Positions 1-64,000 of a stretch of 64,000 bases of DNA are shown piece after piece. Every line of letters begins with the position of its first letter. Position 1 is the first letter of the stretch. The notes beneath the pieces were generated by a model. It did no database searches. It saw only the letters and a program-made list of their open reading frames with translations, and was not told the DNA's origin. The DNA comes from Mangrovibacterium diazotrophicum (GTDB lineage: Bacteria > Bacteroidota > Bacteroidia > Bacteroidales > Prolixibacteraceae), in contig NZ_RAPN01000001.1 in assembly GCF_003610535.1 (NCBI RefSeq), positions 979,320 to 1,043,319 of the forward strand, written 5' to 3'. A program made the position numbers and the translations under genes.

Positions 1-400
1 CCGGATTATTGCCGGAAGCGAAGTCACGGCCTTTACCCGCGAAGGATTGCAGATTTTCCTGAATTGCACCTACACTGTCAGCCCGCAAAGCGACCGAATG
101 GGTTACCGGCTGAGCGGACCGCCTGTTGCGCATAAAACCGGAGCCGATATACTTTCCTCGGGAATTGCCAACGGAACCATCCAGGTTCCTTCGCACGGCG
201 AGCCGATCATCATGCTGGCCGACCGCCAAACCGTGGGCGGCTATACCAAAATTGCCAACGCCATTTCAGCCGATCTGCCCTTGCTTGGACAAATGCGCCC
301 CGGCGACTGCATGCGTTTCATCGAGGTAAAAACTGAAGAAGCCCAACGACTGCTGCAAGACCAAATTGACCGTGTGAAAGCAGCCGTGAAACAGGGCTAA
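1..400 (+). CDS. pxpC: 5-oxoprolinase subunit C / biotin-dependent carboxyltransferase (C-terminal part)
   Basis: The reading frame is open from base 2, so the gene is cut by the window edge and only its last ~132 residues are seen. The segment MLADRQTVGGYTKIA and the following DLPLLGQMRPGDCMRF are typical of the KipA/PxpC (allophanate hydrolase subunit 2-like) fold. In this family the protein works with PxpA and PxpB to hydrolyse 5-oxoproline to glutamate using ATP. The partner genes would lie to the left, outside the window. Assignment rests on the conserved TxGGY motif and the C-terminal position of the fragment. Urea amidolyase-type carboxyltransferases share the fold, so the substrate is inferred. 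Confidence 0.8.
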   Translation, partial: RIIAGSEVTAFTREGLQIFLNCTYTVSPQSDRMGYRLSGPPVAHKTGADILSSGIANGTIQVPSHGEPIIMLADRQTVGGYTKIANAISADLPLLGQMRPGDCMRFIEVKTEEAQRLLQDQIDRVKAAVKQG

Positions 401-838
401 AAAACAGGGCATGTCGTTACAATGATTAACAAATTCCCCGATAAATTCGGGACGACATTCCACAAATGAGCCTCCATTCATCTGATTTGTTCTCACTGAA
501 CCGATTCCGAATAGTTTGTACATCACATATGTTCTTTTACAGATGTCATCAGGACGCAAGAAATTAGAACTAATTTCTCTTATTCATCCGGTATTTTTGT
601 CCATACGTCTATAAATCGGACATAAAGGTCGGTTATTAGTGGCAAAACCAATTAAAGATCCGATATTAGAGCTGTGTACAATTCGTCGTGTACTGGTTGC
701 GATGTGTACATTTTTGAAATTGCGCTGATTTCCCAATTACAAAAACGAAACCAACCGGGCTGAAGCTTTCAGACCGGAGAAAAACTGATCGGACTCTGGT
801 TCGCGAAATTTTATTGATAAAATAAAACTGGGAGTGCT
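401..838. other. Non-coding stretch with palindromes; promoter region of a decayed AraC gene
   Basis: No convincing gene is present. A hairpin CCCGA-TAAAT-TCGGG (437-451) sits inside a wider inverted repeat ATGTCGT (411-417) / ACGACAT (452-458), possibly the pxpC transcript end, but it has no T run. A perfect palindrome AGAAATTAG-AA-CTAATTTCT lies at 559-578. Three GTGTAC(A) repeats begin at 674, 688 and 704. Bases 716-733 match 17 of 18 bases of the promoter region of the intact AraC gene (25276-25293), at nearly the same distance from the start codon (123 versus 121 bp). Confidence 0.6.
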
Positions 839-1069
839 ATGACGTTTAGATACCAAGAATATAATACGGGAGACCTTCATGAACAACTTCGGATTTATGA
901 AAACCCGACCATGGCAGATTCCGGCAACGGAGTTTCTGCATTCAGTTGCGGCAATTTGAAACTGGTGTCGATTCCGAAGATTGGCCAACAGATTTTGAAG
1001 CTGTTCGACCAAATCTTTCAAAACAAAAATGACCGTTTTTTACAATTATTAGCCCATACATACTTGTAG
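839..1069 (+). pseudogene. Remnant of a DUF6597-type AraC regulator (internal deletion)
   Basis: This 76-codon frame looks like the two ends of an AraC gene with the middle lost. Its start, MTFRYQEYNTG...IYENP, resembles the start of the intact regulator at 25397 (MELNYEEHKPAG...MYENR). Its end, NKNDRFLQLLAHTYL, matches that protein's end, NKDGRFLQLLTQQQN, with the stop codon at the same place. The upstream region is also conserved. About 175 residues, including the helix-turn-helix, are missing, so it cannot bind DNA as an AraC protein. It lies just before module A, as the intact regulator lies before module B. The N-terminal similarity alone is weak; the C-terminal and promoter matches carry the call. 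Confidence 0.6.
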
Positions 1070-1074
1070 TTTTA
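1031..1074 (+). promoter_or_regulatory. Promoter-like element of module A (18-bp motif + N18 + -7 box)
   Basis: GACCGTTTTTTACAATTA (1031-1048) is followed after 18 nt by TAGTTTTA (1067-1074), one base off the Bacteroidota -7 consensus TAnnTTTG. The same arrangement occurs at 26236-26279 before module B and at the 3' end of the AraC gene (26114-26157). It lies about 130-170 bp upstream of the 812-aa protein gene. Here it overlaps the last codons and stop of the AraC remnant, so coding ancestry could also explain the conservation. Confidence 0.5.
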
Positions 1075-1200
1075 GTGCGCAAACCGAATCAGGCCATTGA
1101 AAAGCAATCACTTTTTTCGGGTTCACCAAACCAGAAAAAACCAAACCAGAATTGATCAGCCTTAACACCTGTTCTATTAAAAAAACTCAGTAAAAACTCT

Positions 1201-3639
1201 ATGAAAACGGGATCTTCCATTACGAAAGGTTTAGTCTTCTTATTCTCGCTTTTAATATCTGCCAATATTGCTTTTGCACAGGAAGTTCAAAAGCTCAATG
1301 TTACATACACGCCAAGCGAAAACGGCTATGAACTTCAGATTCCTTTCGCCTGGGAGTTCATCAATTGTTACGGAGAGATTCATGTCACTATCACGAAAAA
1401 CACGAAAAGCATCACCTCCAGCGCGTATATCAGCGATGGTGTGCGCTACACAGCTGCCGATTTAGGTGCCGAAGCGTTTAGCAAACCGGAGTGCGGTTAT
1501 ACTGACCTGAGTGCCGACGTGTATTGCGGCGCATACAAACTGGGTCGAATAAAAATGACCAACGTGATTGACTGGTTGGGTGGTTGTTTTGGGCAAACCT
1601 ACTATGTAACCGAAATGCTTGGGGTGAAAGATGCTGACTACCGCGACCGTCTGGCAGAGCTATCGCTGAGTAACCTGAGAATCGAGCAGCTATCGAGCGA
1701 TAGCCCCGACATCGAAGGAAAGATCAAAGAAATAGAGAAGAAAAAAGCGGTTTCCTCGAAATTGGCCGATGCCGACCGCGCCTTTTCCGGCGGCAACTAC
1801 GAGGAGGCCCAAAGCCTTTACCAGGAAGCCCTGAAGATTGACAGTTCGAACGCCCACGCCCGCGAAAGGCTGGCTGAAACCAAAGAAAAGCTGAAGGCGC
1901 AGCAATTGGACAATGAATACAAAAACCAGCTGAAAGCCGGTGAGGATCTGGAAAAAAAAGGCGACTACGAAGGTGCTAAAAGTGCCTATCTGAAAGCGCT
2001 TCAGGCAAAGCCGGGCGACGAAGCAGCCCAAAAGAAGCTGGCGCAAATACAGGAAAAACTGAACAAGGAGGAAGCAGCACGGGAAACGAATGCGGCTGCC
2101 AAATCCGCAGCAGCCGACCGAAAACACAGCGGCAGCATGTGGGGCCAAAACTATAACTCCGATTCATACGGTTCGGCAACGCAGGCCGCCAACCTGATTG
2201 GCAATTTCAGAGTCGACTACAGCCTTTCGACTGCAGGCGGCGAACCGGTTCACCAATTTCGGTTTTACTGGGAATGGGACAATGCGCTGAATACAGGTTA
2301 CCCGCAGTGGGTATCGGTGCTGAGCGATACGGTGGTCATGATTCGGGACATTCAGAAATACCCGGACTTATTCGATCGCTGGAACCATATCAAACCCTTG
2401 TACATCGAGGTTGAAAGCAAAATCCTTTACTACAAAAACGAGGGGCAATACGTTGCACAGGCGGGCAAAATTCACATTGTTCCGGAAGTGATCGGCTACT
2501 CGGGACAGGAAGTTGACTGGTCGCTGCCCGGCAGTTGTGCCTGGGACGAGCTTTTTCCCTATTGCAATGATTTGAAATGGGACTACTTTCGAAAGATTGG
2601 CTTGTATGAGGAGATTCATGCTTACCAGGAAAAATTCGGTACCGACATCGCCTGGCCCAAATATACCTTCGAATACAGCGACGATATCAATTTCTACCAG
2701 GGCCATAAATGGTTCGACAGTCAATTTAAACAGCTGAACAGATCGGATTACGAGAACTACAGCACTTCCGCCGATATTGTGAAAGTGATTTGGCCGGTCG
2801 AAGATATCCAAGCAATTATCCGCGATTTCGAGGAGCGCGAGAAAAGAGCCAAAGAGGCTAAAATGACTTCAGATGATTTTTGGAGCACGCCTGAAAGCGA
2901 AAAGAAAACAGAACAGAGCGACTTCTGGGACACCCCTGAAAATGCCACAACCAAAAGCGATGTAGCAGCAAAGCGACAAAGACAGCAGGAAGACCAAATT
3001 CTGTCAAACTGGGCTGGAATTATACAGCAGCAACGGGAAAAGTACGAAGGGCTGAAAAAGCCAATCGCCGTGCTTAGCTCCAAGACGGTTGCAACCCCCA
3101 ACTACAAGCTGAAAGGGAAAATTTCAAAATCATTCAAAAACAAAATCGTCAGAATAAGCGGAGAAAAAATAGAAACGACTTATGCGTCCATAAAAGATGA
3201 CGGTTCCTTCGATAGCGACCTAAAATTAAAAACCGGCGCGAACAAATTGACGCTTGATCTGCTCGAAACCGAAAAGTCGATCAACGCGCTGAAATCACAA
3301 GCTTTGGATGTCACCTTCACCCCTAGTCTGGATGGAGAAGGTGTTGTTTCCAAACGAGAAACAAAAATTACGGTTTACGATGAGAACAGTGTACAGGACG
3401 ACTATTACGATTTGTACATCAACGGTGAATTTGTCGACTACATTCACAATTCACCTGGTGGCAAAACCACCGTCAATTACACGCTGGACGAAGGCGACAA
3501 CTACATTGAACTGAGATTAAGCCGGGAGATGGGGAAAAGCACCGCGCTGGTCATCATTATAAACGATGGCGAGTTTAAAAAAGCTTTTTCCGGCACACAC
3601 GACCACAGATACATCATTTCAGCCCCATACAGTGAATAA
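1201..3639 (+). CDS. Secreted TPR-containing protein of unknown function (module A)
   Basis: The protein has 812 residues. It starts with a clear signal peptide (MKTGSSITKGLVFLFSLL... cleaved near ANIAFAQ), so it is exported. Residues ~190-290 form at least two TPR-like helical hairpins (AFSGGNYEEAQSLYQEALKI and EKKGDYEGAKSAYLKALQA). A basic, Lys/Ala-rich linker follows. Around residues 555-590 two near-copies of a DFW(S/D)TPE motif occur in a charged linker. The C-terminal ~190 residues look beta-rich and resemble a carbohydrate-binding or Ig-like fold (KLKGKISKSFKNKIVRISGE), but no family is recognised. It is 18 bp upstream of the gene at 3658 and probably cotranscribed. A role in an envelope assembly is inference only. 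Confidence 0.75.
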   Translation: MKTGSSITKGLVFLFSLLISANIAFAQEVQKLNVTYTPSENGYELQIPFAWEFINCYGEIHVTITKNTKSITSSAYISDGVRYTAADLGAEAFSKPECGYTDLSADVYCGAYKLGRIKMTNVIDWLGGCFGQTYYVTEMLGVKDADYRDRLAELSLSNLRIEQLSSDSPDIEGKIKEIEKKKAVSSKLADADRAFSGGNYEEAQSLYQEALKIDSSNAHARERLAETKEKLKAQQLDNEYKNQLKAGEDLEKKGDYEGAKSAYLKALQAKPGDEAAQKKLAQIQEKLNKEEAARETNAAAKSAAADRKHSGSMWGQNYNSDSYGSATQAANLIGNFRVDYSLSTAGGEPVHQFRFYWEWDNALNTGYPQWVSVLSDTVVMIRDIQKYPDLFDRWNHIKPLYIEVESKILYYKNEGQYVAQAGKIHIVPEVIGYSGQEVDWSLPGSCAWDELFPYCNDLKWDYFRKIGLYEEIHAYQEKFGTDIAWPKYTFEYSDDINFYQGHKWFDSQFKQLNRSDYENYSTSADIVKVIWPVEDIQAIIRDFEEREKRAKEAKMTSDDFWSTPESEKKTEQSDFWDTPENATTKSDVAAKRQRQQEDQILSNWAGIIQQQREKYEGLKKPIAVLSSKTVATPNYKLKGKISKSFKNKIVRISGEKIETTYASIKDDGSFDSDLKLKTGANKLTLDLLETEKSINALKSQALDVTFTPSLDGEGVVSKRETKITVYDENSVQDDYYDLYINGEFVDYIHNSPGGKTTVNYTLDEGDNYIELRLSREMGKSTALVIIINDGEFKKAFSGTHDHRYIISAPYSE

Positions 3640-3657
3640 AACCTCAAAAGAACAAAT

Positions 3658-5040
3658 ATGAAAATGCAAAGAATTGTCATCCTGCTGATTGCTCTTTTCA
3701 CAGGAGTCAGCTCTTACGCCCAATCATCGGCGAATGAGCAGAAAGCCTTTCAAAACTTCAAGCAGGCGCGCGAGGCCTACGATCAAGGAAACTACGAAAC
3801 AGCGGCCGATCTTTTGTTGCAAACAAAAGAGTTGTTGGGAAGTACCAATATCCGCATCCAGCCCATGCTGATTAAGTCGCTGGTGAAAATTGAAAACTGG
3901 CAACAAGCCAAGATCGAAATTCCGGCTTATTTCGCCTTGAATCCCGACCCGGAACTGGTGGAATACCAGGAAATAAAAAGTCTTCAATCCACGGTATTGT
4001 CGGAAGCCCAAAAGGAAGACAATGCCTGGGCGCTGGCTGTGGATCGTCATAATACCGAAAAATACAAAGCATACCTCGAAACTTATCCATATGGCGCCCA
4101 CCGTGCCGACGCAGAAAAAAGTATTCAGGATATCAATAGCCAACTGGACAATGCAGCCTATCAAAAAGCAATTTCCGATGGCAGCCAACAGGCTCTCAGT
4201 TTCTATTTAAGCAATTATCCGGATGGAAGTCACCGGGATGAAGTAAGTCGAAGACTGTCGGAACGCAAAGAAAACGACCTTTATCAGAAGGCAAAAAACA
4301 ACAATTACGTCGAAAACTACGAAGATTACATTCGTCAGTATCCGAACGGGAAATATGCATCGGAGGCCAAACAGATTATTGAAAACAGTTATTTCAAAAT
4401 CGCAGAAGAGGCTTATGCCGAAAAGGATTATTACCAGGCCCGTAACTTTTACCGGAAGTACCAGGAGAACTATCCGAATGGCGCCAACAGCAAAATCGTA
4501 GCATCCAAGCTAAAGAAGACAGAGAGTAAATTGAATCAGAAAGGTGCTCGTTTTCTGCTCTACACCTACGATACCGAGAGTCCGATTGGAATCAGCACCA
4601 TTCGTTTAAATGTAAATAAACTGGGCTTTTACTACAACCTGAAAATGAATTCGGACATCTTCAAATTCTCCAGCGTGAGCTATGATGTGGACGACAACGG
4701 CGAAAGCGATCGTCCGGGCGATATTAAAATGACCGGAGAAAAGTTATATGCCAACGTTGCCCTCTCGATAGGTGCGACCTTCAAACTGGCTTACCCATTG
4801 TATGGCTATCTGGGTGCTGGTTTTGGCTATTACCCCGTTTACGAGGAAGCCAAAGTTTATTACAGCAGCAGCGGCGACTACTGGGAAAACGACTGGCTAA
4901 AAAACACCGATCAGACAGAATCTGTTTTCTTCCCCGAAGGTGGTTTATTACTCAACCTGGGCAACAAAATGGTGCTCAAATACGGAGTGATGTATCACGA
5001 GGAAATCGTCCACCAGTTTGGGATTGGAATTAAATTCTAA
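3658..5040 (+). CDS. Secreted TPR-like repeat protein with C-terminal beta-barrel (module A)
   Basis: 460 residues with a signal peptide (MKMQRIVILLIALFTGVSSYAQ). After a TPR-like pair (AREAYDQGNYETAADLLLQ) comes a run of helical repeats, each with the signature Y-x5-YP-x-G: YLETYPYGAH, YLSNYPDGSH, YIRQYPNGKY, YQENYPNGAN (residues ~140-285). From ~residue 295 the sequence becomes amphipathic beta strands and ends in Phe (QFGIGIKF), as in outer membrane barrels. The protein at 27663 is a clear paralogue, sharing the last repeats, YDT(E/N)xPIG and the YG(V/F)MY...QxG(I/V)G ending. The function is not known; location in the outer membrane facing the periplasm is inferred. Confidence 0.8.
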   Translation: MKMQRIVILLIALFTGVSSYAQSSANEQKAFQNFKQAREAYDQGNYETAADLLLQTKELLGSTNIRIQPMLIKSLVKIENWQQAKIEIPAYFALNPDPELVEYQEIKSLQSTVLSEAQKEDNAWALAVDRHNTEKYKAYLETYPYGAHRADAEKSIQDINSQLDNAAYQKAISDGSQQALSFYLSNYPDGSHRDEVSRRLSERKENDLYQKAKNNNYVENYEDYIRQYPNGKYASEAKQIIENSYFKIAEEAYAEKDYYQARNFYRKYQENYPNGANSKIVASKLKKTESKLNQKGARFLLYTYDTESPIGISTIRLNVNKLGFYYNLKMNSDIFKFSSVSYDVDDNGESDRPGDIKMTGEKLYANVALSIGATFKLAYPLYGYLGAGFGYYPVYEEAKVYYSSSGDYWENDWLKNTDQTESVFFPEGGLLLNLGNKMVLKYGVMYHEEIVHQFGIGIKF

Positions 5041-5123
5041 CAAATAAATTTCTCTTTTTCTCTTGTTGAAAAAGCCCACTTGACCGGGGCTTTGTGTACC
5101 AATATCAGTAAACTTCAAAAAAA

Positions 5124-5164
5124 GCCCGGCATTCTCGATTCGATGAGTGCCGGGTCTTTTTTTT
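5124..5164 (+). terminator. Rho-independent terminator after module A
   Basis: The stem CCCGGCA (5125-5131) pairs with TGCCGGG (5148-5154), with an inner CTC/GAG pairing in the loop, followed by a TCTTTTTTTT run. It ends the two-gene module A transcript 85 bp after the stop codon. Confidence 0.85.
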
Positions 5165-5419
5165 AGATGTTTTTGAATCGGTGGCAATCGATGAAGCGAA
5201 CTGCCGGGAAGACGGCAAGCCTTCAGCCTGTGCTGATTGCTAAAAGAAGTAAACAAAGTACCGGTTTGAATTTCCTTCTAAGTTTTCGGATTAAAAAGTC
5301 TGAAAACTACGATAATGAGAACAGAAATTGTATCTTGTTTAAGAATAGCAAAATTGATTAACTGTGCCCGTTATTATAGCTCAATCAATGATCCTTTCCT
5401 CATTAAATTCATTTAGAAG

Positions 5420-7432
5420 ATGAAAAAGCTGTTTTTCCCTTTCGCTGCGGCGCTAATTCTGGCCGCCTGCACAACACATCCAGAAAAGAAACTGATTGAA
5501 ATCACCGGTGTCGATAATTCTCTGCGTCCCGGAGACGATTTCTTTAAATATGTCAACGGTACCTGGTACGATTCGGTTCCCATACCCGAGACGCAGGCTG
5601 GCGTTGGCGCCTATATGTTCATGAATTATCCGCAGCGCTTACGCTTGCAGGCAATTTTGGATAGTGTTGCGCAGGGAAACTACCCGGAGGGGAGCCTGGA
5701 GCAGAAAGTAGGCGACTTCTATGCTTCGGGGATGGATACCGCCACGATTGAGCAGCGTGGTTACGAGCCATTGAAACCGATATTGAATGCGATTGATGCG
5801 ATTGCCGATCTGCCGTCCTTAATGAGTTTTGTTGCCGATGCTTCAAAAACGGGCAATGGCTCGTTAATGGGGGTGTACATCGGTCCCGATGATAAAAACA
5901 GTAGCATGAACATCGCTCATGCTTATCAAACGGGAATTGGCTTGCCCGATCGTGATTATTACTTCAAGAAAGACCCCGCAACTATCGGAATCCAGGAAGC
6001 TTATAAAGAATACCTGGCCAGCCTATTTCAACTCACAGGAACTTCGGCGGAAGAAGCGCAGAAAAATGCGGCTTTGGTGTACGAAATCGACAAGCAACTG
6101 GCAGCTTCGCACCGGACACGGGTTGAACTGCGGGATGTGAAAGCCAATTACAATAAAATGGCGGTGTCTGCACTACAGGCTGGTCAACCCAATATTGGCT
6201 GGTCAGCGTACCTTAGTCTGCTGGGAGCTCAAACTGATTCCATTGATGTGGGGCAACCGGCATACTACGAGAAGCTAAACGGGCTTTTGAAAAGTATCCC
6301 CGTCGCTGACTGGAAAATATATTTGAAAGCTAATTCGCTGACCAACTATGCTGACGACCTCAGCAAGGCATTTGTAGACGCCTCTTTTGCATTTACAAAA
6401 GTTATTTCGGGCCAGGCAAAGCCCAAAACACGCGGCGAAAAAATGGCCAGCGCTGTTGACCATTACCTGGGTGAAGCTCTGGGTCAATTGTATGTGAAAG
6501 AATATTTCCCCGAAAGTGCCAAAGAACGGATGCTCGATTTGGTGAATAATGTGCAAACGGCTTATGCCGCCCGAATCGATAAGTTGGACTGGATGAGCGA
6601 CAGCACCAAGCAAAAAGCCAAAGAAAAATTGTTCGCCATCACGAAGAAGATTGGATATCCGGACAAGTGGAAAGATTACAGCGCCGTGAAGGTGGGACGC
6701 GATACCTATTTCGAGAACGTGGTGTCGGCTGCAACGGCCAACTACGAACGCGGACTGGCCAAATTGGGTAAGTCGGTCGATAAAAGCGAATGGTATACAA
6801 CTCCGTCAACCGTGACTGCTTACAATAATCCTTCGGCGAACGAGATTGTTTTTCCGGCAGGTATTTTACAAGCTCCGTATTTTGATAATGAAGCTGACGA
6901 TGCCTTGAATTATGGCGGTATCGGGATGGTGATTGGTCACGAATTGACGCACACTTTTGACGACCAGGGCGCACAGTTCGATAAAAACGGCAATGTTAGC
7001 AACTGGTGGACAGACGAGGACTACAACAAGTTTAAATCCCGGATACAACAGGTTATTGATTTGTACAGCACTTTTACGGTCTTGGACTCCCTGCACATAA
7101 ACGGAGCGATGACTGTTGGTGAAAACACAGCTGATATTGCAGGTGTTGCCGTTGCTTATGATGCCTTTAAAATGACACCGGAAGGGCAAGACACGGCTAA
7201 AGTGGGAAACTTCACGCCCGATCAGCGTTTCTTCCTGTCGATTGCGCGAATCTGGCGGGTAAAGATGAAAGACGAATACCAGCGTTTGTGGATCCGGAGT
7301 AACCCGCACTCATTGCCAATTTGGCGCGTCAACGGACCGTTGATGAACACCACGCCTTTTTATGCGGCATTTGATGTGCAGCCGGGCGATAAAATGTTTC
7401 AGCCCGAAGAAAATCGCATCACGATCTGGTAG
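5420..7432 (+). CDS. M13 family (neprilysin/PepO-like) zinc metallopeptidase, lipoprotein
   Basis: 670 residues, the usual length for bacterial M13 endopeptidases. The N-terminus MKKLFFPFAAALILAAC is a lipoprotein signal with lipobox LAAC, so the enzyme is anchored at the envelope. The N-terminal M13 domain starts at about residue 36 (DNSLRPGDDFFKYVNGTW). The zinc site is H507-E-L-T-H511 with the third ligand in E568-NTAD572, both intact. The substrate-binding region NPSANEIVFPAGIL and the closing FQPEENRITIW (family ending (C/R)-x-(V/I)-W) are present. It should cleave peptides in the periplasm or at the cell surface. It appears monocistronic, without a close neighbour on the same strand. 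Confidence 0.95.
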   Translation: MKKLFFPFAAALILAACTTHPEKKLIEITGVDNSLRPGDDFFKYVNGTWYDSVPIPETQAGVGAYMFMNYPQRLRLQAILDSVAQGNYPEGSLEQKVGDFYASGMDTATIEQRGYEPLKPILNAIDAIADLPSLMSFVADASKTGNGSLMGVYIGPDDKNSSMNIAHAYQTGIGLPDRDYYFKKDPATIGIQEAYKEYLASLFQLTGTSAEEAQKNAALVYEIDKQLAASHRTRVELRDVKANYNKMAVSALQAGQPNIGWSAYLSLLGAQTDSIDVGQPAYYEKLNGLLKSIPVADWKIYLKANSLTNYADDLSKAFVDASFAFTKVISGQAKPKTRGEKMASAVDHYLGEALGQLYVKEYFPESAKERMLDLVNNVQTAYAARIDKLDWMSDSTKQKAKEKLFAITKKIGYPDKWKDYSAVKVGRDTYFENVVSAATANYERGLAKLGKSVDKSEWYTTPSTVTAYNNPSANEIVFPAGILQAPYFDNEADDALNYGGIGMVIGHELTHTFDDQGAQFDKNGNVSNWWTDEDYNKFKSRIQQVIDLYSTFTVLDSLHINGAMTVGENTADIAGVAVAYDAFKMTPEGQDTAKVGNFTPDQRFFLSIARIWRVKMKDEYQRLWIRSNPHSLPIWRVNGPLMNTTPFYAAFDVQPGDKMFQPEENRITIW

Positions 7433-7644
7433 TTGTAACTACCCGGGAATGGCTTCTTTTTATAACGGCAGAACTATTGTTGCATCTGTTTGCAGAAGCC
7501 TCGAGGGTGCCGTATAATTGGAAAATTATGCCTGATTTCTTCGCGCGTCGAATAGCTTTTCGATGCAGGTGCACGGGGCAACCGATGTAACCAACGACTA
7601 GCTTTTTCGGTAAGTCCTGGTAAAACCAAGCGTCAAAAAAAACG

Positions 7645-8832
7645 ATGTCATTTCAAATCAACAGACTATTCCATTTGCTCGTCTTCCTGTTTTTTCTCGA
7701 TGCCTGTCAATCTTCGTCGAGCGGCCAATACGTCTACTCGCCTCCTGCTGCTACTGAAGCAGATCTTCCGGTTGCCTCGTTAACCGATGTCAACATGGAT
7801 ATTTCGCCAATTGAAAAGGCAGTTGAGCGAATTGAAAAAGGCAAATATGGCGAAGTGCATTCGTTGCTGATTTCTAAAAACGGGAAACTGGTGCTGGAGG
7901 GATATTTCAACGGACACGATTACCAGTGGGATGCGCCTGATCATTACGGAGAACTGGTGCAATGGACACCCGGGCGGACGCACTTTGTGCATTCGGTCAG
8001 CAAGAGTATCATTTCACTTTGCATTGGCATTGCGATCGACAAAGGCTTTATTCGCGATGTGCAGCAATCTGTTTTCGACTACATGCCCGAATACGAATAC
8101 CTCAACACGGGAGACAAGCATTACATCAACATCGAGCACTTGCTCTCCTGCACCGGCGGACTGCAATGGGCCGAGTGGAATGCTCCGCTCAGCAGCCGCG
8201 AGAACGACCAGGTGAACATCTGGTTCCACCCCAAAGGGCCGATTGACTATTACCTGCAACGCCCCTTTGTGGCGGTTCCCGGAACGCTCTTTAACTACAG
8301 TGGCGGAGGTATCGAAGTGTTGGGCAAGATTTTGGAAAATGCCAGCGGCATGAGTGTTCAGGCATTCTCGGACGAATACCTGTTCGGCCCACTGGGCTTG
8401 AAAGAAGCCGAGTGGAACATTATCTACCCAACCGGCGAGTACCATGTGGCTGCCGGATTGAAACTTCGCCCGCGCGACATGTTAAAAATAGGGATGATGA
8501 TGCTTCAAAATGGGAAGTGGAACGATCAGCAAATCGTTTCTCCGGAATGGATTTCCAAAAGCAGCACGTCTTTTCTGCCCGATATGTCCATCAATGTTCC
8601 CGGCGAGGATCTTCGCGACATGGGCTACGGCTACACCTGGTGGACCAAAGATGAAACCAACAACGGGCAAGCAGTACATTGGTTCTCGGCCAACGGCTGG
8701 GGTGGTCAGAAAATCGTCGTGCTGCCCGAGTTCGAAACGGTGATCGTTCTTACGGGCGCCAATTACACGAGCAAAGTCAAGGAATACCGCATTATTAGCG
8801 ACTACCTGTACAAGGCGATTCGGGCGGATTAG
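7645..8832 (+). CDS. Serine hydrolase of the beta-lactamase/class C penicillin-binding family, lipoprotein
   Basis: 395 residues with a lipoprotein signal ending in LDAC. The catalytic SxxK is S117-V-S-K120 in VHSVSKSIISL. The tyrosine motif appears as FNYSGGG rather than the canonical YxN, and the distal motif region is SANGWGGQK. The family includes esterases, D-aminopeptidases and 6-aminohexanoate-dimer hydrolases; nothing here selects a substrate, and antibiotic hydrolysis is not implied. Two further serine hydrolases of this superfamily are in the window (21585 and 32559), only distantly alike. The following isomerase starts 60 bp downstream on the same strand and could be cotranscribed. 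Confidence 0.88.
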   Translation: MSFQINRLFHLLVFLFFLDACQSSSSGQYVYSPPAATEADLPVASLTDVNMDISPIEKAVERIEKGKYGEVHSLLISKNGKLVLEGYFNGHDYQWDAPDHYGELVQWTPGRTHFVHSVSKSIISLCIGIAIDKGFIRDVQQSVFDYMPEYEYLNTGDKHYINIEHLLSCTGGLQWAEWNAPLSSRENDQVNIWFHPKGPIDYYLQRPFVAVPGTLFNYSGGGIEVLGKILENASGMSVQAFSDEYLFGPLGLKEAEWNIIYPTGEYHVAAGLKLRPRDMLKIGMMMLQNGKWNDQQIVSPEWISKSSTSFLPDMSINVPGEDLRDMGYGYTWWTKDETNNGQAVHWFSANGWGGQKIVVLPEFETVIVLTGANYTSKVKEYRIISDYLYKAIRAD

Positions 8833-8891
8833 CCCCAATTACCGGCAACAATTAAACTGCTTCGGTGTTAGAGCTTCATAAAAACAGACAA

Positions 8892-9707
8892 ATGAAGTTA
8901 GCAACGGTTTCGTGGACCTTTGGATTAGAGGAGTTGGATGAGTTATTTGCCAAAGTGCAGTCGATCGGTTTTTCAGCCTTACAGTTTTGTGGCGATTTTC
9001 GCCGGTATTCGCCGCAGGAAGTTATCGAAACTGCCCGAAAATACGCAATTGAAATCGTGGGCTATGACCCGTTTAATTGTCAGCCGCCCGATAAGGAAAG
9101 TGCAACTCTCGAAAATTCTGTTGCTTTCTATCGGCAGGTTATCGACTATGCCGCGGCCTTGAAAGCGCCGGTAGCAACCCTGCAGGGATTGTCGTTTTGG
9201 ACGACCAATCAAGCAGATTACGAGTCGGGGATGCAACAAATCATCGAAGCCGTGAGGCAACTCAACGACTACGCCAAAACCCAACAGGTGCTGTTAACCT
9301 ACGAGGCCTGCTGTCATTACGAAACTCCATTGGTTCACACGGCCGACGAGTTGTTGCGGATTCTGCACGAATCGCGAGCCGACAACCTCAAACTGGTACT
9401 CGACAGTTTTCATATGAATATCGACGAGCCCAATCCGCTGGACTCCTTGCGGAAAATAAACGGTGAACGACTGTACAGCTACCACGTATCCGACTCCGGA
9501 CGAGGTGGAATGGGAACCGGCCATATTGACTTTCAACATCAACGGAAGGTGTTGGAAGAGATTGGCTTCGACGGGCTGGTTTGTTTCGAAACCGTGATTC
9601 CCGAATGCCGTCCCGCCAAATTCCCCATGAACGCGGAGCAAATGGCCGAACTAAGCCGCCAGCTTAAGGCCAGCCTCACAGCCTGGCAACAATTGAGCAA
9701 TAAATAA
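8892..9707 (+). CDS. Sugar phosphate isomerase/epimerase-like TIM barrel protein
   Basis: 271 residues from the ATG at 8892 (MKLATVSWTFGLEELDELF). An in-frame GTG at 8865 would add nine residues but gives a poorer start. The fold is the xylose isomerase-like / AP endonuclease 2 family. Candidate divalent metal ligands are visible as Glu in LTYEACCHYE, Asp/His in LVLDSFHMNID, His in YHVSDSGRGGMGTGHIDF and Glu in VCFETVIPE. Members isomerise or epimerise sugars and related polyols, often in catabolic clusters; the substrate cannot be read from sequence. It is convergent with the PNPOx-like gene across a bidirectional hairpin. Confidence 0.88.
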   Translation: MKLATVSWTFGLEELDELFAKVQSIGFSALQFCGDFRRYSPQEVIETARKYAIEIVGYDPFNCQPPDKESATLENSVAFYRQVIDYAAALKAPVATLQGLSFWTTNQADYESGMQQIIEAVRQLNDYAKTQQVLLTYEACCHYETPLVHTADELLRILHESRADNLKLVLDSFHMNIDEPNPLDSLRKINGERLYSYHVSDSGRGGMGTGHIDFQHQRKVLEEIGFDGLVCFETVIPECRPAKFPMNAEQMAELSRQLKASLTAWQQLSNK

Positions 9708-9741
9708 GCAGCTCCCCGATTCAGTCGTCCGGGAAGCTGCT
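9707..9741. terminator. Hairpin between convergent genes, probable bidirectional terminator
   Basis: AGCAGCT (9707-9713) pairs with AGCTGCT (9735-9741), extended inward by CCC/GGG with one mismatch. It lies between the ends of the isomerase (+) and the flavoprotein (-) genes. No long T run is present. Confidence 0.55.
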
Positions 9742-9755
9742 ACGTCTGGTGAGGT

Positions 9756-10223
9756 CTATCCGAAATATTTTCCGGTTATACTTTCGATGGTAATTTTAAT
9801 TACGCCCGTTCCTTTCAGCATGTTCTCAGGGTATTGTTGTCCCGACAGCTGCGGGGTATACTTGGCTACAATTCGGTCGAGAGCAGCTATTTTTTCAGCA
9901 GTTTCTTCTACTAATTCGGCTTGCCCAAAGGCAACCACGCTTTGGTATTTGGTATTCACATCGCAGGCTTTGTCATCCAGGATCAGGCCTTCCATCTGCT
10001 CCACTTCAAAACATACTTTGCTGTTGGCTTTAATATTGGTCAGTTTCTGGCCCATGTTCAGACCATGGATGTAAATTTCGTTTCCGGTTTTGACAAAGTG
10101 TACCGGAACCACGTAAGGAAATCCGTCGTTGTTTAGAGTGGCCAGGTGCCCCACTTCCTTTTTGCTCAGCAACTGATCGACAGCTTCGGCCGACAGTTGG
10201 TTTTGTTTCATTCTGGCTTGCAT
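9756..10223 (-). CDS. Pyridoxamine 5'-phosphate oxidase-like FMN-binding protein
   Basis: 155 residues, the typical size for the small PNPOx-like split-barrel flavoproteins (including NimA-like proteins). Diagnostic stretches are VGHLATLNNDGFPYVVPVHF and IYIHGLNMGQKLTNIKANSK, which form the FMN phosphate-binding barrel, followed by VCFEVEQMEG. Members reduce or oxidise diverse small molecules or only bind flavin or heme; true pyridoxine oxidases are longer, so that activity is unlikely. The start is either Met1 or Met5. It stands alone on the minus strand. Confidence 0.88.
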   Translation of the reverse strand: MQARMKQNQLSAEAVDQLLSKKEVGHLATLNNDGFPYVVPVHFVKTGNEIYIHGLNMGQKLTNIKANSKVCFEVEQMEGLILDDKACDVNTKYQSVVAFGQAELVEETAEKIAALDRIVAKYTPQLSGQQYPENMLKGTGVIKITIESITGKYFG

Positions 10224-10842
10224 AGTAAGGGTGTTTGGTGATTTTTGTTGGTGAATCGTGTTTTTTACAAACTTATTGCTTTTGGTGGATCAGTGCGAAA
10301 AACGGTGAAACAAGGATGTGAAAAGAAAAGATTAGATAAAATACCCCGGCTAAAACCCGGGTTTACCGAGCTCCGCCTTGAAACGATCCCGGATGGTTTC
10401 CATATTCATAGAAAGCATGACCATCCTCAATAGCTAATCATTTCCCGGAGGGGATTAATAGTTTCGATAAACAATCTCGGCTTAATATTGCGAGACGATT
10501 GACCGGGCTTCCAACAAAACAGCACGAATTCCTGCTTGCCGCTGTCAAACTTCCGAGAGATGTTGATTACCATTCAACACAAACATTAGCGGGTGCGATA
10601 AAAACGGATAAGATTTCAATAAAATGGCATTTCGGTACAAATTACTTTTTTAAAGTATCGTAAATTGATAGGCGGAAATGTTTCCAATAACTGATTCAAC
10701 TCGTACGAATCAGTTTGTTCATTCCATTCAAATTCAGCCCGCGCTTGTGAATTTTGTTAGAGTTGAAAAAAACTGGTTTTGCTAAAGACAAGTAAACAAC
10801 CGAAAGCCTTTTTAAACCGGCTTTAATTTTAAAAAACCAAAC
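10224..10842. other. Long intergenic region, no gene recognised
   Basis: About 620 bp between the divergent PNPOx-like and amidohydrolase genes. A short frame at 10245-10433 has no signal of being real. A hairpin AAAGCC (10803-10808) / GGCTTT (10819-10824) followed by AATTTT lies 20 bp before the amidohydrolase start codon and could act as an attenuator or a leader structure. No -7 box of the TAnnTTTG type was identified with confidence. Confidence 0.5.
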
Positions 10843-12771
10843 ATGAAATTAAACAACTTACTGACAATTCTTGCAAGCCTATTCGTATCAATCAACCTGT
10901 GTGGCCAAAGCATCACCCTTCAGGACGTCGTGAATGTGACCAATCCACTACCGGAGATTACGATTTACACCGCGAAGGAGATCGTCACCTTAGATTCCCA
11001 TAAACCAAAGGCAACAGCTGTGGCCGTTGTTGGCGACAGGATCCTTGCCGTCGGTTCGCTGGACGAATTAAAAGCCGCGGCCGGCGATCAGCATTTCACC
11101 ATCGACAAGACTTTCGACAGCAAGGTAATCGTCCCCGGCTTAATCGCGCAACACGACCATCCCTTGTTAAGCAGCCTGGCTATGATGTCTGAAATCATTG
11201 CCATTGAAGACTGGGTGTTGCCTGACAAAACGATACCGGCAGCAAATAACCGGGAGGAATACCGCCAACGGCTGGAGGAGGCAAACAAGCAATTGAAAAC
11301 AAAGGATGAATTACTTTTCACCTGGGGCTATCACCCTTCATTCCACGGGCCTTTAACCCGTTCGGATTTGGATAAACTGAGTTCTACCCGCCCAATTATT
11401 GTGTGGCATCGCTCCTGTCACGAATTCACCTTAAACACGGTTGCATTAAACACATTGGGCATTGACGAAACATTGGTCAGTCAATTTTCAAGTTCAGCGA
11501 AAGCTCAATCCAATTTGGCAGAAGGTCATTTCTGGGAACAGGGCATGTTTGGCATCGTTCCCAAAATAGTACCTTATATCGCTACGCCGGAACGACTTCA
11601 AAAAGGATTGAAACTCACCCAAACATTTTACCACACCAACGGCGTAACGCTCGCCTGCGAACCGGGCGGCTTATACTCGCAAAAGTTACAGGAAGCAGAG
11701 AATGCTGTTTTATCCGATCCTTCCAGTCCATTTCGTTTTTATTTTATTCCCGATGGCAAGTCCATCTACAGCCTTTACCCCGGGAATGCCATTTTGGAAA
11801 CCGAGAAAACCCTCAACTGGTGCCATGGGATGACGAAAATGCTTCCCAATGAAATCAAACTGTTTGCTGATGGAGCGATCTATTCACTCGCCATTCAATT
11901 GCGCGAACCATACATCAATGGTAACTTCAAAGGCGAATGGATTATGGATCCCGAGCTGTTTTCCAAAGCTTTCCAGCTGTATTGGGATGCCGGTTACCAG
12001 ATTCATGTTCATGTGAACGGCGACGCCGGGTTAGATATGCTCTTAAATAATTTAGAGGCCAATATCCGACGAAATCCGCGTTATGATCATCGCATGGTCG
12101 TTGTGCATTTTGCCGTATCCGGCACCGATCAGGTTGAACGAATTAAACGGTTAGGCGCCATTGTAAGCGGTAATCCGTACTATGTTACTGCCCTTGCGGA
12201 TATGTACAGCAAGGATGGCTTAGGGCCGGAACGAGCCGATAACATGGTTCGAATGGCTGATGTGGAGAAAGCGGGCATTTCTTTTTCGTATCATTCCGAT
12301 ATGCCCATGGCTCCGGGACAACCGCTGTTTTTAATGGATTGCGGGGTCAATCGGATTGCAAAATCCGGGCGGGTTGCCGGGAAAGAGCAACGGGTTAGCC
12401 GCGTAGGGGCTCTGAAAGCCGTGACCATTGAAGCCGCCTACTCCCTAGGTTTGGAAAAGGAAGTGGGAAGCATTGAAGCCGGCAAGTTGGCCAATTTTAC
12501 CATTCTGGGTGACAACCCGGTTACTTGCGAAGCTACCGAAATCAAAAATATTCCGATTTGGGGAACCGTTCACGAGGGACGCCTCTTCCCCATCAGCAGC
12601 AATCGTACTGCAAGCGCCTCAACCGGGCCGGTAGCCAATGAAAACACCTATGCGACATTGCTACATGCCGAAGATCAAGAAGCTGAAATTCACGATCACG
12701 AAAGTGGAGATTGTGTATGTGCTTTGAACCGCCTTTTCGCACAAGCGCTCGCAGATAATCTTGGGGAATAA
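10843..12771 (+). CDS. Exported amidohydrolase, YtcJ-like (amidohydrolase 3 family)
   Basis: 642 residues with a signal peptide (MKLNNLLTILASLFVSINLCGQ). The composite-domain start TIYTAKEIVTLDSH...AVVGDRILAVGSLDEL is typical. The first metal motif is read as QHDHP with H104 and H106. FADGAIYSLA, HVHVNGDAG (H388, H390), VVHFAVSG and SYHSDMPMAPG continue the TIM-barrel metal and substrate site, and GSIEAGKLANFTILGDNP closes the beta-sandwich. An additional ~60-residue tail is rich in His/Asp/Cys (HDHESGDCVC), not usual for the family. It should hydrolyse an amide or related bond in an exported substrate; the specificity is unknown. Confidence 0.9.
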   Translation: MKLNNLLTILASLFVSINLCGQSITLQDVVNVTNPLPEITIYTAKEIVTLDSHKPKATAVAVVGDRILAVGSLDELKAAAGDQHFTIDKTFDSKVIVPGLIAQHDHPLLSSLAMMSEIIAIEDWVLPDKTIPAANNREEYRQRLEEANKQLKTKDELLFTWGYHPSFHGPLTRSDLDKLSSTRPIIVWHRSCHEFTLNTVALNTLGIDETLVSQFSSSAKAQSNLAEGHFWEQGMFGIVPKIVPYIATPERLQKGLKLTQTFYHTNGVTLACEPGGLYSQKLQEAENAVLSDPSSPFRFYFIPDGKSIYSLYPGNAILETEKTLNWCHGMTKMLPNEIKLFADGAIYSLAIQLREPYINGNFKGEWIMDPELFSKAFQLYWDAGYQIHVHVNGDAGLDMLLNNLEANIRRNPRYDHRMVVVHFAVSGTDQVERIKRLGAIVSGNPYYVTALADMYSKDGLGPERADNMVRMADVEKAGISFSYHSDMPMAPGQPLFLMDCGVNRIAKSGRVAGKEQRVSRVGALKAVTIEAAYSLGLEKEVGSIEAGKLANFTILGDNPVTCEATEIKNIPIWGTVHEGRLFPISSNRTASASTGPVANENTYATLLHAEDQEAEIHDHESGDCVCALNRLFAQALADNLGE

Positions 12772-12901
12772 TAATTTGACCGGCCGTAAAATTCAAACAA
12801 TTAGCGATCCTTTCGGCATAAACCGGAAGAGGCTGGACAATCGCAAATCAAGAACACATCGGCATCAAGCTGCAGACTAAACGATTTTGTACGCCTTCGA
12901 A

Positions 12902-12945
12902 AAGCGGGGCGGCAATCGAGTGATTCGAATGCCGCCCCGCTTGTT
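12902..12945 (+). terminator. Strong terminator after the amidohydrolase gene
   Basis: A perfect 13-bp stem AAGCGGGGCGGCA (12902-12914) / TGCCGCCCCGCTT (12930-12942) is followed by GTTGTTT. It separates the amidohydrolase (+) from the convergent DUF308 gene (-). Confidence 0.8.
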
Positions 12946-13037
12946 GTTTCGGCTTCCGGATCAGTGGAAGATCGAATACGGGTGTGTTTTTTTCTGAGCT
13001 GCCAATGAACGCACGAAGCAGGTCTATGGCTTAACCG

Positions 13038-13619
13038 TCAGGCAAAGCGGGAAGCTTTTAGCTTCAATTGGCGGGCCATCGCGATGGTCACCAGACCAGC
13101 CAGGATCAGGAAGATTCCGATGATTTTCACAATCACCAAGGCCGAAGAGAAAGGTGCTGCAATCAACAGAATACCGAGGATGAGCGCAAAAATTCCGCGC
13201 CACAGGTAGGTCTTTCCGTTCTGTTGCCGCTTTTTCAGCTGGTTGGCCGTAAGCAAGGCCGACACCCCGTTGATGATCGCGATAAAGCCGAGCAGGCTCA
13301 CCAAAAAGGATGTGGTGAATACGGTTGATGATCCGGGTTTGGCCAACACGATGAATCCGGCCAGTATGCCGAGCCCTCCGCTAATTAAACTCCACCACCA
13401 GTGCCGGTTGTGGCTGCGTTGCTGAAAGGCGCTGTAAACCGTTGCCAGCCCTTCAATTAACCAATACACCCCTAAAATAAAGACCAAAGTGGTTAACGAT
13501 GCTGCCGGAAAAAGAAGCAGGATTAAACCGACGACCAAGAGCACAACACCTTGCACCATGATCAGTTTCCGCATTCCATCGGCAGCTTGTTTTGCTGAGT
13601 TTTGATTGATTTGATTCAT
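13038..13619 (-). CDS. HdeD-like DUF308 membrane protein
   Basis: 193 residues with six predicted transmembrane segments in three hairpins (LIMVQGVVLLVVGLILLLF, LTTLVFILGVYWLIEGL, LISGGLGILAGFIVL, LVSLLGFIAIINGVSALL, GIFALILGILLIAAPF, IVKIIGIFLILAGLVTI). The repeated G(I/V)xxLxxG pattern is the DUF308/HdeD signature. In Escherichia coli HdeD is linked to acid resistance, but in Bacteroidota the role is untested. It is monocistronic on the minus strand. Confidence 0.85.
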   Translation of the reverse strand: MNQINQNSAKQAADGMRKLIMVQGVVLLVVGLILLLFPAASLTTLVFILGVYWLIEGLATVYSAFQQRSHNRHWWWSLISGGLGILAGFIVLAKPGSSTVFTTSFLVSLLGFIAIINGVSALLTANQLKKRQQNGKTYLWRGIFALILGILLIAAPFSSALVIVKIIGIFLILAGLVTIAMARQLKLKASRFA

Positions 13620-13756
13620 AATTTCCTGTTTATCTGATTATTCAACTGCTATCAAAATTAACACAATTGGATCGCATGCACCAAATTCGAAAGCAGGAAA
13701 TATGTTCGGTAATCAACGGCTTTTTGCAATAGCTGTCAACACTCATTCAGTCAAAA

Positions 13757-13894
13757 ATGGATTCAACTTTTCAACTCAAATTGCTGCAATCGTTAAATGA
13801 AGATGTTGTAACTTGTGGAGAAGCTAGCGCAAGAGGTGAAGAACAGCCTAAAAAACTGGAGCTTGAATCAGATGAGTGTACCGAGTATATCTAA
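13757..13894 (+). CDS. Possible small protein of 45 residues
   Basis: An open frame from ATG 13757 to TAA 13894 gives an acidic, soluble 45-residue peptide (begins MDSTFQLKLLQSLNEDVV, ends ESDECTEYI). It occupies the otherwise empty 313-bp gap between the divergent DUF308 and sulfatase genes and stops 38 bp before the sulfatase start codon. There is no recognisable ribosome-binding site or known family, so it could be chance. The position immediately before the sulfatase makes a leader peptide possible. Confidence 0.25.
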   Translation: MDSTFQLKLLQSLNEDVVTCGEASARGEEQPKKLELESDECTEYI

Positions 13895-13932
13895 GATTTG
13901 ACAGGCAATCCAAACGGTTTAAATAAATAATT

Positions 13933-16263
13933 ATGAAAAAACTTGCGTTACCCTTTCTTGTCTTTCTTTTGTTTTCGTGTACCCAAAGCACGACCACCAC
14001 AACAGTACAACAGGAGGAAGTTTTACCTCACCCTCCCGCTGAGTTTCACGGAAAAATAGGAACCTCGTTCGAAGATTCGGAAGAAGATTATCCCCAACCA
14101 TTTGAAGCCCCGGCCGGTGCTCCCAACGTGCTGATCATCTTACTGGATGACGTCGGCTTTGGACAGGCCGAAGTTACAGGAGGGCCAATTCCCACGCCTG
14201 CCATGGACCAACTGGCAGCCGACGGACTGACCTATACCCGCTTCCATACCACCGGAATTTGCAGCCCCACCCGGGCCGCACTGCTAACCGGCCGAAATCA
14301 CCATCAAGCCGGCTTCGGAACCATTTCGGAACTCTCGACCGGTTATCCCGGCTACAATAGCATTTGGGGGAAAAATGTCGGCACAGTGGCCGAAGTGCTG
14401 AAACAAAATGGCTACAGCACTGCCGCCTGGGGGAAATGGCACAACACACCCGACTGGGAAACCAGTCCCATTGGCCCCTTTGAACAATGGCCAACCGGAT
14501 TGGGTTTTGAATACTATTACGGCTTTCAGGGCGGTGAAACCAACCAGTACTATCCCCAGTTGTTCAGAAATACAACGCCTGTAGAACCGGAAACGACGCC
14601 GGAAGAAGGCTATCACTTCACGAAAGATATTACCGAAGATGCGATCGCATGGATGCGTCAACAAAAGTCTATCGCCCCGGATAAACCCTATTTCATGTAC
14701 TTTGCGACCGGAGCAACGCATGCTCCGCTTCATGCCCCCAAGGAATGGATCGACAAATTCAAGGGGCAGTTCGACGAAGGTTGGGATGCGATGCGCGAGC
14801 ATACCTTAGCCCGCCAAAAAGAAATGGGTATTGTACCTGAAAATACAGAATTGACAGCCCGCCCGGAATCAATCCCCGCCTGGGATAGTTTGGGCGCCGA
14901 CGAAAAGAAATTGTATGCCCGCCAAATGGAGGTATTTGCCGGCTTTTTGGCACACACCGACTACTGGACCGGTAAACTTATACAAGCCGCCCGCGATCTT
15001 CCCGGAGGTGAAAACACCATGATTGTTTACATTATTGGTGATAATGGCTCCAGTGCCGAAGGGAGCATGAGCGGGACCTTGAACAATATGATGACTCAAA
15101 ACGGATTCCCCGACAATGTGGAACGCCAATTAAGCGCCATGGACGATTTGGGTGGCCCCGAATATGAAAACCATTTTGCTGTGCCATGGGCCTGGGCCGG
15201 TTGTGCTCCCTTCCAGTGGATGAAGCGCGTCCCCTCCCACTTTGGCGGAACCCGTAACGGAATGATTGTTTCCTGGCCGGCATCCATTACCGCCAAAGGC
15301 GAAAAAAGAACGCAGTTTCACCATGTCATCGATATTGCCCCTACCATTTACGAAGCGGCACATATCATCATGCCTACACGGATAAACGGGGTTGAGCAAA
15401 CACCACTTGCCGGCGTTCCGATGAATTATTCGTTTGCTGATGCCCAGGCATCGGGGACACGCCATACTCAATATTTTGAAACCGGCGGACACCGGGCAAT
15501 TTACGATAATGGCTGGGTTGCCGCTTCATTCCACGGCGTCCCCTGGGAGCTAACCGGGTCAGTCGGTTTCAAAGACAATAGCTGGGAGTTGTATCATATT
15601 GACGATGATTTCTCGGAAGCCCATGACTTAGCATCGGAAAACCCCGAAAAACTGGAAGAGCTTAAAACGATATTCGATGAAGAAGCTAAAAAATATGATG
15701 TTTACCCGCTTGACGATCGTTTTGCTGAACGGGCAACCAACCCGAATCGTCCTTCAGTGGTTCGCGGAAAAACCGAATTTACCTACCTGGCCGGAACCGA
15801 ACGGATTCCGGAAGGAAGTGCTCCTCCGGTTTATGCCCGCACGCATACCATTTCAGCAAAAATTAATTATTCAAAAGGTGATGAAGGAGTCATTGTAGCC
15901 AACGGAGGAACATCGGCCGGATATACGCTGTACATTAAAGGAGGAAAGTTGTTTTACTATTATAATTTCTTTCATCTGAATCACTACGAAGTTGCCTCGA
16001 CTGCGCTGCCGGAAGGAGAGCTGGACATTCAAATGGCTTATACCCAGGAATCAATTGAACCGGGAGGTGGAGGTAGTGCCCGGTTGTTTGTGAATGGCCA
16101 ACAAGTAGCTGAGGCCAAAGTCGACAAAGTGGTTCCGGCGCGCTATTCGGCAACAGAAACCATGGATATTGGTAAAGACCTGGGCTCCCCGGTGTCGATG
16201 AGTTACCAGGCCCCATTTGCCTATACCGGCACCATCGAAGCAGTCAAATTTCAATTGCAATAG
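13933..16263 (+). CDS. Arylsulfatase-type sulfatase (Cys-type), lipoprotein
   Basis: 776 residues. The N-terminus MKKLALPFLVFLLFSC is a lipoprotein signal. The sulfatase signature C110-S-P-T-R-A-A-L-L-T-G-R is intact; C110 is the residue normally converted to formylglycine. Other site elements are LLDDVGFGQ (calcium Asp pair), WGKWH, TGATHAPLHAP and YIIGDNGSSAEGSM. The last ~150 residues form a beta-rich LamG-like domain. The enzyme removes sulfate from an organic ester in the envelope, consistent with use of sulfated compounds. It needs a formylglycine-generating or anaerobic sulfatase-maturating enzyme, and none is in this window. No SusC/SusD pair is adjacent, so it is not in an obvious polysaccharide locus. 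Confidence 0.93.
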   Translation: MKKLALPFLVFLLFSCTQSTTTTTVQQEEVLPHPPAEFHGKIGTSFEDSEEDYPQPFEAPAGAPNVLIILLDDVGFGQAEVTGGPIPTPAMDQLAADGLTYTRFHTTGICSPTRAALLTGRNHHQAGFGTISELSTGYPGYNSIWGKNVGTVAEVLKQNGYSTAAWGKWHNTPDWETSPIGPFEQWPTGLGFEYYYGFQGGETNQYYPQLFRNTTPVEPETTPEEGYHFTKDITEDAIAWMRQQKSIAPDKPYFMYFATGATHAPLHAPKEWIDKFKGQFDEGWDAMREHTLARQKEMGIVPENTELTARPESIPAWDSLGADEKKLYARQMEVFAGFLAHTDYWTGKLIQAARDLPGGENTMIVYIIGDNGSSAEGSMSGTLNNMMTQNGFPDNVERQLSAMDDLGGPEYENHFAVPWAWAGCAPFQWMKRVPSHFGGTRNGMIVSWPASITAKGEKRTQFHHVIDIAPTIYEAAHIIMPTRINGVEQTPLAGVPMNYSFADAQASGTRHTQYFETGGHRAIYDNGWVAASFHGVPWELTGSVGFKDNSWELYHIDDDFSEAHDLASENPEKLEELKTIFDEEAKKYDVYPLDDRFAERATNPNRPSVVRGKTEFTYLAGTERIPEGSAPPVYARTHTISAKINYSKGDEGVIVANGGTSAGYTLYIKGGKLFYYYNFFHLNHYEVASTALPEGELDIQMAYTQESIEPGGGGSARLFVNGQQVAEAKVDKVVPARYSATETMDIGKDLGSPVSMSYQAPFAYTGTIEAVKFQLQ

Positions 16264-16281
16264 AATGCATCCTTGCTGAAT

Positions 16282-16326
16282 AAACTTAGCCCGTCAATAC
16301 CGATTGGCGGGCTAAGTTTTTGTTTT
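16282..16326 (+). terminator. Terminator after the sulfatase gene
   Basis: A 12-bp stem AAACTTAGCCCG (16282-16293) / CGGGCTAAGTTT (16308-16319) is followed by a T-rich run with one G. It lies 19 bp after the sulfatase stop codon and marks the left edge of the AT-rich accessory segment. Confidence 0.85.
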
Positions 16327-16397
16327 GTCTAAACATCGTTTATTCCCTGGAAGGAAAGAAAACCACAGCGCAAACCGGTACGCAACATACACTTAAC

Positions 16398-16407
16398 GTT
16401 AGCTACA
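16398..16407 (+). repeat. Left inverted repeat of the 498-aa gene (attC R'-like half site)
   Basis: GTTAGCTACA is the exact reverse complement of TGTAGCTAAC at 17940-17949 on the far side of the gene. The core GTTAGCT differs by one base from the integron R' consensus GTTRRRY. It starts 33 bp upstream of the start codon. Confidence 0.6.
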
Positions 16408-16430
16408 ATTACAAAAAAACATCCAACACT

Positions 16431-17927
16431 ATGAAAAATATTATTAAGTTATTTTTTGTTCTTTTCTTCTTCCTTGGCTTCAAATATGAAAGCAACGCTC
16501 AGATTTATGATATCGTATTTGGAGATGACTTAAAAGAAGATGCTCGAGAAATCATTAGTCAAATGTTTGAAGGAATGGACAAACTTGTAAATGATGCTAT
16601 TGATCGCGGAGATTTCATTACTGAATCTAGGTTAAAAGAAGCAGGATTAATGTTAGATGGAATTAAGAACTTTATTCATAATGAGCGAATAGAAACAATT
16701 AATAGTTTGGACATTCAAAGACTAAATACCCTAAAAGGATTGGACCAGATGATGGCAGGAAATATCCCTAGCATTTATGAAATTAACGATTTGTCTGCTA
16801 TTCTTACTGCAAACACCCAAGATATTGCTAACAGCCTTGGTGGTATTATTAATACAAGAGACAAATTTGGAATTTATAGAATAAACGGAATCTCACAAGA
16901 ATATAAAGAGACTGGTTTATATAGAGTGAATTTTATTGGTAATGTTTTCGGGAAAAAAGATATTCAAAACACTGTGATTATTGATGGAATTGAAAGAGTA
17001 CTACATCAAGGAACAAATATTAATAATATGTACGTGGAATTCCCTAGTTCAGAGATAAATGCGAAGTTCAAGGGCACCGAAGTATCTAGAATTCCAATTA
17101 ACATAATAGGTGTACGAATTAAAAAAAATATATTTGGAACAAAGAGAGATACTCTAGTTAGCTTTAAAAACACGATCCTTTTACATCCAAAATATCCGAT
17201 TCAATATGAACTTGTAGAAATTTCAAAGAATTTTGAATGGAGTGAAGCTTTAGTAGGAAACGTAAAAGAAATGTTTACGGTACCGAATCAAAAAACAACA
17301 ATATCCACAAATGTTCCTGACGGCCTTAGAATAGACTCTTTGAAAACAAGATTTTATGACCCTTCAAACGCTATTGAGATATTTAACTCAAAAGAGTGTC
17401 CTAAAATTCAATTAGAAAAAGAGGCTGAAGAGTTTAATAAAAAAATGGAGCTTCAAGAGCGTGCTATGTGGAGACTTTCAGGTAACAATAGTATTAGTTT
17501 ACCAAAAAGGACTGTTAACTTTAACTGTGATTCATGGAAAACGGATAACTTAAATGAAATAGGTTATTGGTGCGATAAACCTATTTACTTTAACGAACAA
17601 ACCGCTGTGAGAAGAACATTTTACACGTCAAAACGTCAAAAAATTTGGATTGAAATTTTTTATAATAAAAAAATACCTTGTCAACCAATTGAAATCTCGC
17701 GTAAACTTAAAAATGACAATAATGGATATTTGTCCTATGGAGTATATGAAAGCGATTATTTTAGTAGTGATTACGCCTCTTATCGCTTAAAGGTTAAATA
17801 TTTCTATGATAATTGGAGAATAATTAATCCAACATCTGCGACTACTATTAAAGGAATAAGAACGGATATGGAAGTTGGAGCAATAAAAAGATTAACCATT
17901 AATATTAGCTCTTTAACAGGATTCTAA
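16431..17927 (+). CDS. Secreted protein of unknown function, AT-rich cassette gene
   Basis: 498 residues from the ATG at 16431. This start follows the inverted repeat and gives a clean signal peptide (MKNIIKLFFVLFFFLGFK...SNAQ); an upstream in-frame extension runs through the terminator and is unlikely. The first ~130 residues look helical (MFEGMDKLVNDAIDRGDFI), the rest mixed beta. No domain is recognised. Base composition is clearly more AT-rich than the flanking genes, suggesting acquisition. It is enclosed by a perfect 10-bp inverted repeat (16398-16407 / 17940-17949). Confidence 0.7.
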   Translation: MKNIIKLFFVLFFFLGFKYESNAQIYDIVFGDDLKEDAREIISQMFEGMDKLVNDAIDRGDFITESRLKEAGLMLDGIKNFIHNERIETINSLDIQRLNTLKGLDQMMAGNIPSIYEINDLSAILTANTQDIANSLGGIINTRDKFGIYRINGISQEYKETGLYRVNFIGNVFGKKDIQNTVIIDGIERVLHQGTNINNMYVEFPSSEINAKFKGTEVSRIPINIIGVRIKKNIFGTKRDTLVSFKNTILLHPKYPIQYELVEISKNFEWSEALVGNVKEMFTVPNQKTTISTNVPDGLRIDSLKTRFYDPSNAIEIFNSKECPKIQLEKEAEEFNKKMELQERAMWRLSGNNSISLPKRTVNFNCDSWKTDNLNEIGYWCDKPIYFNEQTAVRRTFYTSKRQKIWIEIFYNKKIPCQPIEISRKLKNDNNGYLSYGVYESDYFSSDYASYRLKVKYFYDNWRIINPTSATTIKGIRTDMEVGAIKRLTINISSLTGF

Positions 17928-17939
17928 TATGCTATTAAC

Positions 17940-18039
17940 TGTAGCTAACAAAAGGTAATATAACACCAACCTCAGTTTCTGTCGGACACTCAGACTCTCG
18001 TCTGACCGCCACTACATGATACCACCACTGTTAGGTGTG
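17940..18039. repeat. attC-like recombination site between two accessory genes
   Basis: A 100-bp structured region. It starts with TGTAGCTAAC (17940-17949, R''-like) and ends with GTTAGGTGTG (18030-18039, R'-like). Inside are GGTA (17954-17957) / TACC (18020-18023), as expected for L''/L', and a central hairpin TCAGAC-TCTC-GTCTGA (17990-18005). Length and order fit integron attC sites. The two ends do not match each other but each matches the far side of its own gene, as expected for cassettes in a row. Confidence 0.5.
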
Positions 18040-18201
18040 ATTTGACGTACTTCAAGATTACAAAAAAAAGATTAGAATTTTTAATCTTCCAGAGCTGTTT
18101 AAATCATGTTGATTACAATAAAATTCTAGCACTTTTGAAAAGAATAAGCTATGAATAATTCGATTAAATAAATGAAGTTAAGAGAGTAAAAAAAAACGCC
18201 T

Positions 18202-18951
18202 ATGATTTTATATAAATATGTAAATCAAGATAGAGTTGACATTTTGAAGAATAGGAAAATTAGATTCACACAATACTATAATCAGAATGATCCGTATGAT
18301 TGCACTTTTGCATTAATGCCGTTAGACAAAGAAAAAGAGGATGCAGAAGAAGATGATTACAGGGCTGAAAGGGCACAATTAGAAGTGTACTTAGAAGAAA
18401 AATTTAGTCAATTAGGGATGTTATGCCTGACAGAAGATCCAAGCAATTTACTTATGTGGTCTCATTATGCAGGAAATCATAAAGGCATGGTAATAGGATT
18501 TGATACAAGTAATCAGTTCTTCAATACAACAGAAAAACTGTATGACCATCATTATGGTGGATACGACTATTTACCTACCGAAGGTTTTGGAACTGTTAAA
18601 TCTATCGAGTATTTGGAGAAAAGAAAGTTTGCTAAAATTGGTGAGAAAATTCGTTTACATGATATATTTTTCACAAAAAGTGTACATTGGAGTTATGAAA
18701 AAGAATACAGGATTATTAAAAATATTAATGATTTTGAACCTGTCGAAATAGACAGTGACATATACCTACTTCCTTTTCCTATTAATGCTATCACAGAAAT
18801 AATTATAGGAGCAAATGCAGATCAAATGCTTTATGAGGATATAAGGTTGATAGTTCAAAATGACTTTAAGGATAAGGTTGAAATTAAAAAAGCAAAACTT
18901 AAGCATACTGCTTTCGGTCTTGATTATGTTGGCATTAAAAACCACACCTAA
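18202..18951 (+). CDS. DUF2971 domain protein (cassette gene)
   Basis: 249 residues covering the DUF2971 domain: MILYKYVNQDRVDILKNRKI at the start, QNDPYDC, then CLTEDPSNLLMWSHYAGNH and KGMVIGFD, which are the family's hallmark stretches. The biochemical activity of the family is not established; members are common in accessory and mobile DNA. The gene is AT-rich. It lies between an 11-bp perfect inverted repeat TGTTAGGTGTG (18029-18039) / CACACCTAACA (18943-18953), and its stop codon TAA is embedded in the right repeat, a typical compact cassette layout. Confidence 0.85.
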   Translation: MILYKYVNQDRVDILKNRKIRFTQYYNQNDPYDCTFALMPLDKEKEDAEEDDYRAERAQLEVYLEEKFSQLGMLCLTEDPSNLLMWSHYAGNHKGMVIGFDTSNQFFNTTEKLYDHHYGGYDYLPTEGFGTVKSIEYLEKRKFAKIGEKIRLHDIFFTKSVHWSYEKEYRIIKNINDFEPVEIDSDIYLLPFPINAITEIIIGANADQMLYEDIRLIVQNDFKDKVEIKKAKLKHTAFGLDYVGIKNHT

Positions 18952-18953
18952 CA
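18943..18953 (+). repeat. Right inverted repeat of the DUF2971 gene (attC R''-like)
   Basis: CACACCTAACA is the reverse complement of TGTTAGGTGTG at 18029-18039. The core ACCTAAC fits the integron R'' consensus RYYYAAC exactly, and the partner core GTTAGGT fits GTTRRRY exactly. The gene's stop codon is inside it. Confidence 0.6.
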
Positions 18954-19353
18954 AAGAACTGAGCTAAAAACAACTAAAAGGCCTATAATTTTCCCATTAA
19001 AATCATCTTCTTTTGGTGCTGGTCCCCTGCTAGCGCAGATCTGTAATCCGAGCTTTATTTAGGACAAATAAAGAAAAACCGAATAAGTCGTTCCCAGTAA
19101 GCTTTACAAAAGTGTACCAGCGGCGGGGTCACCCTCTATCCCTAAAAAATTGAATTTTTTCACACACGTAGTTATCAAAACAAAATTTTATAACTATTTT
19201 CAAACGGCAGCTTAAGAGACCGCAATCCAAACCAGAAAAATAAAAATATTTGAGGTTTTTAGACAGACTGCCGTCATGGGCAAGTAAATCGAAACGACTT
19301 TCAAACGATAGAACCAGAATTAAGCAAATAACATTAAACTCAACTAATTTTAG
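18954..19353. other. 400-bp AT-rich gap with a REP-like hairpin
   Basis: No gene is seen. An imperfect hairpin AGCGCAGAT-CTGTA-ATCCGAGCT (19032-19054, two mismatches) resembles short dispersed hairpins common in Bacteroidota intergenic DNA. It shares AGCGCAGATC with the terminator at 35490. A clear closing R' half-site (GTTRRRY) for the DUF2971 cassette was not found here, so this boundary may be decayed. Confidence 0.4.
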
Positions 19354-19995
19354 ATGCCAATATTTACCATTATTCTAATAGCAACCATTTCTGGACTAAC
19401 AATATATGGATTTAATAATTCAGATTTCTATGAAAAATATTCATTCAACGTTGGTGCAATAAAGAACGAAAAGGAATATTATAGGATAATCACCTCCGCA
19501 TTCATCCATGTAGATTATACTCATCTTGTTTTTAATATGGTTTCCTTATATACTTTTGCGGAATTTGTTGAAATAGAATACACTTCAAAAGTTATTTTTC
19601 TTTCATTCTTATTAAGTGTAATAGGAGGAGGAGTATACAGTTTAATTAATAATTGGAAAAACGATAATTACTCGGCAGTTGGTGCTTCAGGTGGAGTTTG
19701 TGGAATTATTTATTCCTCCATATTTCTCATGGAAACTGGTAGTGTATATATCATGTTTATACCCATTCCTATTCCCGACTACGTATATGCTGCTTTATTT
19801 ATTTGGGGTTCTTACTATTTAATGAAAAAAGGAACTGACAATATTGGTCATGATGCCCATATCGGGGGTGCTATTACAGGAATTATCTATGCCATTTCTG
19901 TTATTCCCTGGGTTTTCTTGCAAGAGTTTCGTATTATATTGATTATGTTTTTACCTTTTGCCGTTTTATACATACATGAAAGGTATTTTATGTGA
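19354..19995 (+). CDS. Rhomboid family intramembrane serine protease
   Basis: 213 residues with about six hydrophobic helices. The catalytic serine lies in G110-A-S112-G113 and the catalytic histidine is H169 in HDAHIGGAITGI, giving the Ser-His dyad. The early ITSAFIHVDYTHLVFNMVSLYTF matches the conserved loop-1/helix-2 region (the H-x3-N motif is present as HLVFN). It cleaves transmembrane substrates within the membrane; the target is unknown. It is AT-rich like its neighbours and sits in the accessory segment. Confidence 0.9.
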   Translation: MPIFTIILIATISGLTIYGFNNSDFYEKYSFNVGAIKNEKEYYRIITSAFIHVDYTHLVFNMVSLYTFAEFVEIEYTSKVIFLSFLLSVIGGGVYSLINNWKNDNYSAVGASGGVCGIIYSSIFLMETGSVYIMFIPIPIPDYVYAALFIWGSYYLMKKGTDNIGHDAHIGGAITGIIYAISVIPWVFLQEFRIILIMFLPFAVLYIHERYFM

Positions 19996-19997
19996 CA

Positions 19998-20055
19998 CCG
20001 CTCCCGCGCGAATCCTTTCGCGTGGTAACAATCACCACACGATACAATCGTTTAA
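19998..20055. repeat. Run of small hairpins between the rhomboid and DHFR-like genes
   Basis: Consecutive inverted repeats CGCGAA...TTCGCG (about 20007-20022), TGGT-N7-ACCA and CGAT-ACA-ATCG are packed into about 60 bp, followed by TTTAAC. ACGATACAA (20039-20047) is repeated inverted as TTGTATCGT (20662-20670) beyond the DHFR-like gene. This fits a structured cassette boundary, but the half-sites do not match the attC consensus well. Confidence 0.4.
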
Positions 20056-20103
20056 CAGCGAGGAGCATCCAGAAAGACAAATCTGAAAACAAAAAAATAA
20101 ATC

Positions 20104-20640
20104 ATGGAAAATCGGAAACTTATACTTTACATTTCCTGCTCTTTAGACGGATACATCGCGAAACCTAACGATGATTTGAGTTTTTTAAGTCAAGTGCAAA
20201 AAGAAGGGGAAGATTATGGGTATCACGATTTCGTATCGACTATAGACACAGTGATTCTTGGCAGAAAAACCTATGATTGGGTAATGACACAAGTTGACGA
20301 ATTTCCACACGCTGATAAAGAAACATATGTAATCACCCGAACTGAAAGACCTCGAAAAGGGAAAACAATATTTTACACGGGAGAATTAAAAGGATTGATA
20401 ATCGGACTTAAAAAAAGGCAGGGCAAGAATATCTTTTGTGATGGCGGTGCAGAAATTGTAAATGAACTTCTAACTGAGAAACTGTTTGACGAATTGATTA
20501 TTTCAGTGGTTCCCGTATTGGTTGGCAATGGAACAAGGTTGTTTAAAGACGGAAGACCCGAACAAACACTTAAACTTATTTCAGTAAACGGTTTTGACAC
20601 AGGACTGGTGCAACTTCATTATAAAATGACTGAAAAATAA
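20104..20640 (+). CDS. Dihydrofolate reductase-like (RibD C-terminal fold) protein
   Basis: 178 residues. The start RKLILYISCSLDGYIAKPN and the middle TVILGRKTYDW, KNIFCDGGAEIVNELL and LIISVVPVLVGNGTRLF are characteristic of the YyaP/YwjB-like branch of the DHFR/RibD reductase superfamily. NADPH-dependent reduction is expected, but these small proteins are usually not the essential folate enzyme. The gene is flanked by a 9-bp inverted repeat and followed by a complex palindromic region, consistent with accessory cassette status. Confidence 0.88.
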   Translation: MENRKLILYISCSLDGYIAKPNDDLSFLSQVQKEGEDYGYHDFVSTIDTVILGRKTYDWVMTQVDEFPHADKETYVITRTERPRKGKTIFYTGELKGLIIGLKKRQGKNIFCDGGAEIVNELLTEKLFDELIISVVPVLVGNGTRLFKDGRPEQTLKLISVNGFDTGLVQLHYKMTEK

Positions 20641-20895
20641 AAAGCTCGAAAGCACAACACCTTGTATCGTTAATGGCAGGCGATGTGGCAAACAGCAAGG
20701 TTTGTAGCCCGCTCAAACTGCGTAGCGGTTTGATTATGGAATAGAAACCTGTGCCAACAATAGCAATAAAAGCATGGCGAACGCAGTGGTTTTCGCGCGC
20801 CGGCACACCAAGCAAGATACACCAACCGTTGTATACCCTGTAAGGAATCAATCCCCTGCTCCAGACAACCGAGTGAAAGAACCAACTAATTAGCC
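20641..20895. other. Palindrome-rich intergenic region after the DHFR-like gene
   Basis: About 255 bp with no gene. It includes TTGTATCGT (20662-20670), the inverted partner of 20039-20047, and a near-perfect hairpin CAAACTGCGTAGCGGTTTG around 20713-20731. It ends with CCGTTGTATACCC (about 20826-20838) ahead of the zinc-ribbon gene. The structure suggests a recombination site or a compound of several, but no consensus could be fixed. Confidence 0.4.
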
Positions 20896-21525
20896 ATGCG
20901 ATTTACACAACCAGCCTATCCAACCGTTTATTTCAGCGACAAAATATGGGTGAAATGTCCCGATTGTGGCGATATTGGTCTTGTTGAAACTGAATTTGGC
21001 CAATACACAATTCCTTATTCGCGCCACCATACATCAACTTTTAGTTGCACAAAATGTGGTTCGACGAAAAAGAGCGATGAAAAATGGTTTGGATACGTTC
21101 AAGGCTTTGTTGGACGAAGTTGTGGCTTTTGTGGAAGTCAGATAAGCTATACGACCGAACCGACCAAAGCACCTTTTGATTCGGTGACAATTAAATGTAA
21201 TTCGTGCAAAAAAGCCAAAGACTATTCATTAAATTGGTACCGATACAAAGAGAACATGCCAACAGATCCTTATTTCGGATTAGAACTTTGGCTGCAGATC
21301 GATATCAAGGATAAAATCTTATGGCTCTACAACATTGACCATTTGAATTATTTGAAGAACTATGTTGCCTCGAAGCTTCGTGAAGACGATGGAAGGCACA
21401 AATACTCAATGATTACAAATCTTCCGCAGTGGATAAAGTCGGCCAAAAACAGGGATTTGATTTTGAAAAAGATTGATCGCCTGAAAAATGAGATGAACAG
21501 AAAAATGGAAGACAACACGAAATAA
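20896..21525 (+). CDS. Zinc-ribbon protein of unknown function
   Basis: 209 residues with four CxxC knuckles: CPDC, CTKC, CGFC and CNSC (residues ~18-115), which pair into two zinc ribbons. The rest (residues ~120-209) is soluble and partly helical, ending in a Lys/Arg-rich segment. No enzyme motif is seen. Proteins of this kind are often DNA- or RNA-associated, but that is only an inference from the ribbons. A hairpin AACCGC/GCGGTT immediately overlaps and follows its stop codon. Confidence 0.65.
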   Translation: MRFTQPAYPTVYFSDKIWVKCPDCGDIGLVETEFGQYTIPYSRHHTSTFSCTKCGSTKKSDEKWFGYVQGFVGRSCGFCGSQISYTTEPTKAPFDSVTIKCNSCKKAKDYSLNWYRYKENMPTDPYFGLELWLQIDIKDKILWLYNIDHLNYLKNYVASKLREDDGRHKYSMITNLPQWIKSAKNRDLILKKIDRLKNEMNRKMEDNTK

Positions 21526-21544
21526 CCGCTTTAAAACGGCGGTT
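21524..21544 (+). terminator. Weak hairpin at the end of the zinc-ribbon gene
   Basis: AACCGC (21524-21529) pairs with GCGGTT (21539-21544) around TTTAAAACG, overlapping the stop codon. There is no T run, so it may be a cassette boundary rather than a terminator. Confidence 0.3.
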
Positions 21545-21584
21545 GATTCGGAACCTTGGACAAGCAAACAAAAACACCCGATTG

Positions 21585-23168
21585 ATGAATAAACGAAACT
21601 CCAAACTAATTCTCGTTCTGATTCTTGTATTTGGACTCGGAACAACCAATTCCTTTTCTCAGGTAACGGCGCCCGAAATTGATGCGATTGTCGAACACGC
21701 CATGGATAACTTTACCGTAGCGGGCGCTGCAGTGGCGGTTGTCAAAGACGGGCAAATCATCTTTGAAAAAGGCTTCGGCTTAAAGTCGATCGACAGCAAG
21801 GAAAAGGTTGACGAGCACACCAACTTTGCCATTGCCTCCAACTCGAAAGCATTCACAACGGCAGCACTGGCCATCCTGGTGGATGAGGGCAAACTGGCCT
21901 GGACTGATCCGGTGATCAAATACATCCCCGAGTTCCGGATGTATGATGACTATGTGACGCAAAACTTCAACATTGAAGACCTACTGACACACCGGAGCGG
22001 CCTTGGTTTGGGAATGGGCGATTTGATGCTTTGGCCTGTTGGTTCAGACTTCAGCGTTGCCGATATCCTGAACGGCTTTCAGTATTTCAAACCGGTTTCG
22101 GCCTTTCGTACCAAGTATGATTACGACAACCTGCTTTATATCGTCACCGGTGAATTGATTGCACGGGTAAGCGGAATGAGCTGGGAGGAATTTATTAAGG
22201 AGAAGATTTTTGCCCCCCTTGGAATGGACAATTCTTACGCATCGGTCACCTACATGAATGATCAGAGCAATTTGGCATCCCCGCATTTGAACAATGGCAA
22301 AGAGCTGTCCCTCATCGAAACCGAGCATTGGGATCCGAAAATGATCAACGGTGCGGCCGGCGGTATTTATGCCAATGTGCACGATTTGGCGAGCTGGATG
22401 CTGGTTCAGCTGAACAAAGGGAAATACGGCCCCCAACAGGAAAAGCAGCTTTTTACTGAAGCCAGTCAGCAGGAAATGTGGAAAATACATACGACAATGA
22501 AGACTGATCCGAATCCGCGATACAATTCACATTTTGCAGGCTATGGTCTGGGATGGCGGCTCAATGATGCGAAAGGCAACCTGATCGTCTCTCACACGGG
22601 AGCATTGGCCGGGATGTTGTCGAAAACGCTTTTGGTGCCGGATTTAAACCTGGGCATCGTTGTGTTAACCAATACCTGGGGCGATGGTGCCGGTTTGTTC
22701 TCGGCAGTGTCTCAAACCGTATTGGACAAGTATTTGGGACTGGATGAATTTGACTGGACGGAAGCCTACGTCAAACGATTGAGCCAAAAAGGAAATGAGG
22801 CCGCCGAGGTTGTTGCCAACGTGTGGGCAACGGTTGAAAAAGCCGATGCATCGAACATCGACTTGAATAACTATTCGGGCGAGTACAAAGACCCCTGGTT
22901 TGGCAACATCGAAATTTATGAGCAGGACAAGCAGCTTTGGTTCCGCTCTGTTCGATCGCCGAAACTTACCGGGCCCATGCATTACTACGGTGCCAATACC
23001 TTTGTGGTAAAATGGCCCGACTCGGAATTAACCGATGCCGACGCTTTTGTGCTGTTTCAACTGGATGAAAACGGGAAAGCACAGGGTTTTAAAATGAAAG
23101 GCATCTCCCCTGCCATCGATTTTAGTTTCGACTTCCAGGATTTGGAGCTTCAACGAATAAATGAATAA
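21585..23168 (+). CDS. Exported serine hydrolase (beta-lactamase-like) with C-terminal DUF3471-like domain
   Basis: 527 residues from ATG 21585, giving the signal peptide MNKRNSKLILVLILVFGLGT...SFSQ. The catalytic SxxK is in IASNSKAFTTAAL, the tyrosine motif is Y-D-N in YDYDNLLY, and the third motif is HTG in SHTGALAG, so all three class C motifs are intact. The final ~100 residues (LNNYSGEYKDPWFGNIEIYE) match the DUF3471-type beta domain often attached to such enzymes. It acts in the periplasm; the substrate is unknown. The next lipoprotein gene starts 38 bp downstream and is likely cotranscribed. Confidence 0.92.
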   Translation: MNKRNSKLILVLILVFGLGTTNSFSQVTAPEIDAIVEHAMDNFTVAGAAVAVVKDGQIIFEKGFGLKSIDSKEKVDEHTNFAIASNSKAFTTAALAILVDEGKLAWTDPVIKYIPEFRMYDDYVTQNFNIEDLLTHRSGLGLGMGDLMLWPVGSDFSVADILNGFQYFKPVSAFRTKYDYDNLLYIVTGELIARVSGMSWEEFIKEKIFAPLGMDNSYASVTYMNDQSNLASPHLNNGKELSLIETEHWDPKMINGAAGGIYANVHDLASWMLVQLNKGKYGPQQEKQLFTEASQQEMWKIHTTMKTDPNPRYNSHFAGYGLGWRLNDAKGNLIVSHTGALAGMLSKTLLVPDLNLGIVVLTNTWGDGAGLFSAVSQTVLDKYLGLDEFDWTEAYVKRLSQKGNEAAEVVANVWATVEKADASNIDLNNYSGEYKDPWFGNIEIYEQDKQLWFRSVRSPKLTGPMHYYGANTFVVKWPDSELTDADAFVLFQLDENGKAQGFKMKGISPAIDFSFDFQDLELQRINE

Positions 23169-23205
23169 AGGCCAATTTATTTTACCATATCTGGTCAAAG
23201 TGCAC

Positions 23206-23922
23206 ATGAAACAAACAACTCAACTTATTGCAATCGCATTGCTCGTTATTCTAACAGCTTGCGGACAGCCGGAAAATGTACATTGGCAGGCCGATCAGCA
23301 AGACTCGGCTTATGGGTTGACACTGGGATACTCGTTACCGGCAACGAAAGTCCAGGAAATTGTTGGCGACCAGTTTAACCCAATAGTCGACAAAAATGGC
23401 AATGCCTTTTTAATGCTCTTTATTGAAACGGCCAAACAATACAAGCTCCAAAACAAGACTTTCGAAAACATGCTACTGGCACATCTTGCTGTTCCTTGCG
23501 AGGAGTCCATCAATTGCCCGTTTACCATTGCTGCGGAAAATCAAAAGATCAGCCAGGTTTATAAGCAATTCAACTTCAGGATTGATGAAGGCGAGGTCGA
23601 TTTTTCGGTTGAAGATCAAGGTGATTCTTTAGTTATTGCGGCACAGATCGCTACTGCAAACGGCAAAATCTCTATTACGGCTAAAGTTCCGAATAATCCA
23701 GGGGAACTTGTAACGATGGCTACCAAAGTGACTGGCTCAACTCCAAACAGTTTTTTTGAAGGAAAAGAATCGTACCGTCCGGTAAAGATATCGTCAGCCA
23801 AAATCAAAACTGAGGGGGAAACCTGGCTATCGCAATTCGACTTAAAACCCGAACCCGATGTCATGTGGTTGAACACCGAATTTAGCTGGGATTTTAGCTT
23901 TAGCGAAGCCGTTGCTGATTAA
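23206..23922 (+). CDS. Lipoprotein of unknown function
   Basis: 238 residues from ATG 23206, chosen because it yields a lipoprotein signal (MKQTTQLIAIALLVILTAC). An upstream in-frame start at 23161 overlaps the preceding stop and buries the signal. The mature part is ~220 residues with alternating strands (YGLTLGYSLPATKVQEIVG, FRIDEGEVDFSVEDQGDSL, LVIAAQIATANGKISITAKV), looking like a beta-sandwich or barrel. No family is recognised. It follows the serine hydrolase closely and may assist it, but this is only positional. Confidence 0.7.
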   Translation: MKQTTQLIAIALLVILTACGQPENVHWQADQQDSAYGLTLGYSLPATKVQEIVGDQFNPIVDKNGNAFLMLFIETAKQYKLQNKTFENMLLAHLAVPCEESINCPFTIAAENQKISQVYKQFNFRIDEGEVDFSVEDQGDSLVIAAQIATANGKISITAKVPNNPGELVTMATKVTGSTPNSFFEGKESYRPVKISSAKIKTEGETWLSQFDLKPEPDVMWLNTEFSWDFSFSEAVAD

Positions 23923-23994
23923 ATCGGCATCAAGATTTGAGATTTCAAAAGTCACATAAAACCAGCTTTACCAGAAGCTCAAAAGGCTTTCTGG

Positions 23995-25122
23995 TTACAC
24001 CTTCTCTAAAAATTGGCTGAAGCTCTCCCCGATACAGTCTTTAAAATTCCGTTCGAACGACCGGACGGAACCGAAACCGGATAGTTCAGCGAGTTCATCT
24101 TTGGTCAATTCCGCTTTGTGTTCGCTGATGTATTCCCTGGCAAAACCAATCCGGTACTCGTTCACAAACCGGTTAAAATTTTTCCCGGCGTACTGGTTAA
24201 TCGCGTTGGATAAATGGGTGCGGTTTGTTCCCAGTTCAATAATCAGGTCATCGATTTTCAACTCGGAATTCAGATACGGTTTCTGCTCGTCAAAATAGTG
24301 ATTCAAATTTTCAAACAGCCTCCTCCCCGGCTCAACCGGCTCTTCAATTCGTACCTTCTCAACAAAGGGCAATTCGGGCAAGGGATGCTGCCGCAAACCC
24401 ACAATGCCGAACAGCCAGATAGCAACCGAAATCACCGCCAGGGGCAAGATTAGCACCAGGTAGTTGCCAAACACCTTCACCGGATTAATGGAGTAAAAAC
24501 CAATCGCCGCAATTGATCCGACAAATAAGACAAAGTTGAGCACTTTGATGCTGTTCAACTGAATGCCCTCGGTATTTGAAAACACATCCTGAATTTCGGA
24601 GCTATATTGCCGTAAAATTGAAATGGTTCTGAACCCGTAGAATAAAATCTGCGCGAAAAGAAGGAGAATATTGATAATCCGGCAAAAGAACATGAAAACC
24701 ATCACCGGCTGGCCCCATTCCGGAGCGAAACGGAAAACCGTGACGAACTGTTCGCGTTCCGATGCATCCAGCATGAGGTAATAAACCAGGCTTTGCAAAG
24801 CAACAATTCCCGCAGGAACCAGGTGAACAATCAGCTGGCGAAAACTCACCGCCGGGTCAATCAGCTGGCGGATGTAGATGTAAATCCCCGGGTAAACCAG
24901 CAGCAACGACACCACATTGATCATCAGTATCCGGGAATAGAATTCGTAGTCGCCACTCAGAAAATAATAGAGTCCCCAAAACAAAAAAGCCAGGTTAGCC
25001 AAAACCATTGCCAATGTTTTTTTGGCGCTATTCCCTTTCTCGGCATTCATAAAAATTGCCATTGCAATAACGAGCGGAATATACACCGGACTGAAAAGTA
25101 AGAACAAAACCCAGCTAGCCAT
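23995..25122 (-). CDS. Membrane-embedded AraC-family transcriptional regulator
   Basis: 375 residues from the ATG at 25122, which is preceded by a good ribosome-binding site (AGGAG a few bases upstream); longer in-frame starts lack this. Residues 1-~230 contain about seven transmembrane helices (LFLLFSPVYIPLVIAMAIF and following). The C-terminus carries the two helix-turn-helix units of AraC (LIIELGTNRTHLSNAINQYA and ELAELSGFGSVRSFERNFK). The family likely senses a signal in or across the membrane and acts on DNA directly. It is divergent from the soluble AraC gene at 25397, with ~275 bp of shared regulatory DNA. Confidence 0.9.
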   Translation of the reverse strand: MASWVLFLLFSPVYIPLVIAMAIFMNAEKGNSAKKTLAMVLANLAFLFWGLYYFLSGDYEFYSRILMINVVSLLLVYPGIYIYIRQLIDPAVSFRQLIVHLVPAGIVALQSLVYYLMLDASEREQFVTVFRFAPEWGQPVMVFMFFCRIINILLLFAQILFYGFRTISILRQYSSEIQDVFSNTEGIQLNSIKVLNFVLFVGSIAAIGFYSINPVKVFGNYLVLILPLAVISVAIWLFGIVGLRQHPLPELPFVEKVRIEEPVEPGRRLFENLNHYFDEQKPYLNSELKIDDLIIELGTNRTHLSNAINQYAGKNFNRFVNEYRIGFAREYISEHKAELTKDELAELSGFGSVRSFERNFKDCIGESFSQFLEKV

Positions 25123-25247
25123 TTCTCTCCTGTTTTCGACCCTTAAATGTAGAAAACTTTTGCCTTTGTCGAGATCATTTCGCTGTTTAGCTAACATACA
25201 ATTAAATAATCGTTTAATAAGCCGACATTCGTACGGTGTACTATTTG

Positions 25248-25264
25248 TCGTAAGCTATTTACGA
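25248..25264. promoter_or_regulatory. Inverted repeat between divergent AraC genes, candidate operator
   Basis: TCGTAA-GCTAT-TTACGA is a 6-bp inverted repeat with a 5-nt spacer. It lies about 130 bp from each start codon in the divergent region, beside a GTACGGTGTAC sequence. Similar GTGTAC repeats stand upstream of the AraC remnant in module A. Confidence 0.4.
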
Positions 25265-25396
25265 TTTGTCAACCGGAAATTGCGCTTATTTCCATCTTTT
25301 GTAACGGTAACTATACGCACGAACGAGCTTGGTTCGGAATGAATCTGATCAGTACTGATTAGACGTATTTTTTATTTTAATGAAAGAGAACTTATC

Positions 25397-26152
25397 ATGG
25401 AGCTTAATTACGAGGAACACAAGCCGGCCGGATTTATCAGCCAGTTTGTACAATGCTTCTGGATGTATGAGAATAGAAGCGAAACAACAAAACACACGAT
25501 TTTACCGCATGGCTATTTCGAAATCGTAGCCGAGTTTAGCAACGGGAAGATCGGCAAGATTACGCAATCCGGCATTTGGACGCAGCCGGTAAACGTCGTT
25601 ATTCCCCGAGGCTCGCTCATTCTGGGAATCCGATTCAAATTAACAGCTACAGAGTATATCTTTCAACATCCCATCAGCGATATTCGGGATCAACTGACTT
25701 CTCTTCCCTTCGACTTTTGGGGATTCGACCAATACGGTAATGCAGATTTCACCAACTTCGTAAAACAGGTTTCGAAACATTTGCTGAAACAATTGAGAAA
25801 CTTCCCGCTTCAGGCCATCGATCAGCGCAAGCTGAAACTGTTCAAACTGATCTATCTAAACAAGTTTGAATCGGTAGAGCAGCTGGCTGTTCAAATCGGT
25901 TGGAGCAGGCGGCAGATTAACCGTTACTTTAACCAACAATTTGGTTTCCCACTGAAAGAATACCTGAAAATCATTCGCTGTTCTTCGGCTTACAAATACA
26001 TCTCGAAAGGGGAATTGTTTCCACCTGTTAATTACTTCGACCAGTCTCACTTTATCAAGGATATTAAACACTACACCGGCAAAACACCACGGCAACTCTA
26101 TCATAACAAAGACGGCCGTTTTTTACAATTACTGACACAGCAGCAGAACTAG
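25397..26152 (+). CDS. AraC-family regulator with DUF6597-type N-terminal domain (module B)
   Basis: 251 residues. The N-terminal ~110 residues (FISQFVQCFWMYENR... ILPHGYFEIVAEF... IPRGSLILGIRF) match the DUF6597-like sensor domain. Residues ~155-245 form the helix-turn-helix pair (VEQLAVQIGWSRRQINRYF and YFDQSHFIKDIKHYTGKTP). The tail NKDGRFLQLLTQQQN is encoded by an 18-bp DNA element that recurs elsewhere in the window. A decayed copy sits at 839-1069. As the gene precedes module B with the same orientation, it probably controls those genes and perhaps module A. Confidence 0.92.
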   Translation: MELNYEEHKPAGFISQFVQCFWMYENRSETTKHTILPHGYFEIVAEFSNGKIGKITQSGIWTQPVNVVIPRGSLILGIRFKLTATEYIFQHPISDIRDQLTSLPFDFWGFDQYGNADFTNFVKQVSKHLLKQLRNFPLQAIDQRKLKLFKLIYLNKFESVEQLAVQIGWSRRQINRYFNQQFGFPLKEYLKIIRCSSAYKYISKGELFPPVNYFDQSHFIKDIKHYTGKTPRQLYHNKDGRFLQLLTQQQN

Positions 26153-26157
26153 CTTTC
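26114..26157 (+). promoter_or_regulatory. Copy of the 18-bp element overlapping the AraC 3' end
   Basis: GGCCGTTTTTTACAATTA (26114-26131) encodes the regulator's RFLQL tail. After exactly 18 nt comes TAGCTTTC (26150-26157), whose first three bases are the stop codon and which matches TAnnTTTG in 7 of 8 positions. Whether it acts as a promoter here is unknown; the second, non-coding copy 122 bp further on is the better candidate. Confidence 0.35.
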
Positions 26158-26235
26158 TGTCCTGTGTGGGATGTCCACCGGGCTCGTTTTCACGAAACCT
26201 GCGCCATACGACGGTAACGCTATCGTAACAATAAC

Positions 26236-26279
26236 GACCGTTTTTTACAATTACAAAAAACTCCGCGCGCGTACTTTTG
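26236..26279 (+). promoter_or_regulatory. Probable promoter of module B (18-bp motif + N18 + TACTTTTG)
   Basis: GACCGTTTTTTACAATTA (26236-26253), 18 nt, then TACTTTTG (26272-26279), a perfect Bacteroidota -7 box. The motif takes the place of the usual TTTG -33 box. The start codon of the first structural gene is 109 bp after the -7 box. The motif is non-coding here, unlike the copy inside the AraC gene. Confidence 0.6.
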
Positions 26280-26387
26280 GAACAGTATCCAAATGAAAAG
26301 CGCTTGCTCTACACCCGTTCGTTCATTGGACACCAGAGAAAAATAAAACCAAAATCAATTCGCCTTTGTGCGCTTTTGTCAATCATT

Positions 26388-27608
26388 ATGAAAACAGCCA
26401 AACTAACACGAGTACTATTCCTGTTGTACTTTATCATGAGCCATTCCATTTTCGACAGTTTAGCTCAAAACTCAAGTACAAAAAAGATTGATGCTTACAT
26501 CAATTCTGCCATTGAAGGAGCTATTTATGATATCAAAACTTATCCGAAAGTTAAAGTTGGAAAAGGGTATTTCTCTAATCGTCTAAACAACAAAACGTGG
26601 GATAAAATTGCGGATCAACTTGATCAAGCAATGAACGACAGATTTAGGTATGTTGTTAAACTACCAATCGTCGTAAAAAGAGGATATAATGTCGAAACGG
26701 GTAATCAATCAACATTCAACAGTCGTGTGATTTATTTCGTAGGCGACTGCAACACCTATTTCGAGTTTATTCGTTCTGAGTCTCATTCTAAAAGAACTTA
26801 CTACGTTGAATACAAAGGTAATTTTGTTTACGGAAAGGATGAGCAAGCTATAGCCCGCTATTTCTACAATGTACCTACGGATGAAACGAAGAAAAATGTT
26901 CAGGTCAAAAAAGAAGGTGTACTTCTTGATAAACAGTTCGCAGAGGAAGCGACCCGGTCCAACAGAGAATTTGCCTACCAAAACTCCGACGAAAGAAAGG
27001 CACACAATCAGGCGCTTTGGGGTAATATTTTGGATAACGCCGTGCAATCTACTTCCGAGTTTCAACAAGAGATGCAAACCAAGCAGAATGAACTGAACAC
27101 CAATATTGACATAGCTTACGAACAGGATTTGCAAACTAAAAATGCAAATTCAGCATCAACCCAATCTAACTCAGGCTCCAGTTCTGCAAACTCCAGCCGA
27201 TCAAATTCGAGCACCAATAGTTCCGAAAGCCAAATACAAACCGATACACAGAAAAACTCAGCGCCCCAATCAGAGCAAGAGGAAACAAGCGAAGCAGATA
27301 CAACCGGCACCGAAAACTCAACGGAAACCACTGAGGAATTCGGACATGCCTATGCCGTTACCTGGCAGAATTCAGCCGGATACTGGCTGGCTGTTGGACC
27401 GGTTCAATCGCTACAGGTAGGAGAAGAAACCGAAACGGCCGCCCTAGGTTATGTTCGCGGAGGTGATTCAGAAAATCACGGTTTTTTAAAACTGATTCAA
27501 ACCTGTGGAAAATTCCGGGTTTACGACCTTGGTGTAGAACTGAATTCATGGGATACCGATGCAATTGCTTGGGTAAAAAAACATGGTTACAGCTGCAGCC
27601 AACCATAA
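26388..27608 (+). CDS. Secreted protein of unknown function with Ser/Asn-rich linker (module B)
   Basis: 406 residues from ATG 26388, which gives a signal peptide (MKTAKLTRVLFLLYFIMSH...LAQ); an upstream in-frame TTG at 26277 would place the start inside the promoter. Residues ~25-190 are a mixed globular domain (YFSNRLNNKTWDKIADQLDQ). Residues ~245-315 are a Ser/Asn/Gln/Thr-rich linker, and the last ~85 residues form a compact domain with two Cys (FLKLIQTCGKFRVYDLGVEL and GYSCSQP). No family is recognised, and it is not a sequence homologue of the first gene of module A. It is 54 bp before the barrel gene. Confidence 0.7.
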   Translation: MKTAKLTRVLFLLYFIMSHSIFDSLAQNSSTKKIDAYINSAIEGAIYDIKTYPKVKVGKGYFSNRLNNKTWDKIADQLDQAMNDRFRYVVKLPIVVKRGYNVETGNQSTFNSRVIYFVGDCNTYFEFIRSESHSKRTYYVEYKGNFVYGKDEQAIARYFYNVPTDETKKNVQVKKEGVLLDKQFAEEATRSNREFAYQNSDERKAHNQALWGNILDNAVQSTSEFQQEMQTKQNELNTNIDIAYEQDLQTKNANSASTQSNSGSSSANSSRSNSSTNSSESQIQTDTQKNSAPQSEQEETSEADTTGTENSTETTEEFGHAYAVTWQNSAGYWLAVGPVQSLQVGEETETAALGYVRGGDSENHGFLKLIQTCGKFRVYDLGVELNSWDTDAIAWVKKHGYSCSQP

Positions 27609-27662
27609 TACCGCTAATCCAAATTTCAAAAATAATTAACAACAACACAAAAATATACCCCA

Positions 27663-28532
27663 ATGTATCGAATACCATCTCTGTTAATTGTCCTGCTCTT
27701 TGCGATGAATTGCATGGCTCAAAACGCAACAAGCACCGATCCTTCTGATATCGGTGACGATGATTTGTATAACTATGCCCAAAATCACAATCAAATGCAA
27801 GATTACCAAGCCTATTTGAGCTTATACCCCAAGGGTAAACATGCAAACGCAGCAAGAAAATGGCTTGGAAACGAATATTACCGGATAGGAAATGAGTTTT
27901 ACCAAAAACGGGAATTCGATGCAGCAAAAATGTGGTACATGGATTACCTGAAACTATTTCCAAACGGTACTTACAAGCCGGATATCGTTCAAAAGATGGC
28001 TGACGCAGATATTAAACTCCGCCAACCAAAATCGTCCTTTATCATGTATTCCTACGATACAAACAGGCCTATTGGTGGTAGTTTAGGTACATTGAGTCGG
28101 ATCAAACCAGGATTTTACTTGAGCGTTCAAGGCAATTCAGAGGGATATAAATCATACAGTGATGTAGAATACAAGATAAACAACGAAGGTACCAGCGATT
28201 ACGACGTTTATGATGTTGTCCGCACCGGGACCACTGAAATTTCCGATTTCTGTTTTTCTGTTGGAATTACTTACTCGTTATCCAACTCGTTTTGGATATA
28301 TGGTGGCCTCGGTGCAAACGCGAAAAGCCAATACGATGAAGTCAATTTATACAGCGGCGATAATTTGAAAGACACCTGGTTGATGGAAAACACCGATGAA
28401 TCTTATACTAATATTTATCCGGAAGCCGGACTAATCTTCAAAGCCCATAAACTTCTGATAATTCGTTACGGATTCATGTACAGCAAAAAACTCACCCAGC
28501 AAATTGGCGTTGGCCTCTTTTTTGGCCGATAA
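27663..28532 (+). CDS. Secreted repeat/beta-barrel protein, paralogue of 3658-5040 (module B)
   Basis: 289 residues with a signal peptide (MYRIPSLLIVLLFAMNCMAQ). It has fewer helical repeats than its paralogue: YLSLYPKGKH and YLKLFPNGTY keep the Y-x5-P-x-G signature. The barrel part starts near residue 120 (SFIMYSYDTNRPIGGSL) and ends with IRYGFMYSKKLTQQIGVGLFF. Alignment by eye with the 460-aa protein runs from its residue ~205 to the end, so this copy lacks the N-terminal repeats. It is probably an outer membrane protein; the role is unknown. Confidence 0.78.
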   Translation: MYRIPSLLIVLLFAMNCMAQNATSTDPSDIGDDDLYNYAQNHNQMQDYQAYLSLYPKGKHANAARKWLGNEYYRIGNEFYQKREFDAAKMWYMDYLKLFPNGTYKPDIVQKMADADIKLRQPKSSFIMYSYDTNRPIGGSLGTLSRIKPGFYLSVQGNSEGYKSYSDVEYKINNEGTSDYDVYDVVRTGTTEISDFCFSVGITYSLSNSFWIYGGLGANAKSQYDEVNLYSGDNLKDTWLMENTDESYTNIYPEAGLIFKAHKLLIIRYGFMYSKKLTQQIGVGLFFGR

Positions 28533-28613
28533 GTTCGACTCACTCAACAATTGCTCGTTTGCGGCAAAGCTTTAGGATGCAGTCCTGGTATTCTTTGCAG
28601 CGAACGAGCGTTG

Positions 28614-29303
28614 ATGGGTACATACCTAAATAAAAGCATTGAAAATACGACATTGAAAACAAAGAAGATACGCGGTCACCGGAGGCGCTGGAAAGACATC
28701 GATTACTGGGTTGAAGCCAACCGGGAGCTTGATTTGGATGAGTTGAAAGCGAACCAACGAAACTATGCCAAAATTTGGGTACGCCCATGGAGTGGCATTT
28801 CTATTACCAACAGCCAAATTCCCGCCCCCTACGGCGAAACAAAATTGAAGATCCTGGGTGGGCTGATCAAGATTTACGATTCCTGGCAGCAACAACTGGA
28901 CCAGCTGGGCGAGAGCTACTGCCTACAAATTTGGCTGTTCGAACCGCGTTTCTCCATGTCTCAGGTTGTTTGCGCCATCGGCGACTACACCGACTTTTAC
29001 ACGGATACTTTCTTCAATCCCATAGCCCCGAAGCAAATGATTCCCCTGAATTACGGGCGACTGGCAACTGAAATTGCGGGTTTCAACTGGAGCTACCGGC
29101 TGGACGAAGATCATTGGGATAACAACGAACCGGGCAGCCCCGACTTATGGGCTAACCAAGCCGAGTACGAAGCTGCAAAGAAGTGGTTCAGACAACTCAT
29201 GAAAAAACCACACCGAACAACAAAACCAGAGGAGCTGGCAGGAACAGCGACCGAGTTTTACTCTTTCAAAAAAGGAGCGGTTTGGCTTGGCGAGAAGTAT
29301 TGA
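28614..29303 (+). CDS. Hypothetical protein, possibly DUF3916 family
   Basis: 229 residues from ATG 28614 (MGTYLNKSIENTTLK); an earlier in-frame TTG at 28551 gives a Cys-containing extension that looks untranslated. The basic stretch KIRGHRRRWKDIDYWVEAN is followed by a globular domain with many aromatic residues (KIWVRPWSGISITNS, CLQIWLFEPRFSMSQVVCAI). The pattern resembles DUF3916 from memory, without certainty. No signal peptide is seen, so it is likely cytoplasmic. It follows module B by 81 bp but looks independent. Confidence 0.55.
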   Translation: MGTYLNKSIENTTLKTKKIRGHRRRWKDIDYWVEANRELDLDELKANQRNYAKIWVRPWSGISITNSQIPAPYGETKLKILGGLIKIYDSWQQQLDQLGESYCLQIWLFEPRFSMSQVVCAIGDYTDFYTDTFFNPIAPKQMIPLNYGRLATEIAGFNWSYRLDEDHWDNNEPGSPDLWANQAEYEAAKKWFRQLMKKPHRTTKPEELAGTATEFYSFKKGAVWLGEKY

Positions 29304-29397
29304 AAGATCGGCAGGAATTGAAGTAAAAAGGCTTGCTTTAGCGCGGTAGCAGGCTGAACAATAAATTGTATATTTATTGTCTCCAAAACCAAACATC

Positions 29398-31377
29398 ATG
29401 AAAAAATTCCTGTTTGTCTGCCTTAGTTTTTTAAACGTTGGTTTCTTATTCGCACAGAATGAGATCGAAGATCAAAGCCCTTATAATCCGCGGGATTTCT
29501 TTGTACAAACCTTCAACCCGACCGATGGAAACGAATATCGTTCTGCTGATGGAACTCCGGGGCCGAAGTATTGGCAAAACCAGTCCGACTACCTGATTCA
29601 TGCAACGCTGAGTGAAAAAGACACCACCATAAGCGGCGATGTGACCATCACCTATACCAACAACAGCCCGAATCGTTTGGAATATTTGTGGCTGCAACTG
29701 GATCAAAACATTTTCAAATCCGACTCGAGGTCGGTAGCCTGCACCGCTTACCCCGGCGACTACTTTGGTGTGCTGAACAAAACCGACGGAGGCTACCAAA
29801 TTGCCGATGTAACGGTAACACAAAACGGGACCACTTACACCATTCAACCCATTATAAGTGATACCCGGATGCAGGTTCGTTTAAACGCGCCCCTGCAGCC
29901 AGAGGGAGGCCAGGTCTCGGTGAAAATCAACTTCAGCTTTCGTATCCCAATGGATGGAGCCGGTCGCTTTGGACGTCAGTATACCGACGATGGCGTGATT
30001 TATCAGATTGCCCAATGGTATCCGCGCATGTGTGTGTACGACGATGTGGAAGGTTGGAACACGCTTCCGTACATGGGGCTCGGTGAGTTTTACTGCGATT
30101 ACGGCAACTACGAATATTTCATCACTGCTCCGGCAGAAATGATTGTGTATGGCTCGGGCGACCTGCAAAATCGCGAAGATGTCTTAACCAAAGCACAAAT
30201 CAAACGATTGGACGCAGCGTCGAAAAGCGATAAAACTGTGACCATTATTGCAGCCGACGAAGTTGGGAAAGCCGGCATGCGGCCAGCAAGCAAGGGAGAT
30301 TTAACCTGGCACTTCACCATGGATAACACCCGAGATGTAGCCTTTGCTGCCGGAAAAGGCATGATTTGGGATGCCGCCAAAGTCAATCTGCCCTCGGGCC
30401 GCAAAGCGATGGCCATGTCGTGCTACCCGTTGGACTGCGCCGGCGACACGGCCTGGAGCCGGTCAACCGAATACCTGAAAGCCTGTATCGAGATCTATTC
30501 AGAAAATTTCTTTGAATATCCCTGGAATAACGCCGTCAGCAGCGCCGGCATCACCGGGGGAATGGAGTATCCGGGCGTGATCTTCAACAGCTCAAAAGAG
30601 AAGAAAGCGCGTTTGTGGTTCCTCATTTCACACGAAATCGGACACGACTGGTACCCGATGATTGTGGGGTCGAACGAACGAAAATACATGTGGCACGACG
30701 AAGGCCTCAACACCTATGTGAACTACATCGCCAACGATCTTTTTAACGACGGCGAATACCTGACTGACCCCGCCTATTTTGCGCCAACTTTCTTCGCTTC
30801 GCGTGACTACACCCAGTTTATGGAATATAAAGATCCGTTGATGACGGTATCGGATGCCATGGATGCCGAGCAGCATTACCAGTTCTACGGCAAAACGGCT
30901 TACGGACTCAACTTGCTGCGCACCATTGTTGTTGGCAAGGAACGCTTCGATTATGCCTTCCGGAAATACACCGAAGCCTGGGCCTTTAAACACCCTACCC
31001 CTTACGACTTTTTCCGCTGCATCAACAACGCGGCAGGCGAAGACTTAAACTGGTTCTGGAAGGAATGGTTTTTCACCACCTGGAAACTGGACCAAACCAT
31101 TACGGATGTCAGCTACATTGATAACGATCCGTCTAACGGTGCGTTGATCACAATCGGCAACAAAGGCAAAATGATTATGCCGGTTATCCTGCAAATTGCC
31201 CAGGCAAACGGACAAACAGAAACCGTTCAGCTGCCGGTTGAAATCTGGCAACGGGGTGGCACCTGGGTCTACAAATACGCGTCGACAGCACCAATCGAAA
31301 AAGTTGTGCTCGATCCTGATGGCCAACTACCGGATATGGATAGATCCAATAACAGCTGGGTAAACAGTGGAAAATAA
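29398..31377 (+). CDS. Exported M1 family metallopeptidase
   Basis: 659 residues from ATG 29398, giving a signal peptide (MKKFLFVCLSFLNVGFLFAQ). The zinc motif is H412-E-I-G-H416 with the third ligand E435 in WHDEGLNTY, exactly 19 residues after the second His as in gluzincins. The exopeptidase motif region appears as GITGGMEYPG (family GAMEN/GGMEY). The N-terminal beta domain (residues ~60-290) and a C-terminal strand domain are present. It should act as an aminopeptidase on exported peptides. The start of the frame at 29377 would add seven non-signal residues. Confidence 0.93.
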   Translation: MKKFLFVCLSFLNVGFLFAQNEIEDQSPYNPRDFFVQTFNPTDGNEYRSADGTPGPKYWQNQSDYLIHATLSEKDTTISGDVTITYTNNSPNRLEYLWLQLDQNIFKSDSRSVACTAYPGDYFGVLNKTDGGYQIADVTVTQNGTTYTIQPIISDTRMQVRLNAPLQPEGGQVSVKINFSFRIPMDGAGRFGRQYTDDGVIYQIAQWYPRMCVYDDVEGWNTLPYMGLGEFYCDYGNYEYFITAPAEMIVYGSGDLQNREDVLTKAQIKRLDAASKSDKTVTIIAADEVGKAGMRPASKGDLTWHFTMDNTRDVAFAAGKGMIWDAAKVNLPSGRKAMAMSCYPLDCAGDTAWSRSTEYLKACIEIYSENFFEYPWNNAVSSAGITGGMEYPGVIFNSSKEKKARLWFLISHEIGHDWYPMIVGSNERKYMWHDEGLNTYVNYIANDLFNDGEYLTDPAYFAPTFFASRDYTQFMEYKDPLMTVSDAMDAEQHYQFYGKTAYGLNLLRTIVVGKERFDYAFRKYTEAWAFKHPTPYDFFRCINNAAGEDLNWFWKEWFFTTWKLDQTITDVSYIDNDPSNGALITIGNKGKMIMPVILQIAQANGQTETVQLPVEIWQRGGTWVYKYASTAPIEKVVLDPDGQLPDMDRSNNSWVNSGK

Positions 31378-31499
31378 AATTCTATTCGGCTTAATTAAGA
31401 GTGAAAATACATAGAGTTTTCAAACCTGAATGCGATATATAATAGCCTGGCCATTAACACGAATATTAAATAATATTTGTGCCAAAGAGTTATCTGTAC

Positions 31500-32405
31500 A
31501 TGAAAAAAGAAATATTTATTCTTGCTCTGTTTCTTCTTGTTAAATCATCATTTGGACAAGAGTTTACAAATCTATACGGCGATTATTTGGGACAAACTCC
31601 TCCCGGAGATACACCCGAAGTTTTTGCCCGCGGGATTGTTTCAGACACCTTGCTTCAACACAGTACGATAGCGATTTCACCTGACGGGAATGAAGTGTTT
31701 TGGTGGTCATTCTATTATGGCAAACAAACAAAGTATTTTGCAAAAAGGATGCGGCGAATTGACAACAGGTGGACTGTACCGGGACTGTCGGCATTTTTAG
31801 GTGAACCTCTTTTTTCAGTTGATGGGAAAAAACTCTATTTCAGCTCCCTACAGGGCCCCCAATATGTTGAAAGACAAGAAACAGGCTGGAGTGAACCAAA
31901 GAGCCTTGGAATTATAGAGCACTTCCCCGAAATAAAAATGGTCGAATTTCGCTCGGTCACACAAAATGGTACTCTTTATTTTAACGGTTATGCAGAAGGG
32001 TATAAGTTTAACATGGCGATCTACCGGTCTGAACTCGTAGACGGACAATATACAAAGCCAGAATTGCTTCCTTCTCAAATCAATATTCCCGTTGATGGAA
32101 TGCTTAATCAAACTCCCTATATTGCTCCGGATGAAAGTTACCTGATTTACTGTTCCAGAAGCTTTACTCCTATTGATGACCAAGGCGATTTATACATTTG
32201 TTTTAGAAATTCTGACGGAAGCTGGGCGGACCGTATCAAGTTAGATGAATCCATCAACACAAAAGGAATGGAGCGATATCCATCAGTATCGCCGGACGGT
32301 AAATATTTCTTTTTCAATCGACACGATCCGGTTTACGAAGAAGATATCTATTGGGTGAGTGCCAGCTTTATCAACCGTTTAAGAGAAAAAATAATGGGTG
32401 AATAA
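31500..32405 (+). CDS. Secreted PD40 (TolB-like beta-propeller repeat) protein
   Basis: 301 residues from ATG 31500, which gives a signal peptide (MKKEIFILALFLLVKSSFGQ). Three PD40-type blades are visible: IAISPDGNEVFWW, PYIAPDESYLIYCS and YPSVSPDGKYFFFNRHD, plus a degenerate one (PLFSVDGKKLYFSS). Such partial propellers bind proteins or ligands and are common as stand-alone secreted proteins in Bacteroidota. No catalytic motif is seen. Confidence 0.8.
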   Translation: MKKEIFILALFLLVKSSFGQEFTNLYGDYLGQTPPGDTPEVFARGIVSDTLLQHSTIAISPDGNEVFWWSFYYGKQTKYFAKRMRRIDNRWTVPGLSAFLGEPLFSVDGKKLYFSSLQGPQYVERQETGWSEPKSLGIIEHFPEIKMVEFRSVTQNGTLYFNGYAEGYKFNMAIYRSELVDGQYTKPELLPSQINIPVDGMLNQTPYIAPDESYLIYCSRSFTPIDDQGDLYICFRNSDGSWADRIKLDESINTKGMERYPSVSPDGKYFFFNRHDPVYEEDIYWVSASFINRLREKIMGE

Positions 32406-32558
32406 AAACGAGGTCTAACTCTCCGCACATGCCAACGAGAATTAGTGGTGTGACGAATGTTGATAATCGTTTCGCTGTTCATTCCTATCGACAGAAAAAA
32501 CACTGTGCAACCTGTCTCGACAACATTTCCCAGCGTGCATTTATTTTGAAAAAAACAC

Positions 32559-33860
32559 ATGAACCAGACTATATTACTTTCTCTATTTTTTGTTTGCTTA
32601 ATGACCTCCTGCACTGTATTTTACCGCACAGTAAGATATGGAGGCGCAGATATTGACGACTACAATGTTTTCCCAACCTATGACCTGAATGTGAATGAGT
32701 ATAAATTCCACTTTACAAAATCAGATTACAAGTTATTTGACACCCTGGATGTAAACTGGGATTATCAAGGCATTACATATCACAACCTTGATTCTTTACT
32801 CGAAAACACGTCAACAAGAGCATTTCTTATTATTAAAAATGATTCTATAATTTATGAAAACTATTTTCGAGGATACAAGAGAGAAGATATATCGACCGTC
32901 TTTTCTGTCTCAAAATCAGTTACGTCCTTATTGATTGGAATCGCTATTGACGAAGGTTATATTTCAAGTGTAAATGACCCGGTTACAAAATATATTTCGG
33001 AGCTTAAACATGCCGACCCAATGTTTGATAAACTCACAATAAAAGATTTATTAGATATGCGGTCGGGGATAAAATTCAATGAAGATTATAGTTTCAATCC
33101 ATTTTCAAAGATTGCTCGTTTGTATTATGGAAGAAATCAGTTTTCACTAGTCAAGAGATTGACTTTTGAATGTGAACCCGGGACTAGACAGGAATATCAA
33201 AGTATATCGACCGCTATACTCGGAATAGTCATCGAAAAAGCCACAAAGCAAAACTTTGCCAAATACTTTGATGATAAAGTTTGGAAGCCTCTTGCCATGG
33301 AAAATACTGCAAAATGGAGCCTTGATGATAAAAAACATCAATCAGCAAAAGCCTATGGAGGTTTAAGCATTTCAGCCATTGACCTTGCTAAAATCGGACA
33401 GCTGTATTTAAATGACGGGAAGTATAATAATACACAAATCGTTTCGGCGAAATGGGTCGAAGAAACTTTAACACCCAATGTATACAACGACGGTTACCAA
33501 AGTCAATGGTATAGTTTCTGTGGGAATGGACTGGATTCGACAGGAAATAAATATTTTAATGATTCGATTACAGCTCAAAAAGCTTGGCAAGTACGCTACG
33601 CAAAAAAATATCCATATTACGAAGTCAGTCAAGTCAGAAAAGTTGACTGGAATAAAAAACAGCAAAAAAAATATTGGAGTTTAAGTAGAGACAATTATTG
33701 GAAATTATCAATCTATACGAATCAATATTATGCTTTGGGTATTATGAAACAAATATTGTTTATCGATCCTGCAAAAAAGACAATTATTGTGCGTTTAGGA
33801 GATCGTTCGGATTTTGATAATTATACAGATCTTCTGTATAAAATAAATAAGAAATTATGA
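32559..33860 (+). CDS. Serine hydrolase (beta-lactamase-like), lipoprotein, AT-rich
   Basis: 433 residues with lipoprotein signal MNQTILLSLFFVCLMTSC. The SxxK site is in FSVSKSVTSLLIG, followed by AIDEGYISSVNDPVTKYI and LLDMRSGIKF, as in class C-like esterases. The tyrosine motif is EYQSIS. The sequence is AT-rich relative to most of the window, suggesting a different origin from the homologues at 7645 and 21585. The substrate is unknown. Confidence 0.88.
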   Translation: MNQTILLSLFFVCLMTSCTVFYRTVRYGGADIDDYNVFPTYDLNVNEYKFHFTKSDYKLFDTLDVNWDYQGITYHNLDSLLENTSTRAFLIIKNDSIIYENYFRGYKREDISTVFSVSKSVTSLLIGIAIDEGYISSVNDPVTKYISELKHADPMFDKLTIKDLLDMRSGIKFNEDYSFNPFSKIARLYYGRNQFSLVKRLTFECEPGTRQEYQSISTAILGIVIEKATKQNFAKYFDDKVWKPLAMENTAKWSLDDKKHQSAKAYGGLSISAIDLAKIGQLYLNDGKYNNTQIVSAKWVEETLTPNVYNDGYQSQWYSFCGNGLDSTGNKYFNDSITAQKAWQVRYAKKYPYYEVSQVRKVDWNKKQQKKYWSLSRDNYWKLSIYTNQYYALGIMKQILFIDPAKKTIIVRLGDRSDFDNYTDLLYKINKKL

Positions 33861-34056
33861 ATATGCCCACAGCGCATATCGCATAAAGACGTGTAGGGAG
33901 GCGCCATCGGGTAGAGCTTTTTTTCGCTGCACTTCCTTTTGGACACAAACGAGCTTCAAAATCCCCAAAGCTTTCTTACATAGATTATTACAAGGCTCCA
34001 AGCATCAAAAGCTGCTAAAATCTCGTAACATCGGTATATACCAAAGATCGTATGTT

Positions 34057-35436
34057 ATGAAAACTTCAGTTCAAAGCCCACTCGGATCTAAACATACAAC
34101 TTCGATCTTAACCAACATCTTCCCCTGCTTAGTGTTTGCTTTTTGCTTCCTGTTGCTCAATCCTCCGGAAGTTCGGGCACAGGATGCCATACTAAAACAT
34201 TCGTACACATTTGACGATGGAACCGCCAAAGACGTGGCTGGCGGGGCGGATGCCGCCTTAAACGGCGGAAAGATCATTAATGGCGAATACGTGGCTTTTT
34301 CGCAGGGACAATTTATCGTTCTTCCGGCCGATAAGATTGCACTCAACAGCTATCCCTCATTAAGTCTGGAAGCCTACCTGGGAGCCGGGCATCTGAATGC
34401 CTTTTTTACCATGTTTGCCTATTTCGGCAATTCGGTTGGTCCGTTAGGAACAAACTACCTGTTTCAATCGCTTTCCAATGGCGGAAAAAGTGTTACGGGT
34501 ATCTCGTGTAAGAACGACCAAACGCCTTGGGCAACCTCAACCTATGTATTTGGCAATTTGGTAAACGATGCCAGGTACCACCATGTCGTCAGTACGTTCG
34601 ACAACCATGAAATCAAGTTTTACCTGGATGGCGCTTTAATCGATCAAAACACAATCAACCAATTTCCGAACAATGCCATCGCCAACCTCAGCAACCAGTT
34701 TGCCTACTTATGTAAATCGGGCTATATGCAGGATCCGACCTGGTTCGGAACCATCGACCAGTTCAACATTTACGAAGGCGTTTTAGATGCCGCCACCATT
34801 GCCTGCTCGGCAAAAAAATACGAGGCTGGTTTAAGGGACATCCCCGCGGAAATAAAACAAATGCTGAGCGACGTTTTGGTCAACCCTGGCTTTAAACCAG
34901 AAAGTGATTTGTTGGACACCTTTCTGCAATCATACAAACAAGGCAAATTTGTAGTCTACCCTACTGTGATTCGCACACCCGACTCAACAGCCTTTTCACC
35001 GACCACAGGCAAATTATTTGCAGAGCTAATGGCTGCTGATTTGAATTTAAATGCATCATTCAACACAGAAATACTCGATCCCGGAAAATTGGAGGGACAA
35101 GGCCAGTTCGACTTCTTCAATAATGACATGAAACATTTAGCCGGTTCAATCAAGGAGAAAGGAACGGATGCCGACTACCACGTGATTCTTGAAATTCTCT
35201 TCCCGCCACGCCAGGCTGAAGCAGTTGATGTTTTTGGAATCCATATCTTGATTCTCGATAAAGACGCCGAGAATGCCTTTTCCTTTTTATTGAATTCGCA
35301 TCATGATTACTTTGCCTACAACGGCCTGTCGGCGGCCAATGCCGATGAAGCTAATTTGGAGGCGCTTAAACTGAAGTGCGCACAAGTTGCCTTCGACGCC
35401 TTGACGAAACAGCTGGAATATGCTAAAAATAAATAA
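34057..35436 (+). CDS. Secreted LamG/concanavalin-like domain protein
   Basis: 459 residues. A long N-region (MKTSVQSPLGSKHTT) precedes the hydrophobic core and a cleavage site near EVRAQ. Residues ~47-250 form a LamG-type jelly roll (LKHSYTFDDGTAKDVAGG, YHHVVSTFDNHEIKFYLDG, GTIDQFNIYEGVLD). The last ~200 residues are a separate domain without a known family (PDSTAFSPTTGKLFAELMAA). LamG domains usually bind carbohydrate or protein; no enzyme site is evident. It ends at a strong terminator. Confidence 0.8.
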   Translation: MKTSVQSPLGSKHTTSILTNIFPCLVFAFCFLLLNPPEVRAQDAILKHSYTFDDGTAKDVAGGADAALNGGKIINGEYVAFSQGQFIVLPADKIALNSYPSLSLEAYLGAGHLNAFFTMFAYFGNSVGPLGTNYLFQSLSNGGKSVTGISCKNDQTPWATSTYVFGNLVNDARYHHVVSTFDNHEIKFYLDGALIDQNTINQFPNNAIANLSNQFAYLCKSGYMQDPTWFGTIDQFNIYEGVLDAATIACSAKKYEAGLRDIPAEIKQMLSDVLVNPGFKPESDLLDTFLQSYKQGKFVVYPTVIRTPDSTAFSPTTGKLFAELMAADLNLNASFNTEILDPGKLEGQGQFDFFNNDMKHLAGSIKEKGTDADYHVILEILFPPRQAEAVDVFGIHILILDKDAENAFSFLLNSHHDYFAYNGLSAANADEANLEALKLKCAQVAFDALTKQLEYAKNK

Positions 35437-35489
35437 AAACCCGATCGTGAAGTGAGTTCATCCCCTCATGTGCGGCAAATTTATTCGGG

Positions 35490-35526
35490 AGCGCAGATCA
35501 ATTTAATCTGATCTGCGCTTTGTTTT
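35490..35526 (+). terminator. Terminator after the LamG gene
   Basis: A perfect 11-bp stem AGCGCAGATCA (35490-35500) / TGATCTGCGCT (35509-35519) with an 8-nt loop is followed by TTGTTTTT. It separates the LamG gene (+) from the convergent lipoprotein gene (-). Confidence 0.88.
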
Positions 35527-35581
35527 TAGTAACCTGAAATCACACCTCCAGATAGGAAAGAAATACCTTTGCCTAATCCGA

Positions 35582-36205
35582 TCAAGGATTGAAGTGCCAC
35601 AATTCGGGCTCCTTTAAAATCTTTGAAACAAATGCGTTGGTGTTGTAAGTATTCAGATATCGAACAGCCCCTTTATAGTAACCACAAACATCGATACCCG
35701 AATCACCGGTACATTCGATCGTGAATTCGTAAATGTCATCGGAAATAGCAACGGTAACACGACCACTCACAATCAGGTCTCCCGCTTCTGAATCATCTTC
35801 GGCCGAATCCCAATTAATAACATATAAACCGAAGGCAAAAGTTCCTGTCGGGTAAGGTTCGTCCGGATAGAAATCGTAACGACCGGCCTCAAGGCTTAAA
35901 CCTGTATCTGAGAACATAAAAAACTGCAAAATATTTCCCTCCCCGCTCAAGGTCCAACCCTCAGATCCTAAGTCTTTATACACCAAACCACCGGAGTACA
36001 TGACCAAACTGTACAGGTAGCCATCGAAAAGGATACTTCCGTTAGCAGAGCCGCCATATTCGAGAACAGCAGCCTGTAGATTATACTCCGTGTCGCCAAC
36101 CATGAAATAATTGTGTACTTCAGGTTCGTCGTCGTCCGTGTCTTTACTGCAACTAGCCACAAAAAACAGGCATAGCAAGAGACACGTCTTGAACAATGTT
36201 TTCAT
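35582..36205 (-). CDS. Lipoprotein of unknown function
   Basis: 207 residues with a clear lipoprotein signal (MKTLFKTCLLLCLFFVASC) followed by an acidic spacer (SKDTDDDEPEVHN), as in many surface lipoproteins of Bacteroidota. The mature domain is beta-rich with several Gly/Tyr motifs and a Cys pair (IECTGDSGIDVCGYYKG). No family is recognised. Monocistronic on the minus strand. Confidence 0.75.
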   Translation of the reverse strand: MKTLFKTCLLLCLFFVASCSKDTDDDEPEVHNYFMVGDTEYNLQAAVLEYGGSANGSILFDGYLYSLVMYSGGLVYKDLGSEGWTLSGEGNILQFFMFSDTGLSLEAGRYDFYPDEPYPTGTFAFGLYVINWDSAEDDSEAGDLIVSGRVTVAISDDIYEFTIECTGDSGIDVCGYYKGAVRYLNTYNTNAFVSKILKEPELWHFNP

Positions 36206-36708
36206 CTTGTTTTCGGTAAAAAATTGAGTTCGCTGTTTTTCACACGCATCGATCGCGTTTACAGCCGGAGAATAGATTTGGGGCGAGGGGGATTTGATAA
36301 GATCCGGCGATCAGTCGAGCTTCGCGTATGATTCAAATCCGGCCGGGGGAAGCTGGTATTTACCGCATTTTGACGGAGAAGGGGCGCTCTTCTCAAGCAA
36401 CGGAAAGAGGGCTCTGAAAAGCCTGAGATATTGATCCAGCCGTGAGAACGACCAATCAAGTCTAGGTAAAATTTAAACAATGGAGAAAAGGCATTGCCAA
36501 ATGACACCATTGAGGTTAGAACATTGGTTTTCCTTCTCAATTACGACAAGAGAATAAGCAAAGTTTCAACGCTGATCTTGCTGCAATCCGCCCCATTGAT
36601 TTACATTTCTCCCCAACCTTAAACTTTCGTTACCGCGGGAAAAGGATTCCACTACATCCTTCCCTTTTCCTGCATTGAAAGATTACATTTGCGTCCAAAA
36701 TACATTTT
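36206..36708. other. 503-bp divergent intergenic region
   Basis: No gene is recognised between the lipoprotein (-) and M24 peptidase (+) genes. The only clear signal is a -7 box TACATTTG at 36684-36691, which would give the M24 gene a leader of about 10-12 nt. Confidence 0.5.
36684..36691 (+). promoter_or_regulatory. -7 box of the M24 peptidase gene
   Basis: TACATTTG matches TAnnTTTG perfectly and ends 17 bp before the start codon. No TTTG -33 box at the right distance was found. Confidence 0.5.
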
Positions 36709-37899
36709 ATGAGTGAAAAAACACCGGCCTCAGAGCTGAAGGCAAGAATGGCGTCGTTTTGCCGGTTGATGGATGAGCAAAATCCGGAATGGCAAATGGC
36801 CATGATTTTTAGCAAAGTAAACCTGTTGTATTTCACCGGTTCCATGTCGGAGGGAATGCTGGTTATTGAGCGCGATAACGGAGCAACTTACTGGGTGCGA
36901 CGCAGCTACGAACGAGCCCTGCACGAATCGGAGTTTGCATCCATCAAGCCAATGGGCAGCTACCGCGATGCAGCAGCCGATTACAACAACATACCAAAAG
37001 CCGTTTACCTGGAAACGGAGTTCGTTCCGTTGGCCATGTTTAAGCGGGTTCAAAAATATTTCCCTTTCGAGACGTTTAAACCACTCGATTTCCAGTTGTC
37101 GATGACCCGTGCCGTGAAGAGCGCCTGGGAGTTGAATTTCATGGAACAGGCTGGCAAAATTCACCAGCGGGTTTTGGAAGAAAAAGTACCTGCGCTGTTG
37201 CGTGAAGGTATGAGCGAAGCCGATTTGGCTGCCGAGCTTTACGAAGTGATGGTGAAAGAAGGGCACCACGGCACCGCCCGTTTTGCGATGTTGGATACAG
37301 ACATTGTAGTGGCTCAGCTGGGCTTTGGAACCAGCTCGCTGATCCCGACCAACTTTGATGGTCCCGGTGGAAACCGTGGCTTGAATGCAGCTGTTCCGAG
37401 TTTAGGAAACCGCGAACGCAAATTGAAAAAAGGAGATTTGGTGTTTGTAGATATGGGCTTGGGCGTGAACGGCTATCACTCCGACAAAACCATGACTTAT
37501 ATGTTTGGCGCTCCTCTTTCTGCGGAAGTGCAGGCCGTTCACCAGCAATGTGTGGACATTCAAAACCGGGTGGCTGCCATGTTGAAACCGGGAAACACGC
37601 CTGAATTTATCTATGAAACCATCATGGACAGCTTGACCGATGAATTCAAACAGAACTTCATGGGATTTGGCAACCGGCAAGTGAAATTCCTGGGGCACGG
37701 GATTGGCCTTACGGTGGACGAACTTCCGGTTTTAGCCAAAGGTTTTAAAATGCCTTTGCAGGAGAACATGGTGTTTGCTGTGGAGCCCAAAAAAGGGATT
37801 GAAGGCGTTGGGATGGTCGGTATTGAAAACAGTTTTTTGGTCACTCCAGATGGAGGCCGAAGCATTTCGGGCACCAGCCCGGGCTTGATTTTAGTTTAG
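36709..37899 (+). CDS. M24 family metallopeptidase (Xaa-Pro aminopeptidase-like)
   Basis: 396 residues. An N-terminal creatinase-like domain (residues ~1-135) is followed by the pita-bread catalytic domain. All five metal ligands can be placed: the Asp residues in FVDMGLGVNGYHSDKT, His in LGHGIGLTVDELP, Glu in FAVEPKKGI and Glu in VGIENSFLV. It cleaves N-terminal residues, probably before proline, in the cytoplasm; there is no signal peptide. A terminator follows at 37930. Confidence 0.92.
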   Translation: MSEKTPASELKARMASFCRLMDEQNPEWQMAMIFSKVNLLYFTGSMSEGMLVIERDNGATYWVRRSYERALHESEFASIKPMGSYRDAAADYNNIPKAVYLETEFVPLAMFKRVQKYFPFETFKPLDFQLSMTRAVKSAWELNFMEQAGKIHQRVLEEKVPALLREGMSEADLAAELYEVMVKEGHHGTARFAMLDTDIVVAQLGFGTSSLIPTNFDGPGGNRGLNAAVPSLGNRERKLKKGDLVFVDMGLGVNGYHSDKTMTYMFGAPLSAEVQAVHQQCVDIQNRVAAMLKPGNTPEFIYETIMDSLTDEFKQNFMGFGNRQVKFLGHGIGLTVDELPVLAKGFKMPLQENMVFAVEPKKGIEGVGMVGIENSFLVTPDGGRSISGTSPGLILV

Positions 37900-37929
37900 T
37901 CGTTTATTCGAACAAGCAGATAAGAATCC

Positions 37930-37962
37930 AAAAGCAGGGCAATGAATTTTGTCCTGCTTTTT
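37930..37962 (+). terminator. Terminator after the M24 peptidase gene
   Basis: AAAAGCAGG (37930-37938) pairs with CCTGCTTTT (37953-37961), extended by an inner CAA/TTG pair, with a T run within the 3' arm. It ends 16 bp before the first GNAT gene. Confidence 0.8.
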
Positions 37963-37977
37963 CGTTTACTTTAATGC

Positions 37978-38520
37978 ATGAAACCAATCAAGCTTGAAAC
38001 TGAGCGAACCCGGCTTCGGGAACTAACTTCTGACGATGCTGATGATTTTTATGCCTTAAATCTCAACCCTGAAGTTATCCGTTACACCGGTGATCAGCCG
38101 TTTTCAAATCCGGAAGAAGCCCGAAAATTTCTACTGGCTTACGACCAATATCAGAAGCACGGTACCGGGCGCCTGGCTGTGATCGAAAAAGAAAGTCAAC
38201 GGTTTATTGGTTGGTGCGGGTTGAAGTACACGCCCGAGTTACAGGAATTTGATCTTGGGTTTCGATTTTTCCGGCAATACTGGAACCGTGGCTTTGCCAC
38301 CGAAACAGCGATGGCTTGCCTGGATTTTGGCTTTAACCAGCTGAATCTTGACGCGATTGTTGGACGCGCCATGCATGCAAATCAAGCGTCGATTCGGGTC
38401 TTGCAAAAAATCGGGATGAGCTTCGTAAAAGAGGCCGAATTTGAACTCCATCCCGGTGTTCTGTACCAAATAACCCGGGACGAATATCTAAAACAAATGG
38501 CTAATGAAAAGCAATCTTGA
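37978..38520 (+). CDS. GNAT N-acetyltransferase, RimJ/RimL-like
   Basis: 180 residues. The start KLETERTRLRELTSDDADDF is typical of the RimJ/RimL branch. The acetyl-CoA region is ELQEFDLGFRFFRQYWNRGFATE with the Q/RxxGxG/A variant WNRGFATE, followed by NLDAIVGRAMHANQASIRVLQKIGM. It transfers an acetyl group to an amine; the acceptor is unknown. It overlaps the next GNAT gene by 17 bp, so the two are translationally coupled. Confidence 0.9.
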   Translation: MKPIKLETERTRLRELTSDDADDFYALNLNPEVIRYTGDQPFSNPEEARKFLLAYDQYQKHGTGRLAVIEKESQRFIGWCGLKYTPELQEFDLGFRFFRQYWNRGFATETAMACLDFGFNQLNLDAIVGRAMHANQASIRVLQKIGMSFVKEAEFELHPGVLYQITRDEYLKQMANEKQS

Positions 38521-39031
38521 AATAACGATACGGAACGCAAAACCGGAGGAGTTCCCCGCTATCGGCCGACTCATGGTCGATGTTTATTCACAGTTGGATG
38601 GATTTCCGAAAGAAAGCGAGCAACCGGATTATTACAAACTACTGTTGAATGTCGGCGCTCTGACACAAAAACCGTGTACGGAAATCCTGGTAGCGGTTGA
38701 TGAAAAAATGCAGCTACTCGGGGCAGTTGTATACTTCAGCGACATGCAGTACTACGGATCGGGAGGAACAGCAACAGCCGAGAAAAACGCAGCAGGATTC
38801 CGTTTGCTGACGGTTGCCCCATGGGCTCAAAAACAAGGAATTGGCAAGCAACTAACACTGGCCTGTATTGAAAGAGCCCGCGAACGAAAGCTGCAGCAGG
38901 TGATTATCCACACCACGCAAGCGATGTTGCCAGCATGGAAAATGTATGAGAAACTAGGCTTTAAACGGTCAGAGGATTTGGACTTTTTACAACAAGAGTT
39001 GCCAGTTTTTGGGTTTCGGTTGAAACTCTGA
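38504..39031 (+). CDS. GNAT N-acetyltransferase
   Basis: 175 residues. The acetyl-CoA site is in FRLLTVAPWAQKQGIGKQL (QKQGIGKQL matches Q/RxxGxG/A), followed by ARERKLQQVIIHTTQAMLPAWKMYEKLGF. It begins inside the end of the preceding acetyltransferase gene (17-bp overlap). The two proteins belong to different GNAT branches, so this is not a tandem duplication. The acceptor is unknown. Confidence 0.9.
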   Translation: MKSNLEITIRNAKPEEFPAIGRLMVDVYSQLDGFPKESEQPDYYKLLLNVGALTQKPCTEILVAVDEKMQLLGAVVYFSDMQYYGSGGTATAEKNAAGFRLLTVAPWAQKQGIGKQLTLACIERARERKLQQVIIHTTQAMLPAWKMYEKLGFKRSEDLDFLQQELPVFGFRLKL

Positions 39032-39041
39032 GCAGTAATAC

Positions 39042-40118
39042 TCAAGCGCCAAAGAGCAACTGGTACTCGTGTTCGAAGTTGGGTGTAAAAACGCCCTTTC
39101 CCAGATTTTGTGCAATTTGTTTACGGGTCCAGAACCGGCCCTCTTCCACTTCGTCCGAGTGCAGATGAATGCCCTGAAAATCATTTGTGGTAAACACATA
39201 CACCAACTCGCGTTCCACTTCACTCTCCCAGACGTAGCTTTTCAGAAGCTTTGCCGAAAACTGCTTTAAGCCGATTTCTTCCCAGGCTTCCCGCTTTAAC
39301 GAAGTCTCCAGATCTTCGCCAAACGCGATATGACCACCAACTGCCGTGTCCCATTTTCCGGGCTGAATGAGTTTATTCATTGGTCGTTTTTGCAGGTAGA
39401 TGCCTCCGGTTTTGTTGAACACATGCAGATGAACCACAGGATGCAACACTTTCGATCCGTTGTGGCATACCGATCGCGGAACCCGGCCCAGCACTTTACC
39501 CGACTCGTCCACAGCAGGCAGCTGCTCTTCTTCCGAAAGTTGCTGCACTTGTTTCTTCTGTTGCCGCTTTTGTTTCATAAACGTAATCAGGAAAACAACA
39601 CCAAATAGAATGTAAAACAAGCCTCCCGAGATGAATGCCCAGGCTGCGTCGGAAAGATAAAAAGTGGCATAGAACACCAAGGCTGTGTGCGCCAGAAAAA
39701 TCCAAAACATCAGTTTCAGGCTAGCGCGCATTTGCTGCATTTGACTGTCGTCAACCTGCATGTTTCGCATATAGCGCTGACTCATGAGCGCTACGATGTT
39801 GACTTTCGAGTAGGCTGAAAAAGCCAGTACAGCGCATAAAATCAGCTGCACCAAACCTGGCTTCAGTTTGAAAAATATCTCGTTATGCAGAATCAGCGAC
39901 ACGCCACCAAGCGCGAGCAGCAGCAGGGTGTCGAAAAGTACAAAACGCTCAAAGCGCTTCTCCTTTACCCAAACCCAAGCCAACTCTCCCACTCCGATCA
40001 CCAAAGCTGCAATCAGTCCGGCCTGCGTTCCCCAAATCTCATCAATCAGGATAAAAGCAAACAAAGGGATAAACCCCGGAAGCAGCTGCTTGAACAGTTT
40101 TAGTTGTTGCTGATTCAT
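39042..40118 (-). CDS. Fusion of a YciB/IspZ-like membrane domain and a Nudix hydrolase
   Basis: 358 residues. Residues 1-~185 contain about six transmembrane segments (GFIPLFAFILIDEIWG, AGLIAALVIGVGELAWVWV, FVLFDTLLLLALGGVSLIL and others) laid out like the septation protein YciB/IspZ. After a Lys/Gln-rich linker, residues ~215-358 are a Nudix domain with the full box GGHIAFGEDLETSLKREAWEEIGL (key G, E, REAWEE, G). The Nudix part resembles the isopentenyl-diphosphate isomerase-like branch (HVFNKTGGIYLQKRP). It is the last gene of a minus-strand operon, 9 bp after the FKBP gene. The membrane assignment is by pattern, not search. Confidence 0.8.
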   Translation of the reverse strand: MNQQQLKLFKQLLPGFIPLFAFILIDEIWGTQAGLIAALVIGVGELAWVWVKEKRFERFVLFDTLLLLALGGVSLILHNEIFFKLKPGLVQLILCAVLAFSAYSKVNIVALMSQRYMRNMQVDDSQMQQMRASLKLMFWIFLAHTALVFYATFYLSDAAWAFISGGLFYILFGVVFLITFMKQKRQQKKQVQQLSEEEQLPAVDESGKVLGRVPRSVCHNGSKVLHPVVHLHVFNKTGGIYLQKRPMNKLIQPGKWDTAVGGHIAFGEDLETSLKREAWEEIGLKQFSAKLLKSYVWESEVERELVYVFTTNDFQGIHLHSDEVEEGRFWTRKQIAQNLGKGVFTPNFEHEYQLLFGA

Positions 40119-40127
40119 TAGTGCTTA

Positions 40128-40640
40128 CTATTCCGTGTAAATCGCGTCTAATTCCAGGTCGAACACCAAAGTTGTGTAAGCAGGTATGCCGTAAGTTCCG
40201 GTTGATCCGTAAGCCAAGGACGACGGGATAATGAAGGTTCCGCTTCCGCCTTCTCTGAGATGATTGATGGCATCCTGAAAACCAGGAATGACACTGACCT
40301 CGCCATTCACATAGTGCCACAAGCCATCATCGCTGTAGGCTGATGAATCGAAAATGTAGCCACTCGTAAAATAACCGGTGTAAGCCACTCCGATCGAATC
40401 GCCTGTCTGCGGATAGGCTCCCTCACCAATCTCGTCCATCACGTAATAAACGCCTAACTCTGTAGTGTCCAAATCATATCCGTTCTCGATAATGGAAGTC
40501 AATAAAGCGTCGAGCTGCTCCAGTTCCGATTCCTCTGTGTACTCAACCTCATCCGAATCGTCGTCGCCGACACAAGAGGCCATGGCCATTACCAGCAACG
40601 ACAAAGCCGCTACCTTCCAATACATTTTTAGTAGTTTCAT
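40128..40640 (-). CDS. FKBP-type peptidyl-prolyl cis-trans isomerase, lipoprotein
   Basis: 170 residues with lipoprotein signal ending in AMASC and an acidic spacer. The FKBP domain covers residues ~65-168: GDSIGVAYTGYFTSGYIFDSS, VIPGFQDAINHLREGGSGTFIIPSSLAYGS and LVFDLELDAIY. It catalyses proline isomerisation in the periplasm and assists folding. In Bacteroidota, FKBP lipoproteins beside a DHH phosphoesterase gene recall GldI of the gliding group, but that function is not demonstrated here. It lies 12 bp after the DHH gene in the same operon. Confidence 0.92.
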   Translation of the reverse strand: MKLLKMYWKVAALSLLVMAMASCVGDDDSDEVEYTEESELEQLDALLTSIIENGYDLDTTELGVYYVMDEIGEGAYPQTGDSIGVAYTGYFTSGYIFDSSAYSDDGLWHYVNGEVSVIPGFQDAINHLREGGSGTFIIPSSLAYGSTGTYGIPAYTTLVFDLELDAIYTE

Positions 40641-40652
40641 TCAGATTATTAT

Positions 40653-41690
40653 TTAGTCCTGTTTGGTTCGTTTCAGCTCTTCAGCGTATTCGGGCAACAA
40701 CTTCCGGAACCGTTCAACGGTTGCCTCCAGCGTGTCGAACACTTCGCCTCCTGCTGCATTCCGGTGTCCGCCACCGCCAAAATGGGCCGTCGCAAATTCG
40801 TTGACTGCAAATTCACCTTTCGAGCGGAATGACGCTTTAATCTGGTCGTCATTCTCGGTAAAGAAAGCGCTAAAATGAATGCCTTTTATCGATAACGGCA
40901 TGTTGACAAAACCTTCGTTGTCGCCTTTTTGGTAATGAAATTTCGCCTTGGTTTCTTTCGAGAGGTACATCACTGCCGCATGATATTCCGGGAAAACTTC
41001 CATGCATTCGCTCAAACAGTATCCCATCAGGCGCATCCGATCAACCGAGTAATTGTCGAACACGCGCCCATGAATATCTTCCGGGTTGACACCGAAAGCC
41101 AGCAATTCACTCACCGTATTGAACGTTTGCGGGTCGGACACATTGTAATCGAAAGAACCAGTGTCGGTCATGATCCCGCAGAACAGGCATTCTGCCCCAT
41201 CCAAATCGATGTATTGCTCGTATCCCATTGCTTTCGTAACGTGGAAAACCAGCTCGGCAGTTGACGAATAATCGGGATGCGAAAATTCAAGATCAGCAAA
41301 GCCCTGCGGGTATGGATGATGGTCGATCATCACTTTTTTACCGCTCCAGTTTTCAATCAGTTCCTTCAATTCGCCGATCCGCGAAAGGTGATTAAAGTCC
41401 AGGCAAATCAGCATGCTTGCTTCGTTCAGAATCTTCGCAGCTTTCTCTCGTGCATTCACATAAACCAGCAACTCGTCAGAGCCTTTCATCCATTTCAGGA
41501 ACTCGGGGAAGTGGTTTGGCGAAATCACTGTAACTTGCTTTCCGGCGTTCTTCAGAATAGATGCCAGCCCCAGCACAGAGCCAATGGCGTCGCCGTCGGG
41601 ATTAATGTGCGGAACAATGACAATAGTACCTTCGAGCTGTTCGATTTCAGCCCGCAATCGTTTAATATCTTCTATATTAAATGGTTTCAA
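40653..41690 (-). CDS. nrnA: DHH/DHHA1 phosphoesterase (NrnA-like)
   Basis: 345 residues. The DHH metal motifs are HINPDGDAIGSVLG, LDFNH and DHHPYPQGF; the DHHA1 substrate motif is FGGGGHRNAAGG near the C-terminus. NrnA proteins degrade short oligoribonucleotides and often hydrolyse pAp; some homologues act on cyclic dinucleotide products. It is the first gene of the operon with the FKBP and membrane-Nudix genes. A -7 box lies 23-30 bp upstream. Confidence 0.92.
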   Translation of the reverse strand: MKPFNIEDIKRLRAEIEQLEGTIVIVPHINPDGDAIGSVLGLASILKNAGKQVTVISPNHFPEFLKWMKGSDELLVYVNAREKAAKILNEASMLICLDFNHLSRIGELKELIENWSGKKVMIDHHPYPQGFADLEFSHPDYSSTAELVFHVTKAMGYEQYIDLDGAECLFCGIMTDTGSFDYNVSDPQTFNTVSELLAFGVNPEDIHGRVFDNYSVDRMRLMGYCLSECMEVFPEYHAAVMYLSKETKAKFHYQKGDNEGFVNMPLSIKGIHFSAFFTENDDQIKASFRSKGEFAVNEFATAHFGGGGHRNAAGGEVFDTLEATVERFRKLLPEYAEELKRTKQD

Positions 41691-41712
41691 AATGTTAAAT
41701 TTTAAGGGTGCA

Positions 41713-41720
41713 CAAAGATA
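41713..41720 (-). promoter_or_regulatory. -7 box of the nrnA-FKBP-Nudix operon
   Basis: On the minus strand the sequence reads TATCTTTG, a perfect TAnnTTTG box, ending 22 bp before the nrnA start codon. No -33 TTTG was found at the usual spacing. Confidence 0.55.
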
Positions 41721-41805
41721 AAAATAATGAAAGCCCGACGGAATTCAATTGATTTATTTTTAAATTTAATGAATTCTCCTTTTGTAAAACTAACAAGTAA
41801 AATTT

Positions 41806-42225
41806 ATGCCAGGTAAAGTAACATTCACTATTATCAAACCAGGCGCTGTTGAACGCAACCTAACAGGCCCCATTCTCGCAAAAATGAACGAAGCCGGATT
41901 TGTGATTAAAGCTTTGAAATATACAAAACTGAAAAAAGAACAGGCCTGTGAGTTCTACCAGGAACACGAGGGAAAGCCGTTTTACGATTACCTCACTGAT
42001 TTTATGAGCCGGGGGCCAATTGTTGTCGTGATTCTTGAAAAAGAAAATGCCGTAGCTGATTTCAGAAAATTGATCGGTTCAACTGACCCCGCAGAAGCAG
42101 AAGAAGGAACTATTCGAAAATTGTATGCTCAAGACAAAAGGGAAAATGCGGTTCATGGTTCCGACAGTGACGCGAGCGCCATTCGCGAGAGCGATTTCTT
42201 TTTCTCCCGGGTCGAGCGCTTTTAA
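41806..42225 (+). CDS. ndk: Nucleoside diphosphate kinase
   Basis: 139 residues, the normal length. FTIIKPGAVERNLTGPIL at the start and the active-site NAVHGSDS with the phosphorylated His at residue 117 identify it. It equilibrates nucleoside triphosphates using ATP. It is divergent from nrnA and convergent with the DUF721/recF pair, with no intergenic DNA between its stop and the DUF721 stop codon. Confidence 0.97.
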   Translation: MPGKVTFTIIKPGAVERNLTGPILAKMNEAGFVIKALKYTKLKKEQACEFYQEHEGKPFYDYLTDFMSRGPIVVVILEKENAVADFRKLIGSTDPAEAEEGTIRKLYAQDKRENAVHGSDSDASAIRESDFFFSRVERF

Positions 42226-42516
42226 TCAACGAAAAATAATATCCCGAATAACTTCAGCACCTGCATGTTCGTTCAGGTGCTTTTTTATTTGTTCCCGCAT
42301 CATCACCAACTCATTCCGCAGAATCGGCGAGCTCAGTTTAACAAACAAGGTACCGTTGCTGACACGCAAATCTTCGGTATACGAAGCCACGGTTTTCCCC
42401 ATGATCGCCTCCCACGATTGCACAATATCCAACTCCGACAGTTTGGGTTGAAGGTTATTTTGATTGATATATTGGCGTAAAACTTCGCTCAGTTTTTCGG
42501 TATTACTTTTTCTCAT
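42226..42516 (-). CDS. DUF721 (DciA-like) protein
   Basis: 96 residues. The pattern LSEVLRQYINQNNLQPKLSELDIVQSWEAIMGKTVA and LFVKLSSPILRNELVMMREQI is the DUF721 family. Some members (DciA) load the replicative helicase, and Bacteroidota members are short like this one. It overlaps the 3' end of recF by 14 bp, so recF and this gene form a coupled pair, a common arrangement for replication genes. Confidence 0.9.
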   Translation of the reverse strand: MRKSNTEKLSEVLRQYINQNNLQPKLSELDIVQSWEAIMGKTVASYTEDLRVSNGTLFVKLSSPILRNELVMMREQIKKHLNEHAGAEVIRDIIFR

Positions 42517-43621
42517 CGGTTACATCGTTTACGGTTCCGTCAACTACTCTGAAAATCTTGGCATCAGCCTGCACCTCCCGAATAATCTGATCCAGGTGCT
42601 CACGGTTAGTGTCGGTAATAAAAATCTGTCCAAAATGATCGTCAGCAACCAATTTCACAATCTGCTCCACCCGGCTTTTGTCGAGCTTGTCGAAAATATC
42701 GTCGAGCAGCAAAATCGGTGTCATTCCGGCCATCTTTTTAATAAAGTCGAATTGAGCCAGTTTCATGGCCACCAGGTAGGTCTTCTTTTGTCCTTGCGAA
42801 CCGAGCTTTTTGATTGGATAATCGCCCAATTTGAACAGAATATCATCCTTGTGGATGCCGACTGTTGTGTATTGAATAGCCCGGTCGCGATCACGATATT
42901 CTTTTAGTTGCTGCTCAAAATCGCCCTCGTACAACTGCGACTCGTGCTCCATCCCAATGATCTCCTTCCCTGACGAAATAAGCTCGTAATATTGTTGAAA
43001 AATGGGTTGCAACTGCGCAATGTATTCCACGCGCTTGGTATGTATTTGCTGGCCATAGAGAACCAGCTGGTCATCCCAAATCTCCAAGCTTTCGGCGCTG
43101 TAAAAACGCTCCGATGCGAACTGTTTCAACAGCTTATTGCGCTGCAGCAACGCCCGGTTGTAACGAATCAGTGCTTCGAGGTAATTATGATCGTACTGCG
43201 AAATCAAAGCATCCAAAAACTTGCGACGTTCTTCGCTCCCACCGGTAATCAAGTCACTGTCAGAGGGAGTGATGATAATCAACGGCAACAGACCAATGTG
43301 TTCGGCCAGCTTTCGGTATTCTTTTTTGTTTCGTTTGAAATTCTTTTTCTGTCCCCGTTTCAGCCCGCAGTGAATCAATTCCTCCTGATCCAGTCGCTGA
43401 TATCTCCCCTGAATGACGAAAAACTCTTCTTCGTGACGGATATTCATTCCATCAACCGAGTTCAAAAAGCTTTTGCAAAACGACAGGTAATAAATCGCAT
43501 CCATCAGGTTGGTTTTACCGGCACCATTGTTACCGATAAAGCAATTCAGATCTGCAGAAAACTGTAATTCAGCTTCTTCAATATTTTTAAAATTTAAGAG
43601 CGATAAACTTTCGAGGTACAT
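42503..43621 (-). CDS. recF: DNA replication and repair protein RecF
   Basis: 372 residues. The Walker A motif G30-N-N-G-A-G-K-T37 sits in the SMC-like N-terminus (SLSLLNFKNIEEAELQF). The signature GSQGQKKTYLVAMKLAQ and Walker B PILLLDDIFDKLD are present. RecF binds gapped DNA and helps load RecA. It overlaps the DUF721 gene downstream and is divergent from the TPR protein gene at 43804. Confidence 0.95.
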   Translation of the reverse strand: MYLESLSLLNFKNIEEAELQFSADLNCFIGNNGAGKTNLMDAIYYLSFCKSFLNSVDGMNIRHEEEFFVIQGRYQRLDQEELIHCGLKRGQKKNFKRNKKEYRKLAEHIGLLPLIIITPSDSDLITGGSEERRKFLDALISQYDHNYLEALIRYNRALLQRNKLLKQFASERFYSAESLEIWDDQLVLYGQQIHTKRVEYIAQLQPIFQQYYELISSGKEIIGMEHESQLYEGDFEQQLKEYRDRDRAIQYTTVGIHKDDILFKLGDYPIKKLGSQGQKKTYLVAMKLAQFDFIKKMAGMTPILLLDDIFDKLDKSRVEQIVKLVADDHFGQIFITDTNREHLDQIIREVQADAKIFRVVDGTVNDVTDEKK

Positions 43622-43762
43622 GAATCAGTTATTTGCCAAGCAAAACTAATAAAATAAAAACGGATCGCTTCGGCCTTTGATAATTGCTGGAGATAATAAC
43701 AGCAATGTGTTGATTAATATTAAATTTTATAAAACATTTCTGGCCCTTGTTTACCAAAAAAG

Positions 43763-43772
43763 TATATTTTTG
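43763..43772 (+). promoter_or_regulatory. Probable -7 region of the TPR membrane protein gene
   Basis: TATATTTTTG resembles TAnnTTTG with two extra bases and lies about 30 bp before the start codon at 43804. A TTG at 43747 is too close to serve as a standard -33 box. Confidence 0.35.
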
Positions 43773-43803
43773 CGTCACAATTTTAGAATAATCTCACTTA
43801 AAA

Positions 43804-44493
43804 ATGGCAAAGAATAAAGATCACAAACAGGACGATAACCTGATGGAAGTGGAAAACGCTTTAACCAAATCGGAGCAGTTTATTGAAGACAATCAGAAGA
43901 TTTTGAGCATCGTAATTGGTGCAGCGGTTGTACTGGTAGCTGTTTACCTGGGTTATACCAAATTATATATTCAACCGAAAGAAAAAGCCGCTCAGGAAGA
44001 AATGTTCTTTGCAGAGCAGTATTTCGAAAAAGATTCATTCAACCTGGCAATCAACGGTGACGGTACAAACCCGGGCTTCCTGGACATCATCGACGATTAC
44101 AGCGCAACTCCTGCCGGCAACCTGGCTAACTACTATGTTGGTATTTCTTATTTGCACATGGGTCAGTACGAAGATGCATTGGATTATCTGAACGATTTCA
44201 GCACCGACGATTTAGTTTTGGCTCCGGTATTGGAAGGTGCCAAAGGCGATTGCTATGCTGAGTTGAACGAAAACGACAAAGCAATCAGCGCTTACAAAAA
44301 AGCTTATTCTACAAAAAATGACTTCACAACACCGATTTACCTGATGAAAGCAGCCCAGCTGATGGAAACTCAAGGTGAATTGAACGACGCGTTGGAAGCT
44401 TACACGCAGATTAAGAAAGACTATCCTACTTCAACTGAAGCACGTACAATCGACAAGTACATTGCACGGGTTGAGATGGCGATGAAAAAATAA
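43804..44493 (+). CDS. Membrane-anchored TPR protein (YfgM-like)
   Basis: 229 residues. One transmembrane helix (ILSIVIGAAVVLVAVYLGYT, residues ~37-57) follows a charged cytoplasmic N-terminus. The periplasmic part has TPR-like repeats (LANYYVGISYLHMGQYEDALDYL, KGDCYAELNENDKAISAYKKA, AAQLMETQGELNDALEAYTQI). The layout resembles YfgM/BamD-like periplasmic helpers. Its function is a guess. A terminator that also holds the ribH promoter follows. Confidence 0.8.
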   Translation: MAKNKDHKQDDNLMEVENALTKSEQFIEDNQKILSIVIGAAVVLVAVYLGYTKLYIQPKEKAAQEEMFFAEQYFEKDSFNLAINGDGTNPGFLDIIDDYSATPAGNLANYYVGISYLHMGQYEDALDYLNDFSTDDLVLAPVLEGAKGDCYAELNENDKAISAYKKAYSTKNDFTTPIYLMKAAQLMETQGELNDALEAYTQIKKDYPTSTEARTIDKYIARVEMAMKK

Positions 44494-44515
44494 GTTGATC
44501 TAAAAACACAGATAT

Positions 44516-44547
44516 AAATCCCCTCAACGTAGGGGATTTTTTATTTT
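44516..44547 (+). terminator. Terminator after the TPR gene
   Basis: AAATCCCCT (44516-44524) pairs with AGGGGATTT (44531-44539) around CAACGT, followed by TTTATTTTT. Its T tract contains the -7 box of ribH. Confidence 0.85.
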
Positions 44548-44549
44548 TG
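44542..44549 (+). promoter_or_regulatory. -7 box of ribH inside the terminator T tract
   Basis: TATTTTTG fits TAnnTTTG and ends 17 bp before the ribH start codon. Terminator and promoter share bases, so read-through and initiation are compactly arranged. Confidence 0.5.
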
Positions 44550-44565
44550 CATAAAACAGAAGAAC

Positions 44566-45051
44566 ATGGCTACAAAAAATTTATCAGAATACGATTTGGA
44601 ATCTGTACCATCAGCCGAAGGAATGAAATTCGGGATTGTGGTGGCAGAATGGAATTACCAAATTACCGGTGCACTGGCGCAGGGTGCCGTTGACACATTG
44701 ATTAAGCACGGCGCAAAAGAAGAAAACATTACGCTGAAGCATGTGCCCGGAACATTTGAACTTCCGCTGGGTGGACAGTTTTTGGCTGAGTACACGCACG
44801 CCGACGCTATTATTTTGCTGGGCTGTGTAATCCAGGGAGACACCCGCCATTTCGACTTTATTTGCGATGGCGTCACCCAGGGAACCACTGAGCTGAACCT
44901 GAAATACAACAAGCCATTCATCTTTGGCGTGTTGACGACAGAGAACGAGCAACAGGCGCTTGATCGTGCCGGCGGCCGCCTGGGTAACAAAGGCGATGAA
45001 GCCGCTGTTACAGCCATTAAAATGGTTGCTTTAAAAGAAGAATTGAAATAG
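44566..45051 (+). CDS. ribH: 6,7-dimethyl-8-ribityllumazine synthase
   Basis: 161 residues, the usual length. [60 protein letters not shown] and [18 protein letters not shown] are the conserved blocks, with the catalytic His in GDTRHFDF. It joins 5-amino-6-ribitylaminouracil with dihydroxybutanone phosphate in riboflavin synthesis. No FMN riboswitch lies in the short leader. It is monocistronic. Confidence 0.97.
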
Positions 45052-45069
45052 TCAATTAAATAGTACAGC

Positions 45070-45108
45070 GGGTGTGACTCGAAGTCATGCCCTCTGTCTC
45101 TTATTTTT
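45070..45108 (+). terminator. Terminator after ribH
   Basis: GGGTGTGACT (45070-45079) pairs with AGTCATGCCC (45083-45092) with two G-T pairs and a CGA loop, followed by a pyrimidine-rich tract ending TTATTTTT. Confidence 0.65.
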
Positions 45109-45119
45109 CTAACTCCCAC

Positions 45120-45127
45120 TAAATTTG
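45120..45127 (+). promoter_or_regulatory. -7 box immediately before the nucleotidyltransferase gene
   Basis: TAAATTTG fits TAnnTTTG perfectly and ends only 6 bp before the ATG at 45134. With a start site ~6-7 nt downstream, the transcript would be leaderless or nearly so. Confidence 0.5.
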
Positions 45128-45133
45128 CGCTGA

Positions 45134-45865
45134 ATGAAAGCCATGCTTTTTGCCGCCGGACTAGGTACCCGGCTCAAACCCCTGACCGATTCGAAACCCA
45201 AAGCGCTTGTCGAAATTGGTGGCATGACTTTACTGGAACGTTGCATCCTGCAGCTAAAACAGAGCGGAATTCAAGACATCACGATCAACGTTCACCACTT
45301 CGGCGATCAAATCGTGTCGTTTGTCAAAAAGCACGAAAACTTTGGGCTGAATATCCACATCAGCGACGAGAGCGAGCAACTGTTGGATACCGGCGGTGGC
45401 ATTTTAAAAGCCAAGGAGTTCTTGGCTGGCGATGAACCAATCCTGCTGATTAATGTCGATGTGCTGACCAACCTGGATTTGACGAAATTGCTCGCATACC
45501 ACATCAATTCCAATTCTTTGGCAACCCTGGTTGTCCGCAAACGCCAAACATCGCGTTACCTGCTTTTCAACCAAAACCTGCTGGTTGGCTGGACAAACAA
45601 AAAAAACGGAGAAATGAAAATTTCCCGTCCAAGTTTGATTGATCAGGCTGAGGAATTTGCCTTTAGCGGCATCCATATTATTCAGCCTGAACTATTGGAA
45701 CGGATCGAAGAGAAAGGAAAATTCTCGATTATCGACTTGTACCTGCGCCTCGCCAAAACGGAAAAAATCAGCGCTTATGTTGATGCAGACTCTGTTTGGA
45801 TGGATTTGGGAAAGGTTGACGAAATCAGCCAGGCCGAAGAGCTTATCAAACAATTGGACAACTAA
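45134..45865 (+). CDS. Sugar-1-phosphate nucleotidyltransferase (MurU-like)
   Basis: 243 residues. The nucleotide-binding loop is LFAAGLGTRLKPLTDSKPKA (GxGTR then KPK), and the metal Asp lies in LLINVDVLTNL. It lacks the C-terminal acyltransferase domain of GlmU, matching short NDP-sugar pyrophosphorylases such as MurU or mannose-1-phosphate guanylyltransferases. The sugar cannot be decided. Met4 is an alternative start if the transcript begins close to the first ATG. Confidence 0.88.
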   Translation: MKAMLFAAGLGTRLKPLTDSKPKALVEIGGMTLLERCILQLKQSGIQDITINVHHFGDQIVSFVKKHENFGLNIHISDESEQLLDTGGGILKAKEFLAGDEPILLINVDVLTNLDLTKLLAYHINSNSLATLVVRKRQTSRYLLFNQNLLVGWTNKKNGEMKISRPSLIDQAEEFAFSGIHIIQPELLERIEEKGKFSIIDLYLRLAKTEKISAYVDADSVWMDLGKVDEISQAEELIKQLDN

Positions 45866-45893
45866 AAGCCGCTCCAAAAATTGAAACGGCTTT
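45865..45893 (+). terminator. Weak terminator after the nucleotidyltransferase gene
   Basis: AAAGCCG (45865-45871) pairs with CGGCTTT (45887-45893) and overlaps the last base of the stop codon. The trailing T run is short. Confidence 0.45.
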
Positions 45894-45913
45894 CTCGTCG
45901 GTAATCTAAATAT

Positions 45914-46375
45914 CTATTCTGCTCCTCCCGGAGGGCCTTGGCGGTTTTTCATGCGTTCCTGACGCTCTTTCACCATTTCGTCATACTTTACCTGCTGTTC
46001 TTCAGTCAGCAAAGCTTTGATCTCTGCATCTTGTTTTGCCATGCGAGCTTCCATTTCAGCACGCATTTTTTCGCGATCCATTTCTTCGCCGCTTTCACGA
46101 GCCTTTTCCATTTCCTCGCGACGTTTTTCAAATTCTGCACGTTGCTTTTCCATATTACTGGTTAGCAGGGCTTTTACCTGTGCAGTTTGTTCGTCAGTCA
46201 AAGCTAACTTCTCTTTCATCTGAGCCGTTTGCTTTTCAATACGTTCTGCCGGATCCATTCGTTGTGGACGCTGTCCCGACTGGCTTTGAGAAGGACGTTC
46301 GCCTGACCCGCGCTGTGCTTCGGCTACGGTGATAACACCGATAAATAATGCCAGGATTAATAATAACTTCTTCAT
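45914..46375 (-). CDS. Secreted Spy/CpxP-like (DUF4890-type) protein
   Basis: 153 residues with a signal peptide (MKKLLLILALFIGVITVAEAQ). The mature part is highly charged and helical, with the LTDEQ motif twice in variant form (KLALTDEQTAQVKALL, IKALLTEEQQVKYDEMV), which is the LTxxQ signature of CpxP/Spy-like periplasmic proteins. A Met/Glu/Lys/Arg-rich stretch (EEMEKARESGEEMDREKM) forms a long helix. A chaperone-like role is inferred from the family. Confidence 0.8.
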   Translation of the reverse strand: MKKLLLILALFIGVITVAEAQRGSGERPSQSQSGQRPQRMDPAERIEKQTAQMKEKLALTDEQTAQVKALLTSNMEKQRAEFEKRREEMEKARESGEEMDREKMRAEMEARMAKQDAEIKALLTEEQQVKYDEMVKERQERMKNRQGPPGGAE

Positions 46376-46598
46376 AAAATTCTTTTTGTTTGGGTTAATA
46401 ACCTCTTATTCAAATTCTTCTTTTTGATGACCTGCAAGTTGAATCGACCCGATCAATCAAAATTTGCCCTTTGACTTGGATTAGTTCCCGAGGTTTAAAT
46501 CAAAGTTGAATTTTAATGAATTTTCACGTTTTCAAAACGGAAATTATGCAGTGATTCAACCACCGCTACTTCCATTCGATGAAAGGATTAATATCGAA

Positions 46599-47438
46599 TT
46601 AAAACAGATGATTCTTTATCGAATAACTGAAACCGCTTTCTTCATTGCTGGGTGCTTTCAGGTATTTGGGCTTCATATCTTCCGGCCCGTTTTCAACTAA
46701 ATACGAGATTGAAGTGAAGTCCAGCAACTCGGTGTCGTTGTAGTCATTTCCAATGCTGAAGGTAGACTGGTGCGGCACCTTGTGCAGGTCGCAAATGTAT
46801 TTGATGGCATTTCCCTTCGAAACCTCTTTGTGGAAAATCTCCATCCACACGTAACCGGTCTCCAACGGGGATGTCGCCCGCAAAACTTTGATATCGTCAA
46901 AATGCTCTTCCAGCTCATGCTTCAACTGCAGATACTCGGCAGTTGTTTCAAAAATGACAAGAAATTGGCAGGCGTCATCGTCCAATTTTCCAGAATCGGG
47001 CAACAAGCTGGCATACTCGTGATGATTGGCATAGTAGCGCTCAAACTCGGCGCAAATGGTTTCGCCACGATAATACCAACAATAGGAATTCTCGGGAATA
47101 CCCCGAAATAAATAAAAGTTCAGCCGCTTATCCATTAGCTGTGCAACGATGGTATTCACCGTATCCTGCGGTATATTTTGCTTGTACAGCAATTCATTCG
47201 TACGGCAATCGTAAATACCCGCCCCGGACGAAAAGGCGACATAGTCGAAGGGCGCATGATCCGGGATCACTTCTTTTACTTTGCGAAAATTTCGGCCGGT
47301 AGCCACCACCCGAATAATATCGTGTTCGCCCAAAAACTCGAGCATTTCCCAGTCTTCCTTACTAATTGTATGATCGCGGCGCAACAGTGTTCCGTCCAGA
47401 TCAGTCGCGACCAAACCTATTTTCTTCCTGTAGTCCAT
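46599..47438 (-). CDS. Cof-type HAD-IIB phosphatase
   Basis: 279 residues. The nucleophile motif is DLDGTLLRRDH at the N-terminus, motif II is VVATGRNF, and the late motif is SIGNDYNDTELLDF with a Lys at KGNAIKYI. The cap domain occupies residues ~85-190. Such enzymes dephosphorylate sugar phosphates, FMN or pyridoxal phosphate; the neighbouring pyridoxal kinase makes vitamin B6 a reasonable guess, not evidence. A 14-bp palindrome (47450-47463) lies in the short gap upstream. Confidence 0.9.
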   Translation of the reverse strand: MDYRKKIGLVATDLDGTLLRRDHTISKEDWEMLEFLGEHDIIRVVATGRNFRKVKEVIPDHAPFDYVAFSSGAGIYDCRTNELLYKQNIPQDTVNTIVAQLMDKRLNFYLFRGIPENSYCWYYRGETICAEFERYYANHHEYASLLPDSGKLDDDACQFLVIFETTAEYLQLKHELEEHFDDIKVLRATSPLETGYVWMEIFHKEVSKGNAIKYICDLHKVPHQSTFSIGNDYNDTELLDFTSISYLVENGPEDMKPKYLKAPSNEESGFSYSIKNHLF

Positions 47439-47474
47439 TGTCTTCCCTCAACTAAATTTAGTTCGCCTTGCCGA

Positions 47475-48353
47475 TTAATCCAGCAATTGGTAGCTGCTTA
47501 TTTGCACCGGTGCATTCAGCGATGGCAGTACCTTTTCAATCAAAATTCCCTCTGCCGGGTGATGACCGTGTCCGAAAGTAGCCCGAACCCCCATCGATAT
47601 AAAATGAACAGCCCGGTCGAGTGCAATCGGTAAACTGTCGCCCTGCAGCAACGAGCCAACCATCACACTGGCGAAAGCATCACCGGTGCCCGGGTAATTT
47701 GCGGGCAGGTAATCGCAGCTCACGCGCCAGTAGCGGCCGTCCTCTGAATTGTAGGCCATCACCGATGTTTTATTGGGTACATCCAACTCGGGCACGCTGG
47801 TAATAATAACCTGCTTTGGCCCGAGTGCCGCCAACCGTACGCACCATGATTTTAGTTCTGAAATACTCACCTTCGGTTGGTATTCTTCACCCAGCAGAAA
47901 AGCGGCTTCCGTTAAATTAGGAGTAATGACCTCCGCATGCCCGACCAACTCTTTCATCTTCTCAACCATTTCCTGGTTGAAGGCTGAATACAATCGTCCG
48001 TTGTCTCCCAAAACAGGATCAATAACCACCAACTGATCCGGAACAGCAAAGTCTCTAATGAAATCTTTAACCATGTCGATTTGATCGACTGCACCAAGGT
48101 AGCCCGAATAAATCGCGTCGAAGCGGATATTCAACTGTTTCCAGTGCGCAATCATTTGCGGCAGCTCAGCACTCAAATCGCGGCCATGAAAACCGGGATA
48201 GGCACTGTGCGACGACAAAACTGCCGTCGGTAACGGGCAAACCTGTATCCCCATCGACGACAAAATCGGGATAACCACCGTTAACGATGCCCGTCCAAAA
48301 CCGCTCAAATCGTGAATAGCAGCGACCCGCTGCAGATGAATTCTCATAGCCAA
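47475..48353 (-). CDS. pdxY: Pyridoxal/pyridoxamine kinase
   Basis: 292 residues. AAIHDLSGFGRASLTVVIPIL at the start and the anion-hole motif NYPGTGDAFASVMVGSLLQG near the C-terminus identify the PdxK/PdxY branch of the ribokinase-like family; SSHSAYPGF and DPVLGDNG are also typical. It phosphorylates vitamin B6 vitamers in the salvage pathway. It lies 36 bp upstream of the HAD phosphatase gene in the same direction. Confidence 0.9.
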   Translation of the reverse strand: MAMRIHLQRVAAIHDLSGFGRASLTVVIPILSSMGIQVCPLPTAVLSSHSAYPGFHGRDLSAELPQMIAHWKQLNIRFDAIYSGYLGAVDQIDMVKDFIRDFAVPDQLVVIDPVLGDNGRLYSAFNQEMVEKMKELVGHAEVITPNLTEAAFLLGEEYQPKVSISELKSWCVRLAALGPKQVIITSVPELDVPNKTSVMAYNSEDGRYWRVSCDYLPANYPGTGDAFASVMVGSLLQGDSLPIALDRAVHFISMGVRATFGHGHHPAEGILIEKVLPSLNAPVQISSYQLLD

Positions 48354-48550
48354 AATTTTTCCTAAAAATACACAAACTATCGATCAATGTGTTTCAAACC
48401 GGTTAAAACAAGCACCGCCCATAATCGTAATTAAGTGGAAGTATTTTTCAAAAAGCGGGGTAAACGAAGGCTTACACCGAATGCAATCAAAGGTTTACCG
48501 AAAAAATAGGTCGAAAGCAGGAAGAAATGATAGTTTTGTGGTGATATTTT

Positions 48551-48558
48551 TATCTTTG
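48551..48558 (+). promoter_or_regulatory. -7 box of the dapB-lepB operon
   Basis: TATCTTTG fits TAnnTTTG perfectly. It lies 82 bp before the dapB start codon. A TTTG at 48535-48538 is only 12 bp away, too near for a standard -33 box. Confidence 0.5.
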
Positions 48559-48640
48559 TACACCTTAACAAAAAAGGGGACAACGAAAACGACCATGTTC
48601 CCGATTCATAAACCGCCTCTCCGGAGCACAACATTTTTTT

Positions 48641-49357
48641 ATGAAGATTGCATTGATAGGATACGGCAAAATGGGCAAAATCATTGAGCAAATTGCCCTT
48701 GACCGCGGACACGAAATTGTACTAAAAATCGATATTTCCAACCAAAACGAGCTGACTGTTGAAAACCTGAAAAAGGCTGATGTTGCCATCGAATTCACGG
48801 TTCCTTCGTCAGCCACAGCCAATTATAAACTTTGTTTCGACGCCGGTATTCCGGTCGTTAGCGGCACAACCGGCTGGTTAGAACGAAAAGATGAAGTGGA
48901 AGCTGAAATGAAAGCCAAAAACGGAACCTTCTTCTACGCTTCAAACTTCAGCCTTGGCGTAAACCTGTTCTTCGCTTTGAATAAAAAATTGGCCCAGCTG
49001 ATGAATGGTGTTGAAGGCTACGATGTGAGCATGGTTGAAGTGCACCACACGCAAAAACTGGATGCTCCGAGTGGAACAGCCATCACACTGGCTGAAGAGT
49101 TGTTTGAAAATTATCCGGCAAAAACAAGCTGGACAATGGAACACCCGAAGTCGTCGCAGGAAATGCACATCGGCGCGCTTCGCGAAGGCACTGTGCCCGG
49201 TATTCACCGCATCAAGTATGAGTCGGATGTCGACTACATTCAGATTGAGCACAGCGCAAAAAGCCGCCACGGATTTGCCTTTGGTGCCGTGTTGGCAGCC
49301 GAATACAGTTTCGGCAAAAAGGGACTTTTGTCAATGAATGATCTTTTAAACTTATAA
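48641..49357 (+). CDS. dapB: 4-hydroxy-tetrahydrodipicolinate reductase
   Basis: 238 residues. The NAD(P)H motif is LIGYGKMGK, and the catalytic block VEVHHTQKLDAPSGTA carries the His pair, Lys and PSGTA of DapB. VVSGTTGW is the second conserved block. It reduces the dipicolinate precursor in lysine and diaminopimelate synthesis, which feeds peptidoglycan. It is 4 bp upstream of lepB and clearly cotranscribed. Confidence 0.96.
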   Translation: MKIALIGYGKMGKIIEQIALDRGHEIVLKIDISNQNELTVENLKKADVAIEFTVPSSATANYKLCFDAGIPVVSGTTGWLERKDEVEAEMKAKNGTFFYASNFSLGVNLFFALNKKLAQLMNGVEGYDVSMVEVHHTQKLDAPSGTAITLAEELFENYPAKTSWTMEHPKSSQEMHIGALREGTVPGIHRIKYESDVDYIQIEHSAKSRHGFAFGAVLAAEYSFGKKGLLSMNDLLNL

Positions 49358-49361
49358 TCAC

Positions 49362-50702
49362 ATGAGACAACTATTAACCAACAAATGGTTCAAATTTATC
49401 ATTGTTGGCCTGCTGTATAGTTTGTGGGTTATCTGGCTTGAAAATTACTGGTGGTTCATCGGACTGGCTGTCATTTTCGACATGTATATTACCAAGAAAG
49501 TCCACTGGGCCTTCTGGAAGAAAAAGAACCCGCCAAATGGAAAGCAAACCAAAACAGTGGAGTGGATTGACGCGATCATCTTTGCAGTAATTGCGGCAAC
49601 TTTCATCCGGATGTTTTTCATCGAAGCGTACACCATCCCTACTCCATCAATGGAAAAATCGATGTTGGTTGGCGACTTCCTTTTCGTGAGCAAAACATCG
49701 TACGGGCCAAAATTGCCAAACACGCCACTTTCGTTTCCGTTTGTGCACCACACCATGCCATTGACGCAAAACACGCCTTCGTACCTCACCTGGATTGAAA
49801 ACGACTACAAGCGTATTGCTGGTTTTGGCCACGTGAAAAACGATGATGTGGTGGTGTTCAACTTCCCCGAAGGAGACACGGTTGCGACCAATTTGCCGAC
49901 CCAAAGTTACTACAACCTGGTACGCAATTACGGCCGCGAACGTGTTTGGAGCGACAAACGCACATTCGGCGACATCATCGCCCGCCCGGTTGATAAATGT
50001 GAGAATTATATCAAACGCTGTATCGGTATTCCCGGCGATGTCATCAAAATTATTGATGGACAAGTTTACGTGAATGATAAACCACAGGAACCGATTGCCG
50101 GCGTTCAGTATGATTATATCGTGACAACCAACGGAGCAGCAATCAACCGCAAAACACTGGAAGATATCGGTATCTCAAGAGCTGATCAACAAGTTTTCAA
50201 TGGTTCACAGTTCCTGTTCCCGATGACCGACGAACAGGTGAAAGAAGTTGAAAAATTGAGCAATGTTACTTCGGTAAAACGGGTGAACATGACTGCCGGA
50301 AACTGGGATCACAACATCTTCCCGTTCAGCGAAGATTACCCTTGGAATGTTGACAATTTCGGTCCACTGGAAATCCCCAAAAAAGGACAGACAGTTGAAC
50401 TGAACATGACAAACCTGCCAATCTACAAGCGCATTATTCAAACGTACGAAGGACACGCTCTTTCGGTAAAAGACGGCACCATTTATATCGATGGCGAAGC
50501 TGCCAGCCAATACACATTCGGTATGGATTACTACTGGATGATGGGTGACAACCGCCACAATTCAGCCGACTCGCGTTACTGGGGTTTTGTTCCCGAGGAT
50601 CACGTTGTAGGTAAAGCTGTATTCATTTGGCTATCTCTCGACAAAGAGAAAGGCTTCCCTGCGAATATTCGCTGGAACCGCTTGTTCTCATTTGTTCACT
50701 GA
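49362..50702 (+). CDS. lepB: Signal peptidase I
   Basis: 446 residues, longer than the Escherichia coli enzyme owing to an insertion of ~120 residues. Two or three N-terminal membrane helices precede the catalytic Ser96 (YTIPTPSMEKSM) and Lys218 (CENYIKRCIGIPGD). The C-terminal box GDNRHNSADSRYWGFVPEDHVVGKA is intact. Residues ~230-390 between the Lys box and the final box are enlarged, as is usual in Bacteroidota. It removes signal peptides from the many exported proteins seen here. Confidence 0.96.
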   Translation: MRQLLTNKWFKFIIVGLLYSLWVIWLENYWWFIGLAVIFDMYITKKVHWAFWKKKNPPNGKQTKTVEWIDAIIFAVIAATFIRMFFIEAYTIPTPSMEKSMLVGDFLFVSKTSYGPKLPNTPLSFPFVHHTMPLTQNTPSYLTWIENDYKRIAGFGHVKNDDVVVFNFPEGDTVATNLPTQSYYNLVRNYGRERVWSDKRTFGDIIARPVDKCENYIKRCIGIPGDVIKIIDGQVYVNDKPQEPIAGVQYDYIVTTNGAAINRKTLEDIGISRADQQVFNGSQFLFPMTDEQVKEVEKLSNVTSVKRVNMTAGNWDHNIFPFSEDYPWNVDNFGPLEIPKKGQTVELNMTNLPIYKRIIQTYEGHALSVKDGTIYIDGEAASQYTFGMDYYWMMGDNRHNSADSRYWGFVPEDHVVGKAVFIWLSLDKEKGFPANIRWNRLFSFVH

Positions 50703-50725
50703 TAAAAAATAAATGTTAACCACGC

Positions 50726-50767
50726 AAAAAGGATATGACGCCGTTAGGTTGATTATCCTTTTTTTTA
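50726..50767 (+). terminator. Terminator after lepB
   Basis: AAAAAGGAT (50726-50734) pairs with ATCCTTTTT (50755-50763), followed by further Ts. The next gene (LapA-like) starts 28 bp after, so it may be partly read through. Confidence 0.75.
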
Positions 50768-50790
50768 TAATTTACATGAAAAAGTAAGTT

Positions 50791-51114
50791 ATGTCTGCAG
50801 GAATTATCATCATCCTTTTACTCGCTTTGTTGCTGGTTATTTTCACCTTGCAAAACAGCGTGGCCATCGACGTTAAATTTCTATTCTGGCAACTCGACCA
50901 GGTTCCACTTGTACTGACACTGATTGTCTGCATCATTGTTGGTGTCATTATCGCGCTGTTGATCAATCAGCCAAAAATGTGGAAACTGAAATCAACCATC
51001 AAAAGCCTGCAAAAAGAATTGAATGCCTTGAAAGCTGCCGAAAAACCGGTCGAGAAACACCCGGAAGGCATAAAGATGGAAGGTGGCTCGGATAACGACT
51101 TTTTCAACGCTTAA
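50791..51114 (+). CDS. LapA (DUF1049) family membrane protein
   Basis: 107 residues. Two transmembrane helices (IIIILLLALLLVIFTLQN and VLTLIVCIIVGVIIALLI) are separated by the conserved SVAIDVKFLFWQLDQVPLVL, the DUF1049 signature. A coiled-coil-like C-terminal tail follows (KLKSTIKSLQKELNALKAAE). LapA proteins are linked to lipopolysaccharide assembly in enterobacteria. It lies 7 bp before the WbqC-like gene. Confidence 0.85.
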   Translation: MSAGIIIILLLALLLVIFTLQNSVAIDVKFLFWQLDQVPLVLTLIVCIIVGVIIALLINQPKMWKLKSTIKSLQKELNALKAAEKPVEKHPEGIKMEGGSDNDFFNA

Positions 51115-51121
51115 TTCATTC

Positions 51122-51763
51122 ATGACAAATTCGCCCATTTTACTGAGCACCGCATACCTACCACCGGTTCAGTACATCACTAAATTTTTGATTCACCCGG
51201 AAGTGTGGATTGAAGGTCAGGAACATTTTATCAAGCAAACATACCGCAACCGCGCTACGATTCTGGCAGCCAATGGCCCCGAATCTTTGATTGTTCCGGT
51301 TGAAAAAGGACGCAGTCCCAAGCAAAATATTTCAGACTTACGCATTTCGTACGACACGAGCTGGCAGCATATCCATTGGCAGGCCATTGTTTCCGCCTAT
51401 AATTCAACGCCGTTTTTTGAAATTCTGGAAGATGATTTCAGACCGTTTTTTGAGAAGAAGTTCGATTTCCTGTTCGATTTTAATCAGCAGATATTGCACA
51501 CTATTTTCGACATCCTGGAAATAACACCGAATGTTCAGATTACCCCGGATTTTGAAGCTGTTCCCTCTAATTTTCTGAACTTCCGGGAAGCGATTCATCC
51601 GAAACCACAAAAAGCATTGGAGGATCCAAATTTTAAACCGGTTGTTTACACCCAGGTTTTCGACGACAAATTTGGGTTCACACCGAATTTGAGCATTATC
51701 GATTTACTCTTTAACTGTGGATCGGCCAGCTACGAACTGCTGCTAAAAAGCACCAAAGAATAA
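51122..51763 (+). CDS. WbqC family protein
   Basis: 213 residues from ATG 51122 (MTNSPILLSTAYLPPVQYIT), chosen over an upstream in-frame start that overlaps the LapA stop. LSTAYLPPVQYITKFL, QTYRNRATILAANGPESLIVPVEKG and AYNSTPFFEILEDDF match WbqC, found near O-antigen and other surface genes and commonly close to lepB in Bacteroidota. The reaction is not established. It probably belongs to the dapB-lepB cluster. Confidence 0.88.
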   Translation: MTNSPILLSTAYLPPVQYITKFLIHPEVWIEGQEHFIKQTYRNRATILAANGPESLIVPVEKGRSPKQNISDLRISYDTSWQHIHWQAIVSAYNSTPFFEILEDDFRPFFEKKFDFLFDFNQQILHTIFDILEITPNVQITPDFEAVPSNFLNFREAIHPKPQKALEDPNFKPVVYTQVFDDKFGFTPNLSIIDLLFNCGSASYELLLKSTKE

Positions 51764-51772
51764 TACCGAAAT

Positions 51773-52198
51773 TTACAAGGAAAGAATTTCCCGTTTAAAC
51801 CGGGCGATCAAATCGGCGTGATCAAAAGCAAGTTCGGGCAAATCGTCGATCGGGAACCATTCAGCTTTGGCGGCATCGTCGCCTCCTTTCACCACGGCAT
51901 CTTCGGCTACATAGCCATAAAAAAGAATGGAGATCGTTCGGCCACGGGGATCGCGATCCACTTTGTCAGCCGCCGTAAATTGAGTCAACTCGAGCACCTC
52001 CAGTCCGGTTTCCTCCATCAACTCGCGTTTGCAGGCGTCAACCAATAACTCGTCCATTTCCATAAATCCGCCAGGCAGGGCCCACTTCCCCTTGTAGGGT
52101 TCAATGCCACGCTGAATAAGCAGCAATTGTTTGCTTTCTTTTTTCAACACAATGCCATCGGTCGTTAAGGCCGGGCGGGGATATTTGTAGCTGTACAT
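51773..52198 (-). CDS. Nudix hydrolase
   Basis: 141 residues. The Nudix box GGFMEMDELLVDACKRELMEETGL is complete (G, E, REL, EE, G). The start YKYPRPALTTDGIVL is typical of ADP-ribose pyrophosphatase-like or YjhB-type members. It hydrolyses a nucleoside diphosphate linked to another group. It is separate from the Nudix fusion at 39042 and not closely related by the box flanks. It is convergent with the WbqC gene. Confidence 0.92.
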   Translation of the reverse strand: MYSYKYPRPALTTDGIVLKKESKQLLLIQRGIEPYKGKWALPGGFMEMDELLVDACKRELMEETGLEVLELTQFTAADKVDRDPRGRTISILFYGYVAEDAVVKGGDDAAKAEWFPIDDLPELAFDHADLIARFKREILSL

Positions 52199-52253
52199 TG
52201 GCTAAAAGATTATTGATTAATGTTGATTGCCTATTTTGAAGAGACAGCCTACA

Positions 52254-53039
52254 TTAGGGTAATATTCGTTTCATGACACGCATTTTGTGCGAGTAACGTT
52301 TGGTATCGACATTGAAAATACCGAATTGATCCACATTGTCAATCCGCACTTTTCCAGAGGCATGAATAATTTTGTTCTTCTCCCACATAATGCCAACATG
52401 CACAATGTTGCCTTCGTCGTTATCGAAAAAAGCCAGATCACCGGGCTGTGCTTCGTCAACAAAACTCAGTGCCACACCATGGTGAACCTGATCTTTCGCA
52501 TCGCGTGGCAACTTGATGCCGGCCATCTTATAAATAATCTGGGAGAAACCGGAACAATCAATACCGAACGGAGACCGACCTCCCCACAAATAGGGCGCGT
52601 TGAAATACATCAGGGCATGCTGGATCATTGACTTTCGAAGCTCGTCCGGTTGGTTGTAAGCATATTTACCGGTCATCCGATACACGTCGCGGTTTATCGA
52701 AAACTCATGCTTGTAGGGACGCCAGCACGGCAACGAGCTACCGGCAACAATCATCATGTTTTGCTCGTCGTCTATCGGTATCAGGTTGAAAATGTCGGTA
52801 CAAACAGCCACCGGCGATTTCTCAATTTTCAGAAAAGTACGCTCCACTAACGGAGTAATCATCTTCTGATCAACCCAACCTTCGTAACCATCGTACGCCA
52901 ACACCACGCGGCACCAGCCCATGAACAGCTCGTGCACATAAAAATGTTCTCCAAAAAGAATCTGTGTGATCATCTCGCTTCTTTCGGAAGGCTCTTTCCT
53001 GACCGGAATAATACTAAGACCGGAAATTCCGTAATTCAT
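52254..53039 (-). CDS. NlpC/P60 (C40) peptidase with SH3-like N-terminus
   Basis: 261 residues. The N-terminal ~70 residues form a bacterial SH3-like domain (SIIPVRKEPSERSEMITQILFGE, GWVDQKMI). The catalytic domain has Cys162 in GIDCSGFSQ and His214 in NIVHVGIMW, with YLWGGRSPFG before the Cys. It cleaves bonds of diaminopimelate in cell-wall peptides, such as gamma-D-Glu-DAP. No obvious signal peptide is present, so it may recycle muropeptides in the cytoplasm, as YkfC-like enzymes do. Confidence 0.92.
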   Translation of the reverse strand: MNYGISGLSIIPVRKEPSERSEMITQILFGEHFYVHELFMGWCRVVLAYDGYEGWVDQKMITPLVERTFLKIEKSPVAVCTDIFNLIPIDDEQNMMIVAGSSLPCWRPYKHEFSINRDVYRMTGKYAYNQPDELRKSMIQHALMYFNAPYLWGGRSPFGIDCSGFSQIIYKMAGIKLPRDAKDQVHHGVALSFVDEAQPGDLAFFDNDEGNIVHVGIMWEKNKIIHASGKVRIDNVDQFGIFNVDTKRYSHKMRVMKRILP

Positions 53040-53147
53040 TTAGCAATTGCTTTTTATAGTTGCATACCCGTTAAGACTGGCGTCTTCTAAGCCCTGAATT
53101 ATTCGGGTATAGCTCTTTTCATCAAAGAAATTGTTATTTTTAATTCT

Positions 53148-53155
53148 CAAAGATA
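53148..53155 (-). promoter_or_regulatory. -7 box of the NlpC/P60 gene
   Basis: On the minus strand TATCTTTG fits TAnnTTTG perfectly. It lies 109 bp before the start codon, implying a leader of about 100 nt. Confidence 0.45.
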
Positions 53156-53207
53156 AAAACATCACGTTTAGTTTTAACCCGCAGAATCGGTCTTTAAAAA
53201 GGTATTT

Positions 53208-55274
53208 ATGAAAAAGTTATTAACCCGCCTGGGCCAGTATTATCATATCTTGTTTATCGCGTTGGTTTTTTCTGCCACCATCTTCCTACTGTATTTAATT
53301 ATTCCGGGGGAAAGTCGATTTCGGTATGAATTCCAAAAAAATGCTCCCTGGCGCCACGAAACCTTGATCGCTCCGTTCAACTTTGCGATTTACAAGCCCG
53401 ATGAAGTTGTTAAAAATGAACGGGATTCAGTCAAGAAGGAATTTATTCCTTATTATGAAATGGATACCTTGGTGAGTATGCAGCAGTGCAAGAATTTCGA
53501 GCTCGAGCTGATCAGCCTGACCACTGAAATACCGACCTTGACCGATAAAACCATTGCTGACGTTACCGTAATCATGAAGCAGGTTTACGAAGCTGGGATT
53601 ATTTCTCAATCGCCGGAAACCCACCCGATACTGAAGGATAAAACCGAGCTGTACATCATCGATAACAAGACCGTTTCGAAAATTCCGGTAGCTTCGATTT
53701 ACTCGTTGAAAACAGCTTTCCAGGCGTTAAACGATACGCTTCACTATTTCTTAAAAGATGGCTACAATCAGCTGAACCAAAATATGAATTTAGCTGATTT
53801 TATCCAGGCAAACCTCAATTACGGCGAGGAGTACAACTTGCAGGAAATGGACAAACTGGTCAATTCGGTCTCAGAAACCCAAGGCATGGTTCAGGCGGGC
53901 GAGCGGATTATTTTTAAAGGTGATATTGTTACGCCCGATAAGTTTCAGATTCTGAACTCGCTGAAAAGGAGTTATGAGACCAAGCAAGGACAAAATATTG
54001 ATGGCTATTTGCTGATCATTGGAAAACTGATCATGATTGTGGCTTGTATCCTGATCCTGATTTTATACCTGGCCTATTTCCGACGCGAAATCTTCAACGA
54101 GAAAAGGCACTTAAGCTTTATTCTTTTGATGATTGTGCTCATGGTTTTCACCTTCCGGTTTATCCTGCAGCACGACTTTATCAACATTTACGTCGTTCCC
54201 CTGGCCATTTTGCCAATATTGCTCCGCATCTTCTTCGATTCGCGGACAGCAATCTTTGCACTTTTGGTAACATCATTGCTTATTGGCTATTTTGCCCCCA
54301 ACAATTACGAATTCATCTTCCTCAATCTGATTGCCGGTTTCATTGCTGTTTTCAGCCTCGACAAATTGCACCGCCGATCACACCTGGTGTTCACCGCACT
54401 TTGGGTTTTTGTAACTTACAGTGTCTTGTTCCTGGCTTTGGCGATGATTCATGAAGGAAATTTCGAAGCTATTCGTTGGGACGAACTGGAATGGTTCGCC
54501 GGAAATGCCATTTTGATTCTGCTTGCCTACCCGCTCATCTATATTTTCGAAAAGCTTTTTGGCTTTGTATCCGATGTTACTTTGATTGAGCTGTCGAATA
54601 CAAATCAGCCACTGTTGCGAAAATTGGCAGAGGAAGCGCCGGGTACTTTTCAACACTCATTGCAAATTGCCAGCCTTGCCGAAGCAGTTATTCACCGCAT
54701 CGGCGGAAATCCATTTCTGGCATATGCAGGTGCACTTTATCACGACATAGGTAAAACAAACCAACCGGTTTATTTCGTCGAGAATCAGTCAGCCGGCATG
54801 AGCCCGCACAGCGAAATGGGCTATAAAGAAAGTGCAAAAGTGATTATCGACCACGTGACTTACGGTGTGAGACTGGCTCGGAAACACAAATTACCCGAGA
54901 TCCTGATCGACTTTATAACAACGCACCACGGTACCATGCAGGCCAAATACTTTTACACGCTCTACAAGAATGAACATCCCGAAGTTGCAGCCGATCCGAA
55001 AGATTTTACCTATCCGGGACCACGGCCGCAAAGTAAGGAAACATCCGTAGTAATGATTATTGACGGCATTGAAGCTGCTACACGGGCGTTGAAAGAAAAG
55101 ACGCACGACAATATTCGCGAGTTGATCGGCAAAATGGTGCAGCAAAAACTCGACGATGGTCAATTGGACAACACCGATCTAACCTTACGGGACATCACGC
55201 TGATTAAAGAAACGTTATTGGAAAAACTGATGAATATTTATCACGTCCGCATCGAATATCCAAAAGAAAAATAG
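53208..55274 (+). CDS. Membrane HD phosphohydrolase (PgpH/7TMR-HD family)
   Basis: 688 residues. One N-terminal helix, an extracytoplasmic domain (residues ~35-260), then about seven helices (LIIGKLIMIVACILILILYL to ILILLAYPLIYIFEKLF) and a cytoplasmic HD domain. The HD site is H512-D513 in ALYHDIGKTNQP, with FQHSLQIASLAEAVIHRI before it and ITTHHGTMQ after it. PgpH proteins hydrolyse c-di-AMP, so the expected role is turnover of this messenger in response to an external signal. Confidence 0.92.
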   Translation: MKKLLTRLGQYYHILFIALVFSATIFLLYLIIPGESRFRYEFQKNAPWRHETLIAPFNFAIYKPDEVVKNERDSVKKEFIPYYEMDTLVSMQQCKNFELELISLTTEIPTLTDKTIADVTVIMKQVYEAGIISQSPETHPILKDKTELYIIDNKTVSKIPVASIYSLKTAFQALNDTLHYFLKDGYNQLNQNMNLADFIQANLNYGEEYNLQEMDKLVNSVSETQGMVQAGERIIFKGDIVTPDKFQILNSLKRSYETKQGQNIDGYLLIIGKLIMIVACILILILYLAYFRREIFNEKRHLSFILLMIVLMVFTFRFILQHDFINIYVVPLAILPILLRIFFDSRTAIFALLVTSLLIGYFAPNNYEFIFLNLIAGFIAVFSLDKLHRRSHLVFTALWVFVTYSVLFLALAMIHEGNFEAIRWDELEWFAGNAILILLAYPLIYIFEKLFGFVSDVTLIELSNTNQPLLRKLAEEAPGTFQHSLQIASLAEAVIHRIGGNPFLAYAGALYHDIGKTNQPVYFVENQSAGMSPHSEMGYKESAKVIIDHVTYGVRLARKHKLPEILIDFITTHHGTMQAKYFYTLYKNEHPEVAADPKDFTYPGPRPQSKETSVVMIIDGIEAATRALKEKTHDNIRELIGKMVQQKLDDGQLDNTDLTLRDITLIKETLLEKLMNIYHVRIEYPKEK

Positions 55275-55400
55275 CAACAAAAATCTGTTTTCATCACTGC
55301 TTTTTAATGTTATTAACATTTATGTTGAATAACTTTCAAATTTAGCTATTGACTTTACCCCTCAATAAGTCTTAAATTAGTGGTAGAAAAATGCGAAGCG

Positions 55401-55643
55401 ATGAATTTAGATTTATTAATGATTAATTCGAATTACATCTTGACCATTCAATTTTTGTTTGTGGTTTTGATTCTGTTGCCGGCGATGGCATTATTGAGTG
55501 TTTTCAGAAACGAGTTTGAGGGGAACAAACGCTATGTTTGGGCAACTATCATTATTCTGCTACCGGTAATCGGCCCTCTATTATACATTTTTAAAGGACG
55601 TCAACAACGACTTCGAAGAGCCCTATGGGAAGAACCAATATAA
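55401..55643 (+). CDS. Small membrane protein, PLDc_N-like
   Basis: 80 residues from ATG 55401 (MNLDLLMINSNYILTIQFL). Two transmembrane helices (LFVVLILLPAMALLSVF and YVWATIIILLPVIGPLLYIF) and the ILLPVIGPLLYIFKGRQQRLR ending match the cardiolipin synthase N-terminal (PLDc_N) family, which occurs alone in many bacteria. The function of stand-alone members is unknown. A strong terminator follows. Confidence 0.8.
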   Translation: MNLDLLMINSNYILTIQFLFVVLILLPAMALLSVFRNEFEGNKRYVWATIIILLPVIGPLLYIFKGRQQRLRRALWEEPI

Positions 55644-55644
55644 G

Positions 55645-55670
55645 AAAAGCACTCTGAATGAGTGCTTTTT
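55645..55670. terminator. Terminator between the PLDc_N-like gene and ftcD
   Basis: A 10-bp perfect stem AAAAGCACTC (55645-55654) / GAGTGCTTTT (55660-55669) with A and T runs on the two sides can act in both directions. It lies between convergent genes. Confidence 0.88.
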
Positions 55671-55690
55671 CATTATCTAAATTGCTGCGA

Positions 55691-57373
55691 TCAGCCAATC
55701 TTCTCGTAAACAAGTTTCAAAATTTCCTGCTCTTTAAATTCGGCGCGGTAAAGTAGTCCCTCAGCCCGGTGTTTTAACTCGTCTGATTTTACGTTGTCTT
55801 CAAGTCCGCCCAGGTTAATCAGCACATTGAGGTAAGCTCCCTGAACCGCCGTGCGAGCACAAAGTGCACCAACACCAACATCTGAAACGGAATTCGGGTT
55901 TCCATGCTCAGCCATGGCCTGAATCACTTCCATCGATGCATAGGCAGTCTCCATCAAAGTGAGCGGAACATTTATTGCCAACAAGGTGGCAGTTTGTATG
56001 GCTTCTGAACGGACCACCTTTTCGGAATCGGTTCCTTTCGGCATTTTAAATGCCTCCATAATCCGCTTAAAAGCATCAGTGTCCTCATCGACCAATTCGA
56101 GTAATTTATTTTGAAAGCCTTTTGCCTTTTCCGCCCAATCCGAAAACTCTTTCCAGTGCTCATCCCAGCCACGCTTGTGCGAAGACAGGTTGGCAACCAT
56201 TCCGGAAAGAGCAGCTCCCAAACTACCAACGTATGCAGCGACCGAACCTCCGCCTGGTGCCGGCGATTCAGAGGCTGTTTCGTTGGCAAAAGCCTCCAAA
56301 CTCAGATCAGTCAGAAGCGATCGATCAGATCGGAGTTGATATTCAATTATCCGCTCCTTCGGGTTGAATGGAGCCAATTCATCCAAGCCCATCGATTTCA
56401 CAGCGATGTTAATCAATTCCTCATCTGAAACCCCGGTTGAACGTTGTTGCTTCCGAAGGAAATATTTACCAGCTTCCAGCATCGCATTCAACGGAATCAG
56501 CCCGATTAACTCCGAGCCGGTCACTCGCATTCCGCGATCCTGCGCACTTTCGCAAACAGCTTCAAAAGCCTTGTGAATTGGGGTAATCGTAATATCTGTC
56601 AAATTCATCGAGATTTGCGCCACTCCGTATTCCTTGATGAACCACCCAATCGCCCGGACTTTCCGCAACTTTCCCGGAATGCGAACAGCCACGCCATTTT
56701 TATCCTTGACAACTTTCCCGGTTACCGGATCACCTTCACGCAAAACGCGACCGGCTTCGCGCACATCAAACGCAACTGAGTTAGCCCGTCGCGTAGAAGT
56801 TGTGTTCAGATTGACGTTATACGCAATCAGAAAATTACGGGCGCTCACGGCTGTGGCGCCGGATTTTGCGTTGAAGGCAGTCGGCCCAAAATCGGGTTTC
56901 CAATTGGGATCCTGCAATTTCTTTGGCAGCCCTTCGTACTCACCCGAACGGCAATTGGCCAAACTGCGCCGCTCTTCATTTTGCGCCGCAAATTCATAAC
57001 AATAAACATGAATACCCAATTCGTCCCCGATACGTTTCGCCAATTTTCGCGCATATTCAACGGTTTCCTCCATGGTTATATTCGACACCGGCACCAGCGG
57101 GCAGACGTCAGTCGCTCCAAATCGGGGATGCTCCCCTTTGTGTTTTTGCATGTCGATGACCTCCGATGCCCGCTTGACTCCTCGGAAAGCGGCTTCTACG
57201 ACAGCCTCCGGACTGCCGACAAATGTCACAACAGTCCTGTTTGTATCTTTGCCCGGATCGACATTCAGCAATTTCACATTTTCCACGCTTTCAATTGCAT
57301 CAGTGATTTGTTTGATCACAACAGGATTTCGTCCCTCACTAAAGTTGGGCACACATTCGATCAACTGGCTCAT
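55691..57373 (-). CDS. ftcD: Bifunctional glutamate formimidoyltransferase / formimidoyltetrahydrofolate cyclodeaminase
   Basis: 560 residues, the length of the two-domain animal and bacterial FTCD. Residues 1-~300 are the formiminotransferase (IECVPNFSEGRNPVVI, catalytic His82 in KGEHPRFGATDVCPL). Residues ~345-560 are the cyclodeaminase (SLEAFANETASESPAPGGGSVAAYVGSLGAAL). It moves the formimino group from formiminoglutamate to tetrahydrofolate and releases ammonia, the last histidine-degradation step. It follows hutI after 11 bp. Confidence 0.96.
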   Translation of the reverse strand: MSQLIECVPNFSEGRNPVVIKQITDAIESVENVKLLNVDPGKDTNRTVVTFVGSPEAVVEAAFRGVKRASEVIDMQKHKGEHPRFGATDVCPLVPVSNITMEETVEYARKLAKRIGDELGIHVYCYEFAAQNEERRSLANCRSGEYEGLPKKLQDPNWKPDFGPTAFNAKSGATAVSARNFLIAYNVNLNTTSTRRANSVAFDVREAGRVLREGDPVTGKVVKDKNGVAVRIPGKLRKVRAIGWFIKEYGVAQISMNLTDITITPIHKAFEAVCESAQDRGMRVTGSELIGLIPLNAMLEAGKYFLRKQQRSTGVSDEELINIAVKSMGLDELAPFNPKERIIEYQLRSDRSLLTDLSLEAFANETASESPAPGGGSVAAYVGSLGAALSGMVANLSSHKRGWDEHWKEFSDWAEKAKGFQNKLLELVDEDTDAFKRIMEAFKMPKGTDSEKVVRSEAIQTATLLAINVPLTLMETAYASMEVIQAMAEHGNPNSVSDVGVGALCARTAVQGAYLNVLINLGGLEDNVKSDELKHRAEGLLYRAEFKEQEILKLVYEKIG

Positions 57374-57384
57374 ATAAACTCGGA

Positions 57385-58632
57385 TTAAATTATTTCCCCG
57401 TCAAGGATGACAGTCTCAATTAAATTACTGGCGTAATGATACGGAATATTGGTGTAACCGGGAAGTTCTTTCGTGATGAATAGATTGCCCATTTTTCCCC
57501 GGCAAATACTGCCACACATTCCTTCCACCCCCATAGCATAAGCACTGTTTATAGTCGTTGCATTGATGGCTTCCTCCGGTGTCATGTTGTATTTTAAACA
57601 GCCCATCGCCATCATAAAATTCATATTTCCGCTAGGCGACGATCCTGGATTGTAATCGGAAGCCAAAGCCACCGGCAAACCGGCATCAATCATATTGCGA
57701 ACGGGTGAATAAGGAAGGTTTAAAAAGAAAGCTGCTCCCGGCAAAACCGTCGGCATGGTTTCCGTTCCTTTCAATATGGCAATTTCCTCAGCTCCCATAT
57801 GTTCCAGATGATCAACCGAAAGTGCGTTGTATTTCACACCAACCTGAACGCCACCGGTCAACCCAAGTTCGTTTGCATGTATTTTAGGGCGAAGCCCGTA
57901 TTTCAGGCCAGCCATCAAAATTTGCTCTGTTTCGAACGGCGTGAAGAATCCCTGGTCGCAAAAAACATCAATGTAATCAGCCAGATCTTCTGATGCAATG
58001 ATCGGTAACATTTCGTGAATAACCTTTTCAATATATTTGCTACGATCATCCCAATATTTTCGGGGAATTGCATGTGCGCCTAGGAAAGTCGCTTTGATAA
58101 CCATGGGACTTTCCTTTTTTAAACGGCGAATAACACGAAGTATTTTCAATTCTGATTCAGTACTCAGTCCGTATCCGCTCTTGATTTCAACGGCTCCGGT
58201 TCCTTGCATGGCGATTTCATGCAGGCGGCGCATGGCATCGTCAAATAGTTCCTCTTCGGAATAATCTTCCATTTTTAAGGCTGAATTGAGAATACCACCG
58301 CCGCGTTCAGCTATTTGTTCATAGCTCAAACCATTGATCCGGTCAACGAACTCACTTTCGCGGGTTGCACCAAAAACCAAGTGCGTGTGCGAATCGCAAT
58401 AGGAAGGCATGACAATCCGGTTGCTGCAATCCAGCTCAACTAAAACATCATTGTCCAGCTTTTCAGAGCGCAAATCGTCCATCTCACCGAAGCCTTCAAT
58501 AATGCCGTCGCGCATGACCAAATAGGCGTTATGCAGTATTGGGAGCGATTTCATTTGAGCGCCCGCTTTGTAACGAATCGAACAATCTTCGATCTGAACT
58601 AACTCTTTGATATTTTCCAGTACAATCCTCAT
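57385..58632 (-). CDS. hutI: Imidazolonepropionase
   Basis: 415 residues. The metal motif is DSHTHLVFGATRESEF (H82, H84), with FLGAHAIPRKY, KIHANELGLTGG and ALASDYNPGSSPSGN in order, all standard for HutI. It opens imidazolonepropionate to formiminoglutamate. It is the first gene of a hutI-ftcD operon; hutH and hutU, needed upstream in the pathway, are not in this window. Confidence 0.96.
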   Translation of the reverse strand: MRIVLENIKELVQIEDCSIRYKAGAQMKSLPILHNAYLVMRDGIIEGFGEMDDLRSEKLDNDVLVELDCSNRIVMPSYCDSHTHLVFGATRESEFVDRINGLSYEQIAERGGGILNSALKMEDYSEEELFDDAMRRLHEIAMQGTGAVEIKSGYGLSTESELKILRVIRRLKKESPMVIKATFLGAHAIPRKYWDDRSKYIEKVIHEMLPIIASEDLADYIDVFCDQGFFTPFETEQILMAGLKYGLRPKIHANELGLTGGVQVGVKYNALSVDHLEHMGAEEIAILKGTETMPTVLPGAAFFLNLPYSPVRNMIDAGLPVALASDYNPGSSPSGNMNFMMAMGCLKYNMTPEEAINATTINSAYAMGVEGMCGSICRGKMGNLFITKELPGYTNIPYHYASNLIETVILDGEII

Positions 58633-59020
58633 ATAAAAAAAAGATACTACAATTTTCAGAAAGTCACCATTAAATTTAGATGCTAAAAATCATATTCAAA
58701 AATGTAGCTTTAACAATATGAAATTGTGCGTTTTAAGCAAAAATAGCGATTAAGAAAAGATGAACAGAGAGCACGTCCGTTACTCCAAAACGTCCGCAGC
58801 AAATCCGAGCGAAACTTTAGGCCACTACAGAGTGTTTAGTACCTGTAAATTCTGCTCTTCCGATGATTAACCTATTAACTATTATTTCACAGAATAAGAG
58901 AAATTATCGACCAATGGAAGATACTGTCGCTTTTTTATCCATTTTTACATCGGATTTCAGCATGCGGAATTCGTTTTCCGAGCGCGCGAAAAACAAAGAG
59001 TCAGAAACAGAAAACAACAC
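58633..59020. other. 388-bp divergent intergenic region
   Basis: Between hutI (-) and the DUF5686 gene (+). No convincing gene or clear promoter was found, although both genes must start here. A short in-frame overlap near 58863-59060 looks like chance. Confidence 0.45.
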
Positions 59021-61543
59021 ATGTCAAATCAGACCTCCAGATTTGCGGGGAAACTTGTAGCCACATTGCATCTTGTTGCATTGCTATTGGCTGGAACGAC
59101 AAGTTTTGCACAGCAAAAAATGCTCTCAGGCACGGTAACCGATTATGCAACCGGTGAGCCTATTCCATTTGTTAACATCATCATCAAACATACCACGACC
59201 GGTACCATGACGGACACGTTGGGGCATTTCAGCCTTCAATTTCCAACGCTGACCGACACGCTTCACTTTACGGCAATTGGCTACAAAACAATTGACAAGC
59301 TTCTTCCCCGAGAGGACATGCAGACCATCCAAATCAACATGCAACCCGAAACATTCGATATTTCAGAGGTTCAGGTTGCTCCGGATGAAGGGCCAATGCG
59401 CGAATTATTCGGACATATTATGGATCGCAAAAAGGCGAATAACCCGGATCAGTACAACAAGTACTCGTACAAGAAATACTCTCAGTGGGAGTACCAGATC
59501 AATAACATCGGTGATAACCTGCAGAATTCGAAGACTTTTCAGAAGAACGCCAACGTGATCAAAACGGCCGAAGACAGCACGAAATATCTACCCCTCTATT
59601 TTTCGGAACAGCTTGTTTTCAATGAAATTCAGCGAGATCCTGCCAAAAAGAAATCTACCGTATTGGCCGACCGAACCAACGGGGTGGGAATTCTGGATCA
59701 ACTGGAAATTTCAGGCTACACGAGCGCGCTGGACATGGAAGTCAATTTTTACGACAACTTCATCAATATCTTCACCCAAAACTTTGTGAGCCCGCTGGCC
59801 GACAATGGCTGGTACTACTACAAATACTTTTTGGCCGACAGCTCATTGGTTGACGGCGTGATGCACTACCGTGTTCACTTTCAACCCAGACGAGCCGGTG
59901 AGAACACGTTCAAGGGGTATTTTATTTCGGAAAACAAATATTATTCGATTGTTGAGATCGATGGAGAACTGTCGCAAACCAGCAACCTCAACTTTTTAAA
60001 GCGGCTGCACCTGAATAGCGATTACTATTTTGTGAATGATTCGACGCCATTCTACAAGCGCAACCAGATTGATGCGGTGTTTGATTACATTCCGTTCCGA
60101 AATCAGAAGAAAGATCCGAAACGGCTTTCACTCTATTATAAACAAACGGCCAGCATCGACGATGTTGTGATCAATCCTCCCGGAGATATTAAATTGAGTG
60201 CACCGAGGGCAAAGTACGAAACCGTAAAACTACCGGATGCCTACGATCGCGACTCCGCTTATTGGGAGGCACACCGCATGGAACAACTCACGCAAAAGCA
60301 AATCATGTTCACCCAGGTGATTGACTCCATCAGCGACATCAAGCAGGTTAATATTCTGAATAACTTGGCTGACATGTCGATGACAAGCTACTACGACCTC
60401 GGGAAATTTGAAATCGGACCGTTTACAAGCTTTTACAACACCAATAAAGTGGAAGGCAATAAATTCTTCTTTGGCGGGAGAACAAGCGACGAAATCAGCA
60501 AAAATTTCATGGTTTGGGCTGGATTAGGGTACAGTACCCGAAACCAAAAAATATCGGGAATGTTTGGCGTTGGTTACAAATTCAAAACTATCAACCGACA
60601 AGTTTTGAAGATTGGCTACGACGACAAGATGATCCGCCACGGCGAAAACGAAAAAATTCTTTACCTCTACGAAAACGCTTTTACAGCAACCGAGAACAAC
60701 CTCGTTTCGCAGCTGTTGAAGCACGATCCGCTGGATGAAATCTACCGCGAACAAAAAATCAATGCCCAATACGAATACGAGTGGTACCCGGGGCTGATGA
60801 ATAAACTCAGCCTCAACTATACGCGCCATTACTCGCCCATGTACTATCCGTTTATGCGAAACGGCAATCCAGTGAGCTCGGTTTCTGCCACCGAAATCAA
60901 CCTGGATACGCGCTTCTCAAAAGAAGAAAAGGTGATTGATGATGGCTTTCTAAGATTGTATATGGGAACTGAGTTTCCGATTGTCCACTTTACCGTTGGC
61001 GTCGGCCAAGTCTATCATGGCGATCAAACATCCTATTACAGCAGGCTCGCATCCACCATCAAGCAGGAAGTTTACATTGGGATGACTCGTTTTGACTATG
61101 CGGTGGAGGCTGGCGCCTACTTTGGTAAACTCCCCTACACCATGCTCGACATTCCGCGTGGTAACGAAACCTATGGTTTGTATTCCTACGACTTTAACCT
61201 GTTGAATTACCTGGAATATGTGCACGACAAATATTTGCACACCTACCTGGAATACCACTTGAATGGCTTCTTCTTCCGTCGGGTGCCGATACTGAAAAAG
61301 GCGAACTTTAGGGAAGTGCTGTCTGCGAAACTACTTGTCGGATCGGTTAGCGATAAGCACCAGGAAATAATCAGTTTCCCGGAACCGATAACCGACATGA
61401 AAAAGCCCTACATCGAACTGGGAGCCGGGGTAGAAAATATTCTGAGTATGTTTCGGGTCGAAGCACTTTGGCGAGTACAACCACAGTCTGTTATCGGCGC
61501 ACCGCAATTCGGTATTCGCGCACGATTTGAGCTTGGATTATAG
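59021..61543 (+). CDS. DUF5686 outer membrane protein with carboxypeptidase-regulatory-like domain
   Basis: 840 residues with a signal peptide (MSNQTSRFAGKLVATLH... TTSFAQ). Residues ~35-120 are a CarboxypepD_reg-like domain (LSGTVTDYATGEPIPFVNIII). The remainder matches DUF5686, with many amphipathic strands (YTRHYSPMYYPFMRNGNPV) ending in a barrel-like FGIRARFELGL. The architecture is the standard one for this Bacteroidota family; the function is not known. An outer membrane location is inferred. Confidence 0.88.
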   Translation: MSNQTSRFAGKLVATLHLVALLLAGTTSFAQQKMLSGTVTDYATGEPIPFVNIIIKHTTTGTMTDTLGHFSLQFPTLTDTLHFTAIGYKTIDKLLPREDMQTIQINMQPETFDISEVQVAPDEGPMRELFGHIMDRKKANNPDQYNKYSYKKYSQWEYQINNIGDNLQNSKTFQKNANVIKTAEDSTKYLPLYFSEQLVFNEIQRDPAKKKSTVLADRTNGVGILDQLEISGYTSALDMEVNFYDNFINIFTQNFVSPLADNGWYYYKYFLADSSLVDGVMHYRVHFQPRRAGENTFKGYFISENKYYSIVEIDGELSQTSNLNFLKRLHLNSDYYFVNDSTPFYKRNQIDAVFDYIPFRNQKKDPKRLSLYYKQTASIDDVVINPPGDIKLSAPRAKYETVKLPDAYDRDSAYWEAHRMEQLTQKQIMFTQVIDSISDIKQVNILNNLADMSMTSYYDLGKFEIGPFTSFYNTNKVEGNKFFFGGRTSDEISKNFMVWAGLGYSTRNQKISGMFGVGYKFKTINRQVLKIGYDDKMIRHGENEKILYLYENAFTATENNLVSQLLKHDPLDEIYREQKINAQYEYEWYPGLMNKLSLNYTRHYSPMYYPFMRNGNPVSSVSATEINLDTRFSKEEKVIDDGFLRLYMGTEFPIVHFTVGVGQVYHGDQTSYYSRLASTIKQEVYIGMTRFDYAVEAGAYFGKLPYTMLDIPRGNETYGLYSYDFNLLNYLEYVHDKYLHTYLEYHLNGFFFRRVPILKKANFREVLSAKLLVGSVSDKHQEIISFPEPITDMKKPYIELGAGVENILSMFRVEALWRVQPQSVIGAPQFGIRARFELGL

Positions 61544-61563
61544 AAATTGGAGAAGAATTTGAA

Positions 61564-61911
61564 TTAGACCTTTCGCAAGCGATTTACGAAAACGTCTTTG
61601 CCGATCTTCACTTTCAGAAGATATAAGCCTGAGTGAAAGTCATTCAAATTTAGGCGAATTTTTTGCGTTCCGGGAGTCAGTTCGACTGCTTCCCATTGTT
61701 GCACAGGGTTCCCCAAAACATCCATCAGCATAAATTCAGCCTTGGCAAACTTATCAGAGCTTAGCTCTACAAAAATATAATCGCTAACCGGATTAGGGAA
61801 CACACGATCAACCTTCACAGGCTGTTGGTCAGTTGCGGTTGAATCGCTGGTTTGGGCACTCCCAAACTGATGTGCAATTAGAATCAATATAACTATCAAA
61901 AACGCTTTCAT
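61564..61911 (-). CDS. Small type IX secretion sorting-domain protein without cargo
   Basis: 115 residues: a signal peptide (MKAFLIVILILIAHQFGSAQ), a ~17-residue Ser/Thr/Gln linker, then a complete T9SS type A sorting domain (VFPNPVSDYIFVELSS, FMLMDVLGNPVQQW, LNLNDFHSGLYLLKVK, FVNRLRKV). The usual function of the domain is to route a preceding protein through the type IX system. Here nothing but the linker precedes it, so it is either a small surface peptide or the remnant of a larger gene. Confidence 0.85.
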   Translation of the reverse strand: MKAFLIVILILIAHQFGSAQTSDSTATDQQPVKVDRVFPNPVSDYIFVELSSDKFAKAEFMLMDVLGNPVQQWEAVELTPGTQKIRLNLNDFHSGLYLLKVKIGKDVFVNRLRKV

Positions 61912-62070
61912 ATTTCACTCCGTCACATACAATATACGATTTTCTGGCAAAAGGTAACCCCACTATCTTTTCAAATTTGCCTCCTGCAATCATCTGAGGC
62001 TACTTTAACTCGCTGGTGACCATGAGTTATTTTGCGGAATAAGGCGAAAAAAGTTTCAATTTAAAAGGCA

Positions 62071-62100
62071 TAAAAAAACCTGCCAACTAAGGTTGGCAGG
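62071..62100 (-). terminator. Terminator after the ferredoxin gene
   Basis: CCTGCCAAC (62079-62087) pairs with GTTGGCAGG (62092-62100) and is followed on the minus strand by a run of seven Ts (the A run at 62072-62078). Confidence 0.85.
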
Positions 62101-62123
62101 CGTAAGTTTTATGCTGTCCGATA

Positions 62124-62306
<183 letters not shown>

Positions 62307-62326
62307 TTATAGTTAAAGATTACGAG

Positions 62327-62356
62327 CAAATGTACGAGTTTTGAAAAAAATTCAAA
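62327..62356 (-). promoter_or_regulatory. Promoter of the ferredoxin gene (TTTG-N18-TACATTTG)
   Basis: On the minus strand TTTG (62356-62353), 18 nt, then TACATTTG (62334-62327), an excellent match to the Bacteroidota promoter consensus. The start codon is 32 bp further on. Confidence 0.75.
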
Positions 62357-62444
62357 GGGCAAGTACCTAATTTTTTATGAATCCAAATAAGCACATTTAA
62401 ACTGCACTTAACACGCATGGTACAAACATCCGAAAAATCAGTAT

Positions 62445-63104
62445 TTATTGAGCTTTCAGAGCCTTTTTCTGATTCGTTTCATAGTATTTGCAGCATTCCT
62501 TTAAACCGCACTTGCTGCATTTGGGCGACCTCGCCAGACAAGTGTATCGCCCATGCAGGATGAGCCAGTGGTGAGCCAGCGGAACGATTTCCTCCGGAAA
62601 GTATTTCATCAGTTGTTTTTCGGTGTCCAGCGGCGTTTTGGAATTTGTTGCCAACCCGATGCGGGCCGACACGCGAAACACGTGGGTATCGACAGCAAAG
62701 GCCGGCTTTTCGTAAACCACCGAAGCAATTACATTGGCGGTCTTCCGGCCAACACCGGGCAACTTCTGCAGTTCGTTCACATCATCGGGAACGACACCCT
62801 TAAAATCGTGTACCAACATTTTGGCCATGCCCACCAGGTGCTTTGCTTTGTTGTTGGGGTACGAGCACGAACGGATATAATCAAACACCTCCGCCGAGTC
62901 AACTTCCGCCATCAGCTCGGGTTGCGGGAAACGCTTGAATAGTTCCGGCGTAATTTGATTCACCCGCTTATCGGTGCATTGAGCCGACAGAATTACGGCT
63001 ACCAGCAACTCATAGGGGTTTGTGTAATGCAGTTCAGTCTCGGCAATCGGCATTTCTTTCTGGAAATAGGCGATTACCTTTTCATATCGTTCTTTCTTGA
63101 GCAT
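62445..63104 (-). CDS. nth: Endonuclease III
   Basis: 219 residues. The helix-hairpin-helix is LPGVGRKTANVIA with catalytic Lys121, the catalytic Asp139 is in FAVDTHVFRV, and the iron-sulfur cluster cysteines are Cys189, 196, 199 and 205 (C-x6-C-x2-C-x5-C). It removes oxidised pyrimidines from DNA and cleaves abasic sites in base excision repair. It is divergent from the ABC-F gene. Confidence 0.97.
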   Translation of the reverse strand: MLKKERYEKVIAYFQKEMPIAETELHYTNPYELLVAVILSAQCTDKRVNQITPELFKRFPQPELMAEVDSAEVFDYIRSCSYPNNKAKHLVGMAKMLVHDFKGVVPDDVNELQKLPGVGRKTANVIASVVYEKPAFAVDTHVFRVSARIGLATNSKTPLDTEKQLMKYFPEEIVPLAHHWLILHGRYTCLARSPKCSKCGLKECCKYYETNQKKALKAQ

Positions 63105-63127
63105 CTGTCTGTTTTTTCTGAATAAAA

Positions 63128-63158
63128 CAAAAATACGGCATCCGGCTTACTATACAAA
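63128..63158 (-). promoter_or_regulatory. Promoter of nth (TTTG-N19-TATTTTTG)
   Basis: On the minus strand TTTG (63158-63155), 19 nt, then TATTTTTG (63135-63128), a good Bacteroidota promoter. It lies 23 bp before the nth start codon. Confidence 0.7.
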
Positions 63159-63190
63159 TTATTCCTATTTTAGCGCAAAATTTTTTGCTG

Positions 63191-64000
63191 ATGATTCCCT
63201 ATTTACAGGCCGAACAAATTTCCAAACGATTTGCCGATTCCATGCTTTTTGAAGGTATTTCGTTTACCATTTTCAAAGACCAGAAAGTTGCCCTGATCGC
63301 CAAGAACGGCGCAGGAAAAACAACAATGATGGAAATTCTGGCCGGAAACGATGAGCCCGATAGCGGAACCATCACCAAAACCAAAGACACAAAAATCGGC
63401 TACCTGCGTCAGAACCCGGATTTGGATGTCAATCTAACTGTACTCGAGCAGGCATTGAAATCCGACAATCCGGCGTTGCAAGTGGTGCGTGAGTTTGAAA
63501 ACGCGCTGAAGCACAACGACCAGAAAGCGATTGAGGAGCTATCGGTAAAAATGGACGAACTGCATGCCTGGGATTTTGATGTGAAAGTGAAGCAAATCCT
63601 CAGCCAGCTGAAAATTGACAACTTCGATCAGCGTGTTGGCGAACTCTCCGGAGGACAGCAAAAGCGCCTGGCACTCGCCAACGTTCTGGTAAATAATCCG
63701 GATTTACTGTTGCTGGACGAGCCAACCAACCACCTCGACCTGGAAATGATTGAGTGGCTGGAAATGTACCTCGAAAAGACCAATTGTACCCTGTTCATGG
63801 TGACGCACGACCGCTACTTCCTGGATCGGGTTTGCAATGAAATCATTGAAATTGACCAGAACCAGGTTTACGGTTACTCCGGAAATTACAGCTACTACCT
63901 AGAAAAACGACAGGAACGGATCGAGCAGCAACAAGCTTCTACCGAGAAAGCACAAAACCTGCTGCGCACCGAGTTGGACTGGATGCGGCGCATGCCGAAA
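63191..64000 (+). CDS. ABC-F family ATPase, Uup-like (N-terminal part)
   Basis: 270 residues are seen before the window ends; the frame is open to the last base. The first ABC domain has Walker A AKNGAGKTT, signature LSGGQQKRLALA, Walker B LLLLDEPTNHLD and H-loop VTHDR. The following linker TELDWMRRMPK is typical of Uup among the ABC-F proteins. ABC-F proteins act on the ribosome or DNA intermediates rather than in transport, and no membrane segment is present. The first Gly of the Walker A consensus is Ala. Confidence 0.93.
   Translation, partial: MIPYLQAEQISKRFADSMLFEGISFTIFKDQKVALIAKNGAGKTTMMEILAGNDEPDSGTITKTKDTKIGYLRQNPDLDVNLTVLEQALKSDNPALQVVREFENALKHNDQKAIEELSVKMDELHAWDFDVKVKQILSQLKIDNFDQRVGELSGGQQKRLALANVLVNNPDLLLLDEPTNHLDLEMIEWLEMYLEKTNCTLFMVTHDRYFLDRVCNEIIEIDQNQVYGYSGNYSYYLEKRQERIEQQQASTEKAQNLLRTELDWMRRMPK

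Follow-up and report, generated by a model that had tools for sequence, protein, structure and literature searches.

A putative promoter at the 3′ ends of DUF6597/AraC-type regulator genes in Bacteroidota, with copies beside two gene modules

An element at a regulator gene end and beside two modules

The window, a stretch of 64,000 nucleotides of Mangrovibacterium diazotrophicum DNA analysed as a whole, carries three copies of an 18-bp element, one at the end of an AraC-type regulator gene and two upstream of gene modules A and B, which raises the question of whether the element is a control site of these modules or the repeated end of a gene. An earlier note placed the copies at 1031-1048, 26114-26131 and 26236-26253, and all three positions are confirmed; no other sequence in the window matches the 18-mer with three or fewer mismatches (over 100 shuffles the mean was 0.36 and no shuffle exceeded 2). 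The box reported exactly 18 nt past each 18-mer is likewise present at all three copies (Table 1), and the separations of copy 1 from the gene at 1201 (152 nt) and of copy 3 from that at 26388 (134 nt) lie within the 130-170 bp given for the first module genes. We also agree that two copies lie at an AraC end or its remnant, copy 2 being the AraC 3′ end, and copy 1 (identical to that end at 33 of 39 nt) a relic whose frame has an AraC-like tail; a Pfam search with this 76-aa frame gave no match. Copy 3 is non-coding, as described, and in addition it closes a stretch of 64 nt that duplicates the AraC 3′ end with 78% identity.

Table 1. Features of the window discussed in the text (positions count from its first nucleotide)
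Feature	Position	Strand	Remarks
76-aa open frame	839..1069	+	14 residues near end (window 1010-1051) resemble AraC tail
Operator copy 1	1031..1046	+	Full match (16/16); proposed operator of module A
-7 box copy 1, TAGTTTTA	1067..1074	+	5/6 consensus; predicted transcription start near 1079
Module A, first two genes	1201..5040	+	TPR protein, 812 aa; YfiO/TPR-like, 460 aa, paralogue of 27663
AraC-type regulator (DUF6597 + HTH_18), proposed activator	25397..26152	+	Operator copy 2 lies within its last codons; TAG stop opens the -7 box
Operator copy 2, 16 nt, coding	26114..26129	+	-36 relative to stop
-7 box copy 2, TAGCTTTC	26150..26157	+	5/6 consensus; begins with the TAG stop
Degenerate duplicate of AraC 3′ end	26191..26254	+	78% identical to 26069-26132
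Operator copy 3	26236..26251	+	Full match; proposed operator of module B
-7 box copy 3, TACTTTTG	26272..26279	+	6/6 consensus; predicted start near 26284
17-codon open frame	26293..26346	+	Starts 13 nt after copy 3 box
Module B, first two genes	26388..28532	+	406 aa without family match; 289 aa related to gene at 3658

The regulator encoded at 25397 has the DUF6597-HTH_18 architecture of the AraC/XylS family, with both domains above the Pfam cut-offs (PF20240, 54.1 bits against a cut-off of 27, 1.8e-14; PF12833, 45 bits against 33.6, 1.4e-11), and at E <= 1e-6 the source genome has no other DUF6597 match. When the whole genome is scanned for the element together with its box the three window copies are the best matches. 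The one DUF6597 regulator is accompanied by three good sites, of which one is in the 3′ end of its gene, the next follows 122 nt later and the third precedes module A. The check proposed for the 18-mer, a search of the full genome, gives 24 matches with three or fewer mismatches against 27 for the reversed control, and wider enrichment is therefore absent. A wider regulon in the source genome was rejected, there being only weak matches beyond the three copies (three with two mismatches, C1:2929229, C1:2929538 and C4:160936, and one with three, C3:259692).

Modules A and B are partly paralogous (3658 with 27663, 32%, 1.8e-46; 7645 with 32559, 27%, 1.6e-23). The box lies 108 nt (copy 3) and 126 nt (copy 1) from the first gene, compared with a median of 25.5 in relatives, and the predicted leaders of about 104 nt (from 26284) and 122 nt (from 1079) are longer than the relatives'; both starts assume a box at -12 to -5, as given in PMC9723704. 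Orthologues of the modules' first genes were not found among 100 genomes of the family (its own included), where the first had at most partial TPR matches, in 10 genomes; footprinting of copies 1 and 3 is thereby ruled out. The long distances to the genes and the imperfect box of copy 1 would be consistent with copies 1 and 3 being decayed duplicates without function, only the ancestral copy 2 ever having worked. We consider this unlikely, as a perfect operator and a perfect box occur together in copy 3 alone, and copies 1 and 3 both keep the operator at 16/16 while 26 of 45 flanking bases differ between them (as do 13 of 20 in the spacer and one of six in the box). Across all window copies the differences amount to 0-1/16 in the operator, 13-26/45 in the flank and 12-13/20 in the spacer; this contrast between core and flank arises partly by selection, because the core was the reason for aligning the copies, a circumstance from which most of the other tests are free. 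Copy 3 is the likeliest candidate for the promoter of module B, and the short frame following it may be a leader peptide or the remnant of a former target gene.

Spacing and position across Bacteroidota

Bacteroidota sigma-A promoters carry TAnnTTTG at -12 to -5 and, in Bacteroides fragilis, TTTG near -33, according to PMC9723704 and PMC7366714. Judged from sequence, the element most likely consists of an operator-like GWCSSnTTTnTMCAAT, which spans about -48 to -33, and, at a constant distance beyond it, the -7 box TAnnTTTG of Bacteroidota. The gap is counted as 20 nt between the terminal CAAT of the 16-nt operator and TAnnTTTG (18 nt from the 18-mer), and was left free at 10-30 in the DNA searches. 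At the order level (393 genomes) all five matches, window copy 3 included, have a gap of 20, and the reversed control gave one match. A search of a collection in which 84,980 species are each represented by a single genome found at least 118 stretches, of which 80 were fetched, and the gap is 20 in 76 of these 80; going by record titles, all but three of the 76 (L082, L091 and L108) are from Bacteroidota, and the four loci with another gap comprise three from other phyla and one from Robiginitalea. An AraC homologue adjoins 71 of the 80 DNA-found sites, with a gap of 20 at every one. Of the nine loci where it is absent (L066, L100, L102, L077, L082, L060, L070, L099 and L118), three from other phyla with other spacings (L066, L100, L102) were set aside as chance matches, as were L077 (spacing 23) and L082, which have no AraC homologue at the site, while L070, L099 and L118 may be standalone promoters.

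The same spacing emerges when genes are chosen by protein family. DUF6597 gives 132 matches in 73 of 247 genomes of the phylum, and we examined 90 of them, these being the 95 best-scoring minus the window's own and four that lie near contig ends or were passed over. With thresholds of at least 8/10 for the operator and 5/6 for the box, the gap is 20 in 40 of the 90 genes, 21 in five, 19 in two and any other value in at most two each; shuffles gave 0.2-0.7 per gap and the reverse strand at most three. The frame is short or broken in three of the 90 (L190, L194, L195), and among the 87 usable genes 45 have the operator alone, at 13/14 or better, between -60 and +130 of the stop, so that about half of these genes carry it at this strictness. 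Another 12 such matches fall outside that range, and a box follows several of them at the usual spacing; the number expected in all the sequence from a first-order control is 1.8. The remaining 42 of the 87 have no operator at 13/14 near the stop, some having weaker variants, some a site elsewhere and some none. In most DUF6597 genes with a site the operator is untranslated, 1-36 nt after the stop as a rule and up to 121.

The fixed position places the operator over the -33/-35 region. Among 32 intergenic sites, four T columns that were not used in finding them are T in 31-32 of 32, and where a TTTG element would be expected at -33 there are instead the operator columns ACAAT followed by weak T-rich columns. 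A second, upstream half-site was sought in the columns of these 32 sites, which are nearly flat, and none was seen, leaving a two-site AraC mode unsupported.

A downstream ORF, chosen heuristically, is present within 260 nt at 116 of 123 sites, and its start codon lies 15-40 nt after the box in 99 of the 116 (median 25.5), a short distance that fits Bacteroidota sigma-A promoters. At the other seven none was found within 260 nt, four of them being near a sequence end (L059, L073, L099, L216) and three not (L060, L065, L246). In the two sets of sites the downstream families are led by Glyoxalase (16/45 and 19/69) and FAD_binding_3 (5/45 and 35/69), with DUF6265 (5/45), RibD_C (4/45) and others also represented. 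One reading in the earlier note was a promoter or operator dedicated to the modules, against which a lack of enrichment upstream of secreted-protein genes was to count. In the relatives, glyoxalase-like or FAD enzymes are the most frequent downstream products and secreted proteins are not the rule, so the enrichment fails as stated, and dedication to such modules gives way to an element found at DUF6597/AraC 3′ ends phylum-wide.

A gene end apparently under two constraints

All 33 homologues of the window protein (window included), scored with the gap fixed at 20, have the operator with its box at the end of the gene or close to it, three of them in weaker form. The operator lies at exactly -36 in 28, at -42 in one, and at or after the stop in three (the weakest of which scores 11/14 with a box of 5/6), and the window has both arrangements. 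The box is 6/6 in 26 of the 28 with the operator at -36; the coding copy in the window scores 13/14 with a box of 5/6, and its copy 3 is better. Six homologues of 25397 in relatives (30-49% identical) all end in codons that contain the element, and the TAnnTTTG 18 nt past it supplies the stop codon with its TA(A/G). In a tree of 112 proteins from which the last 14 residues were left out, the 28 coding-form rows all fall in one clade of 31 (support 100/99, in a bootstrap that is not settled), together with the window row and two in which the operator is at or after the stop; in two neighbouring groups it is after the stop in most rows. The simplest story would be that the frame extended once into the promoter, stopping at its -7 box.

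Translation of the operator in the window clade gives D-R-F-I/L-Q, and the gene stops at the TA(A/G) of the -7 box. This tail is shared by the window AraC and the homologues closest to it, and copies 1-3 have a common descent; one interpretation is that D-R-F-I/L-Q is a conserved C-terminal motif maintained for the protein, with the copies being AraC tails and relics in which a constant tail length fixes the spacing. Several observations make this highly improbable. In sister clades the same operator and spacing are found untranslated, just after the stop codon, and at L061 a stop directly precedes the N-D-R-F-L-Q codons, which are kept though not translated with the gene. The tail lies outside the HTH_18 match (163-234), and the residues between it and the stop are widely variable. 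An open frame of 100 codons or more reaches the operator at 66 DNA-found sites, and it stops at the box in 63 of them; in the other three, L050, L081 and L108, the stop comes 3-6 nt earlier while the box keeps its place. The box is likewise unmoved at L263, where the stop is later, and at L061, where it precedes the operator. All 71 sites adjoining a homologue have TAA or TAG here, although the search pattern allowed any base, and intergenic boxes beginning with TA have TAT or TAC in 11 of 26.

Codon choice in the tail also departs sharply from that in the gene body. We compared 16 strict-form tails among the 33 homologues with the bodies of the same genes, and found Asp as GAC in 14 of 14 (30% in bodies), Arg as CGA in 14 of 16 (8%), Leu as TTA in 7 of 7 (23%), Gln as CAA in 16 of 16 (55%) and Phe as TTT in 16 of 16 (70%); these counts, like those of the columns, treat related genes as independent, and kinship inflates the figures. 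The direction of the skew agrees with the untranslated operators. A purely protein-level constraint was therefore rejected on the untranslated operators, the codon skew and the displaced stops. One stretch of DNA appears instead to be both protein code and control site, the putative promoter doubling, in many relatives, as the codons for the regulator's final residues.

The proposition that shared ancestry alone could explain the spacing is also unlikely to hold, since the spacing is the same where the operator stands after the stop, and in the window copies 12-13 of the 20 spacer positions differ, against an operator retained at 15-16 of 16. Pure shared ancestry was rejected as the cause of the element on this divergence and on the untranslated sites.

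Proposed mechanism and relation to known systems

The earlier note offered two possibilities, either a dedicated promoter or operator, or an AraC 3′ end duplicated and recruited as a promoter. The promoter reading is strongly supported, as spacing, box and short start distance recur phylum-wide and also in untranslated sites. The either/or falls away: in this clade the AraC 3′ end would itself be the promoter, so that a duplication of the one copies the other. We think it very probable that element and box constitute a promoter linked to DUF6597/AraC genes from which the regulator activates the next gene, and that 25397 probably controls both modules, as the duplicate copy 3 and the relic copy 1 precede them. 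The regulator would bind a single site beside RNA polymerase, with the operator covering about -48 to -33, the place of the -33 element in Bacteroidota promoters, and the sigma-A -7 box 20 nt beyond. In one clade the promoter would overlap the regulator gene, whose D-R-F-I/L-Q codons would double as the operator and whose stop, TAA or TAG, would open the -7 box. In the window, duplication of the AraC 3′ end would have given rise to copy 3, and the relic copy 1 would stand before a partly paralogous module. Alongside the observed anatomy, spacing, conservation, DNA-level constraint and place before the next start codon, we infer binding by 25397, activation rather than repression, and transcription from copies 1 and 3.

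Presented with a real promoter, one might also suppose that the operator is bound by another regulator, or that the DUF6597 protein is a repressor, a site overlapping the -33 region being able to serve repression too. This seems improbable to us, as the site is linked to DUF6597/AraC genes (45/87 near the stop; 71/80 DNA-found sites adjoining a homologue), and an operator without TTTG at the place of the -33 element would be better suited to activation. For a large family of Bacteroidota regulators, operator, promoter and target can be predicted together from sequence. It is also reasonably likely, if less so, that in a whole clade of AraC-type regulators across the phylum the C-terminus is a translation of the promoter that the regulator itself targets, and that such a gene end is a cassette that can be copied, or left behind after loss of the regulator (copies 1 and 3, L070), rewiring new modules. 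Duplication of a gene end, by copying the regulator's promoter, would be a route for regulon growth, and the gene ends offer a clear natural case of coding and promoter constraint on one sequence, at an exact position in several families.

The -7 box consensus is present in the published open literature. In the open literature, DUF6597 was not found by name, nor was the operator in six 14-base forms, and the matches listed include none with an operator in the last codons and a box at the stop. The arrangement is thus a variant of known parts, an AraC-type regulator and a sigma-A -7 box, and the part for which no precedent was seen in that literature is the retained overlap of operator with last codons and of box with stop, at an exact position in several families.

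Among AraC/XylS-family activators, AraC at pBAD and MarA/SoxS have a site that overlaps the -35 region, and here too an HTH_18 regulator adjoins its proposed target and an operator of about 16 bp abuts the polymerase site; the differences are that there is a single site with no conserved second half-site, and that the operator is at the 3′ end of the regulator's own gene, in one clade within codons. The -7 box is that of Bacteroidota sigma-A promoters, whereas the operator replaces their TTTG -33 element and, in one clade, the upstream gene takes its stop codon from the TA(A/G) of the box. Promoters inside upstream genes and dual-use coding and regulatory DNA are known kinds, and as in these the regulatory signal lies within codons; unlike them, its exact position relative to the stop is kept across several families of the phylum, in the gene of the probable cognate regulator.

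Operator and stop codon in other loci

At locus L061 (4147-4190), the AraC frame ends at a stop directly 5' of the N-D-R-F-L-Q codons, which are retained, as are the exact 20-nt spacing from the predicted operator to the -7 box and the box itself. Judged from its sequence, this locus is an intermediate between the coding form, in which the operator is translated as the tail of the regulator, and the form in which it lies after the stop. At L070 (7193-7236), on a Bacteroidales contig, a coding-type tail (D-R-F-I-Q) is present with exact spacing and a TAG box, and a search of the 8-kb locus found no AraC homologue. The gene 3' of this site appears by eye to be glyoxalase-like, and the site is apparently a candidate promoter that has outlived its own regulator. 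Five further loci (L173, L174, L176, L177 and L192) have no site at the stop of the DUF6597 gene and carry the operator at another place in the locus, accompanied by a TA-type box at unchanged spacing.

Outside Bacteroidota, the gammaproteobacterium Pasteurella atlantica (L108:6300-6343) has the regulator, the predicted promoter and a gene that appears by eye to be glyoxalase-like, all in their Bacteroidota form; this arrangement possibly reflects horizontal transfer.

Modules and operator-like sequences in the source genome

Modules A and B of the window share two paralogue pairs in conserved order.

Window coordinates of paralogues common to both modules
Pair	Module A	Module B
1	3658-5040	27663-28532
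2	7645-8832	32559-33860

A 17-codon open frame (26293-26346) starts 13 nt 3' of the copy 3 box, close to the position of the target gene's start in relatives, and may be a leader peptide or a remnant. On contig C1 of the source genome, two near-identical operator-like sequences on the minus strand (2929229-2929272 and 2929538-2929581) lie 309 nt apart, both with a box without TA, and are probably an unrelated repeat.

Downstream FAD enzymes

In three loci (L232, L051 and L239) FAD monooxygenase genes lie 3' of the box and score 243-486 bits against the Tet(X) model, whose cut-off is 750. By these matches, all below the cut-off, their predicted products are relatives of the Tet(X) enzyme family.
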